Source: Psychroserpens damuponensis (GTDB lineage Bacteria; Bacteroidota; Bacteroidia; Flavobacteriales; Flavobacteriaceae). From it: 64,000 bases of DNA. A model generated the notes under the pieces. The model was given only the letters and a program-made list of their open reading frames with translations, was not told where the DNA came from and made no database searches. The DNA lies in assembly GCF_000826655.1 (NCBI RefSeq), contig NZ_JXJO01000017.1, positions 434,001 through 498,000 on the forward strand, read 5' to 3'. Shown one piece after another: positions 1 through 64,000 of this stretch (positions within the stretch are counted from its first letter, which is position 1; every line of letters starts with the position of its first letter). The position numbers and the translations under genes were made by a program.

Positions 1-924
1 ACTTGTTGTAGTGCCAATATAAACATCATCTTCAGATATCGTTGCAGAAGTAAAATCTGTATCAAAATCTGAATTTGTAGAAGCTGTTAGTATTTGATTG
101 AAATTTTCATCATAAACGTAAACATTTTCTTTTAAGGTAATTATTAAATTTGAATCTACAGATCTCACATCTTCAGGTAAAGATGGGTAGGTAAATAATG
201 AATTAAGATTATCATTTACAATGTCATAAATAACATTATTTTGATCTACAGCATACAGTTGACTACCTAATGTTTGTATAGCTATAAAACTTCCATTTAC
301 TATAGTAGTCCATTGTTGGTAATCAATTAAATTAGTATTAGTTAAATCAGCTTTCCTTATACCATTTGCATTTGTAGCCGCATAAATAAAATCATTTATT
401 ACTGTTGTTTGAGTGATCCCTATTTGGCTGCCTCCATTTCCAATAAAATAAGAGTCACCAAATTGTAATTGGTCTAAATCATAGACAGAAATACCATAAT
501 CTGTAGAAATATATAACAGTCCGTTGCTTTCGTTAAAATGATTTATTTTTTTCATTACTGGAGAAATACTTTCTTTTTCAAGAATATCTACTATGGATAA
601 AATTTCAGAATCACCATCAAAAACAATCTCAATTAACCCTGTTTCATATCCTACTATTAAAAAATCATTGTCTTCACTATATTTAATAGTTGAAATAGTT
701 TCTCCTGAAAGTCCTTGAATAGTGGTGATTTTTCCTATTTCATTAGAAAACACATCATAACTAAAAATAGCATTTTCTGAAGCTGCAAAAATTTTATCAT
801 TTCCTTTAGTGACATCTTTAACATCGAAAAATGAAAAATAGCCTTCCCAAAGTGTAGAAAAATCTTGAGAAACACCTTTAAACGATACTAAAATTAAAAG
901 GATAAATACTATTCTTTTAAACAT
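1..924 (-). CDS. porZ: PorZ-like T9SS beta-propeller protein (3' end outside window)
   Basis: The frame is open from an ATG at 924 to the window edge, giving 308 visible residues without a stop. It begins with a signal peptide (MFKRIVFILLILVSFKGVSQ) followed by repeated propeller-type strands such as WEGYFSFFDVKDV, IFAASENAIFSYD and LYISTDYGISVYDLD. The N-terminal pattern (a WxxYFSFFDVxDVT-like opening, then AAxxNAIFxYD) is what I recognise in the PorZ family, an outer-membrane or surface component of type IX secretion that in Porphyromonas acts with the attachment complex. PorZ proteins are normally about 750-800 residues, so less than half is visible. The T9SS substrate at 58874 fits an organism that uses this system. 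Alternative: another two-component-regulator-type propeller protein. Confidence 0.75.
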   Translation of the reverse strand, partial: MFKRIVFILLILVSFKGVSQDFSTLWEGYFSFFDVKDVTKGNDKIFAASENAIFSYDVFSNEIGKITTIQGLSGETISTIKYSEDNDFLIVGYETGLIEIVFDGDSEILSIVDILEKESISPVMKKINHFNESNGLLYISTDYGISVYDLDQLQFGDSYFIGNGGSQIGITQTTVINDFIYAATNANGIRKADLTNTNLIDYQQWTTIVNGSFIAIQTLGSQLYAVDQNNVIYDIVNDNLNSLFTYPSLPEDVRSVDSNLIITLKENVYVYDENFNQILTASTNSDFDTDFTSATISEDDVYIGTTTS

Positions 925-941
925 ATGAATGTTGTTTTTGA

Positions 942-949
942 CAAATATA
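942..949 (-). promoter_or_regulatory. -7 promoter box of porZ
   Basis: On the minus strand TATATTTG matches the Bacteroidota TAnnTTTG -7 element exactly. It lies 17 bases upstream of the porZ ATG, implying a very short leader. No clear -33 TTG is visible. Confidence 0.55.
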
Positions 950-995
950 TTTATATCTAACGACTTTTTAACTAATATCATATACGCGAACACAT

Positions 996-1033
996 AAAAA
1001 AAGCTTCCAAATAACATTTGAAAGCTCTTTTTT
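996..1033 (-). terminator. Terminator downstream of gdhA
   Basis: Read on the minus strand, AGCTTTCAAAT and ATTTGGAAGCT form an 11-bp stem with one G-T pair, a short loop and a following T tract. It sits between the gdhA stop and the porZ promoter. Confidence 0.75.
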
Positions 1034-1051
1034 ATAAAATTTCGGAATGCA

Positions 1052-2395
1052 TTAAACGACTCCTTGAGCAAGCATAGCATCTGCTACTTTAACAAAGCCT
1101 GCAACATTGGCACCTTTGACATAATCAACATAGCCATCTTCTCTGGTTCCATATTCTACACAAGATGCGTGAATATCATCCATTATAGTTTTAAGTTTTT
1201 CATCAACTTCTTCTCTCGTCCAGCTTAGTCTTAACGAATTCTGACTCATTTCTAATCCAGAGGTAGCAACACCTCCTGCATTAGACGCTTTTCCTGGTGA
1301 AAACAACACTTTTGCTTTCTGGAACGCTTCAATAGCTTCTGGAGTTGTAGGCATATTAGCACCTTCTGCAATAGCTATTACCTTATTATCAATTAATTGC
1401 TGAGCTTCATCTCCATTCAATTCATTTTGAGTTGCGCAAGGCAAAGCAATATCACAATTAACAGACCAAGGTCTTTCTCCTTTATGAAAAGTAGCCGAAC
1501 TATAGGTATTTAGATATTCACTAATTCTTCCTCGTTTTACATTTTTAATGTCCATAATATGTGCTAACTTATCTGCATCAATACCATCTTCATCATAAAT
1601 ATATCCTGAAGAGTCAGACATAGTTACTACTTTAGCACCTAATTGCGTTGCTTTTTCACAAGCATATTGTGCTACATTTCCTGACCCTGAAATAACAACA
1701 GTTTTGTCTTCAAATGAATCGCCATTTGTAGCTAGCATATTTTTAGCAAAATACACACATCCATAACCTGTAGCCTCAGGTCTAATTAATGAACCTCCAT
1801 AAGAAATACCTTTACCAGTTAAAATACCAGTAAATTCATTTTGTAGCCTTTTATATTGTCCAAACAAATATCCAATCTCACGTCCTCCTACTCCAATATC
1901 TCCAGCTGGAACATCAGTATTTGGGCCAATGTGTCTAAATAACTCAGACATTAATGACTGACAAAAACGCATGACTTCATTATCACTTTTACCTTTAGGA
2001 TCAAAATCAGATCCTCCTTTTCCTCCACCCATTGGCAAAGTTGTTAAGGAATTTTTAAACACTTGTTCAAACCCTAAAAATTTAAGAATACTTAAATTTA
2101 CAGATGGATGAAAACGCATTCCTCCTTTATAAGGTCCAATTGCTGAGTTAAACTCAACTCTAAATGCTCTATTAACCTGAGTATTTCCCTGATCATCAAT
2201 CCAAGGCACTCTAAATATTATGGTGCGTTCTGGCTCAACCATTCTCTCTAAGAGCATTTTTCCTTGATATTTAGGATTGTCCTCAATAAAAGGAATAACT
2301 GTTTCTGCAACTTCGTGTACAGCTTGTAAAAATTCAGTTTCATGACTGTTTTTGTCTTTTACAAGTTTCAAAAAAGCGTCAATTTTTTCTTTCAT
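1052..2395 (-). CDS. gdhA: NADP-type glutamate dehydrogenase (hexameric, GdhA)
   Basis: This 447-residue protein has the usual length of bacterial hexameric glutamate dehydrogenases, which interconvert 2-oxoglutarate plus ammonium and glutamate in the cytosol. The substrate-binding segment (GPYKGGMRFHPSVN, residues 87-100) and the catalytic lysine region LPMGGGKGGSDFDPKGKS (K126) are intact, and the Rossmann motif GSGNVAQ is at 237-243. S and T residues around the nucleotide-binding segment suggest NADP use, which is an inference. The gene is transcribed alone: it has its own TATCTTTG promoter box and its own terminator, and it diverges from the gene at 2620. The ATG start gives the expected N-terminus. 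Confidence 0.97.
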   Translation of the reverse strand: MKEKIDAFLKLVKDKNSHETEFLQAVHEVAETVIPFIEDNPKYQGKMLLERMVEPERTIIFRVPWIDDQGNTQVNRAFRVEFNSAIGPYKGGMRFHPSVNLSILKFLGFEQVFKNSLTTLPMGGGKGGSDFDPKGKSDNEVMRFCQSLMSELFRHIGPNTDVPAGDIGVGGREIGYLFGQYKRLQNEFTGILTGKGISYGGSLIRPEATGYGCVYFAKNMLATNGDSFEDKTVVISGSGNVAQYACEKATQLGAKVVTMSDSSGYIYDEDGIDADKLAHIMDIKNVKRGRISEYLNTYSSATFHKGERPWSVNCDIALPCATQNELNGDEAQQLIDNKVIAIAEGANMPTTPEAIEAFQKAKVLFSPGKASNAGGVATSGLEMSQNSLRLSWTREEVDEKLKTIMDDIHASCVEYGTREDGYVDYVKGANVAGFVKVADAMLAQGVV

Positions 2396-2434
2396 CTATT
2401 ATAGTATTAATAATCAATGTTAATTTTTGTTACA

Positions 2435-2442
2435 CAAAGATA
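2435..2442 (-). promoter_or_regulatory. -7 promoter box of gdhA
   Basis: TATCTTTG on the minus strand fits TAnnTTTG and lies 39 bases upstream of the gdhA ATG. No good -33 element is seen. Confidence 0.55.
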
Positions 2443-2555
2443 CATTATCTTTAAAATGTACGTACATATTTTTTTATATTCTCAATGAAAAGTTAATATA
2501 GTGTTAATTTTATAAAGTACTGTTTTTCCTATAATTTTACAATTCGTTTAATCAC

Positions 2556-2585
2556 TTGGTAGTTAAACTACTTTTTATATATTTG
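2556..2585 (+). promoter_or_regulatory. Promoter of the 2620 gene (TTG-N19-TATATTTG)
   Basis: TTG at 2556-2558, a 19-base spacer and TATATTTG at 2578-2585 match the Bacteroidota housekeeping promoter in both sequence and spacing. The ATG follows 34 bases later. Confidence 0.7.
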
Positions 2586-2619
2586 TTAACGTATTAAGTC
2601 CCTCAATAACATAATACCT

Positions 2620-3438
2620 ATGAAGCTTAATTTTAAACAATTAACATTTATATTCGTTTTTATACTAGGTATAAACGAGTGTTATTCTCAACTTGGGTTT
2701 TCTCACGAAATTGGCGTAATTGCTGGTCCAGTTGCTTTTCAATCTGACTTTGGTGAACGAAGAAACTTTGAAACAAATTCTGGAAACACTGGTATAGGTA
2801 TTGGTATTGTACATTATATAAACTTTGCTTACAGAGCAGATTGTAACTGTTATTCTACAGACACCTTTTTTAACGATCATTTTAAATTACGTAACGAAAT
2901 TTCTTGGAACAAAACTAAACTCAATCACTTTGGCACTTGGGTGGACGATTCTAGAACAAGCGAAAACGCACAACGTTTAAGAAGTCATTCTGGTACTGCA
3001 CAAAATTTAGATATAGGAACTCAAATAGAATTTTTCCCTAAAAGTATTAGGGAATTTCAGGGCTTTGGATATTCATTTGCACCGTTTATAAGTCTTGGTG
3101 TTCATTTAACTTCTTCTAATCCTAAAGTAGAAACCAACTATAATGGATCTACTAATATAAACGATTCTAATAACTTTTTTCAACCATGGGTTGATGCAGC
3201 AAATCCTAATGTAAATGAAGATCCGTTTTTATTTAACGGAAATGAAACCACATGGTCTGTTGTTGGGAGTGTAGGAACGCGCTACAAATTGACAGTGCTT
3301 TCAGATTTAATGATTGATTTGAGGTGGCAATATTTTTTCAATGATAAAGTAGATGGTTTAGATCATAATTTAAGTTCTAACAAAGCTAACGATTGGCTAG
3401 TTTGGTTAAACTTTGGTTATATTTATTACTTAGATTAA
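2620..3438 (+). CDS. Secreted outer-membrane-like conserved protein (THC0290_0291 type)
   Basis: The 272-residue product starts with a signal peptide ending near INECYSQ, followed by alternating hydrophobic and polar segments rich in G, N and aromatics. It ends in a terminal aromatic strand (WLVWLNFGYIYYLD), which is typical of small outer-membrane beta-barrels. The opening LGFSHEIGVIAGPVAFQSDFG resembles the flavobacterial THC0290_0291 family. That assignment comes from memory of the family and is tentative, and no function is known. A pair of cysteines (ADCNCYS) follows the second strand. It is monocistronic, with its own promoter and a shared bidirectional terminator. Confidence 0.8.
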   Translation: MKLNFKQLTFIFVFILGINECYSQLGFSHEIGVIAGPVAFQSDFGERRNFETNSGNTGIGIGIVHYINFAYRADCNCYSTDTFFNDHFKLRNEISWNKTKLNHFGTWVDDSRTSENAQRLRSHSGTAQNLDIGTQIEFFPKSIREFQGFGYSFAPFISLGVHLTSSNPKVETNYNGSTNINDSNNFFQPWVDAANPNVNEDPFLFNGNETTWSVVGSVGTRYKLTVLSDLMIDLRWQYFFNDKVDGLDHNLSSNKANDWLVWLNFGYIYYLD

Positions 3439-3451
3439 TACCAATTCTCAT

Positions 3452-3489
3452 AAAAAAAAGACCAAACTAGCGTTTGGTCTTTTTTTTAT
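3452..3489. terminator. Bidirectional terminator between converging genes
   Basis: AAAAAAGACCAAAC, loop TAGC, then GTTTGGTCTTTTTT forms a strong hairpin with T tracts on both strands. It serves the rightward gene ending at 3438 and the leftward gene ending at 3508. Confidence 0.9.
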
Positions 3490-3507
3490 TTTTGATGCTA
3501 CGTAATA

Positions 3508-4647
3508 CTATCCAATAGCTTGTTTTAAATCATTAATTAAATCTGCTTCATCTTCTATACCTACACTCAATCTAATTAAAGAGTCTACAACACCAGTTTT
3601 TTCTCTTTCTTCTTTGGGTATACTAGCATGTGTCATGCTTGCAGGATGTCCAGCCAATGACTCCACACCTCCTAAGGATTCAGCAAGAGTGAATACCTTA
3701 AGCTGTTCAACAATTTTAATAGCTTCTTCATAATTATTGCCTTTAGTTGTAAAAGATACCATGCCACCAAAATCCCTCATTTGTGCTTTAGCAATATTAT
3801 GATTTGGATGACTTTCAAATCCTGGCCAATACACGTTTTCAATTTTTGGGTGACTTGCCAAATACGATGCAACTATTTTTCCGTTTTCGCAATGACGTTG
3901 CATTCTTACATGTAAGGTTTTAATACCTCTTAATGCTAAAAAACTATCCTGAGGTCCACAAACCGCTCCACTTGCATTTTGTATAAAATACAATTTATCA
4001 GCCAGTGCTTTCTCCTTAACAATTAAAGCTCCCATCACTAAATCACTATGTCCTCCTAAATACTTTGTCACAGAGTGCATAACAATATCTGCACCCAAAT
4101 CTAAAGGCTGTTGAAGGTAAGGTGTTGCAAACGTATTATCAACTGCTAGCAGAATATTATGCTCATTGGCTATTTTGGCCGTAGTTTTAATATCTATAAT
4201 ATTCATCATTGGGTTAGTAGGAGTTTCAACCCAAATTAACTTCGTTTTGTTAGTAATATAGTTTTCTATGTTTGAAGCATTTGCCATACCTATAAAATTA
4301 AACTTGATCCCAAATTTTTCAAAAATACTAGTGAACAATCGGTAGGTTCCTCCATATAAATCATTTGTAGAAATCACTTCATCTCCAGGTTCTAGCAGTT
4401 TAATCACAGCATCAATAGCAGCCAACCCTGAACCAAAAGCTAAACCAAAATGTCCATTTTCTATACTGGCAAGAGCATTTTCTAATGCTGTTCTCGTAGG
4501 GTTAGCGCTTCTAGAATATTCATAACCATTGTGTCCGCCAGGAGTAGTTTGAGCATAGGTTGATGTTTGATAAATTGGAGGCATTACACTACCATAAGCA
4601 GCATCTGGTTTTTGACCACCATGTATTGTTTTTGTATTGAATTTCAT
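3508..4647 (-). CDS. Cystathionine gamma-synthase/lyase family PLP enzyme
   Basis: The 379-residue product belongs to the Cys/Met-metabolism PLP enzymes. The Schiff-base lysine is K195 in HSVTKYLGGHSD, with the PLP-phosphate region YSRSANPTR (residues 44-52) and the C-terminal LAESLGGVESLAGHPASMTH signature. Members act as cystathionine gamma-synthase (methionine synthesis) or gamma-lyase (cysteine production), and sequence alone does not settle which. A reading frame opens further upstream at 4728, but the family-typical N-terminus MKFNTKTIHGG starts at the ATG at 4647. The upstream extension has no family similarity. Confidence 0.93.
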   Translation of the reverse strand: MKFNTKTIHGGQKPDAAYGSVMPPIYQTSTYAQTTPGGHNGYEYSRSANPTRTALENALASIENGHFGLAFGSGLAAIDAVIKLLEPGDEVISTNDLYGGTYRLFTSIFEKFGIKFNFIGMANASNIENYITNKTKLIWVETPTNPMMNIIDIKTTAKIANEHNILLAVDNTFATPYLQQPLDLGADIVMHSVTKYLGGHSDLVMGALIVKEKALADKLYFIQNASGAVCGPQDSFLALRGIKTLHVRMQRHCENGKIVASYLASHPKIENVYWPGFESHPNHNIAKAQMRDFGGMVSFTTKGNNYEEAIKIVEQLKVFTLAESLGGVESLAGHPASMTHASIPKEEREKTGVVDSLIRLSVGIEDEADLINDLKQAIG

Positions 4648-4801
4648 GAGCTTTTTGTTATTTTTTTTCTGAAATATCCCAGACTCAAACCTCATCTTTA
4701 AAATGGAAACTGTTAAGGTTTTACACAAATTTAAGGTTTAATGGCGTGTATTCAAATCTTAGTAATACCTTTATCTCATGTTTAACAAAATCCCTTAAAT
4801 T

Positions 4802-5524
4802 TTGAAAAAAGCAAGTCTTTTATTATTCACCTTACTCCTATTAATATCTTGTACAAAGGAGGTTAAAGTTGATTTTTCCGAAGAAATAATAGAAACGTCT
4901 GAAGGTGCAGACATAGCATTTAATTTCCCTAAAGCTACAGGTACAGCCGAGGTGACCAAACGTATTAACCAAACTCTTGAAAACCATATCGTAAAACAAA
5001 TTAACGTCTCAGAAAGTGAGACTTTTGATGGCAATTTATATGATGCTGTAGCTCAATTTAACCACGAATATCAACGTTTTAAAAATAATTTCCCTGAGGC
5101 TGCACAGCCGTGGGAAGCTTTTATAGATGGCGAAATAACGTATCGTTCTCCTGAAATTATTAGTATTGCCATAACATCATATTTAGATACAGGTGGAGCG
5201 CATGGTAATTCTAGTGTTCGATTTTTTAATTTCAATCCGCAAACTGGAGAACAATTGCTCACAAATGACCTCTTGGCAAATACAAAAGGAATTTCTGAAG
5301 TGATAAAAGAAAAACTAATCACAGCAATTAAAGCTGAACCAAATAGCACCACAATGGAAGATGTGTTCTTTGGAAAAGATTTCCAGCTTCCTGAAACTTT
5401 AGGCTACAGCGATGAAGGGCTTATTATATTATATAACCCTTATGAAATTGCATCGTATTCTCAAGGTATTGTTGAGTTTACAATCCCTTATGAAGCTGTT
5501 ACTTCATTTTTAAAAATTAACTAG
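4802..5524 (+). CDS. DUF3298/DUF4163 lipoprotein (RsiV-like fold)
   Basis: The 240-residue protein begins with a lipoprotein signal ([16 protein letters not shown], cysteine in the lipobox). The central [22 protein letters not shown] is the hallmark of the DUF3298 domain, which with the preceding DUF4163 region is also found in RsiV and PdaC. The start codon is TTG: the only nearby upstream ATG (4778) runs into a stop after six codons. Role is unknown, but a periplasmic binding function (RsiV binds lysozyme) is plausible. The 3' end overlaps the converging antiporter gene by 4 bases and no terminator separates them. Confidence 0.85.
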
Positions 5525-6768
5525 TCTGAATCTTTAGATAACTTTTTAATAATAGGTCCAACTGTTAACCCTTGCCCTATTATTGAAAATACGACGATCA
5601 CATAGGTAATCACTAAAAATAATTCGCGATGCATTTCGGTAGTTAAACTTAGAGCGAGTGCAATAGATATACCTCCTCTTAATCCTCCCCAAGTCATAAT
5701 TAAATTGGTATGCTTTACAAATTCTAGTTTTTTATCGAAGAATTTTATAGGTAACCACAACGATACATAACGGCTTAACAACACTAACGGAATAGCTATA
5801 ATACCAGCTAAAATATACGTTGTATGAAAGGTTAACACTAGCATTTCCATACCTATCATTACAAAAAGCACGGTATTAAGTAATACATCTACAAGTTCCC
5901 AAAACTTGTCTACATACACTTCGGTAACATTAGACATAGAGTTTTTTCTAACGGTATCATTACCAACAATTAATCCTGCTGTAACCATGGCTAAAGGCGC
6001 AGATAAATGCCATTGATGTGCCAACAAGCTTCCTCCCATAACCGTTGCTATGGTTATTATAACTTCAACTTCATAATCATCAATAGATTTTAATAGTTTA
6101 TATGTGATATACCCTAAAATAAGGCCTAATGCAATACCTCCTAATACTTCTTGGCCAAACAATTTTGCGATTTCACCTAACTCGATAGCTGCATCTGGTT
6201 TCGCTGCAATTGCAAAAATAGTTAAGAACACTACCACACCAACTCCATCATTAAATAGAGACTCTCCAACAATTTTAGTTTCTAGTTTTTTAGGCGCTCC
6301 AGCTTTTTTCAAAATGCCCAACACTGCAATAGGATCTGTAGGAGAAATTAATGCACCAAATAATAAACAGTAAATAAAGGCAACGTCTAGACCTAACAAT
6401 TGTAAAAGATAAAAGGTTAATATACCAACCAAAAATGTAGAAACGAGAACACCCAAGGTTGCAAACACTAAAACTGGCCAACGTTGGATTTTAAGCTGAT
6501 TAAAATTAGTATGTAAAGCACCTGCAAACAGCAAAAAACTTAACATAATATCTAGAAGTACCGTTTTAAAATCTATTTGAGAAATAAGCTCTTTTTCACT
6601 TTGCAAAAGTGTATCATCAAATTGACCAATAGCCACCACAACCATCGTAAAAACAATGGTAATAAGCATCAAACCAATAGTAATTGGTAATTTTAAATAT
6701 TTTACATTGATATAACCAAAAAGCGCAGACAGTACAATTAATACAGATGCAATTTCATAATAACCCAT
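5521..6768 (-). CDS. CPA1-family Na+/H+ (cation:proton) antiporter
   Basis: The 415-residue inner-membrane protein has about 12 predicted helices. The CPA1 ion-binding motifs are visible: [16 protein letters not shown] and, further on, [14 protein letters not shown], which carries the ND pair of NhaP-type antiporters. A third conserved block, [14 protein letters not shown], holds the conserved arginine. It exchanges Na+ or K+ for protons. There is no C-terminal regulatory domain, so this is a short NhaP form. It is transcribed alone, tail to tail with the lipoprotein gene. Confidence 0.93.
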
Positions 6769-6869
6769 AGGTGTTTAAATTTTAGATAAAAGTAACTATT
6801 TTTCTTCTTAAATCCGTTTACTTTGCATTACGTAAATTAAAATCTGACCTCACAAATAGTTAAACCATA

Positions 6870-7229
6870 ATGAAAAAAATATACTTTCTAAAAACATGTA
6901 GTACTTGTGCAAGAATTATTAAATCATTGGATTTACCTAGTGATGTTATATTTCAAGATATTAAGACCGAAGAAATAACCGTTAAGCAACTCGAAGAACT
7001 TGCAGAAATGGCCGGAAGCTACGAAGCTTTATTTAGCAAAAGAGCAAAACTTTATAAAGAAATGGGTCTCAAAGACCAGAACTTAACCGATGACGAATTT
7101 AAACACTACATCCTCGAGCATTATACCTTTTTAAAACGACCAGTGATCGTTTATAACAATGCAATTTTTATAGGCAATAGTGCTAAAACTGTAGAAGCTG
7201 CTAAAACTTTTATTCACGATAATGAATAG
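6870..7229 (+). CDS. ArsC/Spx-family thioredoxin-fold protein
   Basis: The 119-residue protein has the ArsC-like thioredoxin fold. It starts IYFLKTCSTCARI with a CxxC pair at about residues 10-13, and the family's cis-Pro region is LKRPVIVYNN. ArsC-like enzymes reduce arsenate with glutaredoxin, and Spx-like relatives control transcription. No ars genes are nearby, so arsenate reduction is uncertain. The stop overlaps the next gene by 8 bases, so the pair is cotranscribed. Confidence 0.85.
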   Translation: MKKIYFLKTCSTCARIIKSLDLPSDVIFQDIKTEEITVKQLEELAEMAGSYEALFSKRAKLYKEMGLKDQNLTDDEFKHYILEHYTFLKRPVIVYNNAIFIGNSAKTVEAAKTFIHDNE

Positions 7230-8115
7230 TAGAAAATTTGCAATATTCGCTGTGTTCACGGTGCAATTACTGTATGGATTAAACTATACAATTGCCAAAT
7301 TTGTAATTAATGAAGGGTTTGTTAAATCTTTTGGATTTAGCCTTTTACGCGTAACAGGTGCTGCTATTCTATTTTGGGTGTTAAGCCTCTTTTTGAAAAA
7401 AGAAAAAATTGACCGTAAAGACTATTTTACATTTTTTTTAGGTGCCATTTTTGGAGTGGGTATAAATATGCTTTTATTTTTAAAAGGATTAGAGCTCACC
7501 TCTCCAATTCATGCTTCGGTTATCATGACCACAACACCTATCATCATTCTTATTTTGTCCTCTATCTTCCTTTCAGAAAAAGTCACCAAACTTAAAATTC
7601 TAGGTGTTTTTTTAGGTTTTTGTGGTGGAATTTTATTAACTGTTTTAGGCAAATCTACAAGAACAGGCGACAATGTACTTCTTGGTAATACCTTTATCTT
7701 TTTAAATTGTATTTCTTACGGTATTTACATCATAATTATCAAAAAACTTACCGCTAAATATCATCCATTTACATTTATAAAATGGCTGTTTTTATTTGGT
7801 ATAATTTTAATATTACCATTTGGATATACCGAAGTAGCCGAAATTGAATGGCATACCTTTACACCATACATATGGTTTTCTATCATATTTGTAATCGTTG
7901 GTGCCACATTTGGAACTTACGCTTTAAACCCATTGGCATTAAAATCACTCAAAGCCTCAACAGTAGGCGTTTTTATTTATTTACAACCCGTAATTGCAGG
8001 TGTTTTTGCCATATTAATGGGAATTGATAACGTTAGTCCCGTAAAAGTTATAGCAATGGCCTTGATTTTTGCAGGTGTTTATTTGGTATCAAAAAAACCT
8101 AAAGCAACCACTTAA
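7222..8115 (+). CDS. DMT-family (EamA) membrane transporter
   Basis: The 297-residue product has ten hydrophobic helices arranged as two EamA repeats of about 140 residues, each with the loop pattern (for example SPIHASVIMTTTPIIILILSSIFLSEKV and LKASTVGVFIYLQPVIAGVFAILMG). These proteins export metabolites, often amino acids, and the substrate cannot be read from sequence. It is translationally coupled to the ArsC-like gene and overlaps the converging thioesterase gene by 4 bases. Confidence 0.9.
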   Translation: MNSRKFAIFAVFTVQLLYGLNYTIAKFVINEGFVKSFGFSLLRVTGAAILFWVLSLFLKKEKIDRKDYFTFFLGAIFGVGINMLLFLKGLELTSPIHASVIMTTTPIIILILSSIFLSEKVTKLKILGVFLGFCGGILLTVLGKSTRTGDNVLLGNTFIFLNCISYGIYIIIIKKLTAKYHPFTFIKWLFLFGIILILPFGYTEVAEIEWHTFTPYIWFSIIFVIVGATFGTYALNPLALKSLKASTVGVFIYLQPVIAGVFAILMGIDNVSPVKVIAMALIFAGVYLVSKKPKATT

Positions 8116-8588
8116 ACTAAATCTTGTGGTTTTTTACCAGACAATCTCGTGTCCTCTTTAGTCAGTACTTTAAACTTTGATGACTGCGGAAATTTTAAAA
8201 CTAGACTCACTAGCTGCTCAGGCAAACTAGTTAAACTTCGGGTCTTTAAATCTATCCAAGCACCAGAAATATCACAAGTTGCCAGATGCTTTCCTTTTTG
8301 ATTATAAAAGTTATGTTCAAATTTAAAAAACATACCATCATCACTTAATCCCGAAACAGTAAGTGTTACCGTTAAAGTTTGCCCTAAAAAAGACTCCTTA
8401 AAATAATGAATTTGTTCTGAAAACACAACAGGACCAATCCCATAATCTATGAGCTGCTTCATAGAAAATCCATTCTCATTTAAAAACCCTACTCGCGTAT
8501 GGCTCATAAAATTTAAATAAGCCGAATTAGCCAAATGACCATTAGCATCAACATCACTCCATCTAATTTCAAAATCTTTTTTGTACAT
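8112..8588 (-). CDS. Hotdog-fold acyl-CoA/acyl-ACP thioesterase
   Basis: The 158-residue 4HBT-family protein carries the catalytic-helix signature RWSDVDANGHLANSAYLNFMSHTR (aspartate at about residue 14, GHxxN) found in YbgC-like and FatA-like thioesterases. The likely reaction is hydrolysis of acyl-CoA or acyl-ACP thioesters in the cytosol. The length matches single-domain hotdog enzymes. The gene stands alone on this strand. Confidence 0.87.
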   Translation of the reverse strand: MYKKDFEIRWSDVDANGHLANSAYLNFMSHTRVGFLNENGFSMKQLIDYGIGPVVFSEQIHYFKESFLGQTLTVTLTVSGLSDDGMFFKFEHNFYNQKGKHLATCDISGAWIDLKTRSLTSLPEQLVSLVLKFPQSSKFKVLTKEDTRLSGKKPQDLV

Positions 8589-8665
8589 ATTTTCGTATTT
8601 AAGACTGTAAAGTTATTGTTTTTTATAAACCCAAACGATGCGCTTAATAACTTTATGAAATTAGT

Positions 8666-8673
8666 TACCTTTG
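8666..8673 (+). promoter_or_regulatory. -7 promoter box of yicC-gmk-nadD
   Basis: TACCTTTG matches TAnnTTTG and lies 20 bases before the ATG at 8694. The short distance supports the ATG rather than the in-frame TTG at 8688 as start. Confidence 0.6.
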
Positions 8674-8693
8674 CACAACTTTAAAAATTGTTC

Positions 8694-9551
8694 ATGATAC
8701 AATCAATGACAGGATATGGAAAGACTGTGATACAGCTTCCAACGAAAAAAATATCTATTGAAATAAAATCCCTTAACAGTAAAAACTTAGATCTTAATAC
8801 ACGCATGCCATCTATGTATCGTGAAAAAGAATTAAGTGTTAGAAAACTAATTGCATCAAAATTGATAAGAGGTAAAGTAGATTTTTCACTTTATATGGAA
8901 ATCACTGGAGAAGAAACCTCAACGCAAATCAACACAACAGTAGTTAAGCAATACATAAAACAACTAAAAGACGTTGTTGATGGAGATGATACCGAAATGT
9001 TAAAAATGGCAGTGCGCATGCCAGACGCTTTAACTACCGAGCGTGAAGAGATTGATGAGAATGAATGGAAAGACATTGCCAAAGTTATAGATAGTAGCTT
9101 AGAAAAAATTGAACAATATAGATTGGATGAAGGTCAAACACTAGAAGCCGATTTTGTAAATCGTGTTAACAGTATCTCTAACCTATTAGAAGATGTTATT
9201 GCTATGGATCCAGATCGTATTGATGGTGTGCGAGAGCGATTAACTAAGGGTATTGCAGACATCAAAGAAAAAGTTGACGAAAATCGTTTTGAACAAGAAC
9301 TTGTATATTATATCGAAAAATTTGATATCACAGAAGAGAAAGTACGATTAAAAAATCATTTAGACTATTTTCAAAAAGCATTAAAAAGTGAGGATTCTAA
9401 TGGTAAAAAACTCGGATTTATTTCTCAAGAAATGGGACGAGAAATTAACACTATAGGTTCAAAATCTAACTATGCACCAATGCAAAAATTGGTAGTTCAA
9501 ATGAAAGATGAACTAGAAAAAATAAAAGAACAATTATTAAACGTATTGTAA
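8694..9551 (+). CDS. yicC: YicC-family endoribonuclease
   Basis: The 285-residue protein begins MIQSMTGYGK, the invariant start of YicC-family proteins, which is why the ATG at 8694 is chosen over an in-frame TTG two codons upstream. The C-terminal DUF1732 block (KLGFISQEMGREINTIGSKSN) is intact. E. coli YicC is an endoribonuclease implicated in turnover of the small RNA RyhB. It is the first gene of a yicC-gmk-nadD operon, 16 bases from gmk, an arrangement common in Bacteroidota. Confidence 0.95.
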   Translation: MIQSMTGYGKTVIQLPTKKISIEIKSLNSKNLDLNTRMPSMYREKELSVRKLIASKLIRGKVDFSLYMEITGEETSTQINTTVVKQYIKQLKDVVDGDDTEMLKMAVRMPDALTTEREEIDENEWKDIAKVIDSSLEKIEQYRLDEGQTLEADFVNRVNSISNLLEDVIAMDPDRIDGVRERLTKGIADIKEKVDENRFEQELVYYIEKFDITEEKVRLKNHLDYFQKALKSEDSNGKKLGFISQEMGREINTIGSKSNYAPMQKLVVQMKDELEKIKEQLLNVL

Positions 9552-9567
9552 TTATCAAACTAAGCTT

Positions 9568-10158
9568 GTGTCAAAAATAAAGAACAAAAAAAGAGGTAAA
9601 TTAATTGTGTTTTCAGCACCTTCAGGATCTGGTAAAACGACTATTGTTAGACATTTATTAAAACAAAAAGAACTCAATTTAGAATTTTCAATTTCAGCTA
9701 CATCTAGAGAAAAGCGTGGTAACGAAGTGCATGGAAAAGATTATTACTTTTTAGACCTGAAGGATTTTAAAAACAGAATTAAAAACGACGAGTTTTTAGA
9801 GTGGGAAGAAGTGTATCGTGACAATTTCTACGGCACATTAAAAACCGAAATTGAACGAATTTGGGGCAAAGGCAAAAACGTTATTTTTGATATTGACGTC
9901 TCTGGAGGATTGAGAATTAAACGAAAATTCCCCGAAGAAACCATTGCTATTTTTGTAAAACCACCCGATCTTAATGAACTTATTATAAGATTAAAAGAAC
10001 GTGGAGAAGAAAGCGAAGACAAAATTAGCATGCGTGTTGCTAAAGCCCCTTCTGAATTGGCTACAGCTCCTCTTTTTGATGACATCGTTGTAAATAAAGA
10101 CCTAGATAAAGCACTAGAAAGCGCATACCACTTGGTTTCTAATTTTATCGAAGACTAA
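9568..10158 (+). CDS. gmk: Guanylate kinase
   Basis: The 196-residue enzyme phosphorylates GMP to GDP with ATP. The P-loop (FSAPSGSGKTTIVRHLL) lies near residues 15-31, and the GMP-binding block ISATSREKRGNEVHGKDYYF follows. The start is GTG, with no ATG in frame before the P-loop, and the family length is about 190-205. It is the middle gene of the operon, 3 bases before nadD. Confidence 0.97.
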   Translation: MSKIKNKKRGKLIVFSAPSGSGKTTIVRHLLKQKELNLEFSISATSREKRGNEVHGKDYYFLDLKDFKNRIKNDEFLEWEEVYRDNFYGTLKTEIERIWGKGKNVIFDIDVSGGLRIKRKFPEETIAIFVKPPDLNELIIRLKERGEESEDKISMRVAKAPSELATAPLFDDIVVNKDLDKALESAYHLVSNFIED

Positions 10159-10161
10159 ACC

Positions 10162-10740
10162 ATGAAGATTGGCTTGTATTTTGGGACGTTTAATCCAATT
10201 CATATTGGACATTTAACAATTGCAAATCATCTTGCAGAGCATAGTGATTTAGATAAAATTTGGTTTGTTGTAACACCTCACAGTCCTTTTAAAAAGAAAA
10301 GTACGTTATTAGATAATCGACAGCGTTACGAAATGGTTTACAGAGCAACTAAAGAGTACAAAAAGCTAGAACCAAGTGATATTGAATTTAATTTGCCGCA
10401 ACCAAACTACACTATAAATACATTAACTTACCTTCAAGAAAAGTATCCTCATCATGAGTTCGCTTTAATTATGGGAGAGGATAATTTAAAAAGCTTTCAT
10501 AAATGGAAAAACTATGAGCTCATCTTAAATCATCATGATATATATGTGTATCCTAGAATTTCCGAAGGAAAAATAGAGACTCAATTTGATAATCACAATA
10601 AGATTCATAAAATAAATGCTCCAATTATGGAACTGTCTTCTACCTTTTTACGTAAATCTATTAAAGACGGTAAAAACGTGAGACCAATGTTGCCAGAAAA
10701 CGTTTGGGAATATTTAGACGAAATGAATTTTTACAGGTAA
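10162..10740 (+). CDS. nadD: Nicotinate-nucleotide adenylyltransferase
   Basis: The 192-residue enzyme makes deamido-NAD from nicotinate mononucleotide and ATP. It shows the nucleotidyltransferase GTFNPIHIGHL motif (residues 8-18), the GEDNLKSFHKWKNY block and the C-terminal ELSSTFLRKSIKDGK (ISSTxIR-type) motif. It is the last gene of the yicC-gmk-nadD operon. Confidence 0.96.
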   Translation: MKIGLYFGTFNPIHIGHLTIANHLAEHSDLDKIWFVVTPHSPFKKKSTLLDNRQRYEMVYRATKEYKKLEPSDIEFNLPQPNYTINTLTYLQEKYPHHEFALIMGEDNLKSFHKWKNYELILNHHDIYVYPRISEGKIETQFDNHNKIHKINAPIMELSSTFLRKSIKDGKNVRPMLPENVWEYLDEMNFYR

Positions 10741-10768
10741 AATGCAATATATTTTCAATACTTGCATT
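10741..10768 (+). other. Weak hairpin after nadD
   Basis: AATGCAA and TTGCATT pair across a 14-base loop directly after the nadD stop, followed by a T-rich run. It may end the operon, but the stem is only 7 AT-rich pairs. Confidence 0.35.
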
Positions 10769-10865
10769 GCTTTAATTTTTTGTTAAAATTCAGAATTATT
10801 GTTCAAAATTATTTTAGCCATTTAAAAAAAAACTTTACTTTTATTATCTAATTTTTTAATTATAA

Positions 10866-11204
10866 ATGAGTACAACACTGATCATAGGATTTTCTCTCGT
10901 TTCGCTCTTATTATATAAGTTGTTCGAATGTGTTAAGCGCAACAATCTCACCAAATTAGATAAAATTAAATTTTCAGTTTCATCATTATTAATTGCGGCT
11001 TACATTTCTACAGGCTACTTTTTAAATTACCCAGACTCTTTATATTGGTTTATCTTTTTAGCAGTAATTATATTGTCATTTAGTTTATCTTCAAAATTAG
11101 TTAGGGAAGAATTTAAACGCTATTTAGCATTAAGTAATAAAGATAAAGTAATAAACGCCATATACTATACTTTAGCTCTTGTTAGCATTTCAATAATTTT
11201 TTAA
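10866..11204 (+). CDS. Small four-helix membrane protein, unknown
   Basis: I do not recognise this 112-residue protein. It has about four hydrophobic segments (STTLIIGFSLVSLLLYKLF, KFSVSSLLIAAYISTGYFL, YWFIFLAVIILSF, a C-terminal YYTLALVSISIIF) separated by short Lys-rich loops, so it is an integral membrane protein. There is no signal peptidase site. The stop overlaps the converging yraN gene by 4 bases. Codon use resembles its neighbours, so it is probably a real lineage-specific gene. Confidence 0.65.
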   Translation: MSTTLIIGFSLVSLLLYKLFECVKRNNLTKLDKIKFSVSSLLIAAYISTGYFLNYPDSLYWFIFLAVIILSFSLSSKLVREEFKRYLALSNKDKVINAIYYTLALVSISIIF

Positions 11205-11560
11205 AAATGATAAAAAGCATCTTCTAAATGCTCTAAACTCATTCCTTTTTTATTCAACACAATTGCGATAATATCAAAACGCACATCAACATCTAATTGA
11301 TTATCATTTATAAAAAAATCAACAGCTTTAATGATGCGTTGCATTTGTTTGGGTTTTAAAAATTGTTGAGGGTCACCAAAATCTTTACTAGTTCTTGTTT
11401 TTACCTCTATTACAGCTAAAACATCGTCTTTTTTAGCAATAATATCTACCTCTGCTTTTTGATACACATAATTTTTAGCAATAATTTCATAGCCTTTATT
11501 AAGTAGGAAATCTGCAGCTATTTCCTCTCCTTTTTTACCTAAGTCGTTATGATTTGCCAT
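11201..11560 (-). CDS. yraN: YraN/UPF0102-family putative endonuclease
   Basis: The 119-residue protein matches the family length and shows GKKGEEIAADFLLNKGYEI at the start, then KAEVDIIAKKDDVLAVIEVKTR. This is the D-(x)n-ExK active-site arrangement of restriction-endonuclease-like and Holliday-junction-resolvase-like folds. Function is not firmly established. It is probably the last gene of a leftward run from the LD-carboxypeptidase. Confidence 0.92.
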   Translation of the reverse strand: MANHNDLGKKGEEIAADFLLNKGYEIIAKNYVYQKAEVDIIAKKDDVLAVIEVKTRTSKDFGDPQQFLKPKQMQRIIKAVDFFINDNQLDVDVRFDIIAIVLNKKGMSLEHLEDAFYHF

Positions 11561-11628
11561 ACATATATAGTCTATTTTGGTCTTTAATGCTTAACCTCAA
11601 AAATTACAAACCCTTCATTAATCATCAA

Positions 11629-12393
11629 TTACTTTACGATGTAATTTTTATCAATATAGTCAATTGCTTGGTCTTGACTTAAAACCGCAAACTTTTTATA
11701 ACGATGATGCACATCTACAATTTCATCTAAAGCCTTTTCTACTAAAGCTGTATTCTCCCAACTATTAAGATGTGTTATGACAGTTTTTAAGCATCCATTT
11801 TTATAAGCAATTTGACCAAGCACATGAATTAAAGTATCTGTAACACGCTTGTATTTATCATGCTCTAATGTTTTTAAAAGTGGTAGAACATCTTGAGGAT
11901 GTGTACGACCTCTTAGCTCAATGCCATGGCAAATCTCACGCCTCACCTCTTTATCTGGATGATTAAGATAAGTACGACACCAAGCCAAAACAGGAACAGG
12001 ATTTTTCTCTCCCATTTTTTTGATAGAACCAATCACAGCATTTCTAACGCGATGATGGTCATCAAACAAACCTGTATCCATAAAAGATTGAATTTTATCA
12101 AAATGAAACTTCCCAATCTCGCCAGCTGCATTAACAACAGTTTGACGCACTAACTCATCGTGAGATTGCATTAATTGTTTTAATACTGAAAAAATCCTGA
12201 CTTGAAACTCTGGCTGTGAATAGAATATCTTGCCAATAGCTAGATAAGCTGTTTTTCTAATATACGTGTCTTCATCTGAAAAGTAGGTATAAATTTTTGT
12301 GATATTATGTTGAGATATATCGTTAAAAACCGTTTGGTTGATTTGCTGAACTAGTTGTTCTCGTTCTGGTTTTGATAGATCGTAGAAAGCCAT
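11629..12393 (-). CDS. HEAT-repeat protein
   Basis: The 254-residue protein is made of helical HEAT-like repeats (for example YIRKTAYLAIGKIF, LVRQTVVNAAGEIGKF, RVRNAVIGSIKKMGE, EVRREICHGIELRG). It has no signal peptide or membrane segment, so it is a cytosolic scaffold for protein-protein contacts. The partner is unknown. It starts 6 bases after the LD-carboxypeptidase stop and precedes yraN, indicating cotranscription. Confidence 0.85.
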   Translation of the reverse strand: MAFYDLSKPEREQLVQQINQTVFNDISQHNITKIYTYFSDEDTYIRKTAYLAIGKIFYSQPEFQVRIFSVLKQLMQSHDELVRQTVVNAAGEIGKFHFDKIQSFMDTGLFDDHHRVRNAVIGSIKKMGEKNPVPVLAWCRTYLNHPDKEVRREICHGIELRGRTHPQDVLPLLKTLEHDKYKRVTDTLIHVLGQIAYKNGCLKTVITHLNSWENTALVEKALDEIVDVHHRYKKFAVLSQDQAIDYIDKNYIVK

Positions 12394-12399
12394 TTATAG

Positions 12400-13410
12400 T
12401 TATTCAAAAACAACAGTAGATGCATCCTTACTAACGTTCATATTAACGTTACGTCCAAAGATCATAGCACGATTATCCTTCTCATGACCTGCAGGCATAC
12501 CAAAGGCAATTGGAAAATCATAATCTGCTAATGCATCTAAAATTAATTGCTCAATAGAAGTTCCCCAAAGTGTGGTGTTTTTACGCATTTTACTCATACC
12601 ACCAACCAAAACACCTGCACAGTTATCAAAATAACCTGCACGTTTCATACTTTGAAGCATACGGTCAATATGATATTTGTATTCTCCAATTTCTTCTATA
12701 AATACAATCTTACCAGTTGTATCTATACTTTCTTTAGAGCCTAACATGGTATGGAGTATGGTAAGGTTTCCGCCAACTAAAGGACCATGCGCCTCTCCTA
12801 CTCTATTGTAGGTAGATCCTTTAAGCGTATAATTTACGGGTTGCCCAAAAATTGTAGATTTAAAAGTTGCTACAGTTTCTTTTATATCTGTTATATCTTT
12901 TGGTAAGCTTACACACATCAAAGCATGCATACTTTGAAATCCTGCATTATGAAATTGATTGTGCAATGCAGTAATATCACTATACCCAATTAACCATTTA
13001 GGATGTTTCTTAAACGTTGTATAATCTAATTTATCTAAAATTCTAACCGTACCATAACCACCTCTTGCACACCAAATCGCACTAATAGTGGGATCATCCA
13101 TAGCATTTTGAAAATCTTCACAACGTTCAGCATCTGTTCCTGCAAAATGATTGTCTTTACTAAACACATGTTTACCAACAACAGCATGTAATCCCCAACT
13201 TTCTATTAATGCAACAGCTTGAGCTACTTCATCATTTCGGTTTTTTAATATTCCTGAAGGCGCTACAATAGCAACAGTATCGCCAGCTTTTAAAAATGGT
13301 GGTTGTATCAAAGCAGTTTGTTTTTTTTGGACAGATTTATCTTGAGCGCTTACATTTCCGAAGAAAAACAACACGCATATCAAGATTAAAAGAGTATGGA
13401 TTTTAGACAT
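12400..13410 (-). CDS. LD-carboxypeptidase (S66 family), secreted
   Basis: The 336-residue protein starts with a signal peptide (SKIHTLLILICVLFFFGNVSA), so unlike cytosolic LdcA of E. coli it is exported. S66 peptidases remove the terminal D-Ala from tetrapeptides during murein recycling. The nucleophile serine lies in the GYSDITALHNQF block, the glutamate in VFIEEIGEYKYHIDRML and the histidine in MPAGHEKDNRA, so the Ser-Glu-His triad is complete. An in-frame GTG exists at 13425, but the ATG at 13410 leaves a proper signal peptide. Confidence 0.9.
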   Translation of the reverse strand: MSKIHTLLILICVLFFFGNVSAQDKSVQKKQTALIQPPFLKAGDTVAIVAPSGILKNRNDEVAQAVALIESWGLHAVVGKHVFSKDNHFAGTDAERCEDFQNAMDDPTISAIWCARGGYGTVRILDKLDYTTFKKHPKWLIGYSDITALHNQFHNAGFQSMHALMCVSLPKDITDIKETVATFKSTIFGQPVNYTLKGSTYNRVGEAHGPLVGGNLTILHTMLGSKESIDTTGKIVFIEEIGEYKYHIDRMLQSMKRAGYFDNCAGVLVGGMSKMRKNTTLWGTSIEQLILDALADYDFPIAFGMPAGHEKDNRAMIFGRNVNMNVSKDASTVVFE

Positions 13411-13630
13411 AATGTAAATGTACACGATATTGATAAATATAAAAAGTGATAATTAATACGTTTTATGTTCATCTAAGCCTTGCCACTTTTAATTATAACA
13501 CAAACCTGTACAAAAAAACACTAACATAAAATGATAGTACTTTTTCATCGCTTTTTCACCAAATCTAGTAAAAAAACAGAACCAATTATCATTTGGAGAG
13601 TTAAGAGTTAACTAATAAAAACTTAATGAT

Positions 13631-13638
13631 TATTTTTG
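13631..13638 (+). promoter_or_regulatory. -7 promoter box of metG
   Basis: TATTTTTG matches TAnnTTTG, 20 bases before the metG ATG at 13659. It lies inside a possible longer reading frame, which argues for the downstream ATG. Confidence 0.55.
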
Positions 13639-13658
13639 CACTCAAATTGAAACACTTT

Positions 13659-15761
13659 ATGTCTACACATCCTAAACGATATACAATTACAGCTGCATTA
13701 CCATATACTAACGGTCCAATCCATATTGGCCACTTAGCTGGTGTGTATGTGCCTGCAGATATTTATGCACGCTACAAAAGATTAACTGGCAACGATGTGG
13801 CTTTCATTTGCGGAAGCGATGAACACGGAGTTCCAATCACTATCAAAGCTAAAAAAGAAGGTGTAACACCTCAAGATATCGTTGATAAATATCATGCGAT
13901 TATAAAAAAATCGTTTGTAGACTTTGGGATTACATTTGATAATTACTCACGTACCTCAGCAAAAATTCATCATGATACTGCTCAAGAATTTTTTAAAACC
14001 CTTAATGATAAAGGTGAATTTATAGAAGAAACTACAGAGCAATTGTATGACGAAGAAGCGAATCAATTTTTAGCAGATCGTTTTGTAACAGGAACGTGCC
14101 CAAAATGCGGAAACGAAGAGGCTTATGGTGACCAATGCGAAAGTTGTGGTTCTAGTTTAAATGCCACAGATTTAATTAATCCAAAATCGGCTATTACTGG
14201 CAATGTACCTACGTTAAAAGAAACAAAACACTGGTTTTTACCTTTAGATAAACACGAAGATTTTTTAAAAGAATGGATTTTAAAAGGTCATAAAAAAGAT
14301 TGGAAACCTAACGTTTACGGACAAGTAAAATCATGGATTGATGATGGTTTACGACCAAGAGCCGTGACTCGTGATCTCGATTGGGGAATCCCAGTTCCTG
14401 CTCCAGGAGGCGAAGGCAAAGTGCTTTACGTTTGGTTTGATGCTCCAATTGGTTATATCTCTGCAACTAAAGAATGGGCTGCACAAGAAGGTAAAGATTG
14501 GGAACCTTATTGGAAAGACCAAGACACCAAACTCGTTCACTTTATTGGTAAAGATAACATTGTGTTTCACTGTATTATTTTCCCATCAATGTTAAAAGCC
14601 GAAGGCTCATATATTTTGCCAGATAACGTACCTGCTAATGAGTTTCTAAACTTAGAAGGCAACAAATTATCGACCTCTAAAAATTGGGCTGTGTGGTTAC
14701 CAGATTATTTAGAGGATTTCCCAAATCAGCAAGATGTGTTGCGTTATGCGTTAACTGCAAATGCACCTGAATCTAAGGATAACGATTTTACTTGGAAAGA
14801 TTTCCAGGCAAGAAATAATAATGAGTTGGTAGCTATCTTCGGAAATTTTATAAACCGAGTAGTAGTCCTTACCAACAAATATTACGAAGGCGTCGTGCCT
14901 AAAGCTTCAGAGTTCTCAGACATTGACAATGAGGTTTTGGCTGCCATCAAAGCCTATCCTGCAGTAATTGAAAGTTCAATAGAACGTTATCGTTTTAGAG
15001 AAGCAAGTCAAGAATTAATGAATTTGGCACGTTTAGGTAATAAATACCTAGCAGATGAAGAACCTTGGAAACTCATTAAAACAGACGAAGTTCGTACAAA
15101 AACAATCATGTTTGTAGCACTTCAAATTGCGAGTGCATTAGCAACGTTGAGTGAACCCTTTTTACCGTTTACTTCTATTAAACTAAAAAAGATTCTTCGC
15201 ATTGCTCTAAATAACAATGTCATTTCAACAGAAGGAGGTACTACTAACGAGGAATCTCAAAAATGGAGCGACATTTCAACCAAAGACATCTTAATCTCAT
15301 CAGGACATCAAATTGGTAAAGGCGAATTATTATTCTCTAAAATTGAAGATAAAACCATAGACGCACAATTAGAAAAACTAGAAGCCAGTAAAAAAGCAAA
15401 TGAAGCTGCAAATAAAGTTATTGAGCCTCAAAAAGACCTCATCACTTTTGAAGACTTCACGAAACTAGATATGAGAGTTGGTACAATTCTCGAAGCAGAA
15501 AAAATGCCTAAAACCAAGAAGCTTTTAATTTTAAAAGTTGACACAGGTATTGATACAAGAACCATTGTATCTGGTATCGCTGAAAGCTTTTCTCCAGAAG
15601 AAGTGGTTGGCAAACAAGTCACCGTTTTAGTCAATTTAGCACCAAGAAAATTAAGAGGTGTAGACAGTGAAGGCATGATTTTAATGACCGAAACTCCTGA
15701 GGGTAAATTGGTGTTTGTAAATCCTGATACTGCTGTTAAAAATGGATTACAGATAAGTTAA
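13659..15761 (+). CDS. metG: Methionyl-tRNA synthetase
   Basis: The 700-residue enzyme charges tRNA-Met. HIGH-type motif: [13 protein letters not shown] near residue 20. KMSKS-type motif: KLSTS in [16 protein letters not shown] four-cysteine zinc knuckle is present ([18 protein letters not shown]). The C-terminus carries an EMAP-II/Trbp111-like tRNA-binding domain ([19 protein letters not shown] to the end), which also serves dimerisation. The start is the ATG at 13659 ([19 protein letters not shown]); a frame opening at 13626 would add 11 unsupported residues and run over the promoter box. Confidence 0.97.
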
Positions 15762-15884
15762 TTATTAAATACTGGGTATTAACAAAACATTAATACAACA
15801 CTTGTAAATGAAGCAATAATTAAATGAATTGCATCATTTAAGGCGCTGTAACATGATTACTTTAGTATAAACTAAAAACAAATC

Positions 15885-16358
15885 ATGAAACAACTTATAA
15901 CAATCTGTTTCGCAGTATGTTTACTATCCTGCGGAGCATCAAAAACAGTAAGAACTTCAAAAAAAGTTATCAAAGGTAATTGGACACTTAATAACATTAC
16001 CTACAGTAAATCGGGAGCGTATAATGTTACGCTTTTTAACGATGCTAGTAAAAACTGCTTTGAAGGGAGTGATTGGCAATTCATACCAAACAACAACACA
16101 GGAATTTACACTATCACAAAAAACAACTGCACTACAGGTGGACGCTATTTCAATTTTACAATTCAAGAAGTTAACGAAGACACTGGCTTATATGATTTTT
16201 TATTAAAACCTACCAATGCCAAAGGAAAATCAGAATCCAACGCTGGATTTCGCCTCAATTTGACGTCACTATCAGAGAACCAAATGCAATGGCAACAAAC
16301 CATAAATGCAGATGGAGTACCATTTATTATTAACATGAACTTTACCAAAACTCAGTAA
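15885..16358 (+). CDS. Lipocalin-like lipoprotein
   Basis: The 157-residue protein starts with a lipobox signal (KQLITICFAVCLLSCGAS). The mature part begins KKVIKGNWTLNNITY, the GxW strand of lipocalin-like domains common in Bacteroidota lipoproteins, and continues with short beta strands. The ligand is unknown. It is followed after 2 bases by the OmpA-like lipoprotein gene, so both are probably cotranscribed and sit in the envelope. Confidence 0.8.
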   Translation: MKQLITICFAVCLLSCGASKTVRTSKKVIKGNWTLNNITYSKSGAYNVTLFNDASKNCFEGSDWQFIPNNNTGIYTITKNNCTTGGRYFNFTIQEVNEDTGLYDFLLKPTNAKGKSESNAGFRLNLTSLSENQMQWQQTINADGVPFIINMNFTKTQ

Positions 16359-16360
16359 TT

Positions 16361-17068
16361 ATGAAAACACATATAAATAGAATAGCGATCATTAGTTTTA
16401 CAATCCTCTTAACCATAAGTATGACAAGTTGTAAAGCTGTAAAAAATGCTAACAACAAACAAAAAGGAGGTGTTATAGGTGCAACGAGTGGCGCAATTTT
16501 AGGCGCTATCATAGGAAATAATCTTGGCAAAGGTGGTAATGGCGAATTAGGAGCTGTTATTGGAGGCGTTATTGGTGGAGGAGCTGGTGTACTCATTGGA
16601 GATAAAATGGATAAACAAGCACAACAAATTGAAGAAGAAATACCAGGAGCAGTTGTAGAGCGCGTTGACGATGGTATAGTTGTCACCTTTGATGAAAACA
16701 GTGGTGTGTATTTCGATACAAATAAATCAAATATTAATGCCATGTCTCAAGAGACATTAAACAAATTAGCTGGAATTTTTTCTGAATATCCAGACACTAA
16801 TATTTTAGTAGTAGGTCATACTGATAGCGTTGGAGCCGAAGACTACAATATGACGTTATCTAAAAATAGAGCAAACTCTGTCACAAACTACCTCATGAAC
16901 AAAGGGTTATCTAGCGGTAGATTTACCACAAATTGGTTTGGAGAATCTCAACCAATGCACGATAATAATACCGAAGCTGGTAGAGCAAAAAACAGAAGAG
17001 TCAATGTTGCTATTTTACCAAATCAAACCATGATTAATGAAGCACAACAGCGAGCAGGAGAAAACTAA
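16361..17068 (+). CDS. OmpA-family lipoprotein with glycine-zipper domain
   Basis: The 235-residue protein has a lipoprotein signal ending LLTISMTSC, a glycine-zipper segment (GGVIGATSGAILGAIIGNNLG and GAVIGGVIGGGAGVLIGDKM, residues about 36-85), then an OmpA-C domain (residues about 105-230). The peptidoglycan-binding signature is VVGHTDSVGAEDYNMTLSKNRANSV...RAKNRRVNV. This matches the YiaD-type layout, which links the outer membrane to murein. It is the last gene of a two-gene unit that ends in a strong terminator. Confidence 0.92.
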   Translation: MKTHINRIAIISFTILLTISMTSCKAVKNANNKQKGGVIGATSGAILGAIIGNNLGKGGNGELGAVIGGVIGGGAGVLIGDKMDKQAQQIEEEIPGAVVERVDDGIVVTFDENSGVYFDTNKSNINAMSQETLNKLAGIFSEYPDTNILVVGHTDSVGAEDYNMTLSKNRANSVTNYLMNKGLSSGRFTTNWFGESQPMHDNNTEAGRAKNRRVNVAILPNQTMINEAQQRAGEN

Positions 17069-17117
17069 AATTTTAAAGAAATCTCTCGGCAATTAGCGTT
17101 GAGATAAATATCTTACA

Positions 17118-17153
17118 GACCTCATACAGATAAATTGTATGAGGTCTTTTTTT
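17118..17153 (+). terminator. Terminator abutting the tex start codon
   Basis: GACCTCATACA, loop GATAAAT, TGTATGAGGTC gives an 11-bp perfect stem followed by seven Ts (17147-17153). The ATG of tex begins at the very next base, so this hairpin may also act as a leader element or attenuator for tex. Confidence 0.88.
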
Positions 17154-19271
17154 ATGATACACTATATACTTAAACACACTCAACTTTCTGAAAATAGTAT
17201 TAAAAACACAGTCAATTTATTAAACCAAGACTGTACTATTCCTTTTATTTCTAGATATCGAAAAGAAGCTACAGGAAATTTAGATGAGGTCCAAATTGGA
17301 AACATTGTAAAATATAAAGAGCTATTTGAAACCTTAGAAAAACGTAAAAAGGCCATCTTAAAAGCCTTAGAAGAACAAGGCGTTTTAACATCAGAATTAA
17401 AAGCTAAAGTTAATGCTTGTAAGGACAGTATAACTCTAGAAGATTTATATCTACCTTATAAAAAAAGCAGAAAAACTAAGGCCGAAACTGCTCGTAAAAA
17501 TGGTTTAGAACCGTTAGCCAAAATTATTATGGCTCAAAATAATAATGATCTAGATTCTACAGCACAACGTTATGTAAAAGGAACTATTTCTTCTACGGAA
17601 GACGCTCTAGAAGGTGCCAGACATATTATTGCTGAGTGGATCAATGAGCGTTCAGATATTAGAACCAACCTTAGAATTCAATTAGAACGGCATGCGATGA
17701 TTGCTACAAAGGTTGTGAAGTCTAAAATTTCCGAAGAAAATGCACAAAAATTTAGAGATTATTTTGATTGGGAAGAAGCATTAAGCCGAATTCCTTCACA
17801 TAGATTACTAGCCATTTTGAGGGCAGAAAATGAAGGGTTTATTCGTATAAAAATAAATATCGACAAAGCACGTGCTTTAGATTATATTGATCGTAAAGTT
17901 ATAAAAAGCGATAATACTTGTGCAGATCAAATTGAACTTGCTATTACAGATGCTTACAAACGTTTGCTTTACCCTTCATTAAGCAATGAAGCTCTACAGA
18001 AAGCAAAAGATAAGGCAGATGAAGCTGCAATCTCCATTTTTGCCAAAAATTTAAAACAACTCTTATTAGGTTCGCCTTTAGGTGAAAAACGTGTTTTAGC
18101 TATTGATCCAGGATTTAGATCGGGTTGTAAGGTGGTTTGTTTGGATGAAAAAGGCGATTTAAAACACAACGAAACTATATATCCGCATGCTCCAAAAAAT
18201 GACCAAATTGGAGCTATGAAAAAAATTAGTTTTTTAACCGAAGCACATAAAATTGAAGCTATAGCCATTGGCAATGGTACAGCTTCAAGAGAAACCGAAG
18301 CTTTAGTTAGAAAAATAAGATTTAATAAAGACGTACAGGTTTTTGTGGTGAGTGAGGCTGGAGCAAGTATTTACTCGGCATCAAAAATTGCTCGTGACGA
18401 ATTCCCTAATTATGATGTCACCGTTAGAGGATCGGTTTCTATCGGAAGACGTTTACAAGACCCTTTGGCTGAGCTCGTAAAAATTGATGCAAAATCTATT
18501 GGTGTTGGTCAATACCAACATGATGTAGACCAAAGTAAACTCAAGAAAGAATTAGATGTGGTTGTTGAAAACTGTGTAAACTCGGTTGGTGTTAATATTA
18601 ATACTGCGAGTCATAGTTTATTGAGTTATGTCTCTGGTATTGGACCAAAACTTGCTGAGAACATTGTAAACTATAGAAGTGAAAAAGGCGCATTCGCCTC
18701 AAGAAAAGACATCAAAAAAGTGCCAAGGTTAGGCGACAAAGCTTTTGAACAAGGTGCAGGTTTTTTGCGGATTAAGGATGGAAAAAATCCGTTAGATGAT
18801 TCTGCGGTGCATCCCGAAAGCTATACAATCATTAAACAAATGGCAAAAGACATGAGTGTATCCATTTCCGAATTAATAGGAAATACCACATTGCTGCAAC
18901 AAATAAATTTAAAAAATTACGTCAAAACATCGGTTGGATTACTCACCTTAGAAGACATTATTAAAGAACTAGAAAAACCTGGTTTAGACATTAGAGAGCA
19001 GGCTAAAGTGTTTACATTTAATCAAAATATTAAAACAATAAATGACTTAAGAAACGATCAATTATTACCAGGAATCGTTAATAATATAACCGCTTTTGGG
19101 TGTTTTGTTGATGTTGGAATTAAAGAAAGTGGTTTGATTCATGTGTCTAATTTATCAGATTCATTTGTAAAAGATGTTAATGAACATGTGCATTTACACC
19201 AACAAATTATTGTGAAGGTTTTAGATGTTGATGTGGCTAGAAAACGAATTCAGTTGAAATTACACAACTAA
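17154..19271 (+). CDS. tex: Tex-family RNA-binding transcription accessory protein
   Basis: The 705-residue protein has Tex architecture: an N-terminal helical domain (TIPFISRYRKEATGNLDEVQI), a YqgF-like RNase H fold (KRVLAIDPGFRSGCKVVCLDEKG, near residue 315), a helix-hairpin-helix region (SYVSGIGPKLAENIVNYRSEKGAF) and a C-terminal S1 domain (LLPGIVNNITAFGCFVDVGIKESGLIHVS). Tex binds RNA and affects transcription. A frame opens at 17139, but that start lies inside the upstream hairpin. The ATG at 17154 gives the family N-terminus MIHYILKHTQLSENSIKNT. No clear promoter lies between the hairpin and the start. Confidence 0.95.
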   Translation: MIHYILKHTQLSENSIKNTVNLLNQDCTIPFISRYRKEATGNLDEVQIGNIVKYKELFETLEKRKKAILKALEEQGVLTSELKAKVNACKDSITLEDLYLPYKKSRKTKAETARKNGLEPLAKIIMAQNNNDLDSTAQRYVKGTISSTEDALEGARHIIAEWINERSDIRTNLRIQLERHAMIATKVVKSKISEENAQKFRDYFDWEEALSRIPSHRLLAILRAENEGFIRIKINIDKARALDYIDRKVIKSDNTCADQIELAITDAYKRLLYPSLSNEALQKAKDKADEAAISIFAKNLKQLLLGSPLGEKRVLAIDPGFRSGCKVVCLDEKGDLKHNETIYPHAPKNDQIGAMKKISFLTEAHKIEAIAIGNGTASRETEALVRKIRFNKDVQVFVVSEAGASIYSASKIARDEFPNYDVTVRGSVSIGRRLQDPLAELVKIDAKSIGVGQYQHDVDQSKLKKELDVVVENCVNSVGVNINTASHSLLSYVSGIGPKLAENIVNYRSEKGAFASRKDIKKVPRLGDKAFEQGAGFLRIKDGKNPLDDSAVHPESYTIIKQMAKDMSVSISELIGNTTLLQQINLKNYVKTSVGLLTLEDIIKELEKPGLDIREQAKVFTFNQNIKTINDLRNDQLLPGIVNNITAFGCFVDVGIKESGLIHVSNLSDSFVKDVNEHVHLHQQIIVKVLDVDVARKRIQLKLHN

Positions 19272-19411
19272 TAAAGCGAATACATCGAGGCATGATTATT
19301 GATGCAATTAGCTGTAATTAAGTGCTTTATTTTAACTTTAAATTAATTCTTTTCATGTTATAAAATAGAACAATTTAAAGTAAATTTAGACTCGCTTCTA
19401 ACCAACTAATC

Positions 19412-21814
19412 ATGAAGAACTCTAATATTGAAAAATTTAAGTATGTAGTATTAGCATTTTTTAGTCTTTGTTTTCTCTTCGGAAATTCTCAATCGTCACC
19501 TGAAGATATTCTTTTTGAAGCTTATAAAAATTATACTAAACTACCACGAGAAACAGCTTATGGTCATCTTAACAAATCCACATTAATTAAAGGAGAAACT
19601 CTAGGCTTTTCTATATATCTTTTTGACAAAAACACTAAAAAATCGTCTATACAAACCAAAAACGTGTATTGCACGATTCAAAATAGATCTGGTAAAATCT
19701 TAAAGAAAAAAATGCTTTTAGCCAAAAATGGTGTGGCTTCAGGAGTGTTTGAAATTGACAGCCTATTTACCTCGGGCAACTACGTATTTAAAGCTTACAC
19801 TAATTGGATGCGTAATTTTGAAGAGCAAAATTTTTATGTGCAACATCTTAAAGTTATTAATCCTGATGAAGATCCATTTATAGAAGCAGATGATGATGAG
19901 CTTTATGATTTAGATGCCCAATTTTTACCAGAAGGTGGCCACTTACTACTAGACACTAAAAATACAGTTGGTGTCGTTATTAAAGATGATTACGGTTTTG
20001 GAGTCCCTAATTTAAAAGGCAAACTTTTAAATAGTAATGGTGAGGAAGTTACCCACTTTGAAACCAATAGTCATGGTATTTCAAAATTTGAATTTACACC
20101 AGTAATTCGAACCGTGTATACAGTAAAACTTAGTGATATAGAGCAAACGGAAATTACATTAGACATTGGAGACTCTAAAGGTGTAAATATGACGCTTCAA
20201 GATTTAAATGACAAAGTAGCTTTAGTTATTAGAACCAATGCTAGCACTTTACCAGATATTGCCAACAAAACATTTAAACTCGCTGTTGGTAATGGTAGCC
20301 AATTAAATATATCTGATATTATTTTTAAAGATAATACAGAAATTAAAGCCTACGTTAGTCATCAAGATTTCACCACAGGAATTAATATTATTACACTGTT
20401 TGACGAAAATAATAAGCCTCTTTTAGAACGCTTGTATTTTAAACATGACGGTATCAAAGCTGCTATAACTGGAGTGCCAAGTGTTAAAAAACTAAATGAT
20501 TCTTTAATGATTTCAATACCTTCAGCTAGCATTAATTCAAAGCAATTTAACAATGTGAGCGTTTCGGTTTTACCCTCTAAAACAAAATCTTATAATCACC
20601 ATCATAATATCATTTCTTACACCTTTTTACAACCATATATTAAAGGTCGTATTGAAAATGCACGCTATTATTTCACAAATGTAGATAGGCAAAAAAGGGC
20701 TGAATTAGATAATTTACTTATGACTCAAGGTTGGAGTAGTTATGACTGGACTAATGTTTTTAAAAATGTGCCATCACATCAATATGATTTTGAAGACGGT
20801 ATTTCAATTCATGCAAATGTAAACAATACTAAAGGTGATAAATTTTTGATCTACCCTTTACAACACTCTCCTACAGTGACTGCTACCGTTAAAGATGGTG
20901 AAAGTAATTTTTCGGCAAGAGGGTTTTTACCGTTAGAAAAGGAAACTTTAAAAATAGGATTGATAAACAAGCAAGACAAGGTTTTGAGACCAAACTTATA
21001 TGTTCAGTTTTCGCCTTCCGAAATTCCCAAATTTGATCAAAAATATGCGTCTCTCAAATATAAAAACAATGTTGCATTTAGATATGATGGTTCACTACCA
21101 ATACTAGATGAATCGTGGAATAAAATAGAGGCCTTAGACACTGTTTTACTAAGTGTAATAAAAGAAAAAGAACGCATTGAAAAAATCAAACGTTTCAATT
21201 ATGGTCGCGTTGATGTGTTTACCAATGAACAGCGAATGAATATTACTGATTTCTCAGCATATATTAATACTAAAGGTTATTTATCAAGAATTGTATATCC
21301 TCCTGGTGAACATCCAAATTTAAAAATTGAAACACTTAGAACTAACACCATTAACAGTAGTACTGCTCCTTTAATATACATTGATAATATCCCAGTTTCA
21401 GATTTCAATCTGCTGCTAAGTTTTGATATGTCTACTGTTGATTACATCATCATAAACAAACAAGGTTTGGATGAAGGTAATAGAGGTGGAAATGGTGTGA
21501 TTAAAATTGTAACAAATCCTCTACTAAAAACTGCGCAGTATAGTAACGATAGAGAACCAGGTCAAACCATTAAATTCCCACTCTCATTCGCTACCTCTAA
21601 AACCTTTTACACACCTACGTATTCTACGTATTTGAATGATTTTTATCAAAAATATGGTGTTATTGATTGGTTCCCAAAATGTAAAAGTAGTGACAATGGG
21701 ACTTTTACATTAAAAATTTTAGATACCAAGAATGAAGAGATAAAGCTTTTTATTGAAGGCGTTGCTAATGATGGCGCTTACATTTCCGAAGAAAAAATAG
21801 TAACTATTAACTAG
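19412..21814 (+). CDS. Secreted MG2-like protein with TonB-plug-like domain (paralog 1)
   Basis: The 800-residue protein has a signal peptide (YVVLAFFSLCFLFGNSQ) followed by an MG2/alpha-2-macroglobulin-like beta-sandwich (YTKLPRETAYGHLNKSTLIKGETLGFSIYLFD; residues about 35-150) and further beta-rich repeats beginning AQFLPEGGH. Near the C-terminus is a segment resembling the plug of TonB-dependent receptors (APLIYIDNIPVSDFNLLLSF then GGNGVIKIVTN, residues about 650-710). There is no room for a 22-strand barrel, so it is not a receptor itself. It is closely related along its full length to the next gene. Function is unknown; it is presumably an outer-membrane-associated surface protein. In-frame ATG start, no upstream partner. 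Confidence 0.8.
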   Translation: MKNSNIEKFKYVVLAFFSLCFLFGNSQSSPEDILFEAYKNYTKLPRETAYGHLNKSTLIKGETLGFSIYLFDKNTKKSSIQTKNVYCTIQNRSGKILKKKMLLAKNGVASGVFEIDSLFTSGNYVFKAYTNWMRNFEEQNFYVQHLKVINPDEDPFIEADDDELYDLDAQFLPEGGHLLLDTKNTVGVVIKDDYGFGVPNLKGKLLNSNGEEVTHFETNSHGISKFEFTPVIRTVYTVKLSDIEQTEITLDIGDSKGVNMTLQDLNDKVALVIRTNASTLPDIANKTFKLAVGNGSQLNISDIIFKDNTEIKAYVSHQDFTTGINIITLFDENNKPLLERLYFKHDGIKAAITGVPSVKKLNDSLMISIPSASINSKQFNNVSVSVLPSKTKSYNHHHNIISYTFLQPYIKGRIENARYYFTNVDRQKRAELDNLLMTQGWSSYDWTNVFKNVPSHQYDFEDGISIHANVNNTKGDKFLIYPLQHSPTVTATVKDGESNFSARGFLPLEKETLKIGLINKQDKVLRPNLYVQFSPSEIPKFDQKYASLKYKNNVAFRYDGSLPILDESWNKIEALDTVLLSVIKEKERIEKIKRFNYGRVDVFTNEQRMNITDFSAYINTKGYLSRIVYPPGEHPNLKIETLRTNTINSSTAPLIYIDNIPVSDFNLLLSFDMSTVDYIIINKQGLDEGNRGGNGVIKIVTNPLLKTAQYSNDREPGQTIKFPLSFATSKTFYTPTYSTYLNDFYQKYGVIDWFPKCKSSDNGTFTLKILDTKNEEIKLFIEGVANDGAYISEEKIVTIN

Positions 21815-21831
21815 AAGTATTACTAAAAATT

Positions 21832-24219
21832 ATGATTACAACCTATAACCTCAAATTATCACATTTAAAGTTTACAATTATTATTTTATGTGTCTGTTCA
21901 TTTTTTAATGCTGAAAGTCAAAACGACGATAAATTGTCAACAGCTTATAGTGAATATGTGAAATTACCACGTGAAGTGACTTACGCTCACCTCAATAAAT
22001 CACTGTATTTAAAAGATGAAACTATTGGTTTTAGTGTGTATGTGTTTGATAAAAACAGTAAAAAACACTCCAATAGCACCACAAACGTGTATTGTTCGAT
22101 TGAAGACAGTAAAGGCAACATCTTAAATAAAACACTTATTCTTGCCGAAAAAGGTGTTGCAAATGGCAATTTTACAATTGACAGCACATATGCAACTGGC
22201 AATTACACCTTTAAAGCATATACCAATTGGATGAAAAATTTTGATGAACAAAATTTTTACATACAAAACATTAAAATTATAAATACAGATCAAGAAAATG
22301 ATCTCTCTACACGAATGGATGCTCCACGTTTAGACGCTCAGTTTTTACCAGAAGGTGGTCACCTAATTTCAACTATTAAAAATGTAGTTGGCGTTGTGAT
22401 AAAGGACGATTCTGGTTACGGACTTAATGCAGCCGAAGGTGTAATTAAAGATGCAAGCGGCTTGGTGATTACAAATTTTAAAACCAATCAATTTGGTATT
22501 GGAAGATTTATGTTGACACCAGAAAAAGGGAAAGATTACACTGCCGAAATCACGTACAATGATCTCACGTCTACAATTAAAATTGAACCTGCAAAACCCT
22601 CTGGCTTAAATCTAAGCCTTAATGATTTAGGCTCTAAAATTGCTTTAACGGTTAGAACAAATGCTCAAACATTACAACGTATACAGGATAAAAAATTTAA
22701 AATTGTAATTCATAATGGAAGTGTAATTAAGTCTCTAGATATTAGTTTTAATGACGCTCAAGACATCACCAAATTAATTAATTATAGCGACTTATATCCT
22801 GGTATTAATATCTTCACATTGTTTGATGAGCAGGATAAACCAATTTTAGAACGCTTATTTTTTAATTATGATGGGATTTCTATTGTAAATTCTGAAAAAG
22901 AGAGTATCACTAAAACTACAGATTCTATAACCATTTCAGTCCCATTTAAAAACATTAAAGCTGCCCATTCACATAATTTAAGTGTCTCTATACTCCCATC
23001 TAAAACAACATCTTATGACACAGACCACAATGTAATATCCTATACTTTTTTACAGCCTTACGTTAAAGGTTATATTGAAAATGCACGTTATTATTTTACC
23101 GAAATTAATAGAAAGAAAAAATTTGAACTTGATAATTTACTACTAACTCAAGGTTGGAGTAGCTACGAATGGAATTCTATATTCAAGAATACACCAGAAA
23201 TTAAATATAATTTTGAAAAAGGCATTTCTGTCAATGCTCATATAAATAAATCAAAGAGCAATACATTTATTATGTATCCTATGGCTAATAGCTCAACTCA
23301 AACCGTTGAAGTTCCAAAAAATGAAAAAGCGTTTAATATTGTTGGCTTGTTACCTATGGATAATGAGCATATTGCTTTTGGGTCTATAGACAAAAAGCAA
23401 GATGTTGAGAAACCTAATCTCTATTTACAATTTACACCATCGGCTATACCTACAATAGATCATTTTATAAAAACTAGACCACTTAAGGTAAAATCTATTT
23501 ATGATTCTAAAATTGAAGAAACCCTGTATAAAAACTCCATATCTGATGCCGAAGAATTAGATGTCGTTGTTGTTAATGCAATAAAAGAAAAAGCAAGAGT
23601 TGATAAAATATCGCGTAGACAACCCACAGGAAGCATTGATATATTTGATGAAAACGATAGAAATAGATATATTAATTTATCATCATACCTGAGTTCAAAA
23701 GGGTTTGTATCAAGACAAAGTGGCACTAGTTTATCTATTGTTAATTCTAGAAGAACTACATTTGGCCAATCATCTCCATTAGTGTATTTAGACAAGATGT
23801 TGCTTTCAGATTTTAGTATCTTATTATCTTTAGACATGCGAAATATAGATTATATCGTCATTGATAAATCTGGTGCAGGAGAAGGTATGAGAGGTGCAGG
23901 TGGTGTTATTAAAATATTTACCGATCCTAGTTTAAAATATGGCACTACTGAAGCCAAAAACATCTCTCAAGAGTCTAAAATCCCATTAACATTTACGTCT
24001 GCTAAAACCTTTTATGCACCTTTATATTCTAGTTATCGTAGTGATTTCTTTAAGCAATACGGCGTTATTGATTGGATTCCAAAAGGGCAAATTGATGCTA
24101 ATGGTAACTTTACATTTACAATTATTGATAAAGGAATTGATCAAATTACATTATACATTGAAGGGACTGCAAATGAAGGTAGTTTCATTTCCGAAGAAAA
24201 AATAATTACGCTTGATTAA
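21832..24219 (+). CDS. Secreted MG2-like protein with TonB-plug-like domain (paralog 2)
   Basis: The 795-residue protein is a tandem duplicate of the preceding gene, 17 bases downstream and surely cotranscribed. Shared blocks occur in the same order: YVKLPREVTYAHLNKSLYLKDE, NYTFKAYTNWMKNFDEQNFY, DAQFLPEGGHL, VISYTFLQPYVKGYIENARYYF, LLLTQGWSSYEW, then a plug-like region (SPLVYLDKMLLSDFSILLSLD, RGAGGVIKIFTDP) and a matching C-terminus, GSFISEEKIITLD. The middle regions have diverged most, suggesting an old duplication and different ligands. As in paralog 1, no barrel follows the plug. The neighbouring AraC gene at 24263 may belong to the same unit. Confidence 0.8.
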   Translation: MITTYNLKLSHLKFTIIILCVCSFFNAESQNDDKLSTAYSEYVKLPREVTYAHLNKSLYLKDETIGFSVYVFDKNSKKHSNSTTNVYCSIEDSKGNILNKTLILAEKGVANGNFTIDSTYATGNYTFKAYTNWMKNFDEQNFYIQNIKIINTDQENDLSTRMDAPRLDAQFLPEGGHLISTIKNVVGVVIKDDSGYGLNAAEGVIKDASGLVITNFKTNQFGIGRFMLTPEKGKDYTAEITYNDLTSTIKIEPAKPSGLNLSLNDLGSKIALTVRTNAQTLQRIQDKKFKIVIHNGSVIKSLDISFNDAQDITKLINYSDLYPGINIFTLFDEQDKPILERLFFNYDGISIVNSEKESITKTTDSITISVPFKNIKAAHSHNLSVSILPSKTTSYDTDHNVISYTFLQPYVKGYIENARYYFTEINRKKKFELDNLLLTQGWSSYEWNSIFKNTPEIKYNFEKGISVNAHINKSKSNTFIMYPMANSSTQTVEVPKNEKAFNIVGLLPMDNEHIAFGSIDKKQDVEKPNLYLQFTPSAIPTIDHFIKTRPLKVKSIYDSKIEETLYKNSISDAEELDVVVVNAIKEKARVDKISRRQPTGSIDIFDENDRNRYINLSSYLSSKGFVSRQSGTSLSIVNSRRTTFGQSSPLVYLDKMLLSDFSILLSLDMRNIDYIVIDKSGAGEGMRGAGGVIKIFTDPSLKYGTTEAKNISQESKIPLTFTSAKTFYAPLYSSYRSDFFKQYGVIDWIPKGQIDANGNFTFTIIDKGIDQITLYIEGTANEGSFISEEKIITLD

Positions 24220-24262
24220 CGTGTTTTTGTAATGTTATTGAATCTTTTAGGACAAACAACTC

Positions 24263-25096
24263 ATGATAAAAACATTCACAGAGTTTTCTACAAATGCGAT
24301 TCTTAATATTGGCAACGAATCTTTATTAACTCCATTTAGCACCTCTAAACCCATTGGTTTGTACACGTTTATTTGGGCTACAAAATCGCCTATAAAAGTG
24401 TTAGTAGATGGTGTACCGCTTACTATTGAGGCGCATCAAATTTTGTCGCTAACAGCCATTCAATACTTTCAATTTATAGAAGGAAACGATGCTATTGTGT
24501 ATCAATTTAATAGAGAATTTTATTGTATTAAAGATCATGATAAAGAAGTTGGATGTGTAGGTTTATTGTTCTTCGGAAATGAGCATATACCAGTAATTTC
24601 AATAAGTGAAAGTGAGCAACATAAATTTAATACACTGCATGAGGTGTTTTTAGATGAAGTAGATACCACAGATACAATCCAAGCAGAAATGTTAAGGATG
24701 CTCATGGCTAGATTTATCATCAAAACAACACGACTTCTTAAAACTAAAATAGGTGATAGGCCAACTTTAAAAGGGACTAATGATACCTTAAGGCAATTTA
24801 ATTTATTGGTTGAAACCCATTACAAAACAGAACATAGTGTAGCGTTCTACGCTAATTTACTTCATAAATCTCCCAAAACACTGTCCAACAGTTTTTCTAA
24901 ATACAAAAAAAGTCCTTTACAAATTATACATGATCGTATTGTACTAGAAACCAAACGTCAATTATTATATACAGATAAATCGTCTAAAGAAATTGCATAT
25001 GATATTGGTTTTGATGATGCGTCACATTTAAGCAGACTCTTTAAAAAGCAGACCGCTTTAACACCTTCAGAGTTTAAAAAGAATAGCAAAATCTAA
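24263..25096 (+). CDS. AraC-family transcriptional regulator
   Basis: The 277-residue protein has an N-terminal cupin-like sensor region (about 1-150) and a C-terminal AraC double helix-turn-helix (about 180-275), visible as FYANLLHKSPKTLSNSFSKY and SSKEIAYDIGFDDASHLSRLFKKQTALTPSEFKK. It follows the plug-protein pair by 43 bases. Directly downstream are two promoters that share a 20-base element and identical geometry, which makes them the best candidates for its operators (inference). The effector is unknown. Confidence 0.92.
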   Translation: MIKTFTEFSTNAILNIGNESLLTPFSTSKPIGLYTFIWATKSPIKVLVDGVPLTIEAHQILSLTAIQYFQFIEGNDAIVYQFNREFYCIKDHDKEVGCVGLLFFGNEHIPVISISESEQHKFNTLHEVFLDEVDTTDTIQAEMLRMLMARFIIKTTRLLKTKIGDRPTLKGTNDTLRQFNLLVETHYKTEHSVAFYANLLHKSPKTLSNSFSKYKKSPLQIIHDRIVLETKRQLLYTDKSSKEIAYDIGFDDASHLSRLFKKQTALTPSEFKKNSKI

Positions 25097-25098
25097 AC

Positions 25099-25175
25099 AA
25101 AGGGAAAAATTGACAACTACTAAGGAATAACCTCCATTTTTTCACACGTACTTCTACCGCATCTTTGCAGTGTTA
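25099..25175 (+). promoter_or_regulatory. Duplicated operator-promoter module, copy 1
   Basis: AAAGGGAAAAATTGACAACT (25099-25118) is followed by AAGGAATAACCTCC and, 47 bases after the TTG, by CGCATCTTTGCAGTGT (25158-25173), whose CATCTTTG is a near-consensus -7 box. The same 20-mer, the same 47-base gap and the same 16-mer recur at 25369. GGAA-type half sites 21 bases apart fit AraC-type direct repeats. The TTGACA inside the 20-mer is too far upstream to be a -35 element. Confidence 0.7.
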
Positions 25176-25194
25176 AACATAAACACTTATAAAG

Positions 25195-25347
25195 ATGAAT
25201 TTAAAACACGTATCAATATTCAATTTAATTGAAATATTTAGAACTAGTAAGAAAAAAATTGCTGATAGAGTAATCCCAAATACACATTGTGAGCAAAAGC
25301 ATATTCACGATTTTTATTGTGATGCAGAGAGACCTCACGTGAATTAA
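25195..25347 (+). CDS. Small ORF, 50 residues, unknown
   Basis: An ATG at 25195 opens 50 codons to TAA at 25345-25347. The product is MNLKHVSIFNLIEIFRTSKK, a middle part with one cysteine, and a His/Cys-rich end containing CEQKHIHDFYCDAERPH. It has no signal peptide, no membrane segment, and no family I recognise. Support for it being real is positional: it sits exactly where a gene should be behind copy 1 of the duplicated promoter module, with a purine-rich AAAG before the ATG. It may be a genuine small regulated protein or the remnant of a longer gene. Confidence 0.5.
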   Translation: MNLKHVSIFNLIEIFRTSKKKIADRVIPNTHCEQKHIHDFYCDAERPHVN

Positions 25348-25368
25348 TATTTCCGAAGTAAAAATACT

Positions 25369-25445
25369 AAAGGGAAAAATTGACAACTCAAAAGGAAATA
25401 CTACCCTTTTAAAACCACAAGACACATCGCATCTTTGCAGTGTAA
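25369..25445 (+). promoter_or_regulatory. Duplicated operator-promoter module, copy 2
   Basis: This is the second copy of the element at 25099: AAAGGGAAAAATTGACAACT at 25369-25388, AAGGAAATACTACC, then CGCATCTTTGCAGTGT at 25428-25443 with the -7 box at 25430-25437. It drives the AhpD-like gene at 25475. Confidence 0.72.
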
Positions 25446-25474
25446 ATAATTACTAAACATTTAAAAATATATAC

Positions 25475-26023
25475 ATGAAAACATTTAATGTACCAACAAG
25501 AGACAACGTAAGCGAAAACAACCAAGCTATATTTGACAACCTCAATAAAGCTTTAGGTTTTGTACCAAATTTATATGCAACCTATGCAAATAGTGATACT
25601 GCATTAGAAAACTATTTAACTTTTGCTAACGCAAAAACATCATTATCTGCAAAAGAAAAAGAGGTCGTAAACCTAGCAGTAAGCCAAGTTAATAATTGTA
25701 TTTACTGTTTATCTGCGCATACAGCAATTGGAAAAATGAACGGCTTTAACGATGCTCAAATTTTAGAATTAAGAGCTGGTAAAGCATCATTTGACAATAA
25801 GTTAGATGCATTAGCAAAACTTGCAAAAAACATTACTGAAAACAGAGGTAATACAGACCAAGATGTATTAGACAACTATTTTGAAGCTGGATATACAGAA
25901 GGAAATTTAATCGATACCATTTCATTAGTTGGTGACAAAACCATTTCAAACTATGTACACAGCACTACTAAAGTACCAGTAGATTTCCCAATAGCACCTT
26001 CATTAGAAGAAACCGTAGCATAA
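25475..26023 (+). CDS. AhpD/carboxymuconolactone decarboxylase-family protein
   Basis: The 182-residue protein is an all-helical CMD/AhpD-fold protein with the redox motif CxxCxxxH (C75-IY-C78-LSA-H82) typical of alkylhydroperoxidase-like members, and a following GKMNGFNDAQILELR block. The expected role is cytosolic thiol-based peroxide reduction or a related redox reaction, with substrate unknown. It is expressed from copy 2 of the module next to the AraC gene and is followed after 39 bases by the cupredoxin-like gene. Confidence 0.9.
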   Translation: MKTFNVPTRDNVSENNQAIFDNLNKALGFVPNLYATYANSDTALENYLTFANAKTSLSAKEKEVVNLAVSQVNNCIYCLSAHTAIGKMNGFNDAQILELRAGKASFDNKLDALAKLAKNITENRGNTDQDVLDNYFEAGYTEGNLIDTISLVGDKTISNYVHSTTKVPVDFPIAPSLEETVA

Positions 26024-26062
26024 CACAATCAAAAACATATAATTTTAAAAAACAATAAAAAG

Positions 26063-26449
26063 ATGAAAAAAGTAATTTCAATATTCGTAATGGTTATCGC
26101 ATTTACATTAACAACAAATGCTCAAGATAAAATGAATACAGCAGCTGTAACAACCGTATCTCTAGAACAAACCAAGGGTGAGTTTACACAACAAAAAGTA
26201 ACACTTAAAGAAGGTTCATATATTTTTGAGATTGCCAATAACAATGTTGGTCATGATGTAGGATTTGTTTTAATTAAAAAAGGAACCGATGCTTCAAACC
26301 CTGAAAATCACATCAAAACAGCTTATGTTACTAAAGCTGTAGCAAACAACACGTCTCAAAAATCTAAAGTTACCGCTTTACAAAAAGGTGAGTACTTATA
26401 TTTTTGCCCTTTGAATCCTACACCTCAATATGCATTGACGGTAGAATAA
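26063..26449 (+). CDS. Exported cupredoxin-like protein with incomplete copper site
   Basis: The 128-residue protein has a signal peptide (KKVISIFVMVIAFTLTTNAQ) and a plastocyanin-like beta sandwich: VTLKEGSYIFEIANNNVGHDVGFVLIKKG, then GEYLYFCPLNPTPQYALTVE. The first copper histidine (GHDVGF) and the cysteine (YFCPLNP) are present. The second histidine and methionine that normally follow the cysteine (CPxxxHxxxM) are not visible, since CPLNPTPQYAL has neither. It may therefore bind copper weakly, bind another metal, or have lost binding. It lies downstream of the AhpD-like gene in the same unit and ends at a perfect terminator. Confidence 0.8.
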   Translation: MKKVISIFVMVIAFTLTTNAQDKMNTAAVTTVSLEQTKGEFTQQKVTLKEGSYIFEIANNNVGHDVGFVLIKKGTDASNPENHIKTAYVTKAVANNTSQKSKVTALQKGEYLYFCPLNPTPQYALTVE

Positions 26450-26469
26450 ATACCCTAATTATTAATAGC

Positions 26470-26499
26470 AAAAAGGCTTCCAAATTTGGAAGCCTTTTT
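26470..26499. terminator. Bidirectional terminator (30-base perfect palindrome)
   Basis: AAAAAGGCTTCCAAA followed directly by its reverse complement TTTGGAAGCCTTTTT, with A and T tracts on both sides. It ends the cupredoxin-like gene and, from the other side, ssb. Confidence 0.92.
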
Positions 26500-26522
26500 A
26501 TGTTTGAAACATTTATATAGTT

Positions 26523-26855
26523 CTATTTCCCTAACATTAATAATTCATTACAAACAATTTCGGTTGTGTACCGTTTGGTCCCATCTTTATCATCCCAAGA
26601 GCGGTTTGTTAATTTACCTTCTATAACAATCTCTTTACCTTTAGTAATGTACTCTTCTACAACCTTTACAAGTCCGCCACGTACAACAATATTATGCCAA
26701 TACGCACGCTCTACTTTGTTGCCTTCTTTATCTTTATAGCTATCATCTGTAGCCAAAGAAAATTTTGCCATTTTGTTTCCGTCTTGAAAGTTGATAATTT
26801 CTGGATCTTGTCCTAATCTCCCAATCAACTGTACTTTGTTTCTTAATGTGTTCAT
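26523..26855 (-). CDS. ssb: Short single-stranded DNA-binding protein
   Basis: The 110-residue protein is one OB fold with the Ssb opening MNTLRNKVQLIGRLGQDPEI, a YWHNIVVRG core and an EIVIEGKLTNRSW strand. It stops straight after the OB fold (ELLMLGK). The disordered tail and acidic DDDIPF-type tip that recruit partner proteins in housekeeping Ssb are absent. It is therefore likely an accessory Ssb rather than the main replication protein, which would be encoded elsewhere. Its promoter carries CATCTTTGCAGTGTT, like the two modules at 25.1-25.4 kb. Confidence 0.93.
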   Translation of the reverse strand: MNTLRNKVQLIGRLGQDPEIINFQDGNKMAKFSLATDDSYKDKEGNKVERAYWHNIVVRGGLVKVVEEYITKGKEIVIEGKLTNRSWDDKDGTKRYTTEIVCNELLMLGK

Positions 26856-26909
26856 GTGTTCTAAATTTTATGTGTTAAACAGTTAATACTATTGAACCTT
26901 CATTGATTC

Positions 26910-26924
26910 AACACTGCAAAGATG
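26910..26924 (-). promoter_or_regulatory. -7 region of ssb
   Basis: On the minus strand CATCTTTGCAGTGTT repeats the core of the two modules at 25158 and 25428, without the upstream 20-mer. CATCTTTG is one base from TAnnTTTG. Confidence 0.55.
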
Positions 26925-26965
26925 AGAGGTGATGCAAATATTAGTCGGTAGTTACCTATTTAAAT

Positions 26966-26996
26966 TCGTTTGTAAATATTTGTAGTCGTTTGTAAA
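26966..26996. repeat. Direct repeats TCGTTTGTAAA, 20 bases apart
   Basis: TCGTTTGTAAA occurs at 26966-26976 and 26986-26996, exactly two helical turns apart, between the divergent ssb and acetyltransferase genes. The layout fits a pair of half sites for a dimeric regulator. Confidence 0.5.
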
Positions 26997-27019
26997 CGGA
27001 AAATTTGTATATTACACTC

Positions 27020-27571
27020 ATGAAATTTCATTTAGAAACAAAACGTCTTATCTTACGCTATATCACACCTTTAGACGTTAATGGCATGTTTGAATTAGAT
27101 TCAAATGCACATGTACATAAATACTTAGGAAACAACCCAATTACAACAAAAGCACAAGCACGAGATAATATTACTTTTATTAATAGGCAATATAAAGAAC
27201 GTGGTATTGCTAGATTTGCAGCTATTGAAAAATCATCAGGACAATTTATAGGTTGGTCTGGTCTAAAATATAATACAGGTGATAAAGAAACCATTGGTAC
27301 CAAACGAGATTTTTACGATATTGGCTACCGTTTTATTCCAGAATTTTGGGGAAAAGGCTACGCAACAGAATCCTCAATTGCTATATTAAACTATGGTTTT
27401 AACAACCTTAATTTGCCTACAATTTATGGTGCTGCGGAAATAGAAAACATCGCATCTAATGCTGTTTTAAAAAAAATAGGCCTTAACCACACAGAGCAAT
27501 TTGAACTAGAAGGCAAACTTATAAATTGGTATAAACTAAACAAAGAAGACTATGCAAAAACAGTGTCCTGA
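27020..27571 (+). CDS. GNAT-family N-acetyltransferase (RimJ/RimL type)
   Basis: The 183-residue protein starts MKFHLETKRLILRYITPLDVNGM, the usual opening of the Acetyltransf_3 family, and has the acetyl-CoA pyrophosphate motif (FWGKGYATESSIAIL) and the following AEIENIASNAVLKKIGL block. It transfers acetyl groups to an unknown amine, perhaps a ribosomal or other protein N-terminus. The ATG at 27020 is preferred over an in-frame TTG at 27005. It overlaps the next gene by 20 bases, so the two are translationally coupled. Confidence 0.92.
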   Translation: MKFHLETKRLILRYITPLDVNGMFELDSNAHVHKYLGNNPITTKAQARDNITFINRQYKERGIARFAAIEKSSGQFIGWSGLKYNTGDKETIGTKRDFYDIGYRFIPEFWGKGYATESSIAILNYGFNNLNLPTIYGAAEIENIASNAVLKKIGLNHTEQFELEGKLINWYKLNKEDYAKTVS

Positions 27572-27902
27572 ATGTGGTGATAAAATTGTAGGTCGTATTG
27601 ATAAGAAATTTTGTAGCGATGGTTGTAGAAATGCATATAATAATAAAATTAATAAAGACAGTAAAAACCTTATTAGAAATACCAACAATCGACTGAGAAA
27701 AAACTACCGTATTCTAGAAGAACTCAATCCAGATCAAAAGAAAAAAATCTCCAGAGCGCGACTTGTAGAAAAAGGATTTGATTTTAATTACTTCACCAGC
27801 ATTTACACTACAAAAGCAGGTAACATCTACTATTTTGTGTATGACCAAGGCTATTTACCATTAGAAGGTGATTACTATGCCTTAGTAAAACGAGAACATT
27901 AA
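27552..27902 (+). CDS. Small zinc-ribbon protein, unknown
   Basis: The 116-residue protein starts with a four-cysteine zinc ribbon (C5, C8, C21, C25: CPECGDKI then KFCSDGCRNAYNN), then a basic helical segment (NLIRNTNNRLRKNYRILEELNPDQ) and a short beta-rich end. The ribbon resembles DUF2116/MYM-like metal-binding motifs in other conserved flavobacterial proteins. It could bind nucleic acid, but the function is unknown. Its coupling to the acetyltransferase suggests a common unit. Confidence 0.8.
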   Translation: MQKQCPECGDKIVGRIDKKFCSDGCRNAYNNKINKDSKNLIRNTNNRLRKNYRILEELNPDQKKKISRARLVEKGFDFNYFTSIYTTKAGNIYYFVYDQGYLPLEGDYYALVKREH

Positions 27903-27955
27903 ACCTGTAACATTTTGATGTATTTTAGGACTCATATATTGTAACCACCTCAACT

Positions 27956-28645
27956 ATGGCAGCGCCTTTAATCATAATTCTTATTTTTTTAGTAATTGGT
28001 CTAATCCCCTTTTTAGCTTATTATTTTAATGGCAAGCAAGTTATTATAAGAACCTTATCTAAAATACCTCATAAGCCAACGTCTAGTTTAAAAACAAATG
28101 AACTATCTAAAGTTATAGGTAAAGCATTACATGTTGAAAAACCTTTAAAAGCGCCATATTCTGGTAGAGAATGTGTGTTTTATCAAATAAAAATTCAAAA
28201 AAGAGTTAGTAATGGCAAAAGCTCACATTGGAAAACGATTGTTACTGAAGAAAAATTTCAAGATTTTTTTATTGATACTAATGGTGATTTTGTGATCATA
28301 AAACCAAGTGATCACCCAAGAAATTTTATTTGCCGTTTAGTAAAAGATAAAAGTCAATCATCTGGTACCTTTAACGATCCAACACCAAAATTTGAAGCCC
28401 TTTTAAGACGTTATAATATTGAACCCGAAACCTTTTTTGGTTTTAATAAAACGCTAAGGTATGAAGAAGGCATTATAGCAATTGGAGAACGCATAACCGT
28501 TGCAGGTATTGCCAAATGGAAGTCTTTAAGCGAGCCATTACCAGAGTATCCATATTCTAAAATTGCAACTTTAGAAAGTGAAGGTGAACAAAAATTAATA
28601 ATCACAGATATGCCCGAAACTATGGCACGTAAACGTTTAAGATAA
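27956..28645 (+). CDS. GIDE-domain membrane protein
   Basis: The 229-residue protein has one N-terminal membrane helix (APLIIILIFLVIGLIPFLAYYF) and a GIDE-like domain (about 50-220): GKALHVEKPLKAPYSGRECVFYQIKIQKR, ERITVAGIAKW and the closing KLIITD. In eukaryotes this domain lies in the mitochondrial ubiquitin ligase MULAN, and in bacteria it occurs without a RING. No RING or other catalytic domain is seen here. The role is unknown. It is followed 6 bases later by another small gene. Confidence 0.8.
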   Translation: MAAPLIIILIFLVIGLIPFLAYYFNGKQVIIRTLSKIPHKPTSSLKTNELSKVIGKALHVEKPLKAPYSGRECVFYQIKIQKRVSNGKSSHWKTIVTEEKFQDFFIDTNGDFVIIKPSDHPRNFICRLVKDKSQSSGTFNDPTPKFEALLRRYNIEPETFFGFNKTLRYEEGIIAIGERITVAGIAKWKSLSEPLPEYPYSKIATLESEGEQKLIITDMPETMARKRLR

Positions 28646-28651
28646 CGTAAA

Positions 28652-28990
28652 ATGAGTCGTTTTAAAAAACATTATCAATACTTAAGTACTCAAGCGCTTG
28701 TAACAGTTATAGAAGAACCTCATCGTTACAATCCTGACGTTATACGTTATTGCAAAACCTTAATTGAAGAGAAAAATGAAACTAAGGATGTGCTTAAAGA
28801 GTTCGCAAAAATGGTATTCTATAATCGGTTTTACACCTATTTTAGAAATGGTGGTCATTGGGCAGAGGATTCTATTAAAGAGACGAGTTTTTTTCTAACA
28901 AAAAGCGAATTAAATTATTGCTACAATACTGCCAAAATAGCCTATACAAGTTACATAGAAGGCGTAACTAGAAGTTTGCCTAGTGGCTAA
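28652..28990 (+). CDS. Small conserved-looking protein, unknown
   Basis: I do not recognise this 112-residue protein. It is mostly helical and basic (FKKHYQYLSTQALVTVIEE, KDVLKEFAKMVFYNRFYTYF), with no signal peptide or membrane helix. It lies 6 bases after the GIDE-domain gene, so it belongs to the same transcript and may assist that protein. It ends one base before the converging CBS gene's stop. Confidence 0.65.
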   Translation: MSRFKKHYQYLSTQALVTVIEEPHRYNPDVIRYCKTLIEEKNETKDVLKEFAKMVFYNRFYTYFRNGGHWAEDSIKETSFFLTKSELNYCYNTAKIAYTSYIEGVTRSLPSG

Positions 28991-28991
28991 A

Positions 28992-29459
28992 TTATTTCCA
29001 GTTTTGTCCTTTTAATTGCAGTGCTGCTTTTAAAATATCTTTTTGGCTAATTTGCCCAACTAATTTTCCGTTTTCAACAATTGGGAAACGTCGTATTCTA
29101 GATTCTAAAAACTTATTTGCAGCATCAAAAACATTCATATTACCATCAATAGTTTCTACGTTTTTTGCCATTCTAGTCTCAACTGTATGTTTCTCCATTG
29201 GTAAATTGTGGTAACGACTTTCACTAATATCCTTTAAGCAATCGCCTTCAGAAATCACTCCAACCAATTCATTGCTAGCATTAACCACTGGACCTCCCGA
29301 AATTTTATTTTTAATTAAAGATTCTATCACCTCATCTACAGATTGCTCAGGTTTAAACGTAATTAATTGTCGCGTCATAAAATCACTTACTTTAAACGCA
29401 TTAACTTCGGTTGTATTCTGTTGTTGCTTTCTAGCACCTTGAAAACTTTTAATTGCCAT
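28992..29459 (-). CDS. Tandem CBS-domain protein
   Basis: The 155-residue protein consists of a short N-terminal tail and two CBS domains (VSDFMTRQLITFKPEQSVDEVIE...; VETRMAKNVETIDGNMNVFDAANKFLESRIRRFPIVENGKLVGQISQKDIL). Such pairs bind adenosine nucleotides and act as energy or redox sensors, with no catalytic domain of their own. The ATG at 29459 is preferred over a TTG two codons upstream. It stands alone on this strand. Confidence 0.9.
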   Translation of the reverse strand: MAIKSFQGARKQQQNTTEVNAFKVSDFMTRQLITFKPEQSVDEVIESLIKNKISGGPVVNASNELVGVISEGDCLKDISESRYHNLPMEKHTVETRMAKNVETIDGNMNVFDAANKFLESRIRRFPIVENGKLVGQISQKDILKAALQLKGQNWK

Positions 29460-29579
29460 AATCAATTTTTTAGTGTGAATTTAAAGTTACTGAAAATTAG
29501 CGAACTAAACCAACACTTTAACTATCGCATTAACTAATACATTAATTTGTAACTTTGAAAACACTTAAAAACTACATTA

Positions 29580-30386
29580 TTGAATTCTAATATTTGTGTC
29601 ATAGGTTGCGGTTGGTTGGGATTACCGTTGGCCAAAAAATTTATAGAACTTGGCAATATTGTTCATGGTTCTACGACCTCAAAAGACAAATTATCAACGC
29701 TAGAAGAAGCTCAAATTCATCCGTTTTTAATTCAATTTTCTTCGGAAGGTGTAAGCGGTAATCTCAAATATTGTCTTAAAGATTGCCAAACGCTCATTAT
29801 TAATATTCCGCCTGGTTTGCGTAAAAACCCTGAACATGATTACGTGAAACAAATGACACATGTTATCGATTATGTAGAAAATTCTTCCGTAGAAAACATA
29901 TTATTTATTGGTTCTACTTCGGTTTATGATGATAGTAAAGATTTCCCGATAATTACTGAGAACTCTCCAACTTCAAGCGATAATATCCCAAAGCAATTAT
30001 TAGCGGTCGAAGCACTTTTTAGCAACAACAACAATTTTAAAACCACCATTTTACGTTTTAGTGGTTTATTTGCTAACGATAGACATCCTGCCAAATATCT
30101 CTCTGGAAAAACAAACCTTAAAAATGGAGACGCTCCTGTAAACTTAATTCATAGAGAAGATTGTGTGGGTATTATCATTTCCGTAGTGAAAAACAATATT
30201 TGGGGTACTGTTATAAATGCTTCTACACCTTCTCACCCAACCAAAAAAGACTATTATACGTCAATTTGTAAAGCGCTTGAACTACCAATTCCAAAATTTG
30301 ATAATGCAACAATGAGTAAAGGAAAAATCATTGATTCTTCAAAATTGGTACAACTTTTGGATTACGAATTCAACGTAAAACTTTAA
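29580..30386 (+). CDS. NAD(P)-binding SDR/epimerase-like protein
   Basis: The 268-residue protein has an N-terminal dinucleotide-binding motif (ICVIGCGWLGLPLAKKF) and extended-SDR features (LFIGSTSVYDD, then FRFSGLFANDRHPAKYLSG with INLIHREDCVG). It resembles the YeeZ-like branch of NAD-dependent epimerases, and no substrate is evident. No ATG precedes the Rossmann strand, so the TTG at 29580 is the start. Monocistronic. Confidence 0.8.
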   Translation: MNSNICVIGCGWLGLPLAKKFIELGNIVHGSTTSKDKLSTLEEAQIHPFLIQFSSEGVSGNLKYCLKDCQTLIINIPPGLRKNPEHDYVKQMTHVIDYVENSSVENILFIGSTSVYDDSKDFPIITENSPTSSDNIPKQLLAVEALFSNNNNFKTTILRFSGLFANDRHPAKYLSGKTNLKNGDAPVNLIHREDCVGIIISVVKNNIWGTVINASTPSHPTKKDYYTSICKALELPIPKFDNATMSKGKIIDSSKLVQLLDYEFNVKL

Positions 30387-30448
30387 CAATTAGCAGACAT
30401 TTAACGAACTAACGTCAATTATTTTTTTAGTTTTGGCGCAATTAATTA

Positions 30449-31168
30449 ATGAAAACAATGAAAAAAATTATCTTTCTATTAGCAATCGTCGCAACATTTA
30501 ACGCGACTGCACAAACAAAATCTGAACTCTTTAAACACTTTGAAGCCTACCATAAAGAAATGAAAGGTCAAGGTGATGTGCAAGGTGTTATCAATGCTAT
30601 GACGCACCTTAATGTGTTACAACCAAATGCACAACGTTTAGATACATTAGCCTATATTTATGTGTCTGAAGGTAGAAACCTAGAAGCTTTAAACACGATT
30701 GGAATTGATAAAAACGCTAATGACTCAGATATTAACACAGAGGTTAAAGCCATTGCTTTAAAAGCATTGAATCAACCTAAACGTGCCGTTGTTTTTTATG
30801 AAGAATTATTTAAAAGAAATGCAAATTCTTATTTAGCTTATGAAATTGCCGATTTAAAAACACAATTACAAGATTTAGGTGGTGCAAAAGCAAGTGTTGA
30901 TTACGGTTTAACAAACGTAAAACCAGATATGAAACGTGCGTTTTACGAATCTCAACAACCTTATGAAGTTTCTCTTAAAGGAGCATTAACCTACATGAAA
31001 GCATTGATTGTTTTTAATATGAACCAAACTGATAATTTAGACCAAGCTATTGGGTTACTAGATGAAGCTATTGCTTTAGATGCTAATTTTAATTTAGCTC
31101 AATTAAGTAAAGATGCGCTTGTGGCTAGAAAAACAGAAGGCACAAAGACGCCTGAAAAAAAGAATTAA
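30449..31168 (+). CDS. Exported TPR-like protein
   Basis: The 239-residue protein has a signal peptide (KKIIFLLAIVATFNATAQ) and helical repeats of TPR character (GVINAMTHLNVLQPNAQRLDTLAYIYVSEGRNLEAL; AVVFYEELFKRNANSYLAYEIADLK; QAIGLLDEAIALDANFNLAQLS). It probably acts in the periplasm as a protein-interaction scaffold, with unknown partners. Two in-frame ATGs at 30449 and 30458 both fit. It ends before the first of two near-identical terminators. Confidence 0.75.
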   Translation: MKTMKKIIFLLAIVATFNATAQTKSELFKHFEAYHKEMKGQGDVQGVINAMTHLNVLQPNAQRLDTLAYIYVSEGRNLEALNTIGIDKNANDSDINTEVKAIALKALNQPKRAVVFYEELFKRNANSYLAYEIADLKTQLQDLGGAKASVDYGLTNVKPDMKRAFYESQQPYEVSLKGALTYMKALIVFNMNQTDNLDQAIGLLDEAIALDANFNLAQLSKDALVARKTEGTKTPEKKN

Positions 31169-31209
31169 TAAAAGAGCACTATTATTTTCTTCGGAAATGT
31201 AACGTATAA

Positions 31210-31241
31210 AAAACTCCCAAGTCTTTTGATTTGGGAGTTTT
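31210..31241. terminator. Terminator, copy A of a duplicated hairpin
   Basis: AAAACTCCCAA, loop, TTTGGGAGTTTT between converging genes. A 32-base copy with a single difference is at 31865. Confidence 0.85.
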
Positions 31242-31246
31242 GTATT

Positions 31247-31822
31247 TTATTCAATCCAAGAATCTACGGTTTTATAAAACTTCCAATCCTCGTTATCTCT
31301 AACATATAGATTTACGCCTCCTTGCATTGCTCCTTTTTGTCCATGGGAAAAAGCAATAAAACAATACTTATTGTTAGATGTAAATCTTGGCAATGATAAA
31401 CTAATTATGATTTTAGAATTATTTAGAAAAGATAAATCCTCATTTTCAACTTTAGTTTTTGTTACCAATTTAATTTTATCGTTAAAACTTAATTTAGAAA
31501 CATCAATATCTTCTTGATTTTCAATGTTTTTTAAATATTTAATCCCATTATTATTAAATATCATTTTGAAAAGAGAATCTCCTAATTTATTTCTTAACGC
31601 AGATTTCTTAAAATTATCTGTATCAATTTGATTGATATAAGCATCTAAATAACTGTTCTTATCAAAATTAAGTTCAGTTTCTTTTTCATATAAAGCAAAA
31701 CTACGCTTAACTTGAGTTTCTATAATTGTATAACTATCACTTGATATGTTTTGTTTACTTGTGTTACAAGCACAACAAATAAAAATAAGAAAAAGCAATT
31801 TAATTACATGGTGCTGTATCAT
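31247..31822 (-). CDS. Lipoprotein, unknown
   Basis: The 191-residue protein has a lipobox signal ending FIFICCACNTS. The mature part is helical and acidic near the N-terminus, then has a beta-rich end (KIIISLSLPRFTSNNKYCFIAFSHGQK, GGVNLYVRDNEDWKFYKTVDSWIE). I do not recognise a family. It is framed on both sides by near-identical terminator hairpins, so it is a self-contained transcription unit and may have arrived or been duplicated as a cassette (inference). Confidence 0.7.
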   Translation of the reverse strand: MIQHHVIKLLFLIFICCACNTSKQNISSDSYTIIETQVKRSFALYEKETELNFDKNSYLDAYINQIDTDNFKKSALRNKLGDSLFKMIFNNNGIKYLKNIENQEDIDVSKLSFNDKIKLVTKTKVENEDLSFLNNSKIIISLSLPRFTSNNKYCFIAFSHGQKGAMQGGVNLYVRDNEDWKFYKTVDSWIE

Positions 31823-31827
31823 TTGAC

Positions 31828-31846
31828 ATATGATATATGATATATG
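31828..31846. repeat. ATATGAT tandem repeat
   Basis: About 2.7 copies of the 7-base unit ATATGAT lie directly upstream of the lipoprotein gene at 31822. Such microsatellites can vary in length by slippage. Confidence 0.45.
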
Positions 31847-31864
31847 GACTTTATGAGTTATATT

Positions 31865-31897
31865 AAAACTCCCAAGTCTATTGATTTGGGAGTTTTT
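31865..31897 (-). terminator. Terminator, copy B of a duplicated hairpin
   Basis: This hairpin is identical to the one at 31210 in 31 of 32 bases (AAAACTCCCAA, loop, TTTGGGAGTTTT). It ends the 31901 gene on the minus strand. Confidence 0.85.
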
Positions 31898-31900
31898 GCT

Positions 31901-32464
31901 TTATAACTTTGTCATAATTATATCATTTGGAACACTAAAGTAAGGTTCATCTGGATGTTCTTCATAATATGTATTTCTTCTCTCAAATTTATCTAGCTTA
32001 AATCTTAAGTTGTATGTATTTACTGTACTTGTAGATATTAATATTAAATCAAGAGGAAAACTTTCATTATTTCTCTCATTGTCTGTAAAAGACATATTAA
32101 GTTTTCCAAACTGTTTTATAATACCAGTAGGATATTCATCAAAATTTGAAGTATAAGTCAAAACTCCATTATCGTATTTTTGGTATTGAATTCTTAAACC
32201 GTCTATATAATAATCAATATTGTAATCTGGATAAACGTCGTGATACATAATATCTTTAGTTAGAGTAATTCTAAACTCATTATTTCCGTTTGTATAACTC
32301 CAAGTACCTAAATAGGGTTGCATATAATTATTAATATCCTTAATGTAATATGCACCATTTTTCCTATGAGTGCCTAGTCTTTCTCCTGCCATATCTACTA
32401 TTGTTTGAGGTAATAGAGTTGAGGTGAATAAAATAAATAGTATTGTAAATAGTATGTTTTTCAT
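31901..32464 (-). CDS. DUF6705-like exported protein
   Basis: The 187-residue protein has a signal peptide (KNILFTILFILFTSTLLPQ) followed by TIVDMAGERLGTHRKNGAYYIKDINNYMQPYLGTWSYTNGNNEFRI. That opening resembles the flavobacterial DUF6705 family as I recall it, whose members are usually exported and present in several copies per genome. The function is unknown. The ATG at 32464 is chosen because it starts the signal peptide; an in-frame start at 32488 would add eight residues. Confidence 0.7.
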   Translation of the reverse strand: MKNILFTILFILFTSTLLPQTIVDMAGERLGTHRKNGAYYIKDINNYMQPYLGTWSYTNGNNEFRITLTKDIMYHDVYPDYNIDYYIDGLRIQYQKYDNGVLTYTSNFDEYPTGIIKQFGKLNMSFTDNERNNESFPLDLILISTSTVNTYNLRFKLDKFERRNTYYEEHPDEPYFSVPNDIIMTKL

Positions 32465-32676
32465 AATGTTCTTATGTGTTATTAACATGGATTGCTTTTA
32501 ATAAAAATCAACTACTAATCGAGGGAGAAATATTTTCAAATATAGAACATATTCTACGGAAATATTATTAAAGCGTTTGTTAAAATTTAGCTTAAAACCG
32601 GTTTTGAGTTACGGTTTTTCCGTAGTCTGTAGGTATAGCCTGTGCTTTAAGATGAAAAAACAACTTTTACGTAATA

Positions 32677-32705
32677 AAAAAAGCACCCAAATTGGGTGCT
32701 TTTTC
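32677..32705 (-). terminator. Terminator of the M13 peptidase gene
   Basis: AAAAAGCACCCAA and TTGGGTGCTTTTT pair across a single base, with A/T tracts on both sides. Confidence 0.88.
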
Positions 32706-32727
32706 ATTTATATTTCTTTGACTTGTA

Positions 32728-34791
32728 TTACCAAATTCTAACTCTATCTTCTGGAGCTAGCCACATTTTATCACCTTCTTTAATATCAAACGCTTCATAG
32801 AATGCATCTATATTTTTAAGAGGTTGTGTTGCTCTTTGAATTCCTGGAGAGTGAGGATCTGTTTTAATTTGAGTTCTCAAAGCATCTTCTCTTGTTAATG
32901 TTCTCCAAACGGTAGCCCAAGACATAAAGAAACGTTGCTCTGGTGTAAAACCATCAATGTTTTCTGGTCTTCCGTTTTCTTCATAGTATAATTGTAAACC
33001 GTCATAAGCTCCAAGAACTCCACCAAGATCTCCAATGTTTTCACCCAAAGTAAATTTACCGTTGATGTTAACACTATCTAAAACCTCAATAGCGCTATAC
33101 TGTTCAGCTAATGCATCTCCACGTTTTGTGAATTCTTCAAGATCTTTGTCTGTCCACCAGTTTTTTAAGTTTCCGTCGCCATCAAAACGCGCTCCACTAT
33201 CATCAAAAGCATGAGAAATCTCGTGACCAATTACAGCGCCAATTCCACCATAATTTACAGCTTCATCTGCTGTCCAATTATAAAAAGGCGGTTGTAAAAT
33301 GGCTGCAGGAAATACAATCTCGTTATTCATTGGGTTAAAATAAGCATTTACCATTTGTGGTGGCATTCCCCATTTTGATTTGTCTACAGGAGTTCCTATT
33401 TCTGCTAAATTTTTCTCTGAAGCCCATTTACCAACAGCCATCATATTTTCAGCATAGGTATTACCTTCTTTTACCATCATTGTTGAGTAATCTTCCCACT
33501 CATCTGGATATGCAATCTTAACAGTGAATTTATCTAATTTTTCAACAGCTTTAGTTTTTGTTTCAGGAGTCATCCATTCTAACTTCTGGATTCTATTTTG
33601 AAACGCAGTAATCACATTAGCAATCATTTTTTCTGCTTTTGCTTTAGCTTCTGGTGGAAACTTAGCATCTACATATAATTTACCAATAGCTTCTCCAACG
33701 GTTCCATCTACTGTACCAAGGGCACGTTCATCTGCTGGACGCATTTTTTTAGAGCCGTTTAAAGTTTTTCCGTAAAACTCCCAGTTTGCTTTTTCTATTT
33801 CCGTAGTTAAAAAACCTGCAGCACCATTAATTGTACTCCAATCCATTAGGGTTTTAATATCTTCAATTGACGTAGACTTTAAAAAGTCATTCATAGCAGC
33901 CATATATTTTGGTTGCATCACGTTTAGGGTTTCCATCTCTGCAGTAATCCCTAAATCTTTAATCATTTTAGTCCAATCAATAGCAGGAGCCATATCTTGT
34001 AACTCTTCTAATGAGGTTGGATTATTATAATTACGAGCATCTCTCATAGCTACTTTATCTAATCTAGGCTCTGCAAGTTGCGTTTCCATGGCTAAAATCT
34101 TTACAGCTGCCGCATCTGCATCTTCTTTACTATAGTTGATGAATTGTAACATTCTAGATACGTGATCTGTGTATTGACCTCTAATTTCTTTTGATTTTGC
34201 ATCTTGATCTAAATAGTAATCTCGCTGTAATCCTAATCCATCAGGATAAACCCAAGCTACATTCATGCTACTATCATTTAAATCTGCATTAGCACCAATA
34301 CCTACAAAAGGTGCTCCAACTCCTATTGTTGTTGCATAAACAGTTTGCATTTCATTGAGGTTTTTAATACCATCAATTTTATCTAACATAGGTTGCAATG
34401 GTGCAATACCAGCTTTGTCTCTAGCAATAGTATCTAACTCGGTTTCAAAAATGAGAAGTGCCTTTTTTTGATCGGTTCCTTCTTCATATTTACCGAGTTC
34501 TTTAGACGTATTCATAATGTCTAGAACATCTTTTCTTGTGTCTTTACGTAATACGCCAAATCCTCCCCAACGTGTTTCATCGTCTGGAATTTGTGTTGTT
34601 TTAGCCCAATTTCCATTAACATAGTTATAGAAATCGTCTTTTGGACTCACCGAAGTGTCCATGTTGTCGAGATTAATTCCAGGAATTTTCTCAACCATTG
34701 CAGTCTCTTCTTTAGGTTCTTCTTTACATCCTAAAAATGCAAAAAGGCCAAATACAGAAACCATCAAAATACTTTTGATATTGGTTTTCAT
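32728..34791 (-). CDS. M13-family metallopeptidase lipoprotein (PepO/neprilysin-like)
   Basis: The 687-residue zinc peptidase has a lipoprotein signal (MVSVFGLFAFLGCKEE). The M13 zinc site is complete: HEISH in AVIGHEISHAFDDSGARFDG (near residue 530) and, about 60 residues on, the ENIGDLGG third-ligand block. The N-terminal M13 domain starts DDFYNYVNGNWAKTTQIPDDE, and the C-terminus ends in a W (DRVRIW), as in family members. It cleaves oligopeptides, presumably in the periplasm or on the outer membrane. It stands alone with its own terminator. Confidence 0.95.
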   Translation of the reverse strand: MKTNIKSILMVSVFGLFAFLGCKEEPKEETAMVEKIPGINLDNMDTSVSPKDDFYNYVNGNWAKTTQIPDDETRWGGFGVLRKDTRKDVLDIMNTSKELGKYEEGTDQKKALLIFETELDTIARDKAGIAPLQPMLDKIDGIKNLNEMQTVYATTIGVGAPFVGIGANADLNDSSMNVAWVYPDGLGLQRDYYLDQDAKSKEIRGQYTDHVSRMLQFINYSKEDADAAAVKILAMETQLAEPRLDKVAMRDARNYNNPTSLEELQDMAPAIDWTKMIKDLGITAEMETLNVMQPKYMAAMNDFLKSTSIEDIKTLMDWSTINGAAGFLTTEIEKANWEFYGKTLNGSKKMRPADERALGTVDGTVGEAIGKLYVDAKFPPEAKAKAEKMIANVITAFQNRIQKLEWMTPETKTKAVEKLDKFTVKIAYPDEWEDYSTMMVKEGNTYAENMMAVGKWASEKNLAEIGTPVDKSKWGMPPQMVNAYFNPMNNEIVFPAAILQPPFYNWTADEAVNYGGIGAVIGHEISHAFDDSGARFDGDGNLKNWWTDKDLEEFTKRGDALAEQYSAIEVLDSVNINGKFTLGENIGDLGGVLGAYDGLQLYYEENGRPENIDGFTPEQRFFMSWATVWRTLTREDALRTQIKTDPHSPGIQRATQPLKNIDAFYEAFDIKEGDKMWLAPEDRVRIW

Positions 34792-34902
34792 AATGTGCTT
34801 TTAAATTGTTATTTGATTAAAATTAGTTATTAGTTAGAAGTCTGAAAGGCCATTTTGTTACATATTAACAAAATATTAAGAAACTCATAGCTTAAAAAAT
34901 TG

Positions 34903-35427
34903 CTATTGTGGCTTTAAAACATTGTTTTTTTCAAATTCAAATTTCTTATTCATTTGCAAATTAAGGTTAGACATTGTCACAAAGTATTCCCTTATAGCCT
35001 GAATTTTTTGGGTTTTATCAATATTAGAAATTCTTAGTAAGCTATTTAACTTTTGCAATTTTGTATTTAAGGCAGTAATTCTAGCTAAAATCTCATTGGT
35101 TTGTAATGTCTTAGGCATTTCTGCTCTAAGTTCTTGCATAAGCGTTTTTACAATTAAAGGGTCTTCTACAAAAAAGGTTAGGTCTGCTGTTTTTAAAGCT
35201 TCGGTATGGTGATTCAATTCTTGAAATTTTTGCCAATCGGTTACTGCTTTTTTAGACTCTGCACTTAAACCATAATCATCAAAACGAATACCATCTATAT
35301 CGATTTTAGATATCGTTTTAGCATCTTTTTGCTCTTGTGTTTCTACAATAACTTCGGAAACTTTATCACTTTTACAACTCGTCGTTACAATAAAAAAACT
35401 AAAACAACATAACACTAATAAACGCAT
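34903..35427 (-). CDS. Lipoprotein, helical, unknown
   Basis: The 174-residue protein has a lipobox signal (RLLVLCCFSFFIVTTSCKS). The mature part is almost entirely helical with a predicted coiled-coil stretch (LARITALNTKLQKLNSLLRI). No family recognised. The ATG at 35427 starts a proper signal, whereas a frame opening 12 codons upstream adds no coherent N-terminus. It lies downstream of no other minus-strand gene. Confidence 0.7.
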   Translation of the reverse strand: MRLLVLCCFSFFIVTTSCKSDKVSEVIVETQEQKDAKTISKIDIDGIRFDDYGLSAESKKAVTDWQKFQELNHHTEALKTADLTFFVEDPLIVKTLMQELRAEMPKTLQTNEILARITALNTKLQKLNSLLRISNIDKTQKIQAIREYFVTMSNLNLQMNKKFEFEKNNVLKPQ

Positions 35428-35580
35428 AATTATAACTCTACAATTTGAAGTAAATATAAGCAAAGTGAAAACATCTTAAATGGAATTAACAAAATAAATA
35501 AAGACATTATAATTTTCATAAAATATGAACAAACTGCTGTTATTCTTTTTATTTTTGACTATTCAATTAAACGTAATAAT

Positions 35581-36543
35581 ATGTCTAGAATTTTAGTTAT
35601 TGGTGCAGGTGGTCAAATAGGATCTGAACTCACTTACAAACTAAGAGACCTTTATGGCTCTGATAATGTTGTAGCTAGTGATATTGGGTATCACAATACT
35701 CATATTGTAAACTCAGGTCTTTTTGAGATAGTAGATGCTCAAGATTACTCATCTGTAAAAGTGTGTATTGAAAAACACAATATTGATACCGTTTACCTTT
35801 TAGCTGCTATGCTAAGTGCAACAGGAGAAAAATACCCAATGAAAGCTTGGGATTTAAATATGGATTCGCTCTTTCATGTTTTAAATTTAGCTAAAGATGG
35901 GATTATTAAACAACTTTTTTGGCCTTCGAGCATTGCTGTTTTCGGACCAACAACACCTGTTTTAAACACACCTCAACATACAGTTACAGAACCTACTACA
36001 GTGTATGGAATTACAAAGCAAGTTGGTGAGCGTTGGTGTGAATATTACCATAACAAGTATGGTGTAGATGTGAGAAGTTTGCGATATCCAGGAATTATAA
36101 GTTGGAAAACCATGCCTGGAGGAGGCACCACAGATTATGCGGTAGAAATTTATCATAAAGCCATACTAGATAAACAATATGAAAGTTTTTTAACTGAAAA
36201 TACAGAGCTACCAATGATGTTTATGGATGACGCTATCGATGCTACGATTAAATTAATGCAAGCACCTTCAGAAGCTATAAAAATAAGATCTTCTTATAAT
36301 TTGGCAGCTATAAGTTTTACTCCAAAAGAGATTTCCGAAGCGATACAAAAACATATCCCAGAGTTTAAAATAACTTACGAACCAGATTTTAGACAGGATA
36401 TTGCTAATAGCTGGCCTAAAACTATTGACGATTCATCTGCAAGAACAGACTGGAATTGGTCTCATGGTTTTAGTTTAGAAAAAATGACCGAGGAAATGAT
36501 TACCCAATTACGAAATAAATATAAAAATTCTATACCTGTATAA
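35581..36543 (+). CDS. NAD-dependent L-threonine 3-dehydrogenase (SDR type)
   Basis: The 320-residue extended SDR enzyme has the Rossmann motif GAGGQIGSEL (residues 8-17), WPSSIAVFG, the YxxxK active site in TVYGITKQVGERWCEYY, and RYPGIISWKTMPGGGTTDYAVEIYHKA. The last block is characteristic of the UDP-galactose-epimerase-like threonine dehydrogenases. It oxidises threonine to 2-amino-3-oxobutanoate in the cytosol. Usually a glycine C-acetyltransferase follows in the pathway; it is not adjacent here. Single gene with its own terminator. Confidence 0.92.
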   Translation: MSRILVIGAGGQIGSELTYKLRDLYGSDNVVASDIGYHNTHIVNSGLFEIVDAQDYSSVKVCIEKHNIDTVYLLAAMLSATGEKYPMKAWDLNMDSLFHVLNLAKDGIIKQLFWPSSIAVFGPTTPVLNTPQHTVTEPTTVYGITKQVGERWCEYYHNKYGVDVRSLRYPGIISWKTMPGGGTTDYAVEIYHKAILDKQYESFLTENTELPMMFMDDAIDATIKLMQAPSEAIKIRSSYNLAAISFTPKEISEAIQKHIPEFKITYEPDFRQDIANSWPKTIDDSSARTDWNWSHGFSLEKMTEEMITQLRNKYKNSIPV

Positions 36544-36561
36544 TAGCAGTTTTATATGATA

Positions 36562-36597
36562 AAAAAAAGCACTCTCTTTACGAAAGTGCTTTTTTTA
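36562..36597 (+). terminator. Terminator after threonine dehydrogenase
   Basis: AAAAAAGCACT and AGTGCTTTTTTT form the stem, with a short loop and a T run. It also faces the converging gene at 36618. Confidence 0.85.
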
Positions 36598-36617
36598 AAT
36601 TTAAGGCAAAATGTGCT

Positions 36618-37199
36618 TTAAAAGAGTTTGAAACTTTTATTAAAAACGCGATCTCCAGAGGTCATATGTAAATAATAATCACCTTTTTCATGATCAGATA
36701 ATTTATACACTTTATTTAAAACTTGATCTCCTGTTAATTCATCCTTAAGGATACTAACTCCGTTATAAAATAACTCAATATCTAACGTCTCTACATCCAT
36801 TGATAAAAGCGAAATTAATAATTGATTATCTTTTGTTCTTACCACAGGTTTAAATACTATCTTTTCTTTACTGTCTAAAAAGACAACGTTTCTAGACTGT
36901 ATAATAAAAGGTGTAATAACAATCTCAAAGTCCTTGCTTAACTCTACTGTATAAGAACCATCTTCTAGAGCTGTAAAGTCAAACTTCTTTAAGAACGTAC
37001 CATTTCGTTTGATTGTTTCGGTATAGAGGGTTACGCCTTCATTATCAATAATTGTATATTGGTGTCCTTTCTTTACATTAGAAAATTTAAGTACAGTAAT
37101 TGCTTTTGAAGGTGCATCAATTACATTTTCGTTTGCGTAGCCTGTTACCATCGTTAACATGATTGCTACTAATAATAATGTTTTAATTGTTTTCATCAC
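36618..37199 (-). CDS. Exported beta-rich protein (DUF3244-like), unknown
   Basis: The 193-residue protein has a signal peptide (KTLLLVAIMLTMVTGYA) and a beta-sandwich-like mature part (SKAITVLKFSNVKKGHQYTIIDNEGVTLYTETI, DGSYTVELSKDFEIVITPFII). The layout resembles DUF3244-like domains of Bacteroidota surface proteins, a tentative match. It has no lipobox. ATGs at 37199 and 37196 are both possible starts. Confidence 0.7.
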   Translation of the reverse strand: MMKTIKTLLLVAIMLTMVTGYANENVIDAPSKAITVLKFSNVKKGHQYTIIDNEGVTLYTETIKRNGTFLKKFDFTALEDGSYTVELSKDFEIVITPFIIQSRNVVFLDSKEKIVFKPVVRTKDNQLLISLLSMDVETLDIELFYNGVSILKDELTGDQVLNKVYKLSDHEKGDYYLHMTSGDRVFNKSFKLF

Positions 37200-37373
37200 T
37201 TCTTGGTTTTAATGATTTATACTACAAAGATAGGCTGCATTACGCTCTAAGAAAACATCAATTTTGGCATATTTATATTCTATTTTAACAAAAAATTATC
37301 TTCACAAAAACAAACATGTTAAAATAGTATAGTTTAGTGCTAATTCTATATAGGTTTTTAATTTCTTTTATAT

Positions 37374-37381
37374 TAATTTTG
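37374..37381 (+). promoter_or_regulatory. -7 promoter box of the 37398 regulator
   Basis: TAATTTTG fits TAnnTTTG and lies 16 bases upstream of the ATG, giving a very short leader. Confidence 0.5.
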
Positions 37382-37397
37382 TATATAACAGTACATC

Positions 37398-38270
37398 ATG
37401 AAAAAAAGAAAACCTACTTTAGAAAAAATTAGCCCAAATTTTGGAAGTTCTGTTTTTGTAAAAAAAAGCACCTCAAATGATAATGACCATAAACCATATT
37501 GGCATTTTCATCCTGAAATTGAATTAATTTATGTTAATAAAGGGCAAGGAAAACGTCATATTGGCAACCATTTATCTTACTTTAATAACAGTCAGCTCAT
37601 ACTTATAGGATCCAACTTACCTCATAATGGGTTTACAGATCGTCTTACACAGCATGGATCTGAAGTTTTAGTACAGTTTAAACCTGAGTTTTTAGGTGCC
37701 TACTTTTTTGATATTCCTGAAATGGCAGATGTAAACGCGTTATTTGAGCGTTCAAAAAACGGTATTTTGTTTAAACCTGAAACCAAACGTCGTTTGGGTA
37801 AAAAAATTCAGAAATTAGATGAAGTTCAAGGTTTTGATCGTATCATGCTCCTATTAAAAATATTAAAAAAGCTTGCCGAAGTAAAAGATTATGAGATTTT
37901 AAATGCTGATGGTTTTGTTTTTGAAACCGAACTACAGGATAGTGCCAAAATTGATATTATTTACAAACACATTAATAATAACTTTCAAAATCATATCTCA
38001 TTAGATGAGATTTCAGATAAGGTAAGCATGACTGTTCCTGCTTTTTGTCGCTATTTCAAAAAGGCTACAGGTAAAACTTTTACTAAATTAGTTAATGAAT
38101 ATAGAATTGTACATGCCACCAAACTATTATCTGAAAGTCAAATGAGTATTGCTGATGTTGCTTTTGACTGCGGTTTTAACAACTTCTCTCACTTTAATAA
38201 ATTGTTTAAAGAATTTACAGGAAAGAGTGCATTAAAATATCGTAAAGAATTAACGCAAATGATGTTTTAG
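37398..38270 (+). CDS. AraC-family regulator with cupin domain
   Basis: The 290-residue protein has an N-terminal cupin (PYWHFHPEIELIYVNKGQGKRHIGNH, residues about 27-65) and a C-terminal AraC domain: ISLDEISDKVSMTVPAFCRYFKKATGKTF and MSIADVAFDCGFNNFSHFNKLFKEFTG. Cupin AraC proteins of this type usually sense sugars or related metabolites. No sugar gene is adjacent, so its targets are unknown. It is distinct from the AraC protein at 24263. Confidence 0.93.
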   Translation: MKKRKPTLEKISPNFGSSVFVKKSTSNDNDHKPYWHFHPEIELIYVNKGQGKRHIGNHLSYFNNSQLILIGSNLPHNGFTDRLTQHGSEVLVQFKPEFLGAYFFDIPEMADVNALFERSKNGILFKPETKRRLGKKIQKLDEVQGFDRIMLLLKILKKLAEVKDYEILNADGFVFETELQDSAKIDIIYKHINNNFQNHISLDEISDKVSMTVPAFCRYFKKATGKTFTKLVNEYRIVHATKLLSESQMSIADVAFDCGFNNFSHFNKLFKEFTGKSALKYRKELTQMMF

Positions 38271-38360
38271 AGTTTAATTGAGATATTTAGAGTAAATACG
38301 TTCTATGGTACATAAATAATTTTATTAGTTTTACCAGCTCACAAAAAACTCTAAATTATT

Positions 38361-39134
38361 ATGAAAATTAAAATCTTAACCATTGCTATTTTATCATTAA
38401 TGTTTTTCACTAATTGTAGTGATTCTACATCAGAAGAATTTAATGACAACAACCCAGATGCTGTAGCACGCTATATTACTAATATTGATGTCATTTCGGC
38501 TCAAGATTCAAATGAGAACACAACTATTACTATTAACTATGATAGTGCAAACCGCGTAACAAGCATTTCAAACGGCGAAGACACTAGTCTTTTAACCTAT
38601 GAAAACGGAAACTTAAGCAACGTTACAGATCAAAATGAGAATTTAAGTGTTGAAGAATTATATGAATCTCCATACGATGCTTTTGAAACTGGTGAGGTTA
38701 TTAATTATAACTCAGATGGAAACCCAGAAAATCTAAGATTCTTTGAAACTGAATACGATTGGGAAACTGATAGCGAAATTACTACAGAATACAGAGCTGA
38801 AATTGAATATGACAACAAGCCAAATCCTTATTTTTACACTTTACAAGCTGCAGGAGCTATTGCTGTTTTAGATAATGTAGAATTAAATTTTAGTGCAGAT
38901 ATAAATGCTCCAGAGATTGTTCAAGCACGCTTATTATTTCCTTCAAAACATATAAAGAAAATAACGTACAAAGATTTAGACGGAAATATCTTATTTGACG
39001 TTGTTGCAGATTTTGTTTACAACTCAGACAACTACCCAACATCTGGTTCTATTACCGGAACAGAATATGATAGTGAAGATGGTGATGATGTAAGTGTTTA
39101 CTCAGTAGCATACACCTACCAAGCAAATAACTAA
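38361..39134 (+). CDS. Acidic lipoprotein, unknown
   Basis: The 257-residue protein has a lipobox signal (LTIAILSLMFFTNCSDS). The mature part is very acidic (SEEFNDNNPDAVARYITNIDVISAQD, EDGDDVSVYSV) and contains YD-repeat-like strands (ITINYDSANRVTSISNGED). A beta-rich surface protein is likely. No enzyme motif is visible. It is followed by a strong terminator. Confidence 0.72.
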   Translation: MKIKILTIAILSLMFFTNCSDSTSEEFNDNNPDAVARYITNIDVISAQDSNENTTITINYDSANRVTSISNGEDTSLLTYENGNLSNVTDQNENLSVEELYESPYDAFETGEVINYNSDGNPENLRFFETEYDWETDSEITTEYRAEIEYDNKPNPYFYTLQAAGAIAVLDNVELNFSADINAPEIVQARLLFPSKHIKKITYKDLDGNILFDVVADFVYNSDNYPTSGSITGTEYDSEDGDDVSVYSVAYTYQANN

Positions 39135-39153
39135 AACTCATTTGTTAAGTTTA

Positions 39154-39190
39154 AAAAAGCCTGTTTTTAATAGTTTAAAAACAGGCTTTT
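39154..39190. terminator. Bidirectional terminator
   Basis: AAAAGCCTGTTTTTAA, loop TAG, TTTAAAAACAGGCTTTT forms a long stem between converging genes. Confidence 0.9.
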
Positions 39191-39191
39191 C

Positions 39192-39848
39192 TTATTTTTC
39201 TCCCTCCCATTCGGCATAAAATTGTTCCAAAAATTGCTCCATATATCGATGCCTTTTTTGAGCAATTTTTCGACCCGTTTTTGTATTCATTCTATCTTTT
39301 AAAAGGAGTAATTTTTCGTAAAAATGATTAATTGTAGGTGCTGTTGATGCTTTATATGCTTCTTTGGTCATATCTAAATTTACTTTTATAGACGGATCAA
39401 AAAGTTTTCGGTTTTTAAAACCTCCATAATTAAACGTTCTAGCAATACCAATTGCTCCAATAGCATCTAAACGGTCTGCATCTTGTACAACACTCAATTC
39501 TAATGACGTAAATGCTTGGTTGATATTTCCGCCTTTAAACGAAATGTGTTTAATAATATTCACCACATGTTCAATCACAATAGAATCTACATTATTTTCA
39601 AATAAGAATTTGCGCGCCACATTTGGTCCAACGGTCTCATCACCATTATGAAATTTACTATCGGCAATATCATGAAGTAAAGCTCCTAATGCAACTACAA
39701 AAAGATTTACATCCTCATTTTTAGCTATTAGCAATGCATTATTATAGACTCTTAAAATATGAAACCAGTCGTGACCACCTTCGGCTGTTTTTAATTCTTT
39801 TTGTACAAATAGTTTGGTTTTTTCTATGATATCTTCGGAAGTCTGCAT
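39192..39848 (-). CDS. HD-domain phosphohydrolase
   Basis: The 218-residue protein has the HD-superfamily metal site: GHDWFHILRVYNNAL (first histidine), ALLHDIADSKF (HD pair) and VQDADRLDAIGAIGIARTF (final aspartate). It is of the YedJ-like uncharacterised group that hydrolyses phosphate monoesters or nucleotides. The physiological substrate is unknown. Cytosolic, no signal. Confidence 0.88.
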   Translation of the reverse strand: MQTSEDIIEKTKLFVQKELKTAEGGHDWFHILRVYNNALLIAKNEDVNLFVVALGALLHDIADSKFHNGDETVGPNVARKFLFENNVDSIVIEHVVNIIKHISFKGGNINQAFTSLELSVVQDADRLDAIGAIGIARTFNYGGFKNRKLFDPSIKVNLDMTKEAYKASTAPTINHFYEKLLLLKDRMNTKTGRKIAQKRHRYMEQFLEQFYAEWEGEK

Positions 39849-39920
39849 GACACTAATTTTGATTTAAAATTAAAAATTCCCTTCAGAAACTGAAAGGAAT
39901 TAATTCTATTTTATTACGGC

Positions 39921-40910
39921 TTATTTTAAAGTTGCAGGCTCTACCCATTTAAATTGAAATGAGTTTTCTGGTATCTTCATACGGTCTGCCAAACGTAGCA
40001 TTCTTGGTGGTAATTTCATTAAATAGTCTCTTGCTTTTTCGGCTTCATCATTAAGATCTTTAATATTACCAATATCCCAACGGTCAATTAATTTTTGAAG
40101 AATATCAACATAATCTTTAGACGTATAAACACCTATACGTTGTGCGGTATTAGAAAACTCTTCAAAAGCAGTGCCAATTTTATTACCAGATTCTCTAAGG
40201 AAATGTGCTGGCATAGCTATTTTTTGCTTCATCATATAGTGAAAAGCCATCATCATTTGACTTGGATCGACTTCAAAAATACGTTCTACAAACTCTGAGT
40301 ATGCATGATGATGTCTCATCTCATCACCAGAGATAATTTTACACATTTTTGCGAGTTGTTTATTGCCTTTTTGTTTTGCTATTTTAGCCACACGATTATG
40401 AGAAATATAAGTTGCTAATTCTTGGAAACTTGTATAAACAAAGTTTTTATAAGGATCACGATCTGTACCAATATCAAAACCATCGGCAATTAAGTATTGC
40501 GTCGTTTTTTCTATTTCTCTCATATTAACACGACCAGATAGATATAGATATTTATTGAGGACATCACCATGACGATTCTCTTCACCTGTCCAGTGTCTCA
40601 CCCATTTTCCCCAACTATTTCTACCTACTTGATCAACGCCTTCTACATCCATGAGCCAAGATTCGTAAGACGGTAATGCTTCTTCTGTAATCATATCTCC
40701 CACTAAAACTACCCAAAAATCATATGGTAATTCTTTAGAAAGCTCTCTAATTTCTTTGACCTGTTCATGAAAATTTTCACTTTGAGAATCCGGCAAAAAA
40801 TCTGTTGGTTGCCAAATTTTCTCTATAGGAATTAAGTACTTATCAATAAGTTGATCCACATCTTTTTCTAGATGTTTCATTACTTCTAATCGTATGTTTT
40901 TTAACGACAT
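39921..40910 (-). CDS. Acyl-ACP desaturase (diiron, soluble)
   Basis: The 329-residue protein is a ferritin-like diiron enzyme related to plant stearoyl-ACP desaturase. The first iron site is E110-E111-N-R-H114 in TGEENRHGDVLNKY, and the second is D196-E197-M-R-H200 in ISGDEMRHHHAY. It introduces a double bond into acyl-ACP chains and so supplies unsaturated fatty acids. It sits 18 bases downstream of plsC, so fatty-acid desaturation and acyl transfer share a transcript. Confidence 0.93.
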   Translation of the reverse strand: MSLKNIRLEVMKHLEKDVDQLIDKYLIPIEKIWQPTDFLPDSQSENFHEQVKEIRELSKELPYDFWVVLVGDMITEEALPSYESWLMDVEGVDQVGRNSWGKWVRHWTGEENRHGDVLNKYLYLSGRVNMREIEKTTQYLIADGFDIGTDRDPYKNFVYTSFQELATYISHNRVAKIAKQKGNKQLAKMCKIISGDEMRHHHAYSEFVERIFEVDPSQMMMAFHYMMKQKIAMPAHFLRESGNKIGTAFEEFSNTAQRIGVYTSKDYVDILQKLIDRWDIGNIKDLNDEAEKARDYLMKLPPRMLRLADRMKIPENSFQFKWVEPATLK

Positions 40911-40928
40911 ATCAATGCTCTTTAATGG

Positions 40929-41669
40929 TTAATTAACGATAATAGCGTCTGTAATTGTTTTTTCTACAGTAGCTAACAAAGCTTGTTTATCTGTAAATAT
41001 AGCCATTTCTAAAGGCTTATGAACGGTAAATTTTATATGATTTCCTATTCCCATAGGAAAAGTTCCATATCGCAATGTTTTCCAAGAATTATTAACGGTT
41101 ATTGGTACAATTAATGCTGACGGTGTTTTTTTCATGAGTATTTCCAACCCTTTCGTTTTAAAAGGTCTAGGTAAACCATTTTTACTTCGCGTGCCTTCAG
41201 GAAAGATAACACCTGCTCGTTTTGTGTTTTCTAGGTATTCTCCAAACTTCATCATTGCTGGCAACGCTTGCTTAGGGTTTTTGCGGTCAATTAAAACAGA
41301 TCCTCCATGACGTAGGTTGTAGGATACACTTGGAATTCCTTTAGCTAATTCTTGCTTTGAAACAAATTTGACATGATGTTTACGTAAATACCACATTATT
41401 GGAGAAATGTCATACATACTTTGATGATTAGCCACAATAATCAAGGGTTTATCTATAGATATCTCATATGGATTATCCCAACTCACACGAGTGCCTAAAA
41501 TTAACAAGCAACGCATTATACAAAGTTGCAATGCATCTACAGCTTTTTTTAAAGCCTCATACCCAAAAACATTGTAGCAAAACCATTGTATTGGATGAAA
41601 AAACACTAAAGTCGCTCCAAACACAAGGTAGTATATGACCGATAAAGGATATGCTAAAATTTTTCTCAT
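40929..41669 (-). CDS. plsC: 1-acyl-sn-glycerol-3-phosphate acyltransferase
   Basis: The 246-residue PlsC-family protein has an N-terminal membrane helix, the acyltransferase box NHQSMYD (Hx4D) and the FPEGTRS box. It makes phosphatidic acid from lysophosphatidate and acyl-ACP or acyl-CoA at the inner membrane. It is first in a two-gene unit with the acyl-ACP desaturase. Other PlsC-like acyltransferases exist in these genomes, so the exact substrate is inferred. Confidence 0.9.
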   Translation of the reverse strand: MRKILAYPLSVIYYLVFGATLVFFHPIQWFCYNVFGYEALKKAVDALQLCIMRCLLILGTRVSWDNPYEISIDKPLIIVANHQSMYDISPIMWYLRKHHVKFVSKQELAKGIPSVSYNLRHGGSVLIDRKNPKQALPAMMKFGEYLENTKRAGVIFPEGTRSKNGLPRPFKTKGLEILMKKTPSALIVPITVNNSWKTLRYGTFPMGIGNHIKFTVHKPLEMAIFTDKQALLATVEKTITDAIIVN

Positions 41670-41701
41670 ATAACAAAATTAGCCCAATGCATATAAAACA
41701 C

Positions 41702-41732
41702 AAAAAAACCACGATTAAAAATCGTGGTTTTT
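41702..41732 (-). terminator. Terminator of the bacilliredoxin gene
   Basis: AAAACCACGAT and ATCGTGGTTTTT form the stem with a short loop, followed by T's on the minus strand. Confidence 0.85.
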
Positions 41733-41793
41733 GTAATTATATACATAATTTATCTCAAATGTAGAGATTCTACAAATTGCTTAACACAATCTA

Positions 41794-42204
41794 TTAACAA
41801 TGCTCATTGTAAGCATCCATAAGGTTATCTGCAATTAATTCTGCTGGACGACCTTCAATGTGATGACGCTCTAACATGTGTACTAATTCTCCATCTTTAA
41901 ACAAAGCCATACTTGGTGAGCTAGGAGGAAAAGGTACCATATGACCTCTTGCAGCATCAACTGCTTCTTTATCAACACCTGCAAATACAGTCACAATATG
42001 ATCTGGACGCTTTGTATTTTGTAAGCTCTGTCTCGCTCCTGGACGTGCGTTTGCAGCTGCACAACCACAAACTGAATTCACAACAACCAAGGTTGTGCCT
42101 TCTTTTGCTAATGCAACTTCTACGGCATCTGCTGTATGCAATTCTTCAAAACCAACTTTGGTTAAATCCTCACGCATAGGTTTTACTAATTCTGCTGGAT
42201 ACAT
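41794..42204 (-). CDS. BrxA/BrxB-family bacilliredoxin
   Basis: The 136-residue protein has the bacilliredoxin thioredoxin-like fold with the CGC active site in VVNSVCGCAAANARPGARQSL. In Bacillus, these enzymes reduce protein-bacillithiol mixed disulfides. It suggests bacillithiol as low-molecular-weight thiol, consistent with many Bacteroidota. Cytosolic. The ATG at 42204 gives the family start MYPAELVKPMREDL. Confidence 0.93.
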   Translation of the reverse strand: MYPAELVKPMREDLTKVGFEELHTADAVEVALAKEGTTLVVVNSVCGCAAANARPGARQSLQNTKRPDHIVTVFAGVDKEAVDAARGHMVPFPPSSPSMALFKDGELVHMLERHHIEGRPAELIADNLMDAYNEHC

Positions 42205-42342
42205 ATATCTTAATGTTTTAAATTATTATTCTGAAATGCAAAGATACGCAAAATAAGTAGTCTGTTTAAAGTATTCAGTTAGCAGTTTCAATGGGTAGAT
42301 ATGAATTTTCTATAGTGAGATATTTCCGAAGAGAACAAAAGA

Positions 42343-42759
42343 CTACCTATTAAAAGTTAGTTGAAAACCATCATTTGTATAAGCACCTTGGTCTAATATG
42401 AACTCATGCGCTGTAAGTACCGAAAGATTGAAACTAAAAAAATCGATCACCAATATCCTGTCTTCTTCTGTTATCAATACTTCAAAATCGTAAACTCCTG
42501 TAGGTAAACCATCAAAAATGACTACTTCCATATTAGTGTTAGTCACTGTTACTTGCTGTGTTTCTAGATTAAAATCCCAAACAATGATACCGTTTTCATA
42601 ATCATCATCAATACCTGCAAAGCCACCAAAAACGTTAACTAATGACCATGATCCTTCTAAGGTAGGCTCATTAATATTTAAGACATCATCATCGCTACCA
42701 CAAGAAAATGTAAACACGGCCAAAGCCAATACGAGTAAAAGTACAATCTTTTTTATCAT
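42343..42759 (-). CDS. Lipocalin-like lipoprotein
   Basis: The 138-residue protein has a lipobox signal (KIVLLLVLALAVFTFSCGSDD) and a lipocalin-like start (EPTLEGSWSLVNVFGGF). It ends in beta strands. The architecture is like the gene at 15885, with no detectable sequence similarity between the two beyond the GxW motif. The function is unknown. Confidence 0.75.
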   Translation of the reverse strand: MIKKIVLLLVLALAVFTFSCGSDDDVLNINEPTLEGSWSLVNVFGGFAGIDDDYENGIIVWDFNLETQQVTVTNTNMEVVIFDGLPTGVYDFEVLITEEDRILVIDFFSFNLSVLTAHEFILDQGAYTNDGFQLTFNR

Positions 42760-42881
42760 GCAATTAAATCTGAAAACATAAGATACAAAATTTTAAAAAG
42801 CTTGTATGTATACGTAACAAAATCAAAATAATTCTACTAACAAATGGTATATTTGAAATTCACAATAAATACATTACATAC

Positions 42882-43670
42882 ATGAGTTTTGCAAAATGGA
42901 TAGGAGGCGCTTTGGGTTGGTCTTTTGGTGGACCAATTGGAGCCATCATAGGTTTGGCTATTGGAAGTTTAATTGATGGATCTACAAAAGGTGGCGGTTT
43001 TTTATTAGGCGATGGAGATACGCAGCAGCAAAGACGTTCAAGGCAAAACACCTCTCAATCTAGAACTCATACTCGTACTCGTACACAAACGCGATCGGGA
43101 GACTTTGAAGTAAGTCTTTTAATATTAGCCTCAGTAGTGATTAAAGCAGATGGTAAACAAGACCAAAGCGAGTTAGATTTTGTACGTCAACAATTTGTGA
43201 GCATGTATGGCAAAGATCGAGCTAATCATGCGTTTAAGCTTTTTAAAAATGTAAGTAAACAACAAATACCTGTACGTAAAGTATGTTTGCAAATACGTGA
43301 AATGATGGATCACTCTTCACGGTTACAATTGCTTCATTTCCTCTTCGGAATAGCTAAAGCAGACGGTATGGTAACTGATGATGAAGTGTCTCAAATCTAT
43401 ATGATCTCTGGTTATTTAGGTATTAGTTCTCGCGACTACGCAAGTATCAAAGCCATGTTTTATAACAGCTCAGATAATGCTTATAAAATTTTAGAAATCA
43501 CAAAAGAGGCCACCGATGATGATGTTAAAAAAGCGTACCGAAAAATGGCTAAAAAATACCATCCAGATAAAGTTATTCATTTAGGTGAAGAACATCAAAA
43601 AGGTGCCGAAGAAAAATTTAAACAAGTGCAAATGGCTTATGAACAATTACAAAAAGAACGTGGATTTTAA
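42882..43670 (+). CDS. TerB/DnaJ-domain cochaperone (DjlA-like)
   Basis: The 262-residue protein has a Gly-rich N-terminal helix that can insert in a membrane (WIGGALGWSFGGPIGAIIGLAIGSLIDG), a TerB-like helical domain (about 65-185, FEVSLLILASVVIKADGKQDQSELDF), and a C-terminal J domain with the HPD motif (KKYHPDKVIHLG). It stimulates a DnaK-type chaperone, and the order of domains matches DjlA. It overlaps by 4 bases the small converging gene. Confidence 0.92.
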   Translation: MSFAKWIGGALGWSFGGPIGAIIGLAIGSLIDGSTKGGGFLLGDGDTQQQRRSRQNTSQSRTHTRTRTQTRSGDFEVSLLILASVVIKADGKQDQSELDFVRQQFVSMYGKDRANHAFKLFKNVSKQQIPVRKVCLQIREMMDHSSRLQLLHFLFGIAKADGMVTDDEVSQIYMISGYLGISSRDYASIKAMFYNSSDNAYKILEITKEATDDDVKKAYRKMAKKYHPDKVIHLGEEHQKGAEEKFKQVQMAYEQLQKERGF

Positions 43671-43822
43671 TCTTTAGTCAATTTATTTTTATTGTTTATT
43701 TTCTTTTCAATGTGCTTAAAATAGCGTTTTTCTCTATATTTTCTGTAGATAAAAACAGAGATTACGATAAGTCCAAGTATCATAAATCCGCCTTGTCCTG
43801 TGATGTAATTAAGTATGTCCAT
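43667..43822 (-). CDS. Small single-helix membrane protein
   Basis: The 51-residue protein starts MDILNYITGQGGFMILGLIV with one membrane helix and then a basic cytosolic tail (YRKYREKRYFKHIEKKINNK). A longer frame opens at 43954, but its first 44 residues show no coherent start. The function is unknown. It overlaps the DjlA-like gene by 4 bases. Confidence 0.5.
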   Translation of the reverse strand: MDILNYITGQGGFMILGLIVISVFIYRKYREKRYFKHIEKKINNKNKLTKD

Positions 43823-43991
43823 GATATTAAATAAAAACCTATAGTCGTTAATTATAATTTCACCTTTCAAATCTAATTTGGTATTATAATTGCACAATTT
43901 TATAAAAATTTTAGGAGACCTTTTTGACTTTTGACCATTAATAAGTAAAGCCAATTAAGTTTTATAGATTAATTGGACTAAAAAAACCTCT

Positions 43992-44534
43992 ATGAGCGAT
44001 CAAGACATTTTAGTACTTTTTAAAAACGGTCAACGCGAGAAAGCGTTCCAAAAACTTTACTACCTCTACCCTAGAATTGAGACATTGATACTCTCAAAAG
44101 GAGGCAATAAAGATGATGCAAGTGATGTGTTTCAAGAAGCACTCATTATTTTAAACCGAAACCTGCAAACCTCACATTTTAAACTCACCTCATCGTTTTA
44201 TACTTATCTATATTCGGTATCACGATTTGTATGGTCAGATATTCAAAAAAGTTACTCCAAACAACAATTACAAGAACTTAATGCGCAAGAGGTTGAGATT
44301 TTTCAAAATGTTATTGAAGAAAAAAAATATCAACTTGCCGAACATGCTTTTCTAGACATAGGAAAACGATGTCAACAACTATTACAACTGTTTTATCACA
44401 AAGCCATGTCGTTTAAAGACATCGCAAATGAGATGCAATTTAAATCTTCAAAAGTTGCAAAAAACCAGAAGTATAAATGCTTAAAAAAAGCAAAAGACAT
44501 CTATCAAACCAAATTAAAACAGGTTCAATCCTAA
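43992..44534 (+). CDS. ECF-like sigma-70 family sigma factor
   Basis: The 180-residue protein has sigma region 2 (DDASDVFQEALIILNRNL, then FYTYLYSVSRFVWSDIQKS) and region 4 (CQQLLQLFYHKAMSFKDIANEMQFKSSKVAKNQKYKCLKKAKD) with a helix-turn-helix. The low-complexity linker is short. It lies 12 bases upstream of a membrane protein gene, so the two form a sigma factor/partner unit. Its signal and targets are unknown. Confidence 0.88.
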   Translation: MSDQDILVLFKNGQREKAFQKLYYLYPRIETLILSKGGNKDDASDVFQEALIILNRNLQTSHFKLTSSFYTYLYSVSRFVWSDIQKSYSKQQLQELNAQEVEIFQNVIEEKKYQLAEHAFLDIGKRCQQLLQLFYHKAMSFKDIANEMQFKSSKVAKNQKYKCLKKAKDIYQTKLKQVQS

Positions 44535-44546
44535 AAACGAAATCGC

Positions 44547-46718
44547 ATGGACACGTACACGCAATATATAGCACTCATAAACGATTACCTAAATAATGTG
44601 CTCTCTAAAGAGGCACGATTAGAGTTTGAAACTAAACTTCAAAACGACCTCGAATTTAATACCATTTACCAAGAACATATTATTTTCATAAATGGATTAG
44701 AACGCATTGATATTAAAAGCGATATTCAAAACGCAAAACGAACATATTATACTGAAAAGTGGTTGAAAATCTCTGGGATTTCCATCATAATTATTGGAGT
44801 AATAATTACGTTATACACCTTAGTTTTTAATACTTCGGAAAAGGAACCAACACCAAACTCTAATACGTTTAATTCAATAATTGTAGACTCTACAACAACC
44901 CAAACATCAATAGTTAAAAAGGTTACAGATTCCTCAAAAATCAAAACTATTGAAACAACGCCTGAACATGAAATTAGCTTTTCTACAACCACAAATCAGA
45001 GAAAATTTGGAAGCGTTTCATCTACCAAAATGGATATAACAAAACAACCACAACTACTCAAAATTAATGTAGATAAAGACACCATAATTAGATGCAAAGA
45101 AGGCACTATTCTAACCATTACTAAAGGTGCTTTTATCAATCCAAAGTCAAAAAAATCGGTATCAGGAACAATAGAATTACAAGTTACTGAGTATTATAAA
45201 CTATCCGATATATTACTGGCAAACCTTTCCACAGTTTCTAATGGTAAACAACTAGAAACTGGTGGTATGTTATTTATTGAAGCTAAGCAAGGCTCTATTG
45301 ATTTAGAATTAAAAGACGATTTACCTATTGAAGTTTCATTTCCGTCGAAAAATAAAAAACCAGGAATGCAATTATTCTCAGGAGAATGGCAAGGTGAAAA
45401 CATCAATTGGTCACTTCAAAATGACGCTAGTGTTGATGATATATTGATTTCCGAAGAACATATTGAAGAACTCGTAGAAGTACCTTTTAATGTGGTAGAG
45501 CAAGCTCCAATATTTCCTGGTTGCGAAAATGAAACCACTAATGACGCTAGAAAACGATGCATGAAAGATGCGATTTCTAAATTTATAAAAAGACGTTTTA
45601 ACACCAACCTTGGTGCAGATTTAGGATTATCAGGACGACAACAAATCAATTCCATTTTCAGGATTGATACCGAAGGAAATATTGTTTTTATTCAATCTAG
45701 AGGCTCACATCCAAGATTAAGCGAAGAGGCTGATCGTATTATTTCATTATTACCAAAAATGATTCCTGGTAAGCAACGCGGTAAAGCCGTTATTGTACCT
45801 TACTCTCTGCCTATTAACTTTGATATTAAAGGTGACAATACCATTACTGGTAATTTAATTAATAAAGATACTGTATCAATGGCTACGAGTATCGCTTTTG
45901 ATAGTCGCTTAATAAGCGCTAGAGAAATGGATACCATTTACGAAGACAAACGTGGTATGGTTGAATTTATTAGAGAAGTGATGCACGACAAAGATTTTCC
46001 TGTAGATGCTCAATTTATAAGTGAATGGGAACAATACAAAAAACAAAAACTAATTAGACGTATTAGTTTAGAAACCAAGCCAAATTATATTGAAAGCGCC
46101 ATCATTTTAAGAAAACCATTGTTAGACATGGCAAACACCAAATTTAAAATTCTAGAAGATGATTCTATTACACGAGGTGGTCATATTATTAGAGTGCCTT
46201 GGGACAAAACTAAAATTCCGTCAAGCTCTAGAGGCTATAAACTTGTACCAAAACCATTATATCAAGCAGGACGTCAAATGGTGACAAAATCAGAGTTTGA
46301 AGAAGGTTTAGACGATGTTACAAATACAAGTATTTCATCAAGAGATGTTGGTAATTACGTTTTAAAAACATCAAAATTGGGTTGGATTAACTGTGATCGT
46401 TTTATTAACGGTCGTACCACTCGAATTAAATACAAACTCAAAATTAAAAATGCTGAAGAAGCCAGTATTAATATGGTTTTTAAATCTTTAAATTCAGTAT
46501 TACCAAGCTGGCACACTAATGATGTTTATGATTTTAGAACTGTGGGAGCAAACGAAAATGTTATTTTAGTTGCCATAAAACGTAAAAACGGTAAACTTTA
46601 TTACGATACTGTTGATACCAAAACAGCATCTAATCCAAACGTTAATTTTAATTTTAAAGAAGTTAACCTTGAAGATTTAAAAATAGAATTAGAAAAACTA
46701 ACTCGTAATTCTAAATAA
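44547..46718 (+). CDS. Membrane partner of sigma factor with embedded TonB-C-like domain
   Basis: The 723-residue protein has a short N-terminal helical domain (residues 1-72) like anti-sigma factors, one membrane helix (about 73-93), an S/T-rich linker, a beta domain (about 170-290, CKEGTILTITKGAFINPKSKKSVSGTIELQVTEYYKLSD), then a TonB C-terminal-like domain (about 312-427, VEQAPIFPGCENETTNDARKRCMKDAI, NSIFRIDTEGNIVFIQSRGSHP, VPYSLPINF) and a C-terminal part of about 290 residues that I cannot assign. The order suggests a membrane protein that senses the envelope and regulates the sigma factor. The TonB domain is in the middle, not at the end as in energy transducers. Confidence 0.75.
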   Translation: MDTYTQYIALINDYLNNVLSKEARLEFETKLQNDLEFNTIYQEHIIFINGLERIDIKSDIQNAKRTYYTEKWLKISGISIIIIGVIITLYTLVFNTSEKEPTPNSNTFNSIIVDSTTTQTSIVKKVTDSSKIKTIETTPEHEISFSTTTNQRKFGSVSSTKMDITKQPQLLKINVDKDTIIRCKEGTILTITKGAFINPKSKKSVSGTIELQVTEYYKLSDILLANLSTVSNGKQLETGGMLFIEAKQGSIDLELKDDLPIEVSFPSKNKKPGMQLFSGEWQGENINWSLQNDASVDDILISEEHIEELVEVPFNVVEQAPIFPGCENETTNDARKRCMKDAISKFIKRRFNTNLGADLGLSGRQQINSIFRIDTEGNIVFIQSRGSHPRLSEEADRIISLLPKMIPGKQRGKAVIVPYSLPINFDIKGDNTITGNLINKDTVSMATSIAFDSRLISAREMDTIYEDKRGMVEFIREVMHDKDFPVDAQFISEWEQYKKQKLIRRISLETKPNYIESAIILRKPLLDMANTKFKILEDDSITRGGHIIRVPWDKTKIPSSSRGYKLVPKPLYQAGRQMVTKSEFEEGLDDVTNTSISSRDVGNYVLKTSKLGWINCDRFINGRTTRIKYKLKIKNAEEASINMVFKSLNSVLPSWHTNDVYDFRTVGANENVILVAIKRKNGKLYYDTVDTKTASNPNVNFNFKEVNLEDLKIELEKLTRNSK

Positions 46719-46983
46719 GACATCTAAGGAATGTCTAAAACTCAAGCGACCAGTTTTAGTATTATGAAGTCGTTTTTTTACTTCGGAAATTTTAGGACTA
46801 CATTAATAGTTCATTTTTTATCATTTTAAACCAACTAAAACTTTACCTAATACAAACACTATTCTCGTAAAAGCAACATTATGTTACATATAGCGCATAC
46901 TTTGTTACAATAGTTTTAAGTATAAATAAAGGCTTCAATTATTTTTATCATCTACAAATCAGGTATTTAAACCTTAAAACAAT
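46719..46983. other. Intergenic stretch of 265 bases
   Basis: It holds a copy of the TTCCGAAG octamer (46781-46788, reverse orientation), a short inverted repeat AGACAT/ATGTCT just after the stop, and AT-rich sequence up to the next ATG. No clear promoter, terminator or small gene is seen. Confidence 0.4.
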
Positions 46984-48159
46984 ATGATGATGAAATCACT
47001 CTTACTTTTTATAGGACTTCTAATGTCTGGATTAACCTTTACTCAAAACTCCATAAACTATAAAGCAATCATAAAAGACAGTAACGGTAATGTTGTAAAT
47101 AACGAAACCATAGCAGTTAGATTCGGTATTATTAATGAATCTGAATCTACAACAGTGTATCAAGAGCAGTTTTTATCGGTAGTCACAAACGAGAATGGAC
47201 TTATCATTTTAGACATAGGAGAAGGTAATCCATCCATCGGTTTCTTTGAGAATATTAATTGGAACAATGGAGATTTGTATGCTTTAACCGTTCATGTAAA
47301 TCTTAATGATGGCTCAGGTTATATAGATATGGGAACGAGCTCTTTTAATTCGGTACCATTTTCACAAGTAGCTTCATCAATTGCTAACATCCCAACGAGA
47401 ACTCTAGAAATCTCTGGAGTTGGAGAACAAAAATTACGCATTAATTCTAATGATGGCGACCTCACTTCATTAGAATTTTTAAGAACTGGATCGAGTACAG
47501 ATTGGAAAATAGAAAATTCTAACACGTGGTTAGATTTATTAATTTCTGAAAGTGATTTTCAAAATACTAGTATTGCATTTTCTTTTCATAAAGACGGTCG
47601 TTTAGGCATAAACAACAGCAATCCTATCGAAGAACTTGATGTCACAGGAACTATTAGATCATCTGATCTCGCTGGTACAGGCTCGCGAAATGTTGTTGCT
47701 GACGCACAAGGAAATCTTGTTATAAGCTCTGAAACAAAATACATCTCTATTAATCCAGTAGCTTTTCATGCTAAAACGCCACTTGGAGTAGAAGTATCAT
47801 CAACCGTTATTACAGGCAACGGACTCTCAGGACAGTCTGGAGATAAACTTTTTCAAACCAACTTAAACATTCCACATGGAGCTACCCTAACTGGTGTTAC
47901 GGTACATTATGTTGATAATTCACCAACCTCAAATATGACGTTCCAACTAGAAAGAAGACCTGTAAATAACAATACTTCGGTTTTAGTTGTTGATGGTACG
48001 TCTTTAGGAAGTAGCTCTGCACATCGATTTTTTACAGTTGCTCCATTAGGGTTTATTAATATAGATAATTCTACATACACCTATATAATGAAAGTACGTT
48101 CAACCAATTGGGAAAATCAAATGTATGTCTCAGGTGTTGTAATTTCTTATGTGGAGTAA
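46984..48159 (+). CDS. Secreted protein with tail-fibre-like repeats
   Basis: The 391-residue protein has a signal peptide (KSLLLFIGLLMSGLTFTQ) followed by NSINYKAIIKDSNGNVVNNETIAVRFGI, the opening found in many Bacteroidota secreted proteins. The middle part (LGINNSNPIEELDVTGTIRSSDLAGTGSRNVVADAQGN) resembles tail-fibre-like proteins, and the end is beta-rich. It has no recognisable T9SS domain. The function is unknown. Three consecutive ATGs (46984, 46987, 46990) open it. Confidence 0.75.
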   Translation: MMMKSLLLFIGLLMSGLTFTQNSINYKAIIKDSNGNVVNNETIAVRFGIINESESTTVYQEQFLSVVTNENGLIILDIGEGNPSIGFFENINWNNGDLYALTVHVNLNDGSGYIDMGTSSFNSVPFSQVASSIANIPTRTLEISGVGEQKLRINSNDGDLTSLEFLRTGSSTDWKIENSNTWLDLLISESDFQNTSIAFSFHKDGRLGINNSNPIEELDVTGTIRSSDLAGTGSRNVVADAQGNLVISSETKYISINPVAFHAKTPLGVEVSSTVITGNGLSGQSGDKLFQTNLNIPHGATLTGVTVHYVDNSPTSNMTFQLERRPVNNNTSVLVVDGTSLGSSSAHRFFTVAPLGFINIDNSTYTYIMKVRSTNWENQMYVSGVVISYVE

Positions 48160-48242
48160 TGTTACAAATACGTTCAGTGTGACATTTCGCCTTAACAACT
48201 GAAATTCATACTGTCGTTCAGAAAAAATAAAGACTGAAGATT

Positions 48243-49403
48243 CTACCCTCTAAACAAAAAGAAATCGTCCTTCATATCTTCAATTTGAGCATCTTCATTA
48301 GTAATAATGTAATCAATGGCTTGCGTTGTAAAAGCATTACCTTTTACAGTGAGGGACACGATGTTTTTATTAATCTCAATCATATTATTTTTTAGAGCTA
48401 AATCTAAAACCGTTTTAGAGCGCACTTTTTGCCAATTGATATGTTCATTTAAGTGATTCACATGACGTTCTCGTTCTTCATCATGGTTTTTTAAATGCAG
48501 CAAAAAAGTGAGTAAGGATACTTCTGTACGTTGTTGTTTTTCTCGATACATCACTGCAAAAACACCTTTACTTGGCGCAAATAAATAAACTAACAAAAAT
48601 AAAAATCCTAATACTGTTGTGATTGAACCCGAAATAGACGCATCTAATTGATGTGCTACCCAATAACCTGCGATTGCGCTAAAAACCCCAAAGAGTATTG
48701 AAAGTGACAACATTTTCTTTAAATCTGTTGTTAACAAATAGGCCGTTGCAGCTGGAGCAATCATGAGCGCAACAACTAAAATTGCACCAACAGCATCAAA
48801 AGCACCTACAGTGGTTATTGATGATACTGTCATTAATCCGTAATGAATAATCACAGGAGAAAACCCTAAGGATGCTGCTAAGCCTTTATCAAACGTACTA
48901 AGTTTTAGCTCTTTAAAAAACGCTAGTAATAATACAATTGTAATAATTAAAATGACACCGATCACCCAAAGTGCTTTAGGACCAACATCTACACCAGAAA
49001 TTAGTAAACGATCAAAAGGCGCTAATGCTAACTCTCCAACTAAAACCGCATCAATATCAAGATGCACATCATTTGCTTTTTTTGCAATCATTAATACTCC
49101 AATACTAAATAACACAGGAAACACTAAACCAATGGCTGTATCTTCTTTTACCAATCCTGTTTTTTGGATATACTCAACCAAAACAACAGTTACAACTCCT
49201 GTTAAAGCAGCTAATAAAATTAATAAAGGCGAGTTTAAATCTTGGGTAATAAAAAAACCAACTACAATTCCAGGAAGTATGGAATGACTAATGGCATCGC
49301 TTATCATGGCCATTTTACGAAGTACTAAAAACGTCCCAGGAATAGCACAAGCAACAGCTACTAGACTCGCTATAAGTTGTATTTCTATTTGTGCACTACT
49401 CAT
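48243..49403 (-). CDS. ABC-3-type divalent-metal permease with winged-helix tail
   Basis: The 386-residue protein has about eight hydrophobic helices in residues 1-280 (SDAISHSILPGIVVGFF, GAFDAVGAILVVALMIAPAATAYLL) typical of the Mn/Zn/Fe ABC-3 permeases. About 100 further residues at the C-terminus (VSLLTFLLHLKNHDEERERH, KVRSKTVLDLALKNNMIEINKNIVSLTVKGNAF) look like a winged helix. It is the last gene of the metal operon and overlaps the upstream permease by 8 bases. The metal is not determined by sequence; Mn, Zn and Fe are all possible. Confidence 0.9.
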   Translation of the reverse strand: MSSAQIEIQLIASLVAVACAIPGTFLVLRKMAMISDAISHSILPGIVVGFFITQDLNSPLLILLAALTGVVTVVLVEYIQKTGLVKEDTAIGLVFPVLFSIGVLMIAKKANDVHLDIDAVLVGELALAPFDRLLISGVDVGPKALWVIGVILIITIVLLLAFFKELKLSTFDKGLAASLGFSPVIIHYGLMTVSSITTVGAFDAVGAILVVALMIAPAATAYLLTTDLKKMLSLSILFGVFSAIAGYWVAHQLDASISGSITTVLGFLFLLVYLFAPSKGVFAVMYREKQQRTEVSLLTFLLHLKNHDEERERHVNHLNEHINWQKVRSKTVLDLALKNNMIEINKNIVSLTVKGNAFTTQAIDYIITNEDAQIEDMKDDFFLFRG

Positions 49404-50523
49404 CGTTCTTGGATAATTGATTATATAAATTTAAAGCCGATTCAAACCCTTCGTTTGTCAAACTCCAAGTAGACCCTTTTAATGTCACGTAATTTTTTTC
49501 TACCAGTTTTTTAAGAGTCCCTTTGGTATACCCTTGAAACCCATTTAGGATTTTAATTTCGTGTGGATGAGTAATGTCTGCATGCGACTCTGCAATATGA
49601 TACATAAACGCTAAAGTTTTATGCAATTCTAAATCGCGTCGATTTTTTATAAATCGAATTTGTTTAAATAACAAACCGCGACTTGGAGAGAATATAAAAG
49701 AGATGAGTACAAAAACCGCTGCTACTAACACAATAACAGGACCTGTAGATAAATTATTTTGACTCGCACTAATTGCTGTGCCAAAAACACCCGAAAACGC
49801 ACCAAAAATCGCAGCTAAAACCACCATTGTTGCGAGACTATTTGTCCATTGTCGTGCTGCAGCTGCAGGTGCCAAAAGCATAGCACTCATTAATACAACA
49901 CCAACGGTTTGCAACCCTAAAACAATAGCCAAAACAATAAAGCTCGTAATTAAAATATCAATCAATTTTGTATTAAATCCAAGAGTTTTAGCATAGTCTT
50001 TATCAAAGAGTAAAATTTTAAATTCTTTCCAAAAAAGTAATAATACAAAAAGGCAAATACCTGTTACAATAGCCATCATCCACACATCACTTTCTACCAG
50101 TGTTGCTGCTTGACCAAATAAGTACTTATCTAGTCCAGCTTGATTGGCATTGGGTTGTTTTTGTATAAAAGTAAGCAAGAGCATTCCGAAGCCAAAAAAC
50201 AACGATAGAATTAAACCTAAAGCCGTATCAGATTTTAAGTGGGTTTTTGTTATAATTCCACGAATCCAGAAGGTTCCAATCAAACCACTCACTAAGGCTC
50301 CTAATAATAATGTATGACTGTCTTTTGCTCCAGTAATTAAAAACGAAATAGCGATTCCTGGTAAGGCAGCATGAGAAATGGCGTCACCAAGTAAACTCTG
50401 TTTTCTAAGTACCGCAAAACTACCTAACATACCTGTGACTGCACCAAGAATTGCAGTACCTAAGGTGATGGTTCTAAGCGTATAGTCTGTGAAAACTAGT
50501 TCTATGTAGTCTTTTAAATCGAT
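49396..50523 (-). CDS. ABC-3-type divalent-metal permease; start codon not canonical
   Basis: The 375-residue frame shows the family features (GMLGSFAVLRKQSLLGDAISHAALPGIAISF, VGVVLMSAMLLAPAAAARQW). The ATG at 50430 would lose the whole first helix. Upstream of it the frame stays open to a stop at 50530-50532 and encodes IDLKDYIELVFTDYTLRTIT then LGTAILGAVTG, which looks like the missing family N-terminus, yet it holds no ATG, GTG or TTG. The most likely start position is 50521-50523, now ATC (ATC-GAT-TTA-AAA), where homologs should have ATG. The C-terminal 100 residues (LHKTLAFMYHIAESH, TKGTLKKLVEKNYVTLKGSTWSLTNEGF) look like a winged helix. Confidence 0.75.
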   Translation of the reverse strand: MDLKDYIELVFTDYTLRTITLGTAILGAVTGMLGSFAVLRKQSLLGDAISHAALPGIAISFLITGAKDSHTLLLGALVSGLIGTFWIRGIITKTHLKSDTALGLILSLFFGFGMLLLTFIQKQPNANQAGLDKYLFGQAATLVESDVWMMAIVTGICLFVLLLFWKEFKILLFDKDYAKTLGFNTKLIDILITSFIVLAIVLGLQTVGVVLMSAMLLAPAAAARQWTNSLATMVVLAAIFGAFSGVFGTAISASQNNLSTGPVIVLVAAVFVLISFIFSPSRGLLFKQIRFIKNRRDLELHKTLAFMYHIAESHADITHPHEIKILNGFQGYTKGTLKKLVEKNYVTLKGSTWSLTNEGFESALNLYNQLSKNDE

Positions 50524-50557
50524 TTTGTTTTATTTTATTTTTTATAACCCTTCCGTC

Positions 50558-50581
50558 TTTAAACTCTTTATTGAGTTTAAA
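50558..50581 (-). other. Hairpin between ATPase and permease genes
   Basis: TTTAAACTC, loop TTTATT, GAGTTTAAA forms a perfect 9-bp stem in the 140-base gap. An imperfect second hairpin (CCTTCC...GGAAAGG) follows. There is no T tract on the coding strand, so these are more likely mRNA processing or stability elements than terminators. Confidence 0.45.
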
Positions 50582-50664
50582 TCCACCTTCCCTTAAAAAA
50601 AGGAAAGGAATTTATTAATCAGAGTAAGCACTAAAAATTGCAACTGCCTACTACAAACTCAATA

Positions 50665-51402
50665 TTATTCCTGTATACTCACTTTATAATTAATCCCATA
50701 AGTCTTCGTCAAATTATCATCGTTAAAAATATCTCTAACAGGACCTGTTGCTATTTTTTTAACGTTTAAAAAGGTTACCCAATCAAAATATTCGGGTACT
50801 GTTTGTAAATCATGATGTACAACGATTACTGTTTTACCTGCTTTACGCAATTCTTTTAAAATGTTTATGATGGCAATTTCGGTAGTTGCATCAACACCTT
50901 GAAAGGGTTCATCCATAAAATAAATTGCAGCATCTTGTACTAAAGCACGAGCTAAAAATATACGTTGTTGTTGCCCACCAGATAATTGGCTAATTTGCCT
51001 GCTTTTAAAAGCCAACATCCCAACTTTTTCTAGCGCTTCTAAAGCTGCTTTTTTTTGTTTTTGGCGTGGACGTTTTATCCAACCTAAACTACCGTAAGTT
51101 CCCATAGTAACAACATCAAGAGCTGTTGTTGGAAAATCCCAGTCTACACTTCCTTTTTGAGGTACATAAGCGACTAATGACCGTTGCTTTTCGTAAGATT
51201 TACCGTAGATTCTCACACTACCAGCAATAGGTTTTAAAATGCCTAAAATAGATTTAATAAGTGTGGATTTGCCTGCGCCATTTGGTCCAACGATAGCCAT
51301 TAAAACACCTTCTGGAATTTCTAAATCGATATCCCAAAGTACAGGTTTGTAGTTGTAGGCTACGGTTAAATCGTCTACTTGTACTGCTATGTTTTGTTTC
51401 AT
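50665..51402 (-). CDS. Divalent-metal ABC transporter ATP-binding protein
   Basis: The 245-residue ATPase has Walker A (GPNGAGKST near residue 38), signature (QLSGGQQQR), Walker B (AIYFMDEP) and a following H-loop (VVHHDLQTV). It is of the MntB/ZnuC/TroB type and couples ATP hydrolysis to the import of a metal ion through the two downstream permeases. It follows the binding protein gene in the metal operon. Confidence 0.95.
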
Positions 51403-51443
51403 ACTAAATCATCTTTTGTGTCATATAGAAGGAGGTATGACTA

Positions 51444-51475
51444 AAGAATCTTTTGTTTTATTTTCTTAGATTCTT
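51444..51475 (-). other. Weak hairpin between binding-protein and ATPase genes
   Basis: AAGAATCT and AGATTCTT pair across a 16-base AT-rich loop in the 99-base gap. A purine-rich AAGGAGGT lies on the other strand. Possibly an mRNA processing or stability element. Confidence 0.3.
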
Positions 51476-51501
51476 CGCTTTGCCCTAAATAACATTCAGC
51501 C

Positions 51502-52410
51502 TTATTTCAGTGCATTTACAATCGTGTTCACATTATACTCAAACATACCAATATAAGAGCCTTCTAGAGTGCCAGTACTTCCTAATGCATCAGAGTATAA
51601 TGTACCTCCAATTTCCACCTCATGACCTTTAGATTTTACTGAAGCCTGTAAAGCTTCAATGGTTCGTTTTGGAACTGAACTTTCTACAAAAATAGCTTTA
51701 ATTTGTTTCTCTATAATAAAAGCCGATAATTGCTGTACGTCTTGTACTCCTGCTTCGGTAGCTGTAGATATGCCTTGTAAGCCTACAACTTCAAAGTTGT
51801 AAGCTTTTCCGAAGTAATTAAACGCATCATGTGCAGTTACTAATATTCTTTTTTCCTTCGGAAGTGTCTCAATAGTCGCTTTTATATTTTTTTGAAGTTC
51901 ATCTAATTGCGCCAAATATTTAGCTTCATTTGCTTTAAAATTATCGGTATTTTCTGGATTTTTTTCTGAAAGTACTTGCGTTACTTTTTTAGCAAATTGC
52001 TTAAAATATTCGATATCAAACCATACATGCGGATCATAATTTGACGCAAAATAATCTGATCCTATCAAGGTGTTTTTATCCAACTCTTCACCTAATGCGA
52101 TTGGTGTTTTGGTTGCGCTTCCCATTTTCTCAAATACCTCAACGAGTTTGCCTTCTAAGTGTAAACCATTATAAAAAATCACATTGGCTTCTACCAATTT
52201 TGTCACATCGCCTTCACTGGCTTTATAGAGGTGAGGATCTACTCCACTACCCATTAACCCTTGAACGTTAACGAATTCTCCACCAATGTTTTCAACCAAA
52301 TCGGTTATCATTGTAGTAGTTGTAACAACATTTAATTTACCGTTAGATTTTGTTTCGTTTTTACAACTAAAACATGCGAAAATGACAAGAATAGTTATCA
52401 GTTTTTTCAT
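51502..52410 (-). CDS. Metal ABC transporter substrate-binding lipoprotein (TroA/ZnuA type)
   Basis: The 302-residue cluster-9 binding protein has a lipobox signal (TILVIFACFSCKNE) and metal ligands in GSGVDPHLYKAS (first His), DPHVWFD (second His), an acidic residue in VESSVPKRT, and a terminal aspartate in YSDALGSTG. It captures Mn, Zn or Fe in the periplasm and delivers it to the permeases. There is no His-rich loop of the ZnuA type, which leans towards Mn or Fe (inference). Confidence 0.93.
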   Translation of the reverse strand: MKKLITILVIFACFSCKNETKSNGKLNVVTTTTMITDLVENIGGEFVNVQGLMGSGVDPHLYKASEGDVTKLVEANVIFYNGLHLEGKLVEVFEKMGSATKTPIALGEELDKNTLIGSDYFASNYDPHVWFDIEYFKQFAKKVTQVLSEKNPENTDNFKANEAKYLAQLDELQKNIKATIETLPKEKRILVTAHDAFNYFGKAYNFEVVGLQGISTATEAGVQDVQQLSAFIIEKQIKAIFVESSVPKRTIEALQASVKSKGHEVEIGGTLYSDALGSTGTLEGSYIGMFEYNVNTIVNALK

Positions 52411-52451
52411 TACTCTAAATTTTAATTACGAAGATACTAAAAATTAGCATG

Positions 52452-54704
52452 TTAATTCAATGAATAACGCAATCCTAAAAACGCCCTAATGCCTTGATTA
52501 GGTCCATAAACGTATGATGGATCAAAAGTTAACGCAAATGGATTATCTTGTGTAGCTAGCACATTTCCGTCGTTATCAAACTCAACATTCTCATCAAATG
52601 GATCATTTGCTCGGGCAATAATAAAGGGGTTTCCACGATTTGGAGTCCAATTTAGTAGGTTTTTTATGCCTGCATATAATTCAAAGTTTTCAAATCCGTC
52701 GTAAGTAAATTGTATATTTTGAATACTCCAAGTTGGCGAAAATTCTTGCCTAGGATCTAAATCGCCAAGTAGAGGTAATCGCATTGGTCCATACAAATTA
52801 CCTGTATAATCTACCGTAATATTTGTAGGATAGTGTTTGTATGACAACGACCAAGTACCTGTAAAACGCTCAGTTAATATTTGACGTGTTCGTACGTCAT
52901 TTTCGGTTTGCGAAACATCTTGTATTGTAGCTCCAATACTACCTTTAATACCTGTTGCTAAAAGTGCGTCAAGGTTTAAACTTATACCTTTTGAGGTTGA
53001 ATAACCATCTAAATTATCATAGATAATTTGGTTAGGATTAGTATCGTAATCTGGTATAATGGCATTGGTAAAATGTGTATACCATACAGAGGTATCAAAG
53101 GTAAATATCATCCCTTTTTTAGTGTACCATTTTTTGAGATAATTAATGTTAACATTGTATGATTGTTCTGGCTCTAATGCCTCTTCGATAATAACATCTC
53201 TTGCTCCTGTAAGTGCAGCATGTTCTTCTGTAAATAGATTAACTACCCTAAATCCTGTCCCAGCATTTACTCTAATAATATCATCACCAGTTGGTTTGTA
53301 TTTATATGCTACACGAGGTGTTATAATAGAGCCATGTCTATTATCATAATCATAACGCAACCCAAGCAAGAGATTTTGCTTTGTACTAAGCTCAATTTCG
53401 TCTTGTACAAAAAGAGAAGGAATAGTCACCTCATCTGGACGTAAAGTTGCAGTTGTGTTATCATTATAATAATTATAACGTAAGGCTGCACCAAATAATA
53501 GATCGTGCTTTTCTAGCGGTTTGTCCCAAATAAATTGCCCAAAGCCGATACGCTGTTGTGCTAAATATGGTATATTGCCATAGACCGAATTTTGATCATG
53601 ATCTGAGTATGAAAATTGAAAATTTACTTTTTCATCAATAGGCAACTCGTAGTCTCCAAGAAGCTCAAAGCGTGACGTATAAATGCTTTCACCATAAACC
53701 TCATCGCCTCCTCTAAAGCTTTTGTTCCATTGAAGTTCTCCTCCCCAACGATCTTCATAAAAATAACGTCCAGCAAGAGAAAACTTTTTATTGTCTTCTC
53801 TTTTAAAATCCCATTTATTAAAAATAGAAATACGGTCTTGCAAGGTTAAATCGGTGAAATTATCATTGTTATTATCTATTTTATTGTTGTACGTAAAATA
53901 ATTAGTCCCAAATAGCATTGTTGCCTTCTCTCCTACATTGGTTTTAAAACCAGCATCTACGTTGAGTTCTCCCCAACCTGTTACAAACGTATCAGCAAAA
54001 ACAATAGGTGCATTTTCTGGTAATTTTGTGATAATATTTATTAAGCCACCAACCGCTTCACTACCATACAGTGATGATGCAGGACCTTTAACTATTTCTA
54101 CTTGTTCAATTAAAGAATTTGGTATACCAGACAACCCATAAACTGTTGATAGCCCACTTACTATTGGCATACCATCAATTAAAACTAGGGTGTATGGACC
54201 TTCTAAACCATTAATATGAATATCACCAGTATTACATACATTACAGTTAAGTTGTGGACGCACTCCATTTACATTTTGAAGGGCATCAAAAATGTTTGGA
54301 GTAGGATTCTTTTTAAAAAAAGCGGGAGAATATACTTCTACAGGTACAGCACTTTCTAATCGGCTTACAGATTTAAGCGTTCCTGTAACCACTATTTCAT
54401 CTAAAGAATCATCGTACTGCATATTAAAAGTTAGGTTTTTTGTGTCTTCGGAAATATCAACTGATTTCTTAATAGTTTTATAACCCACAAATGATACCAT
54501 AATATCATGTGAACCTGGAGCAACGTTTGATAATTGAAAATAACCGTTATCATCTGTCGTGGTTCCTAAACTACTGCCTCTAATATAAACGCTCACATAA
54601 GGTAAACCTTGATTTTCGGACAACACACGCCCTGTGATTTCATAAGAATTTTGCCCTTGAGCATACAATCCTAAACATAGTACTAGCACATTAATTAGTT
54701 TCAT
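52452..54704 (-). CDS. TonB-dependent receptor, metal-uptake operon
   Basis: The 750-residue outer-membrane protein has a signal peptide (KLINVLVLCLGLYAQG), a CarboxypepD_reg-like domain (about 22-95, GRVLSENQGLPYVSVYIRGS), a plug (about 110-245) and a beta barrel. The plug contains the unusual CNVC pair (PQLNCNVCNTGDIHINGLEG) and then VEIVKGPASSLYGSEAVGG. Closing residues RAFLGLRYSLN end the barrel. As first gene of the metal operon, it most likely imports a metal or metal complex. The CNVC may bind a metal, as an inference. Confidence 0.92.
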   Translation of the reverse strand: MKLINVLVLCLGLYAQGQNSYEITGRVLSENQGLPYVSVYIRGSSLGTTTDDNGYFQLSNVAPGSHDIMVSFVGYKTIKKSVDISEDTKNLTFNMQYDDSLDEIVVTGTLKSVSRLESAVPVEVYSPAFFKKNPTPNIFDALQNVNGVRPQLNCNVCNTGDIHINGLEGPYTLVLIDGMPIVSGLSTVYGLSGIPNSLIEQVEIVKGPASSLYGSEAVGGLINIITKLPENAPIVFADTFVTGWGELNVDAGFKTNVGEKATMLFGTNYFTYNNKIDNNNDNFTDLTLQDRISIFNKWDFKREDNKKFSLAGRYFYEDRWGGELQWNKSFRGGDEVYGESIYTSRFELLGDYELPIDEKVNFQFSYSDHDQNSVYGNIPYLAQQRIGFGQFIWDKPLEKHDLLFGAALRYNYYNDNTTATLRPDEVTIPSLFVQDEIELSTKQNLLLGLRYDYDNRHGSIITPRVAYKYKPTGDDIIRVNAGTGFRVVNLFTEEHAALTGARDVIIEEALEPEQSYNVNINYLKKWYTKKGMIFTFDTSVWYTHFTNAIIPDYDTNPNQIIYDNLDGYSTSKGISLNLDALLATGIKGSIGATIQDVSQTENDVRTRQILTERFTGTWSLSYKHYPTNITVDYTGNLYGPMRLPLLGDLDPRQEFSPTWSIQNIQFTYDGFENFELYAGIKNLLNWTPNRGNPFIIARANDPFDENVEFDNDGNVLATQDNPFALTFDPSYVYGPNQGIRAFLGLRYSLN

Positions 54705-54721
54705 CTTAATATAATTTTATG

Positions 54722-54729
54722 CAAATATA
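54722..54729 (-). promoter_or_regulatory. -7 promoter box of the metal-uptake operon
   Basis: TATATTTG on the minus strand lies 18 bases before the receptor ATG and touches the left end of the large palindrome. Confidence 0.65.
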
Positions 54730-54762
54730 AACTAATTTTTAGATTAGTCTAAAAATTAGTTT
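54729..54762. promoter_or_regulatory. Operator palindrome for the DtxR/MntR-type regulator
   Basis: AAACTAATTTTTAGA and its exact reverse complement TCTAAAAATTAGTTT flank TTAG, giving 15 perfect base pairs on each side. The inner TTTAGA-TTAG-TCTAAA has the layout of DtxR/MntR-family operators. The palindrome lies between the two divergent -7 boxes and would overlap the upstream parts of both promoters. Confidence 0.8.
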
Positions 54763-54778
54763 CAAATATTAATAGTTG

Positions 54779-54786
54779 TATATTTG
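54779..54786 (+). promoter_or_regulatory. -7 promoter box of the regulator gene
   Basis: TATATTTG lies 17 bases before the ATG at 54804. The palindrome ends 16 bases upstream. Confidence 0.65.
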
Positions 54787-54803
54787 TAACAGATACATAT
54801 TGA

Positions 54804-55460
54804 ATGATTACGTTAACAGAAGAAAATTATATTAAGGCTATTTACCACCTAGGAAAACATGGTAAAAACATGGTAAACACTAATGCTATAGCAGAGTCTT
54901 TAGAAACTAAAGCATCATCTGTTACAGATATGGTTAAGAAACTGGCAGAGAAAGATTATCTTAATTACAAAAAATACCAAGGAGTTATTTTAACCGAAAA
55001 AGGACGCCAAGTTGCTGTCAACATTATAAGAAAACATAGACTTTGGGAAGTGTTTTTGGTAGAGAAATTAAATTTTACTTGGGATGAAGTTCATGAGGTT
55101 GCTGAACATTTAGAGCATATTAAATCGGATAAACTTATTAATGAATTGGATTCTTTTTTAGAATTTCCTACGCATGATCCTCATGGAGACCCGATACCAG
55201 ATAAAAACGGAATATTTAATACCATTGATAAAATATCGTTATCACAAGCCAATATTGGCAACACCTATAAATGTATTGGTGTTGAAGATTCATCTACCAA
55301 TTTTTTACAATATTTAGATAGTAACAATATAGGTTTAGGCACTACCATTACTGTTTTACACAAAGAACCTTTTGATAATTCTGTTAAAATAAAATTACAC
55401 ACTAAAGAAATGGTTGTATCTCAAAATGTAGCTAAAAACTTGTATCTAAAAGTATTATAA
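54804..55460 (+). CDS. DtxR/MntR-family metal-dependent repressor
   Basis: The 218-residue protein has an N-terminal winged helix (TEENYIKAIYHLGKHGKNMVNTNAIAESLETKASSVTDMVKKLAEKDYL), a dimerisation domain with metal-ligand-type residues (RKHRLWEVFLVEKLNFTWDEVHEVAEHLEHIKS, PTHDPHGDPIP), and a C-terminal SH3-like FeoA domain (about 145-218). It represses metal uptake genes when it holds Fe or Mn. Autoregulation is likely because the operator lies between its own promoter and that of the uptake operon. Confidence 0.95.
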   Translation: MITLTEENYIKAIYHLGKHGKNMVNTNAIAESLETKASSVTDMVKKLAEKDYLNYKKYQGVILTEKGRQVAVNIIRKHRLWEVFLVEKLNFTWDEVHEVAEHLEHIKSDKLINELDSFLEFPTHDPHGDPIPDKNGIFNTIDKISLSQANIGNTYKCIGVEDSSTNFLQYLDSNNIGLGTTITVLHKEPFDNSVKIKLHTKEMVVSQNVAKNLYLKVL

Positions 55461-55508
55461 AATTTAGATATTCTAAAAAATAGGTTTGTATAATAAGACT
55501 TTTAATGA

Positions 55509-55652
55509 CTAATGACAACCACAATCATCTTGACCACAAGCTTTAGATTTTGAGGCTTTTTTCTTTGGAAGCACACCATACTTATTAAGCAAAAATAAAA
55601 TTGCTAACGCTACTGCTATAAAGACGAGTATATTTTGAATGATAGTATTCAT
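55509..55652 (-). CDS. FeoB-associated Cys-rich membrane protein
   Basis: The 47-residue protein has one N-terminal membrane helix (NTIIQNILVFIAVALAILFL), a Lys-rich stretch (PKKKASKSKA) and a Cys-rich end (CGQDDCGCH). This is the layout of the FeoB-associated Cys-rich family found next to feoB in many Bacteroidota, and it lies 31 bases behind feoB. It probably takes part in Fe(II) transport at the FeoB complex. Confidence 0.88.
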   Translation of the reverse strand: MNTIIQNILVFIAVALAILFLLNKYGVLPKKKASKSKACGQDDCGCH

Positions 55653-55683
55653 ATGTTGTTTGGTCGTAACTTAAATTAATACT

Positions 55684-57783
55684 TTACTTTAATAATTGAT
55701 AAGCTATTAAGGCTACCACATAAGCAAAGGCACTCATAATTACCAATTGATAGGCTGGCCATTTCCAAGAGTTTGTTTCTCGTTTCACAATGGCTAAAGT
55801 ACTCATACATTGCATTGCAAAGGCATAAAATAGCAAGAGCGAAATACCGCTAGCAAAATTAAATAATGGTCCGCCCAAAATTGGGTTCACCTCTCCTGCC
55901 ATTCGATTTTTAATGGTTTCTTCTTCATCACTTCCTACACTATATATTGTTGCTAAAGTACCAACAAAAACCTCTCGAGCAGCAAATGAACTTACAATAG
56001 CTATACCAATTTTCCAATCATAACCTAATGGTCTAATGGCTGGTTCAATGGCATGACCTGCAATACCAATAAAGGAGTGTTCTAATTTATGTGATGCAAT
56101 TTTTTGGTCTAATTCTTCTTGTGCTAAATTTTCCGAAGAAAATTGTGTGGTCACGATCTCTTCAGCATTATTAAAATCGTCTCCTGGTCCATAAGAGGCC
56201 AAAAACCAAAGTACAATAGAGATTGCTAAAATTATTTTACCTGCTCCAAATACAAACGATTTAGTTTTTTCTAAAACTGTGAGCGCAACGTTTTTAAATA
56301 AAGGCACTTTATAATTTGGCATTTCTACCACAAAGAAGGTTTTACTTTTTATTTTTAAAACCTTATTTAATATCCAAGCTGAACCTACGGCTGCACCAAA
56401 ACCTATAAGATATAACAGCATTAAGGTTAATGCTTGATAACTTAAGCCTAAAAATCGACCTTCTGGTATGACTAAAGCAATAATAATTAGATAGACTGGT
56501 AATCTAGCGGAACAGGTGGTGAACGGTGTTACTAAAATAGTAATTAAACGTTCTTTCCAGCTTTCTATATTACGAGTTGCCATAATTGCAGGAATCGCAC
56601 ATGCTGTACCAGATATTAATGGCACAACACTTTTACCACTTAAACCAAATCGTCTCATGATACGATCCATTAAAAAGACAACGCGACTCATATAACCGCT
56701 TTCTTCTAACACCGAAATGAATAGGAATAAAAAGGCGATTTGCGGAATAAAAATCACAATACCTCCTAACCCAGGAATTATACCTTCGGCTAATAAATTT
56801 GTAAATGCACCTTCTGGCATGACGTTTTTTGTCCATTCGCTTAATGATGCAAAGGTAGAGTCTATAAAATCCATTGGTACACTAGACCAATCATATATAG
56901 CTTGAAAGATGAGTAATAAGATAAAACCAAAGATTAAATATCCCCAAACTTTATGGGTTAAAATTCTATCCAGTTTAATCCTTAAATCTTTAGCTGATTT
57001 AAGATCTATGGTTTGACCTTTCTTTAAGGTATTATTTATAAACTGATATCGTTTAATCGTTTCTTTTTGCTGTAATCGTTTAAGGTCTGTTTTACTTTTC
57101 GTTTTAAAACTATTTATGGCATCAACTTCGTTTCTATTAACATTTCCGAAGTTAACATCTTGCGTGATTACCAACCATAATTTATACAATAGTTGATTTG
57201 GAAATGCTGTACGTAATTTATTAAAATAGTCTTTATCAATTTCGGAAGCATTAACACAAGGCTCTGTAGATAACTCTTTATAATTGGTTATTAACTCTTT
57301 AAGTTGATCTATACCTTTTCCTTTTCGTGTACTAATAAGTGCGATTTTGGTTTTTAATTCGCGCTCTAAGTAAGCGATGTCTAAATGAATACCTTTATAA
57401 GACATTCTATCTGACATGTTGATAGCTAATACTGTAGGAATCTGTAAATCTTTTATTTGCGTATATAAAAGTAAGTTTCGTTTTAAATTTTCAACGTCAC
57501 TTACTACCACTGCGACATCTGGATAATCTTTATCATTTTTATTAAGGAGCAGCTCTATAACTACGTTTTCATCAAGAGAAGATGCATTTAAACTGTAGGT
57601 TCCTGGCAAGTCAATAATATGTGCTTTTACACCTCTTGGTAATTTACAAATACCTTCTTTTTTCTCTACAGTAATCCCTGGATAATTACCTACTTTTTGA
57701 TTTAAACCTGTTAGTGCATTAAACACAGATGTTTTACCTGTGTTTGGATTACCAATAAGTGCTACATTTATTTGTTTAGACAT
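55684..57783 (-). CDS. feoB: Ferrous iron transporter FeoB
   Basis: The 699-residue protein has an N-terminal G domain (G1 GNPNTGKT at residues 10-17, G3 DLPGTYSL, G4 NMSD), then a cytosolic linker and gate-type membrane segments (GGIVIFIPQIAFLFLFISVLEESGYM, SGTACAIPAIMATRNIE). It imports Fe(II) through the inner membrane. The ATG at 57783 is chosen because MSKQINVALIG is the family start, and it overlaps feoA by 8 bases. Confidence 0.97.
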   Translation of the reverse strand: MSKQINVALIGNPNTGKTSVFNALTGLNQKVGNYPGITVEKKEGICKLPRGVKAHIIDLPGTYSLNASSLDENVVIELLLNKNDKDYPDVAVVVSDVENLKRNLLLYTQIKDLQIPTVLAINMSDRMSYKGIHLDIAYLERELKTKIALISTRKGKGIDQLKELITNYKELSTEPCVNASEIDKDYFNKLRTAFPNQLLYKLWLVITQDVNFGNVNRNEVDAINSFKTKSKTDLKRLQQKETIKRYQFINNTLKKGQTIDLKSAKDLRIKLDRILTHKVWGYLIFGFILLLIFQAIYDWSSVPMDFIDSTFASLSEWTKNVMPEGAFTNLLAEGIIPGLGGIVIFIPQIAFLFLFISVLEESGYMSRVVFLMDRIMRRFGLSGKSVVPLISGTACAIPAIMATRNIESWKERLITILVTPFTTCSARLPVYLIIIALVIPEGRFLGLSYQALTLMLLYLIGFGAAVGSAWILNKVLKIKSKTFFVVEMPNYKVPLFKNVALTVLEKTKSFVFGAGKIILAISIVLWFLASYGPGDDFNNAEEIVTTQFSSENLAQEELDQKIASHKLEHSFIGIAGHAIEPAIRPLGYDWKIGIAIVSSFAAREVFVGTLATIYSVGSDEEETIKNRMAGEVNPILGGPLFNFASGISLLLFYAFAMQCMSTLAIVKRETNSWKWPAYQLVIMSAFAYVVALIAYQLLK

Positions 57784-58009
57784 CTGCAATATCAATTAAA
57801 ATGTGAATAGCCGTTTCTTTTCTTATGGCCAAATGCGTCCCATTAATATTAAGGTACATTGGGTCTGCAAAAGGAGCCACTTGCACAAGCTCAACAGCGT
57901 TGCCAGGTAAACATCCCATTTCTAAAAGTTTAAGAGGTATGTGGACTGAGGAAACATCAGTAATGACGCCTAATTGTCCTCGTTTAATATCTGCTAAAGT
58001 ATATTTCAA
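57776..58009 (-). CDS. feoA: Ferrous iron transport protein FeoA
   Basis: The 77-residue SH3-like protein (TLADIKRGQLGVITDV, LLEMGCLPGNAVELVQ, DPMYLNINGTHLAIRKETA) is of the usual FeoA size and acts at the cytosolic side of FeoB. It overlaps feoB by 8 bases and is the first gene of feoA-feoB-Cys-rich. Confidence 0.96.
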   Translation of the reverse strand: MKYTLADIKRGQLGVITDVSSVHIPLKLLEMGCLPGNAVELVQVAPFADPMYLNINGTHLAIRKETAIHILIDIADV

Positions 58010-58043
58010 GCTTATTTAGATTGATTTTAAGTAAGCAAAAGTA
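58010..58043 (-). promoter_or_regulatory. feoA promoter box and candidate degenerate metal operator
   Basis: TACTTTTG on the minus strand (58036-58043) fits TAnnTTTG. Between it and the ATG, 58010-58036 forms an imperfect dyad (GCTTA...TAAGC outer arms, 10 of 13 positions complementary) and contains TTTAGATT, an 8-mer shared with the 54729 palindrome. It may be a weaker site for the same repressor. Confidence 0.4.
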
Positions 58044-58080
58044 AAGGAAAAATTTAGTGTAAAAAAATTGTGGTCGGTTT

Positions 58081-58749
58081 TTATTGGTATTCCTTTTTGA
58101 GTCTTTTTATATCCTGAATCAACGAATCTACCGAAGTTGGGCTAATTCCATTATACAACCCTCTAATTTGCTTCTTTTTATCTATAAGCGCGAAGTTTTC
58201 GGTATGAACCATTCCATAATCTTCAGAGTCGTCATGTTTAACAACTAAATAAGATTTTCGGGCAAGGTCATAAATTTGTTTTCTATCACCTGTTACGAGA
58301 TTCCACTTTTTATCATTAACTCCTTTTTTAATCGCATAGCGTTTTAATTGTGCTACAGAATCTATTTCTGGCGTAACAGAATGTGATAATAACATTACCT
58401 CATCATCATTCATTATTTCATTTTGAATACGGCTCATTTCATGTGTCATTATTGGACAAATGGTTTGACAGGTCGTAAAAAAGAAATCTGCGACATAAAT
58501 TTTATCCTTGTAAGTATCCTGTGTAATGGTATCACCGTTTTGATTAACAAGCTTAAAATTAGCCACTTTATGATACTTTTTTTTATGCTGAATAGTGCTA
58601 TCTACCAATGAAGCATCTACCCTATTTGGTTGATAAATTGGCAACGGTTGTTCTATAGCTAGTGCAGAGTAAATCAAATAAATAATGACTACTGAGACTA
58701 TAGCAAATATGATAAAAAATACTTTTAGCTGTTTTAGATATCTCAACAT
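58081..58749 (-). CDS. SCO1/SenC-family copper chaperone-like protein
   Basis: The 222-residue protein has an N-terminal membrane anchor (VFFIIFAIVSVVIIYLIYSALA) and a thioredoxin-like fold. The SCO copper site is complete: CxxxC in FFFTTCQTICPIM and a distal histidine in YGMVHTENFALID. It delivers copper to cytochrome c oxidase or handles thiols in the periplasm. It lies upstream of feoA and ends 71 bases before its start. Confidence 0.93.
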   Translation of the reverse strand: MLRYLKQLKVFFIIFAIVSVVIIYLIYSALAIEQPLPIYQPNRVDASLVDSTIQHKKKYHKVANFKLVNQNGDTITQDTYKDKIYVADFFFTTCQTICPIMTHEMSRIQNEIMNDDEVMLLSHSVTPEIDSVAQLKRYAIKKGVNDKKWNLVTGDRKQIYDLARKSYLVVKHDDSEDYGMVHTENFALIDKKKQIRGLYNGISPTSVDSLIQDIKRLKKEYQ

Positions 58750-58873
58750 AAATTGATAATTAGGACTTTACAGACTTCCAATTGTAAGTTTGAAATGCAA
58801 AAATACGACACAATAGCTACAAATTGACTACTTTTAACATGCTATATTTTAATAAAAAGAAAAACATACAATC

Positions 58874-60811
58874 ATGAAATTACGACTACTCCTTTTTTTT
58901 AGTCTCTGCTCTACTTTATCCTTTTCTCAAGATTATAACGAAACTTTAAATGCCATTAGCGAGTCTGAAGCTAAGTCTGCTTTAAATCTAATGATGCAAC
59001 GTTCTAATCTCAACACAGGAAATTATAACTTAAAATACCATAGATTAGAATTAGAGGTAGATCCTGGAGTCGCTTTTATATCTGGAGCTATAACAAGTTA
59101 CTTTGAAGCAAAAAGTGATTTATCAACGATAACATTTGATTTATCTTCAAATATGATCGTCTCTCAAGTGTTACAAAGAGGCAATGCCTTAACCTTTACC
59201 CAAAATACCGATGATGAATTAGTCATCACCTTACCAACAATTCAAAATACAGGTGTTTTAGATTCCTTAACCGTAAGTTATTCTGGCAACCCAATAAGTT
59301 CTGGTTTAGGCTCATTTGCACAAAACCAACATAATGGAGATCCTGTGATTTGGACACTTTCTGAACCCTATGGAGCAAAAGCGTGGTGGCCTTGCAAGCA
59401 AGATTTAATTGACAAAATAGATTCTGTAGATGTTTATATGACAACGCCTCAATTTAATCCATCAAATGAAGAATACATATCCGTATCAAATGGCCTAGAA
59501 CAAAGTCAAATTGTTAATGGAACACAAAAAACAACCCATTTTAAACATCGTCATCCAATACCAGCTTATTTAATTGCAATTGCCGCTACTAATTATGAAG
59601 TTTATTCTCATACTGTACCCAATAATGGAAATCCGTTTGACATCGTCAATTATGTGTATCCAGAGAGCTTAGCAAATGCTCAAGTTAGCACACCTATTAC
59701 TGTAGATATTATGAATATTTTCAGTAATCTTTTTGAAGAATACCCTTATGCTGACGAAAAATATGGTCATGCCCAATTTGGTTGGGGAGGCGGCATGGAA
59801 CACACCACAGTGTCCTTTATGGGAAATTTTAGTCGTAATCTTGTTGCTCACGAGTTAGCACACCAATGGTTTGGAAATAAAATTACCTGCGGAAGCTGGA
59901 AAGACATCTGGCTTAACGAAGGTTTTGCCACATACCTCTCAGGTATCGTTATTGAAAATCTTGATGGCAATGATGATTTCAGGTTATGGAAACAACAACG
60001 AAACAACTCTATTACCTCTCAACCTGATGGAGCCGTTTATCTTACAGATCAAGATACCACAAGTATAGGTAGAATATTTAGTAGTAGATTATCTTACAAT
60101 AAAGGATCTATGGTATTACATATGCTTCGGAAAAAGTTAGGAGACACGCCATTTTTTCAAGCCATGCAAACTTATTTAGCAAGCTCAGAACATGCCTATG
60201 ACTATGCTAAAACTGAAGATTTTATATCTATAGTAGAAACATCTACTGGTGAAAATTTAACCGAGTTTTTTAATGATTGGCTATACAACCAAGGCTATCC
60301 AAGTTATACGATTAACTGGAATCAACCTTCAACAAACGAAGTCGCAATTACTATTAATCAAGCGCAAAGTCATACATCGGTTTCCTTTTTTGAAGCACCT
60401 GTTCCCATACGTTTAATAGGCTCACTTGGTGAAACTTTAAATCTTGTTTTAGATAATACAACTAACGGACAATATTTTTTAGAAACGGTGAATTTTAATG
60501 TACAAAACATCATATTTGATCCAGAATCTGATTTAATCTCACGAAACAACAATGTCCTTTTAAGTATTGATGATTTAGCCATTAAAAATGCGTTGTTGAT
60601 CTACCCAAACCCAACGACTGAAATTTTATTTATAGACAAACCGTCAAGCTTGGATATTTCCGAAGTAAAAATATTCAACACCTTAGGTCAACTTGTTAAT
60701 CAGTCACAATTTAGCACGACTTTAGACACCACAACTTGGACTTCAGGCATGTTCTTTATACAATTTCAAACCAAAGATGGTGTCATTACTAAAACGGTGT
60801 TAAAAAAATAA
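58874..60811 (+). CDS. M1-family aminopeptidase with T9SS sorting domain
   Basis: The 645-residue zinc peptidase has a signal peptide (RLLLFFSLCSTLSFSQ), the GGGMEH exopeptidase block (306-310), the zinc site HELAH (326-330) with E349 in NEGFATY, and a type A T9SS C-terminal domain (about 575-645; YPNPTTEILFIDK, TSGMFFIQFQTKDGVITKTVLKK). It is exported across the outer membrane and anchored or released there. It removes N-terminal residues from peptides outside the cell. Its export depends on T9SS, for which porZ at the left edge is a component. Confidence 0.95.
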   Translation: MKLRLLLFFSLCSTLSFSQDYNETLNAISESEAKSALNLMMQRSNLNTGNYNLKYHRLELEVDPGVAFISGAITSYFEAKSDLSTITFDLSSNMIVSQVLQRGNALTFTQNTDDELVITLPTIQNTGVLDSLTVSYSGNPISSGLGSFAQNQHNGDPVIWTLSEPYGAKAWWPCKQDLIDKIDSVDVYMTTPQFNPSNEEYISVSNGLEQSQIVNGTQKTTHFKHRHPIPAYLIAIAATNYEVYSHTVPNNGNPFDIVNYVYPESLANAQVSTPITVDIMNIFSNLFEEYPYADEKYGHAQFGWGGGMEHTTVSFMGNFSRNLVAHELAHQWFGNKITCGSWKDIWLNEGFATYLSGIVIENLDGNDDFRLWKQQRNNSITSQPDGAVYLTDQDTTSIGRIFSSRLSYNKGSMVLHMLRKKLGDTPFFQAMQTYLASSEHAYDYAKTEDFISIVETSTGENLTEFFNDWLYNQGYPSYTINWNQPSTNEVAITINQAQSHTSVSFFEAPVPIRLIGSLGETLNLVLDNTTNGQYFLETVNFNVQNIIFDPESDLISRNNNVLLSIDDLAIKNALLIYPNPTTEILFIDKPSSLDISEVKIFNTLGQLVNQSQFSTTLDTTTWTSGMFFIQFQTKDGVITKTVLKK

Positions 60812-60869
60812 GTATAAACCATGCTAAAACACTATTTTTGTCGCTTAGAATTTTTTTGAAATAAAATAC

Positions 60870-62195
60870 ATGGAGTTTGTAATTAGAATATCTCAATTTT
60901 TACTGAGCCTTTCACTACTAATCGTATTACACGAATTAGGTCATTTTATACCAGCAAAACTATTTAAAGCTAGAGTAGAAAAGTTTTATCTATTTTTTGA
61001 TGTCAAGTTTTCTTTATTTAAAAAGAAAATTGGAGATACAGAGTATGGTATTGGATGGTTACCGCTAGGAGGTTACGTGAAAATATCTGGTATGATGGAT
61101 GAGAGTATGGATAAGGAGCAAATGGCTCAACCGCCAAAACCTTGGGAGTTTAGATCAAAACCAGCTTGGCAACGTTTAATCATCATGCTTGGTGGTGTAA
61201 CAGTAAACTTCATTCTCGCTTATATCATTTATGTGTTTTTAGCTTTTGGTTATGGTGATACAGATATCACAACAAATAGTGTAAAAGATGGTTACACCGT
61301 AAACAACCCTATTTTAAAAGATCTTGGTTTAAAAACTGGAGATAATGTCGTGTCTATAAATGGTGAAGAAGTTACCATGTATTCTGAAATAAGAAAGAAA
61401 CTTATAGAGGCCGAAAAATTAACCGTAATAAGCAATAACCAAACAAAAGAAATTACTCTTCCTGAAGATTTCTTAGGACAATTAAGCACAGGAGAAAGTA
61501 GAAGCTTTTTTGGTTTACGCTATCCTTTTGTAGTTGACTTTGTAATTGATAGTATGTCTAATAAAGGTGCAGATCTAAAATCTGGAGATATTTTAATGTC
61601 TATTAATAACGAACCTTTAAAGTATTTTGATCAAATAGAAGCCAGAACCAAACCTTTAGCGAATACTAAAATTTCTGCAGAAATTTTAAGAGACGGTAAA
61701 ACCATCCCAATGGAATTAAATGTAGATTCTAACGGGCAACTAGGCATCATGCCTGGAGGCACACTAACAGATCTTGAAAAGGTTGGTTATTATGATATCG
61801 TAAAAAGAGAATACGGGTTTGGAGAAAGTGTTGTTGTAGGTTTTGATAAGTTTACAGAAACTGTAGCCTCTTATGGCGTACAACTCAAAAAAATATTTAC
61901 TCCAAGTACAGGTGCTTATAAAGGCGTAGGTGGTTTTAAAGCCATTTATAGCATCTTTCCTAGTGAATGGAGCTGGGAAGCCTTTTGGGCATTAACGGCT
62001 TTTCTATCTATTATGCTAGGTGTACTTAATTTATTACCTATACCTGTTTTAGATGGAGGACACGTTATGTTTTTACTCTATGAAATGATTTCTGGGAGAG
62101 CACCAAACGAGAAATTTTTAGAACGTGCGCAGTTGGTTGGATTCATACTATTAATTGCGATGGTTCTGTCAGCTAATATCAATGATTGGATTTAA
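60870..62195 (+). CDS. rseP: RIP metalloprotease RseP (site-2 protease)
   Basis: The 441-residue membrane protein has HELGH (residues 21-25) in the first helix and LDGGH in the last hydrophobic part (PIPVLDGGHVMFLLYEM), the two active-site motifs of S2P. Two PDZ-like segments lie in between (GLKTGDNVVSINGEEVT; GADLKSGDILMSINNEPLK). RseP cleaves membrane-spanning anti-sigma factors and remnant signal peptides. It could act on partners such as the protein at 44547 (inference). Confidence 0.95.
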   Translation: MEFVIRISQFLLSLSLLIVLHELGHFIPAKLFKARVEKFYLFFDVKFSLFKKKIGDTEYGIGWLPLGGYVKISGMMDESMDKEQMAQPPKPWEFRSKPAWQRLIIMLGGVTVNFILAYIIYVFLAFGYGDTDITTNSVKDGYTVNNPILKDLGLKTGDNVVSINGEEVTMYSEIRKKLIEAEKLTVISNNQTKEITLPEDFLGQLSTGESRSFFGLRYPFVVDFVIDSMSNKGADLKSGDILMSINNEPLKYFDQIEARTKPLANTKISAEILRDGKTIPMELNVDSNGQLGIMPGGTLTDLEKVGYYDIVKREYGFGESVVVGFDKFTETVASYGVQLKKIFTPSTGAYKGVGGFKAIYSIFPSEWSWEAFWALTAFLSIMLGVLNLLPIPVLDGGHVMFLLYEMISGRAPNEKFLERAQLVGFILLIAMVLSANINDWI

Positions 62196-62227
62196 ATAAA
62201 AAAAATATAAAATTTTTTTAAAAATTC

Positions 62228-62258
62228 TTTGATGGATTTAAAAAATGAATTATATTTG
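62228..62258 (+). promoter_or_regulatory. Promoter of tRNA-Asn (TTTG-N19-TATATTTG)
   Basis: TTTG at 62228-62231, a 19-base spacer and TATATTTG at 62251-62258 match the full Bacteroidota consensus. The mature tRNA starts 25 bases later. Confidence 0.82.
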
Positions 62259-62283
62259 CGCTCGCTAACGCGAAAAATAACCT

Positions 62284-62357
62284 TCCTCTTTAGCTCAGTT
62301 GGTTAGAGCATCTGACTGTTAATCAGAGGGTCCAAAGTTCGAGTCTTTGAAGAGGAG
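62284..62357 (+). tRNA. tRNA-Asn (anticodon GTT)
   Basis: The cloverleaf is complete: acceptor TCCTCTT/AAGAGGA, D stem GCTC/GAGC, anticodon stem TCTGA/TCAGA with loop CTGTTAA (GTT), and T stem CAAAG/CTTTG with TTCGAGT. The discriminator base is G, as in bacterial tRNA-Asn. The 3' CCA is not encoded. Confidence 0.97.
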
Positions 62358-62362
62358 CATAC

Positions 62363-62391
62363 AAAGTCCAACAGAAATGTTGGACTTTTTT
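62363..62391 (+). terminator. Terminator after tRNA-Asn
   Basis: AAAGTCCAACA and TGTTGGACTTTTT form a perfect 11-bp stem with a GAAA loop and a T tract. Confidence 0.9.
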
Positions 62392-62415
62392 GTTTTTTAC
62401 AATATTTCGAAATTG

Positions 62416-63489
62416 TTAAAATAAGCGCAGCTGCCCTTCCTTATAGTCCTCATGAAGCTCAATATTTAATTTAGGCATCCTTTTACCTTTAAAGTATTTA
62501 AGACGTGCTAGTGCTACCAAATCATTAATTTGTTTTGCTATTTGCCCTTCACCTCGCATACGTTGACCAAAACGAGAATCATTAAGTGTTCCTCCATGAC
62601 ACTCTTGGATTTGATGTAATACTTTATCTGCCCTGTCTGGCATTGCCTTATAGATCCAATCTGTAAAAATTGCTCCAATAGCACCATTCAACCTCACAAT
62701 GGTATGTGATATACTCGATGCTCCAGCATCTGAAACTGCTTTTGCCAATGGTAAAATCTCATGACTATTTATTGAAGGGATTATTGGCGCCAACATCACA
62801 TTTACAGGAATTCCATTATCACTTAAAATTTTCACAGTATCCATCCGTTTTTTAATGGTTGCTGTTCTTGGCTCTAAAATGCGTCGTGTGGTTTCACACA
62901 AAGAAGTGATTGATATATTAACACTTACTAAATCATCTTTAGCCAAAGCTTTTAGCACGTCTAAATCTCGAAGTAGTAATGCGTTTTTAGTAATAATACC
63001 AACAGGATGCTTATATTTTAAAAACACGTCTAAACATTGCCGTGTGATTTTAAATTGTTGCTCTGCTGGTTGATAACAATCTGTATTACCAGACATCACA
63101 ATTGGATGTGCCTTCCAACTTTTTCGTTTTATAAAAGTTTCTAATAATTGAGGCGCATCTTTTTTTACTAAAATGCGACGTTCAAAATCCAAACCAGCAC
63201 TAAACCCCCAAAATTCATGACTATTTCTAGCGTAGCAATAAATACAACCATGCTCACAACCTTGATACATATTCATAGAATATGCCATACCAACATCTGG
63301 ACTCTTTACTTTATTAACTATCGTTTTTGGATATACAGGAAGATATAATGTTTTATTATTATCAGGTATTTCGCCTTCCTTGGCACAATATTCTAAAAAA
63401 TCATCACGTTGTTCGTGGTTAAGCTCAAAAAAGCGATTATCTACATTGCTTTGAGCACCTCGACCTTTTACGCTAGATTTTTCAAACAT
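62416..63489 (-). CDS. PA0069-family radical SAM protein
   Basis: The 357-residue protein has the radical SAM iron-sulfur motif CxxxCxxC in YQGCEHGCIYCYARNSHEFWG. It belongs to the family of PA0069-like proteins, related to spore photoproduct lyase, whose reaction is unknown. Other family blocks are VNISITSLCETTRRILEPRTA and the C-terminal GQMAKQ-like segment. It is a cytosolic protein, transcribed leftward, tail to tail with the tRNA unit. Confidence 0.93.
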   Translation of the reverse strand: MFEKSSVKGRGAQSNVDNRFFELNHEQRDDFLEYCAKEGEIPDNNKTLYLPVYPKTIVNKVKSPDVGMAYSMNMYQGCEHGCIYCYARNSHEFWGFSAGLDFERRILVKKDAPQLLETFIKRKSWKAHPIVMSGNTDCYQPAEQQFKITRQCLDVFLKYKHPVGIITKNALLLRDLDVLKALAKDDLVSVNISITSLCETTRRILEPRTATIKKRMDTVKILSDNGIPVNVMLAPIIPSINSHEILPLAKAVSDAGASSISHTIVRLNGAIGAIFTDWIYKAMPDRADKVLHQIQECHGGTLNDSRFGQRMRGEGQIAKQINDLVALARLKYFKGKRMPKLNIELHEDYKEGQLRLF

Positions 63490-63576
63490 ATTAACAAGTT
63501 TTTGTAAAATTACAAAAATATTAAAATGAAAAACTAAGCAAAATCACAACTTATAAACAAATTACAAAATTTTTAA

Positions 63577-64000
63577 TTATTTTCCTGGAAAGTCTGCTTT
63601 TCGTTTTTCTAAAAATGCGGTTGTTCCTTCTTTGAAATCTTCAGTACCAAAACATTTACCAAATTGTTTAATTTCGGCTTTATAACCATCAACACCATCG
63701 GTATAATTGGCATTAATAGCTTTAATTGCTCCTTTAATTGCTACCGATGAATTGCGCATTATTTTACCAGCAATTTTTTCGGCTAAAGGCATTAATTCCT
63801 CTTGAGGTGTAACGTGATTTACTAATCCGTAATCTAAGGCTTTGATCGCATCAATCATACCTGCAGTCATTACGAGTTCCATAGCACGACCTTTACCTAT
63901 TAATTGTGGCAATCGTTGCGTACCACCATAACCAGGAATAACACCTAGCGACACCTCTGGTAATCCCATTTTAGCAGTATCACTTGCTATTCTAAAATGA
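63577..64000 (-). CDS. Enoyl-CoA hydratase/isomerase family protein (5' end outside window)
   Basis: The frame stays open to the right window edge, giving 141 visible residues of about 260 usual for crotonases. The visible part starts HFRIASDTAKMGLPEVSLGV and covers the second catalytic glutamate (LPEVSLGVIPGYGGTQRLPQLIG) and the C-terminal helices to the stop. It hydrates enoyl-CoA in fatty-acid or branched-chain breakdown. An ATG at 63969 is internal and not the start, because the preceding codons encode the conserved HFRIAS strand. Confidence 0.95.
   Translation of the reverse strand, partial: HFRIASDTAKMGLPEVSLGVIPGYGGTQRLPQLIGKGRAMELVMTAGMIDAIKALDYGLVNHVTPQEELMPLAEKIAGKIMRNSSVAIKGAIKAINANYTDGVDGYKAEIKQFGKCFGTEDFKEGTTAFLEKRKADFPGK

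Follow-up and report, generated by a model that had tools for sequence, protein, structure and literature searches.

The 64-kb stretch of Psychroserpens damuponensis DNA analysed here (64,000 nucleotides; hereafter the window) encodes, among others, a methionyl-tRNA synthetase, Tex, an epimerase-family protein, an ABC-3 permease, a ZnuA-like protein, a TonB-dependent receptor, FeoB and an M1 peptidase. Dispersed through the genes and the spaces between them are 28 exact copies of the octamer TTCCGAAG, 15 forward and 13 reverse, spanning positions 4876-60665; our recount was identical to that of the first-pass annotation. The copies of TTCCGAAG are listed below with the peptide read across each.

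4876..4883, +, in ORF 4802..5524+, read FSEE
10560..10567, +, in ORF 10162..10740+, read ISEG
13356..13363, +, antisense in ORF 12400..13425-, read FFGN
14837..14844, -, antisense in methionyl-tRNA synthetase ORF 13626..15761+, read IFGN
17729..17736, +, in Tex ORF 17139..19271+, read ISEE
19477..19484, -, antisense in ORF 19412..21814+, read LFGN
21784..21791, +, close to the 3' end of ORF 19412..21814+, read ISEE
24189..24196, +, close to the 3' end of ORF 21832..24219+, read ISEE
24571..24578, -, antisense in ORF 24263..25096+, read FFGN
25351..25358, +, intergenic
29740..29747, -, antisense in ORF 29580..30386+, read SSE
31189..31196, -, intergenic
35352..35359, -, in ORF 34903..35463-, read VSEV
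36333..36340, +, in epimerase-family ORF 35581..36543+, read ISEA
39833..39840, -, in ORF 39192..39848-, read TSED
42324..42331, +, intergenic
43343..43350, -, antisense in ORF 42882..43670+, read LFGI
44833..44840, -, antisense in ORF 44547..46718+, read TSE
45449..45456, +, in ORF 44547..46718+, read ISEE
46781..46788, -, intergenic
50184..50191, +, antisense in ABC-3 permease ORF 49396..50430-, read GFGM
51807..51814, +, antisense in ZnuA-like ORF 51502..52410-, read YFGK
51856..51863, -, in ZnuA-like ORF 51502..52410-, read LPK
54446..54453, -, in TonB-dependent receptor ORF 52452..54704-, read ISED
56131..56138, +, antisense in FeoB ORF 55684..57795-, read SSE
57144..57151, +, antisense in FeoB ORF 55684..57795-, read NFGN
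60125..60132, -, antisense in M1-peptidase ORF 58874..60811+, read LRK
60658..60665, +, in M1-peptidase ORF 58874..60811+, read ISEV

Dinucleotide shuffling of the window (100 shuffles) gave a mean of 1.05 copies and a maximum of 4, so the observed number represents a ~27-fold excess, in line with the ~25-fold claimed previously. As also described before, T precedes TCCGAAG in 28/28 cases and the base after TTCCGAA is G in 28/32. The related heptamer ACCGAAG occurs 15 times, as reported; the counts given for GCCGAAG (7) and CCCGAAG (2) need a small correction, since the total of 53 for CCGAAG leaves 10 for the two together instead of 9. Intergenic copies number four (25351, 31189, 42324 and 46781), as claimed, and the 24 inside ORFs are divided equally between the direction of the gene (12) and the opposite one (12).

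The assembly from which the window derives (3.95 Mb) holds 1,520 copies of TTCCGAAG, 779 and 741 by strand, compared with 175 of a reversed control word. In a 424-kb sample of this genome there are 159 copies, where Markov models predict 4.9 (order 2) or 9.5 (order 3); the order-4 expectation is 28.3, an order that already includes much of TTCCGAAG itself. The excess thus withstands the comparison with a Markov background that the first-pass annotation had proposed. Genic copies in the sample number 140 against 9.4 expected from synonymous-codon shuffling (maximum of 18 in 200 shuffles), which rules out a coding artefact as the origin of the excess; the excess is real. The copies in this genome fall in several reading frames and peptide contexts, among which SE/SEE and FG recur, and the word is not one peptide motif, as had been stated.

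TTCCGAAG forms the core of an extended motif that continues 3' in a one-sided A-rich tail. The fraction of A at positions +8 to +15 is 0.60 in P. damuponensis and 0.58 in a congener with a single-contig assembly (G305), compared with 0.32-0.35 behind control words, and T at position -1 reaches 0.74 and 0.64, respectively, compared with 0.23-0.34 for controls. Two variants, TTCCGTAG and TTCCGCAG, are 6- to 15-fold over-represented and have flanks resembling those of TTCCGAAG (A, 0.46-0.50; T at -1, 0.42-0.68). The motif is tolerant at position 5, a feature which, like the tail and the occurrence in other genera, goes beyond the first-pass annotation. Counts of TACCGAAG, TGCCGAAG and TCCCGAAG are also raised; these lack the A-rich tail and so were not counted as variants. 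The near-miss TTCGGAAG was rejected as a variant: T stands in front of it in only 2% (G305) or 12% (P. damuponensis) of cases, which indicates that much of TTCGGAAG probably represents CTTCCGAAG, a sequence including TTCCGAAG, read on the opposite strand. A possible dialect, AGACGAAG, hinted at by three 22-kb loci, was clearly enriched in none of 299 genomes and was discarded.

The word arises via point mutation and persists at orthologous sites. Conservation of the sites in sister genomes, another check suggested by the first-pass annotation, gave an identity of 0.504 for TTCCGAAG at orthologous positions, ~five-fold that of control octamers (0.096; 0.093 for CG-containing controls). Amino-acid conservation around the word is ordinary (0.81 vs 0.83 in controls), and gaps were found at orthologous sites in 0/574 comparisons. 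The word was present in a single genome in 8 of 23 aligned word columns, so its turnover is high.

On the two replication arms of G305 the orientations of the word are 60/59 and 60/66. Strand bias relative to origin and terminus, which was also proposed as a check, is consequently absent from this genome, with neither a Chi-type orientation bias relative to replication nor a KOPS-like, FtsK-orienting polarity toward the terminus. Relative to genes, 63 copies in P. damuponensis lie with and 80 against the gene, with no clear bias. HIP1-like palindromy is absent, as TTCCGAAG is not its own complement and the A tail is on one side. There is no clear gene-end bias, the first and last deciles together holding 0.18 (P. 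damuponensis) and 0.24 (G305) of copies vs 0.20. Close inverted pairs acting as terminators occur in some uptake-word systems; neighbours within 60 bp in any orientation numbered 5 vs 3.5 expected in P. damuponensis and 13 vs 8.8 in G305, with no clear excess, and the members were on opposite strands in 3/5 and 7/13 of these pairs, respectively. Density along the G305 chromosome is even (9-19 copies per 20 kb in 18/20 samples). The P. damuponensis genome contains two word-free stretches, one of 38 kb on contig C1, which holds sugar and glycosyl transferases, and one of 44.9 kb on contig C16. The gene content of both suggests accessory DNA, which may be foreign in origin.

Within Psychroserpens, copy number ranges 8-fold across 23 genomes, from 278 (G300) to 2,174 (G305), with 1,060 in P. 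burtonensis (G299). By hand reading, the tailed word is in use in 32/299 Flavobacteriaceae genomes, while most relatives hold few copies; its use is patchy inside the family and reaches genera other than Psychroserpens. The octamer threshold is also exceeded, though with few copies per kb, in two genomes of another family (G337 and G347). Scanning 40-80 kb of 24 genomes de novo for 8- and 10-mers yielded TTCCGAAG together with TTCTGAAG in G078 and a palindrome in G206 and G242; the same palindrome was weaker in G190, where it scored below ACAACGGTCT. Repeated words of lesser strength came from G171, G068 and G059 (TTCTGAAG 19 vs 5.0 in the last); no striking word was found in the remaining genomes scanned. 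Among the literature matches listed, mainly from journals without subscription, none besides the k-mer table of PMC7965970 concerned a flavobacterial uptake word, and the 20 titles listed of 1,097 papers whose text matches TTCCGAAG belong to other, unrelated subjects.

The competence protein ComEC is encoded in P. damuponensis (G000:C23:120899-121705) and was found in 31/32 genomes that use the word, the sole exception being an assembly that is 68% complete. Its presence is weak evidence because most non-users carry it too: among genomes >=90% complete and <=5% contaminated, the octamer threshold was passed by 0/11 without and 23/238 with ComEC (hand count), no clear difference. One genome with neither ComEC nor DUF5689 matches (G030) has 14 tailed words vs 221 in its congener G256. 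G284 is another user with a congener (G073) that does not use the word. PilC/GspF (PF00482) was detected in 9 of the 37 genomes searched, including P. damuponensis, with no match in G305 despite its 2,174 copies, nor in G012, G063, G279, G007 and G241. As PilC is undetected in many users, it is rejected as a requirement for word use, and a reader of known kind cannot be assumed.

In P. damuponensis a gene for a CarboxypepD_reg outer-membrane protein is followed directly by one for a DUF5689 protein. The latter occurs in 34/36 genomes, users and non-users alike, and its sequence divergence is out of step with word use: the P. damuponensis protein is 31-33% identical to those of congeners sharing the word and 62% identical to that of G300, which has 278 copies. 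DUF5689 was therefore rejected as a marker of word use. Its AlphaFold2 model (mean pLDDT 80.7) gave 1,257 structure matches; most of the 50 listed align across ~180 residues with adhesin, Eph-receptor or carbohydrate-binding domains, and none of these 50 is by name a sequence-specific DNA-binding protein.

Several explanations for the abundance of TTCCGAAG were considered. That codon usage, peptide motifs or terminator hairpins produced the excess as a side effect is very improbable, and is refuted as the main cause. The SE/SEE and FG contexts do recur, tail-less TACCGAAG, TGCCGAAG and TCCCGAAG are raised too, and the sequence CTTCGG is well known to form a stable hairpin loop; however, the synonymous shuffling, the antisense and intergenic copies, and a conservation exceeding that of matched octamers where protein conservation is ordinary all contradict this origin. 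It is also unlikely that TTCCGAAG is a Chi-like recombination hotspot word, which would halt RecBCD- or AddAB-type nucleases and promote repair. The word is short, non-palindromic, very frequent, conserved at orthologous sites and missing from the two word-free stretches, as such a function would allow, but its orientation is unbiased on both arms of G305 and not clearly biased with respect to genes, and Chi is not known to carry an A-rich tail outside its core. Patchy use in the family and an 8-fold range within one genus would, moreover, be unexpected of a general repair enzyme.

The even density in G305, together with an extended and partly degenerate motif that resembles a protein footprint, would fit a word bound by a protein of the nucleoid or one that organises the chromosome. 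Word-free stretches of 38 and 45 kb and the few copies in most relatives make this improbable, and we know of no such word-binding chromosome protein in the Bacteroidota. A modification site would equally lead to self-recognition: methylation of the word would label DNA as self, either in defence or for an uptake that depends on methylation. We consider it quite unlikely, since restriction sites are usually avoided in genomes whereas TTCCGAAG accumulates, and methyltransferase targets do not usually include an A-rich tail of some 8 bases. Methylation-dependent uptake is described in Campylobacter jejuni, as cited in an excerpt of PMC7965970.

Based on the sequence evidence, we regard TTCCGAAG with its A-rich 3' tail as probably a self-recognition (DNA-uptake-signal) word for natural transformation, and we infer that it acts at the uptake step. 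Most tests agree with the earlier preference for an uptake-like over a Chi or FtsK reading (lack of polarity, tail, orthologous conservation, word-free stretches, patchiness and ComEC in 31/32 users). The first-pass annotation had allowed for a general protein-binding or modification site as well, which we deem less probable. A putative DNA-binding part of a cell-surface uptake machine would prefer dsDNA carrying TTCCGAAG; word-bearing fragments would be imported and recombined more often, so that word-bearing alleles would spread (biased uptake, molecular drive). The word would build up through point mutation at positions tolerated by the protein, and the genome would end up labelled as self. 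The reader might, speculatively, lie within the outer-membrane DUF5689/TonB-receptor-like pair. We tentatively raise the possibility of a third independent uptake-word system, in the Flavobacteriaceae, which would not be T4P-read and whose reader would be an outer-membrane TonB-receptor-like/lipoprotein pair of the Riemerella kind; if so, sequence-specific DNA import would proceed by a mechanism not described before.

A strong word preference in DNA uptake was known in 2020 for two families, the Pasteurellaceae and Neisseriaceae (excerpt of PMC7811141). A word behaving in the same way in the Bacteroidota would, if confirmed, be a third independent origin, and could account for the self-DNA preference of Riemerella, which has no known word. 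The reader protein would become a direct experimental question, with many members lacking a detected pilus platform protein, and the word would offer a practical handle for the transformation of marine flavobacteria.

HIP1 of the cyanobacteria is a palindromic, dispersed and abundant octamer; TTCCGAAG is likewise a dispersed, very abundant octamer, but is non-palindromic with a one-sided tail. The excerpt of PMC7811141 gives 1,465 cores (2,206 when a motif is searched for) for the USS of Haemophilus influenzae, a core with AT-rich flanks, and 1,892 DUS for Neisseria meningitidis. As far as these sources describe it, the Pasteurellaceae USS shares with TTCCGAAG a short non-palindromic core, an AT-rich flank, copy numbers of the same order and an origin by point mutation. 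The two are unrelated in sequence, the tail of TTCCGAAG directly adjoins the core on one side, and, where van Passel reports Pasteurellaceae uptake words to be biased toward gene ends (excerpt of PMC2346458), TTCCGAAG has no clear gene-end bias and many users have no detected PilC. The Neisseriaceae DUS, read by ComP, is again of the same order in copy number, and integrative elements were identified from its distribution (excerpt of PMC7371117), to which the word-free stretches on C1 and C16 might be comparable. TTCCGAAG and the DUS are unrelated in sequence; inverted pairs of TTCCGAAG at close spacing are not clearly in excess, many of its users have no detected T4P platform protein, and its one dialect candidate (AGACGAAG) failed. 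A T4P-component reader such as ComP of Neisseria is a property of the known readers and not of the word. Closest in phylogeny is Riemerella, placed in the Flavobacteriaceae by the authors of PMC7965970, the available part of which describes R. columbina as favouring its own DNA with no known word, and reports k-mer counts for R. columbina, R. anatipestifer and Flavobacterium johnsoniae containing only A/T-rich words, TTCCGAAG being absent. In R. anatipestifer an outer-membrane DUF5689/TonB-receptor-like pair is required for transformation, and the same kind of pair as Riemerella RA0C_RS04915-04920 (CarboxypepD_reg and DUF5689) is that found adjacent in P. damuponensis.

The octamer TTCCGAAG occurs 28 times in the window (15 forward, 13 reverse), exactly as the first-pass annotation had counted, against 1.05 copies expected from dinucleotide shuffles. 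In the whole Psychroserpens damuponensis assembly (3,945,764 bases, 106 contigs), the word has 779 forward and 741 reverse copies; for the reversed word the counts are 72 and 103. About 12% of the genome besides the window was read directly. The word heads the Markov-ranked octamer list in a 424-kb sample (contig C16 1-360000 plus the window), with 159 copies where models of order 2, 3 and 4 predict 4.9, 9.5 and 28.3. When synonymous codons were shuffled within 357 genes, the 140 observed copies compared with a mean of 9.4 and a maximum of 18 over 200 shuffles (z = 43, the highest among all octamers). Against the Markov and codon-matched backgrounds that the annotation had proposed, the word is thus far in excess; the original observation is confirmed and extends to the genome, the genus and about two dozen genera. 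The same 424 kb also contain 77 copies of the heptamer TTGGGGA/TCCCCAA (17.8 expected) and 24 of TCCCCAAG (2.4 expected), the counts of both in samples of the single-contig congener G305 being too small for polarity.

The core mostly has a T before it and an A-rich tail after it. The A fraction at +8..+15 is 0.60 in P. damuponensis and 0.58 in G305, compared with 0.32-0.35 after control words ending GAAG, CGAAG, GTAG or GCAG, and the fraction of T at -1 is 0.74 and 0.64, respectively (controls 0.23-0.34). Among 24 one-base variants compared in these two genomes, TTCCGTAG (38 against 5.2 expected in P. damuponensis, 62 against 5.7 in G305) and TTCCGCAG (22 against 3.5 and 80 against 5.2) are strongly enriched and keep much of the word's flanks, so position 5 of the core is tolerant. 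TACCGAAG, TGCCGAAG and TCCCGAAG are enriched without the flanks; TTCCGGAG is enriched only in G305, in small numbers. TTCGGAAG was rejected as a variant, its excess probably arising largely from overlap with the word's complement. The identical core heads the octamer list in five genomes of other genera that are rich in the tailed word (80 kb each), with a tail that is clear in two (G279, G039) and weaker in three (G012, G101, G198); TTCTGAAG is enriched in all five.

Within the genus, TTCCGAAG counts range from 278 to 2,174 (23 genomes). Of 299 family genomes, 27 use the octamer (300 copies or more, and no less than 3x the reversed control) and 32, from 23 of 236 genera, use the tailed form TTCCGAAGNAA (100 copies or more, and no less than 5x the control), the tables being read by hand and the reversed word being a rough control because dinucleotide and codon effects are ignored. 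Tailed copies number 723 against 22 for the control in P. damuponensis and 796 against 21 in G279; many family genomes lie near or under the control, with intermediates such as G168, G285, G073, G074 and G117. Differences also occur within genera, as in g31 (G256, 221 against 24; G030, 14 against 38) and g73 (G284, 423 against 21; G073, 104 against 29). Across 148 genomes sampled from the phylum, 133 of them outside the family, the top non-family octamer count is 424; two genomes of another family, f14, meet the octamer criterion, with a low density of copies (G337, 424 against 74; G347, 346 against 41).

A separate dispersed word, the 16-bp palindrome CGCTTTCGCGAAAGCG, was seen in other genomes. 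Its part TTCGCGAAAGCG occurs on both strands 1,085 (G010), 1,267 (G242), 593 (G190) and 1,681 (G206) times (control 0-9), and these genomes hold only 1-11 tailed copies of TTCCGAAG. The palindrome might serve as a second uptake word, resemble HIP1 or form a hairpin. In some genomes where it is scarce, the copies are grouped into clusters 1-92 kb long, which may represent a type of mobile element.

Loci and clusters of the palindrome
L191-L194 (G242), L251-L252 (G206), L249-L250 (G190): loci read; also found in genome G010
G101:C1:436587-437535: cluster
G078:C1:2826984-2837736: cluster
G087:C1:2540757-2562674: cluster
G215:C1:1156265-1175087: cluster
G012:C18:82639-174393: cluster

Longer dispersed words in G171 (GACGCTTCAC and ACCGAAGCAG, L187-L190) and G190 (ACAACGGTCT, L249-L250) are perhaps repeat families.

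Conservation in sister genomes, a check suggested with the original observation, was assessed in 28 gene families (each with at least four congener members) aligned from 40-kb syntenic regions of P. damuponensis and ten congeners, giving 23 columns with the word in at least one genome and 70 genome-site cases for which three or more orthologs were ungapped. The word is retained more often than control octamers: it is identical in 0.504 of comparisons with other genomes, against 0.096 for octamers matched in GC and codon phase (none of 2,000 resamplings was as high) and 0.093 for equal-GC octamers containing CG, genome relatedness acting on words and controls alike. The per-column comparison agrees (mean best 0.27 against 0.046), with 4 of 23 word columns and 0.5% of controls at 0.75 or above; in 8 of 23 the word is confined to a single genome. 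Around the words the proteins are conserved to an ordinary degree (amino-acid identity 0.81 against 0.83). All 574 ortholog comparisons are free of gaps, so words are gained and lost by substitution.

Copies along C16 are spaced less evenly than expected by chance (the coefficient of variation, 1.63, exceeds the null's 99th percentile of 1.23), largely because of one of two word deserts in P. damuponensis.

C16 136786-181680: 44.9-kb desert; 10 of its proteins were scanned, among them T9SS-sorted ones, an IrrE/HTH protein, a hybrid sensor kinase and a member of the beta-lactamase family
C1 161738-199849: desert of about 38 kb; five of its proteins were scanned, an MBOAT acyltransferase and four sugar or glycosyl transferases

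In the window, the adjacent genes 19412..21814 and 21832..24219 each have a copy at an equal distance from the stop codon, in similar contexts (21784-21791 and 24189-24196), as if paralogous ends had been retained with the word.

Relative to genes, the 159 copies of the 424-kb sample (coding fraction 0.913) lie 63 with, 80 against and 16 intergenic or spanning gene ends. Twenty 20-kb samples around the G305 genome (400 kb) hold 245 copies, 96 with the gene, 111 against it and 38 outside genes, at 9-19 per 20 kb in 18 samples and 5 and 2 in the others; the sample with 2, L157 (G305:C1:3420001-3440000), has the highest GC of the 20 (0.377). With replication arms assigned by GC skew, the samples sum to 60 forward and 59 reverse copies on one arm and 60 and 66 on the other. 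The orientations are therefore near-equal regardless of gene direction, as had been claimed, and show no bias relative to origin and terminus, hence no Chi- or KOPS-like polarity. This balance on both arms counts against a Chi-like recombination word, which we regard as improbable; that the word is a site for a chromosome-organising protein seems equally doubtful, and a modification site has a similarly small chance. On sequence evidence, a putative uptake word for natural transformation appears the best explanation, and we hold it to be rather probable.

ComEC (PF03772) was detected in 266 of 299 family genomes. Of the 32 tailed-word users, 31 have it, the exception (G202) being 68% complete; G030, rated 100% complete, has neither a ComEC nor a DUF5689 match and is a non-user. 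This pattern is consistent with a need for competence genes, weakly so because most non-users have ComEC too. PilC/GspF was detected in 9 of 37 genomes searched, G305 and other strong users not among them, so a type IV pilus seems dispensable for word users. A T2SSF/PilC gene is present in P. damuponensis (L268:9497-10630) and was not detected in four of four congeners (G305, G315, G300, G311).

In P. damuponensis a 926-aa CarboxypepD_reg/Plug protein adjoins a 493-aa DUF5689 protein, which in alignment has Ser-Cys-Val-Gln-Asp-Asp-Asp near its start, resembling a surface-lipoprotein signal. The pair is of the kind needed for transformation by Riemerella anatipestifer, where, according to a transposon screen, ComEC, DprA, ComF, RecA and four unknown proteins are required, among them a predicted outer-membrane CarboxypepD_reg protein and an adjoining DUF5689 protein (PMC8459023). 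A tonBA mutant of that species is described as lowered in transformation and not defective in iron uptake, a nutrient effect being suggested by its authors (PMC8383284). The screen, the adjacent pair and the tonBA phenotype together make the pair a candidate reader of the word; against this, its sequence does not track word use, and the 50 listed of 1,257 structure matches to the predicted DUF5689 fold gave no DNA-binding lead. DUF5689 domains number one to three in tandem per protein across the family. The P. damuponensis protein shares just 31-32% identity with its counterparts in G305 and G315, genomes whose Tex proteins are 89% identical (loci L267:7631-11873 and L109-L138 for the DUF5689 comparison). 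The best Tex matches in the named collection belong to Psychroserpens burtonensis DSM 12212 (88%) and to an unclassified Flavobacteriales genome (87%). Full-length Tex (window 17139-19271) was found in 13 of 23 genus genomes and short S1- or HHH-domain matches only in the other 10, so tex seems to have been frequently lost or replaced in the genus.

The two families named as having strong uptake-word preferences are Pasteurellaceae and Neisseriaceae (PMC7811141). R. columbina prefers self DNA, and only A/T-rich k-mers are listed for R. columbina, R. anatipestifer and F. johnsoniae (PMC7965970). As a flavobacterial uptake word was not found among the literature matches listed, and two families are known, we describe TTCCGAAG not as a proven member of that class but as an uptake-sequence-like word.
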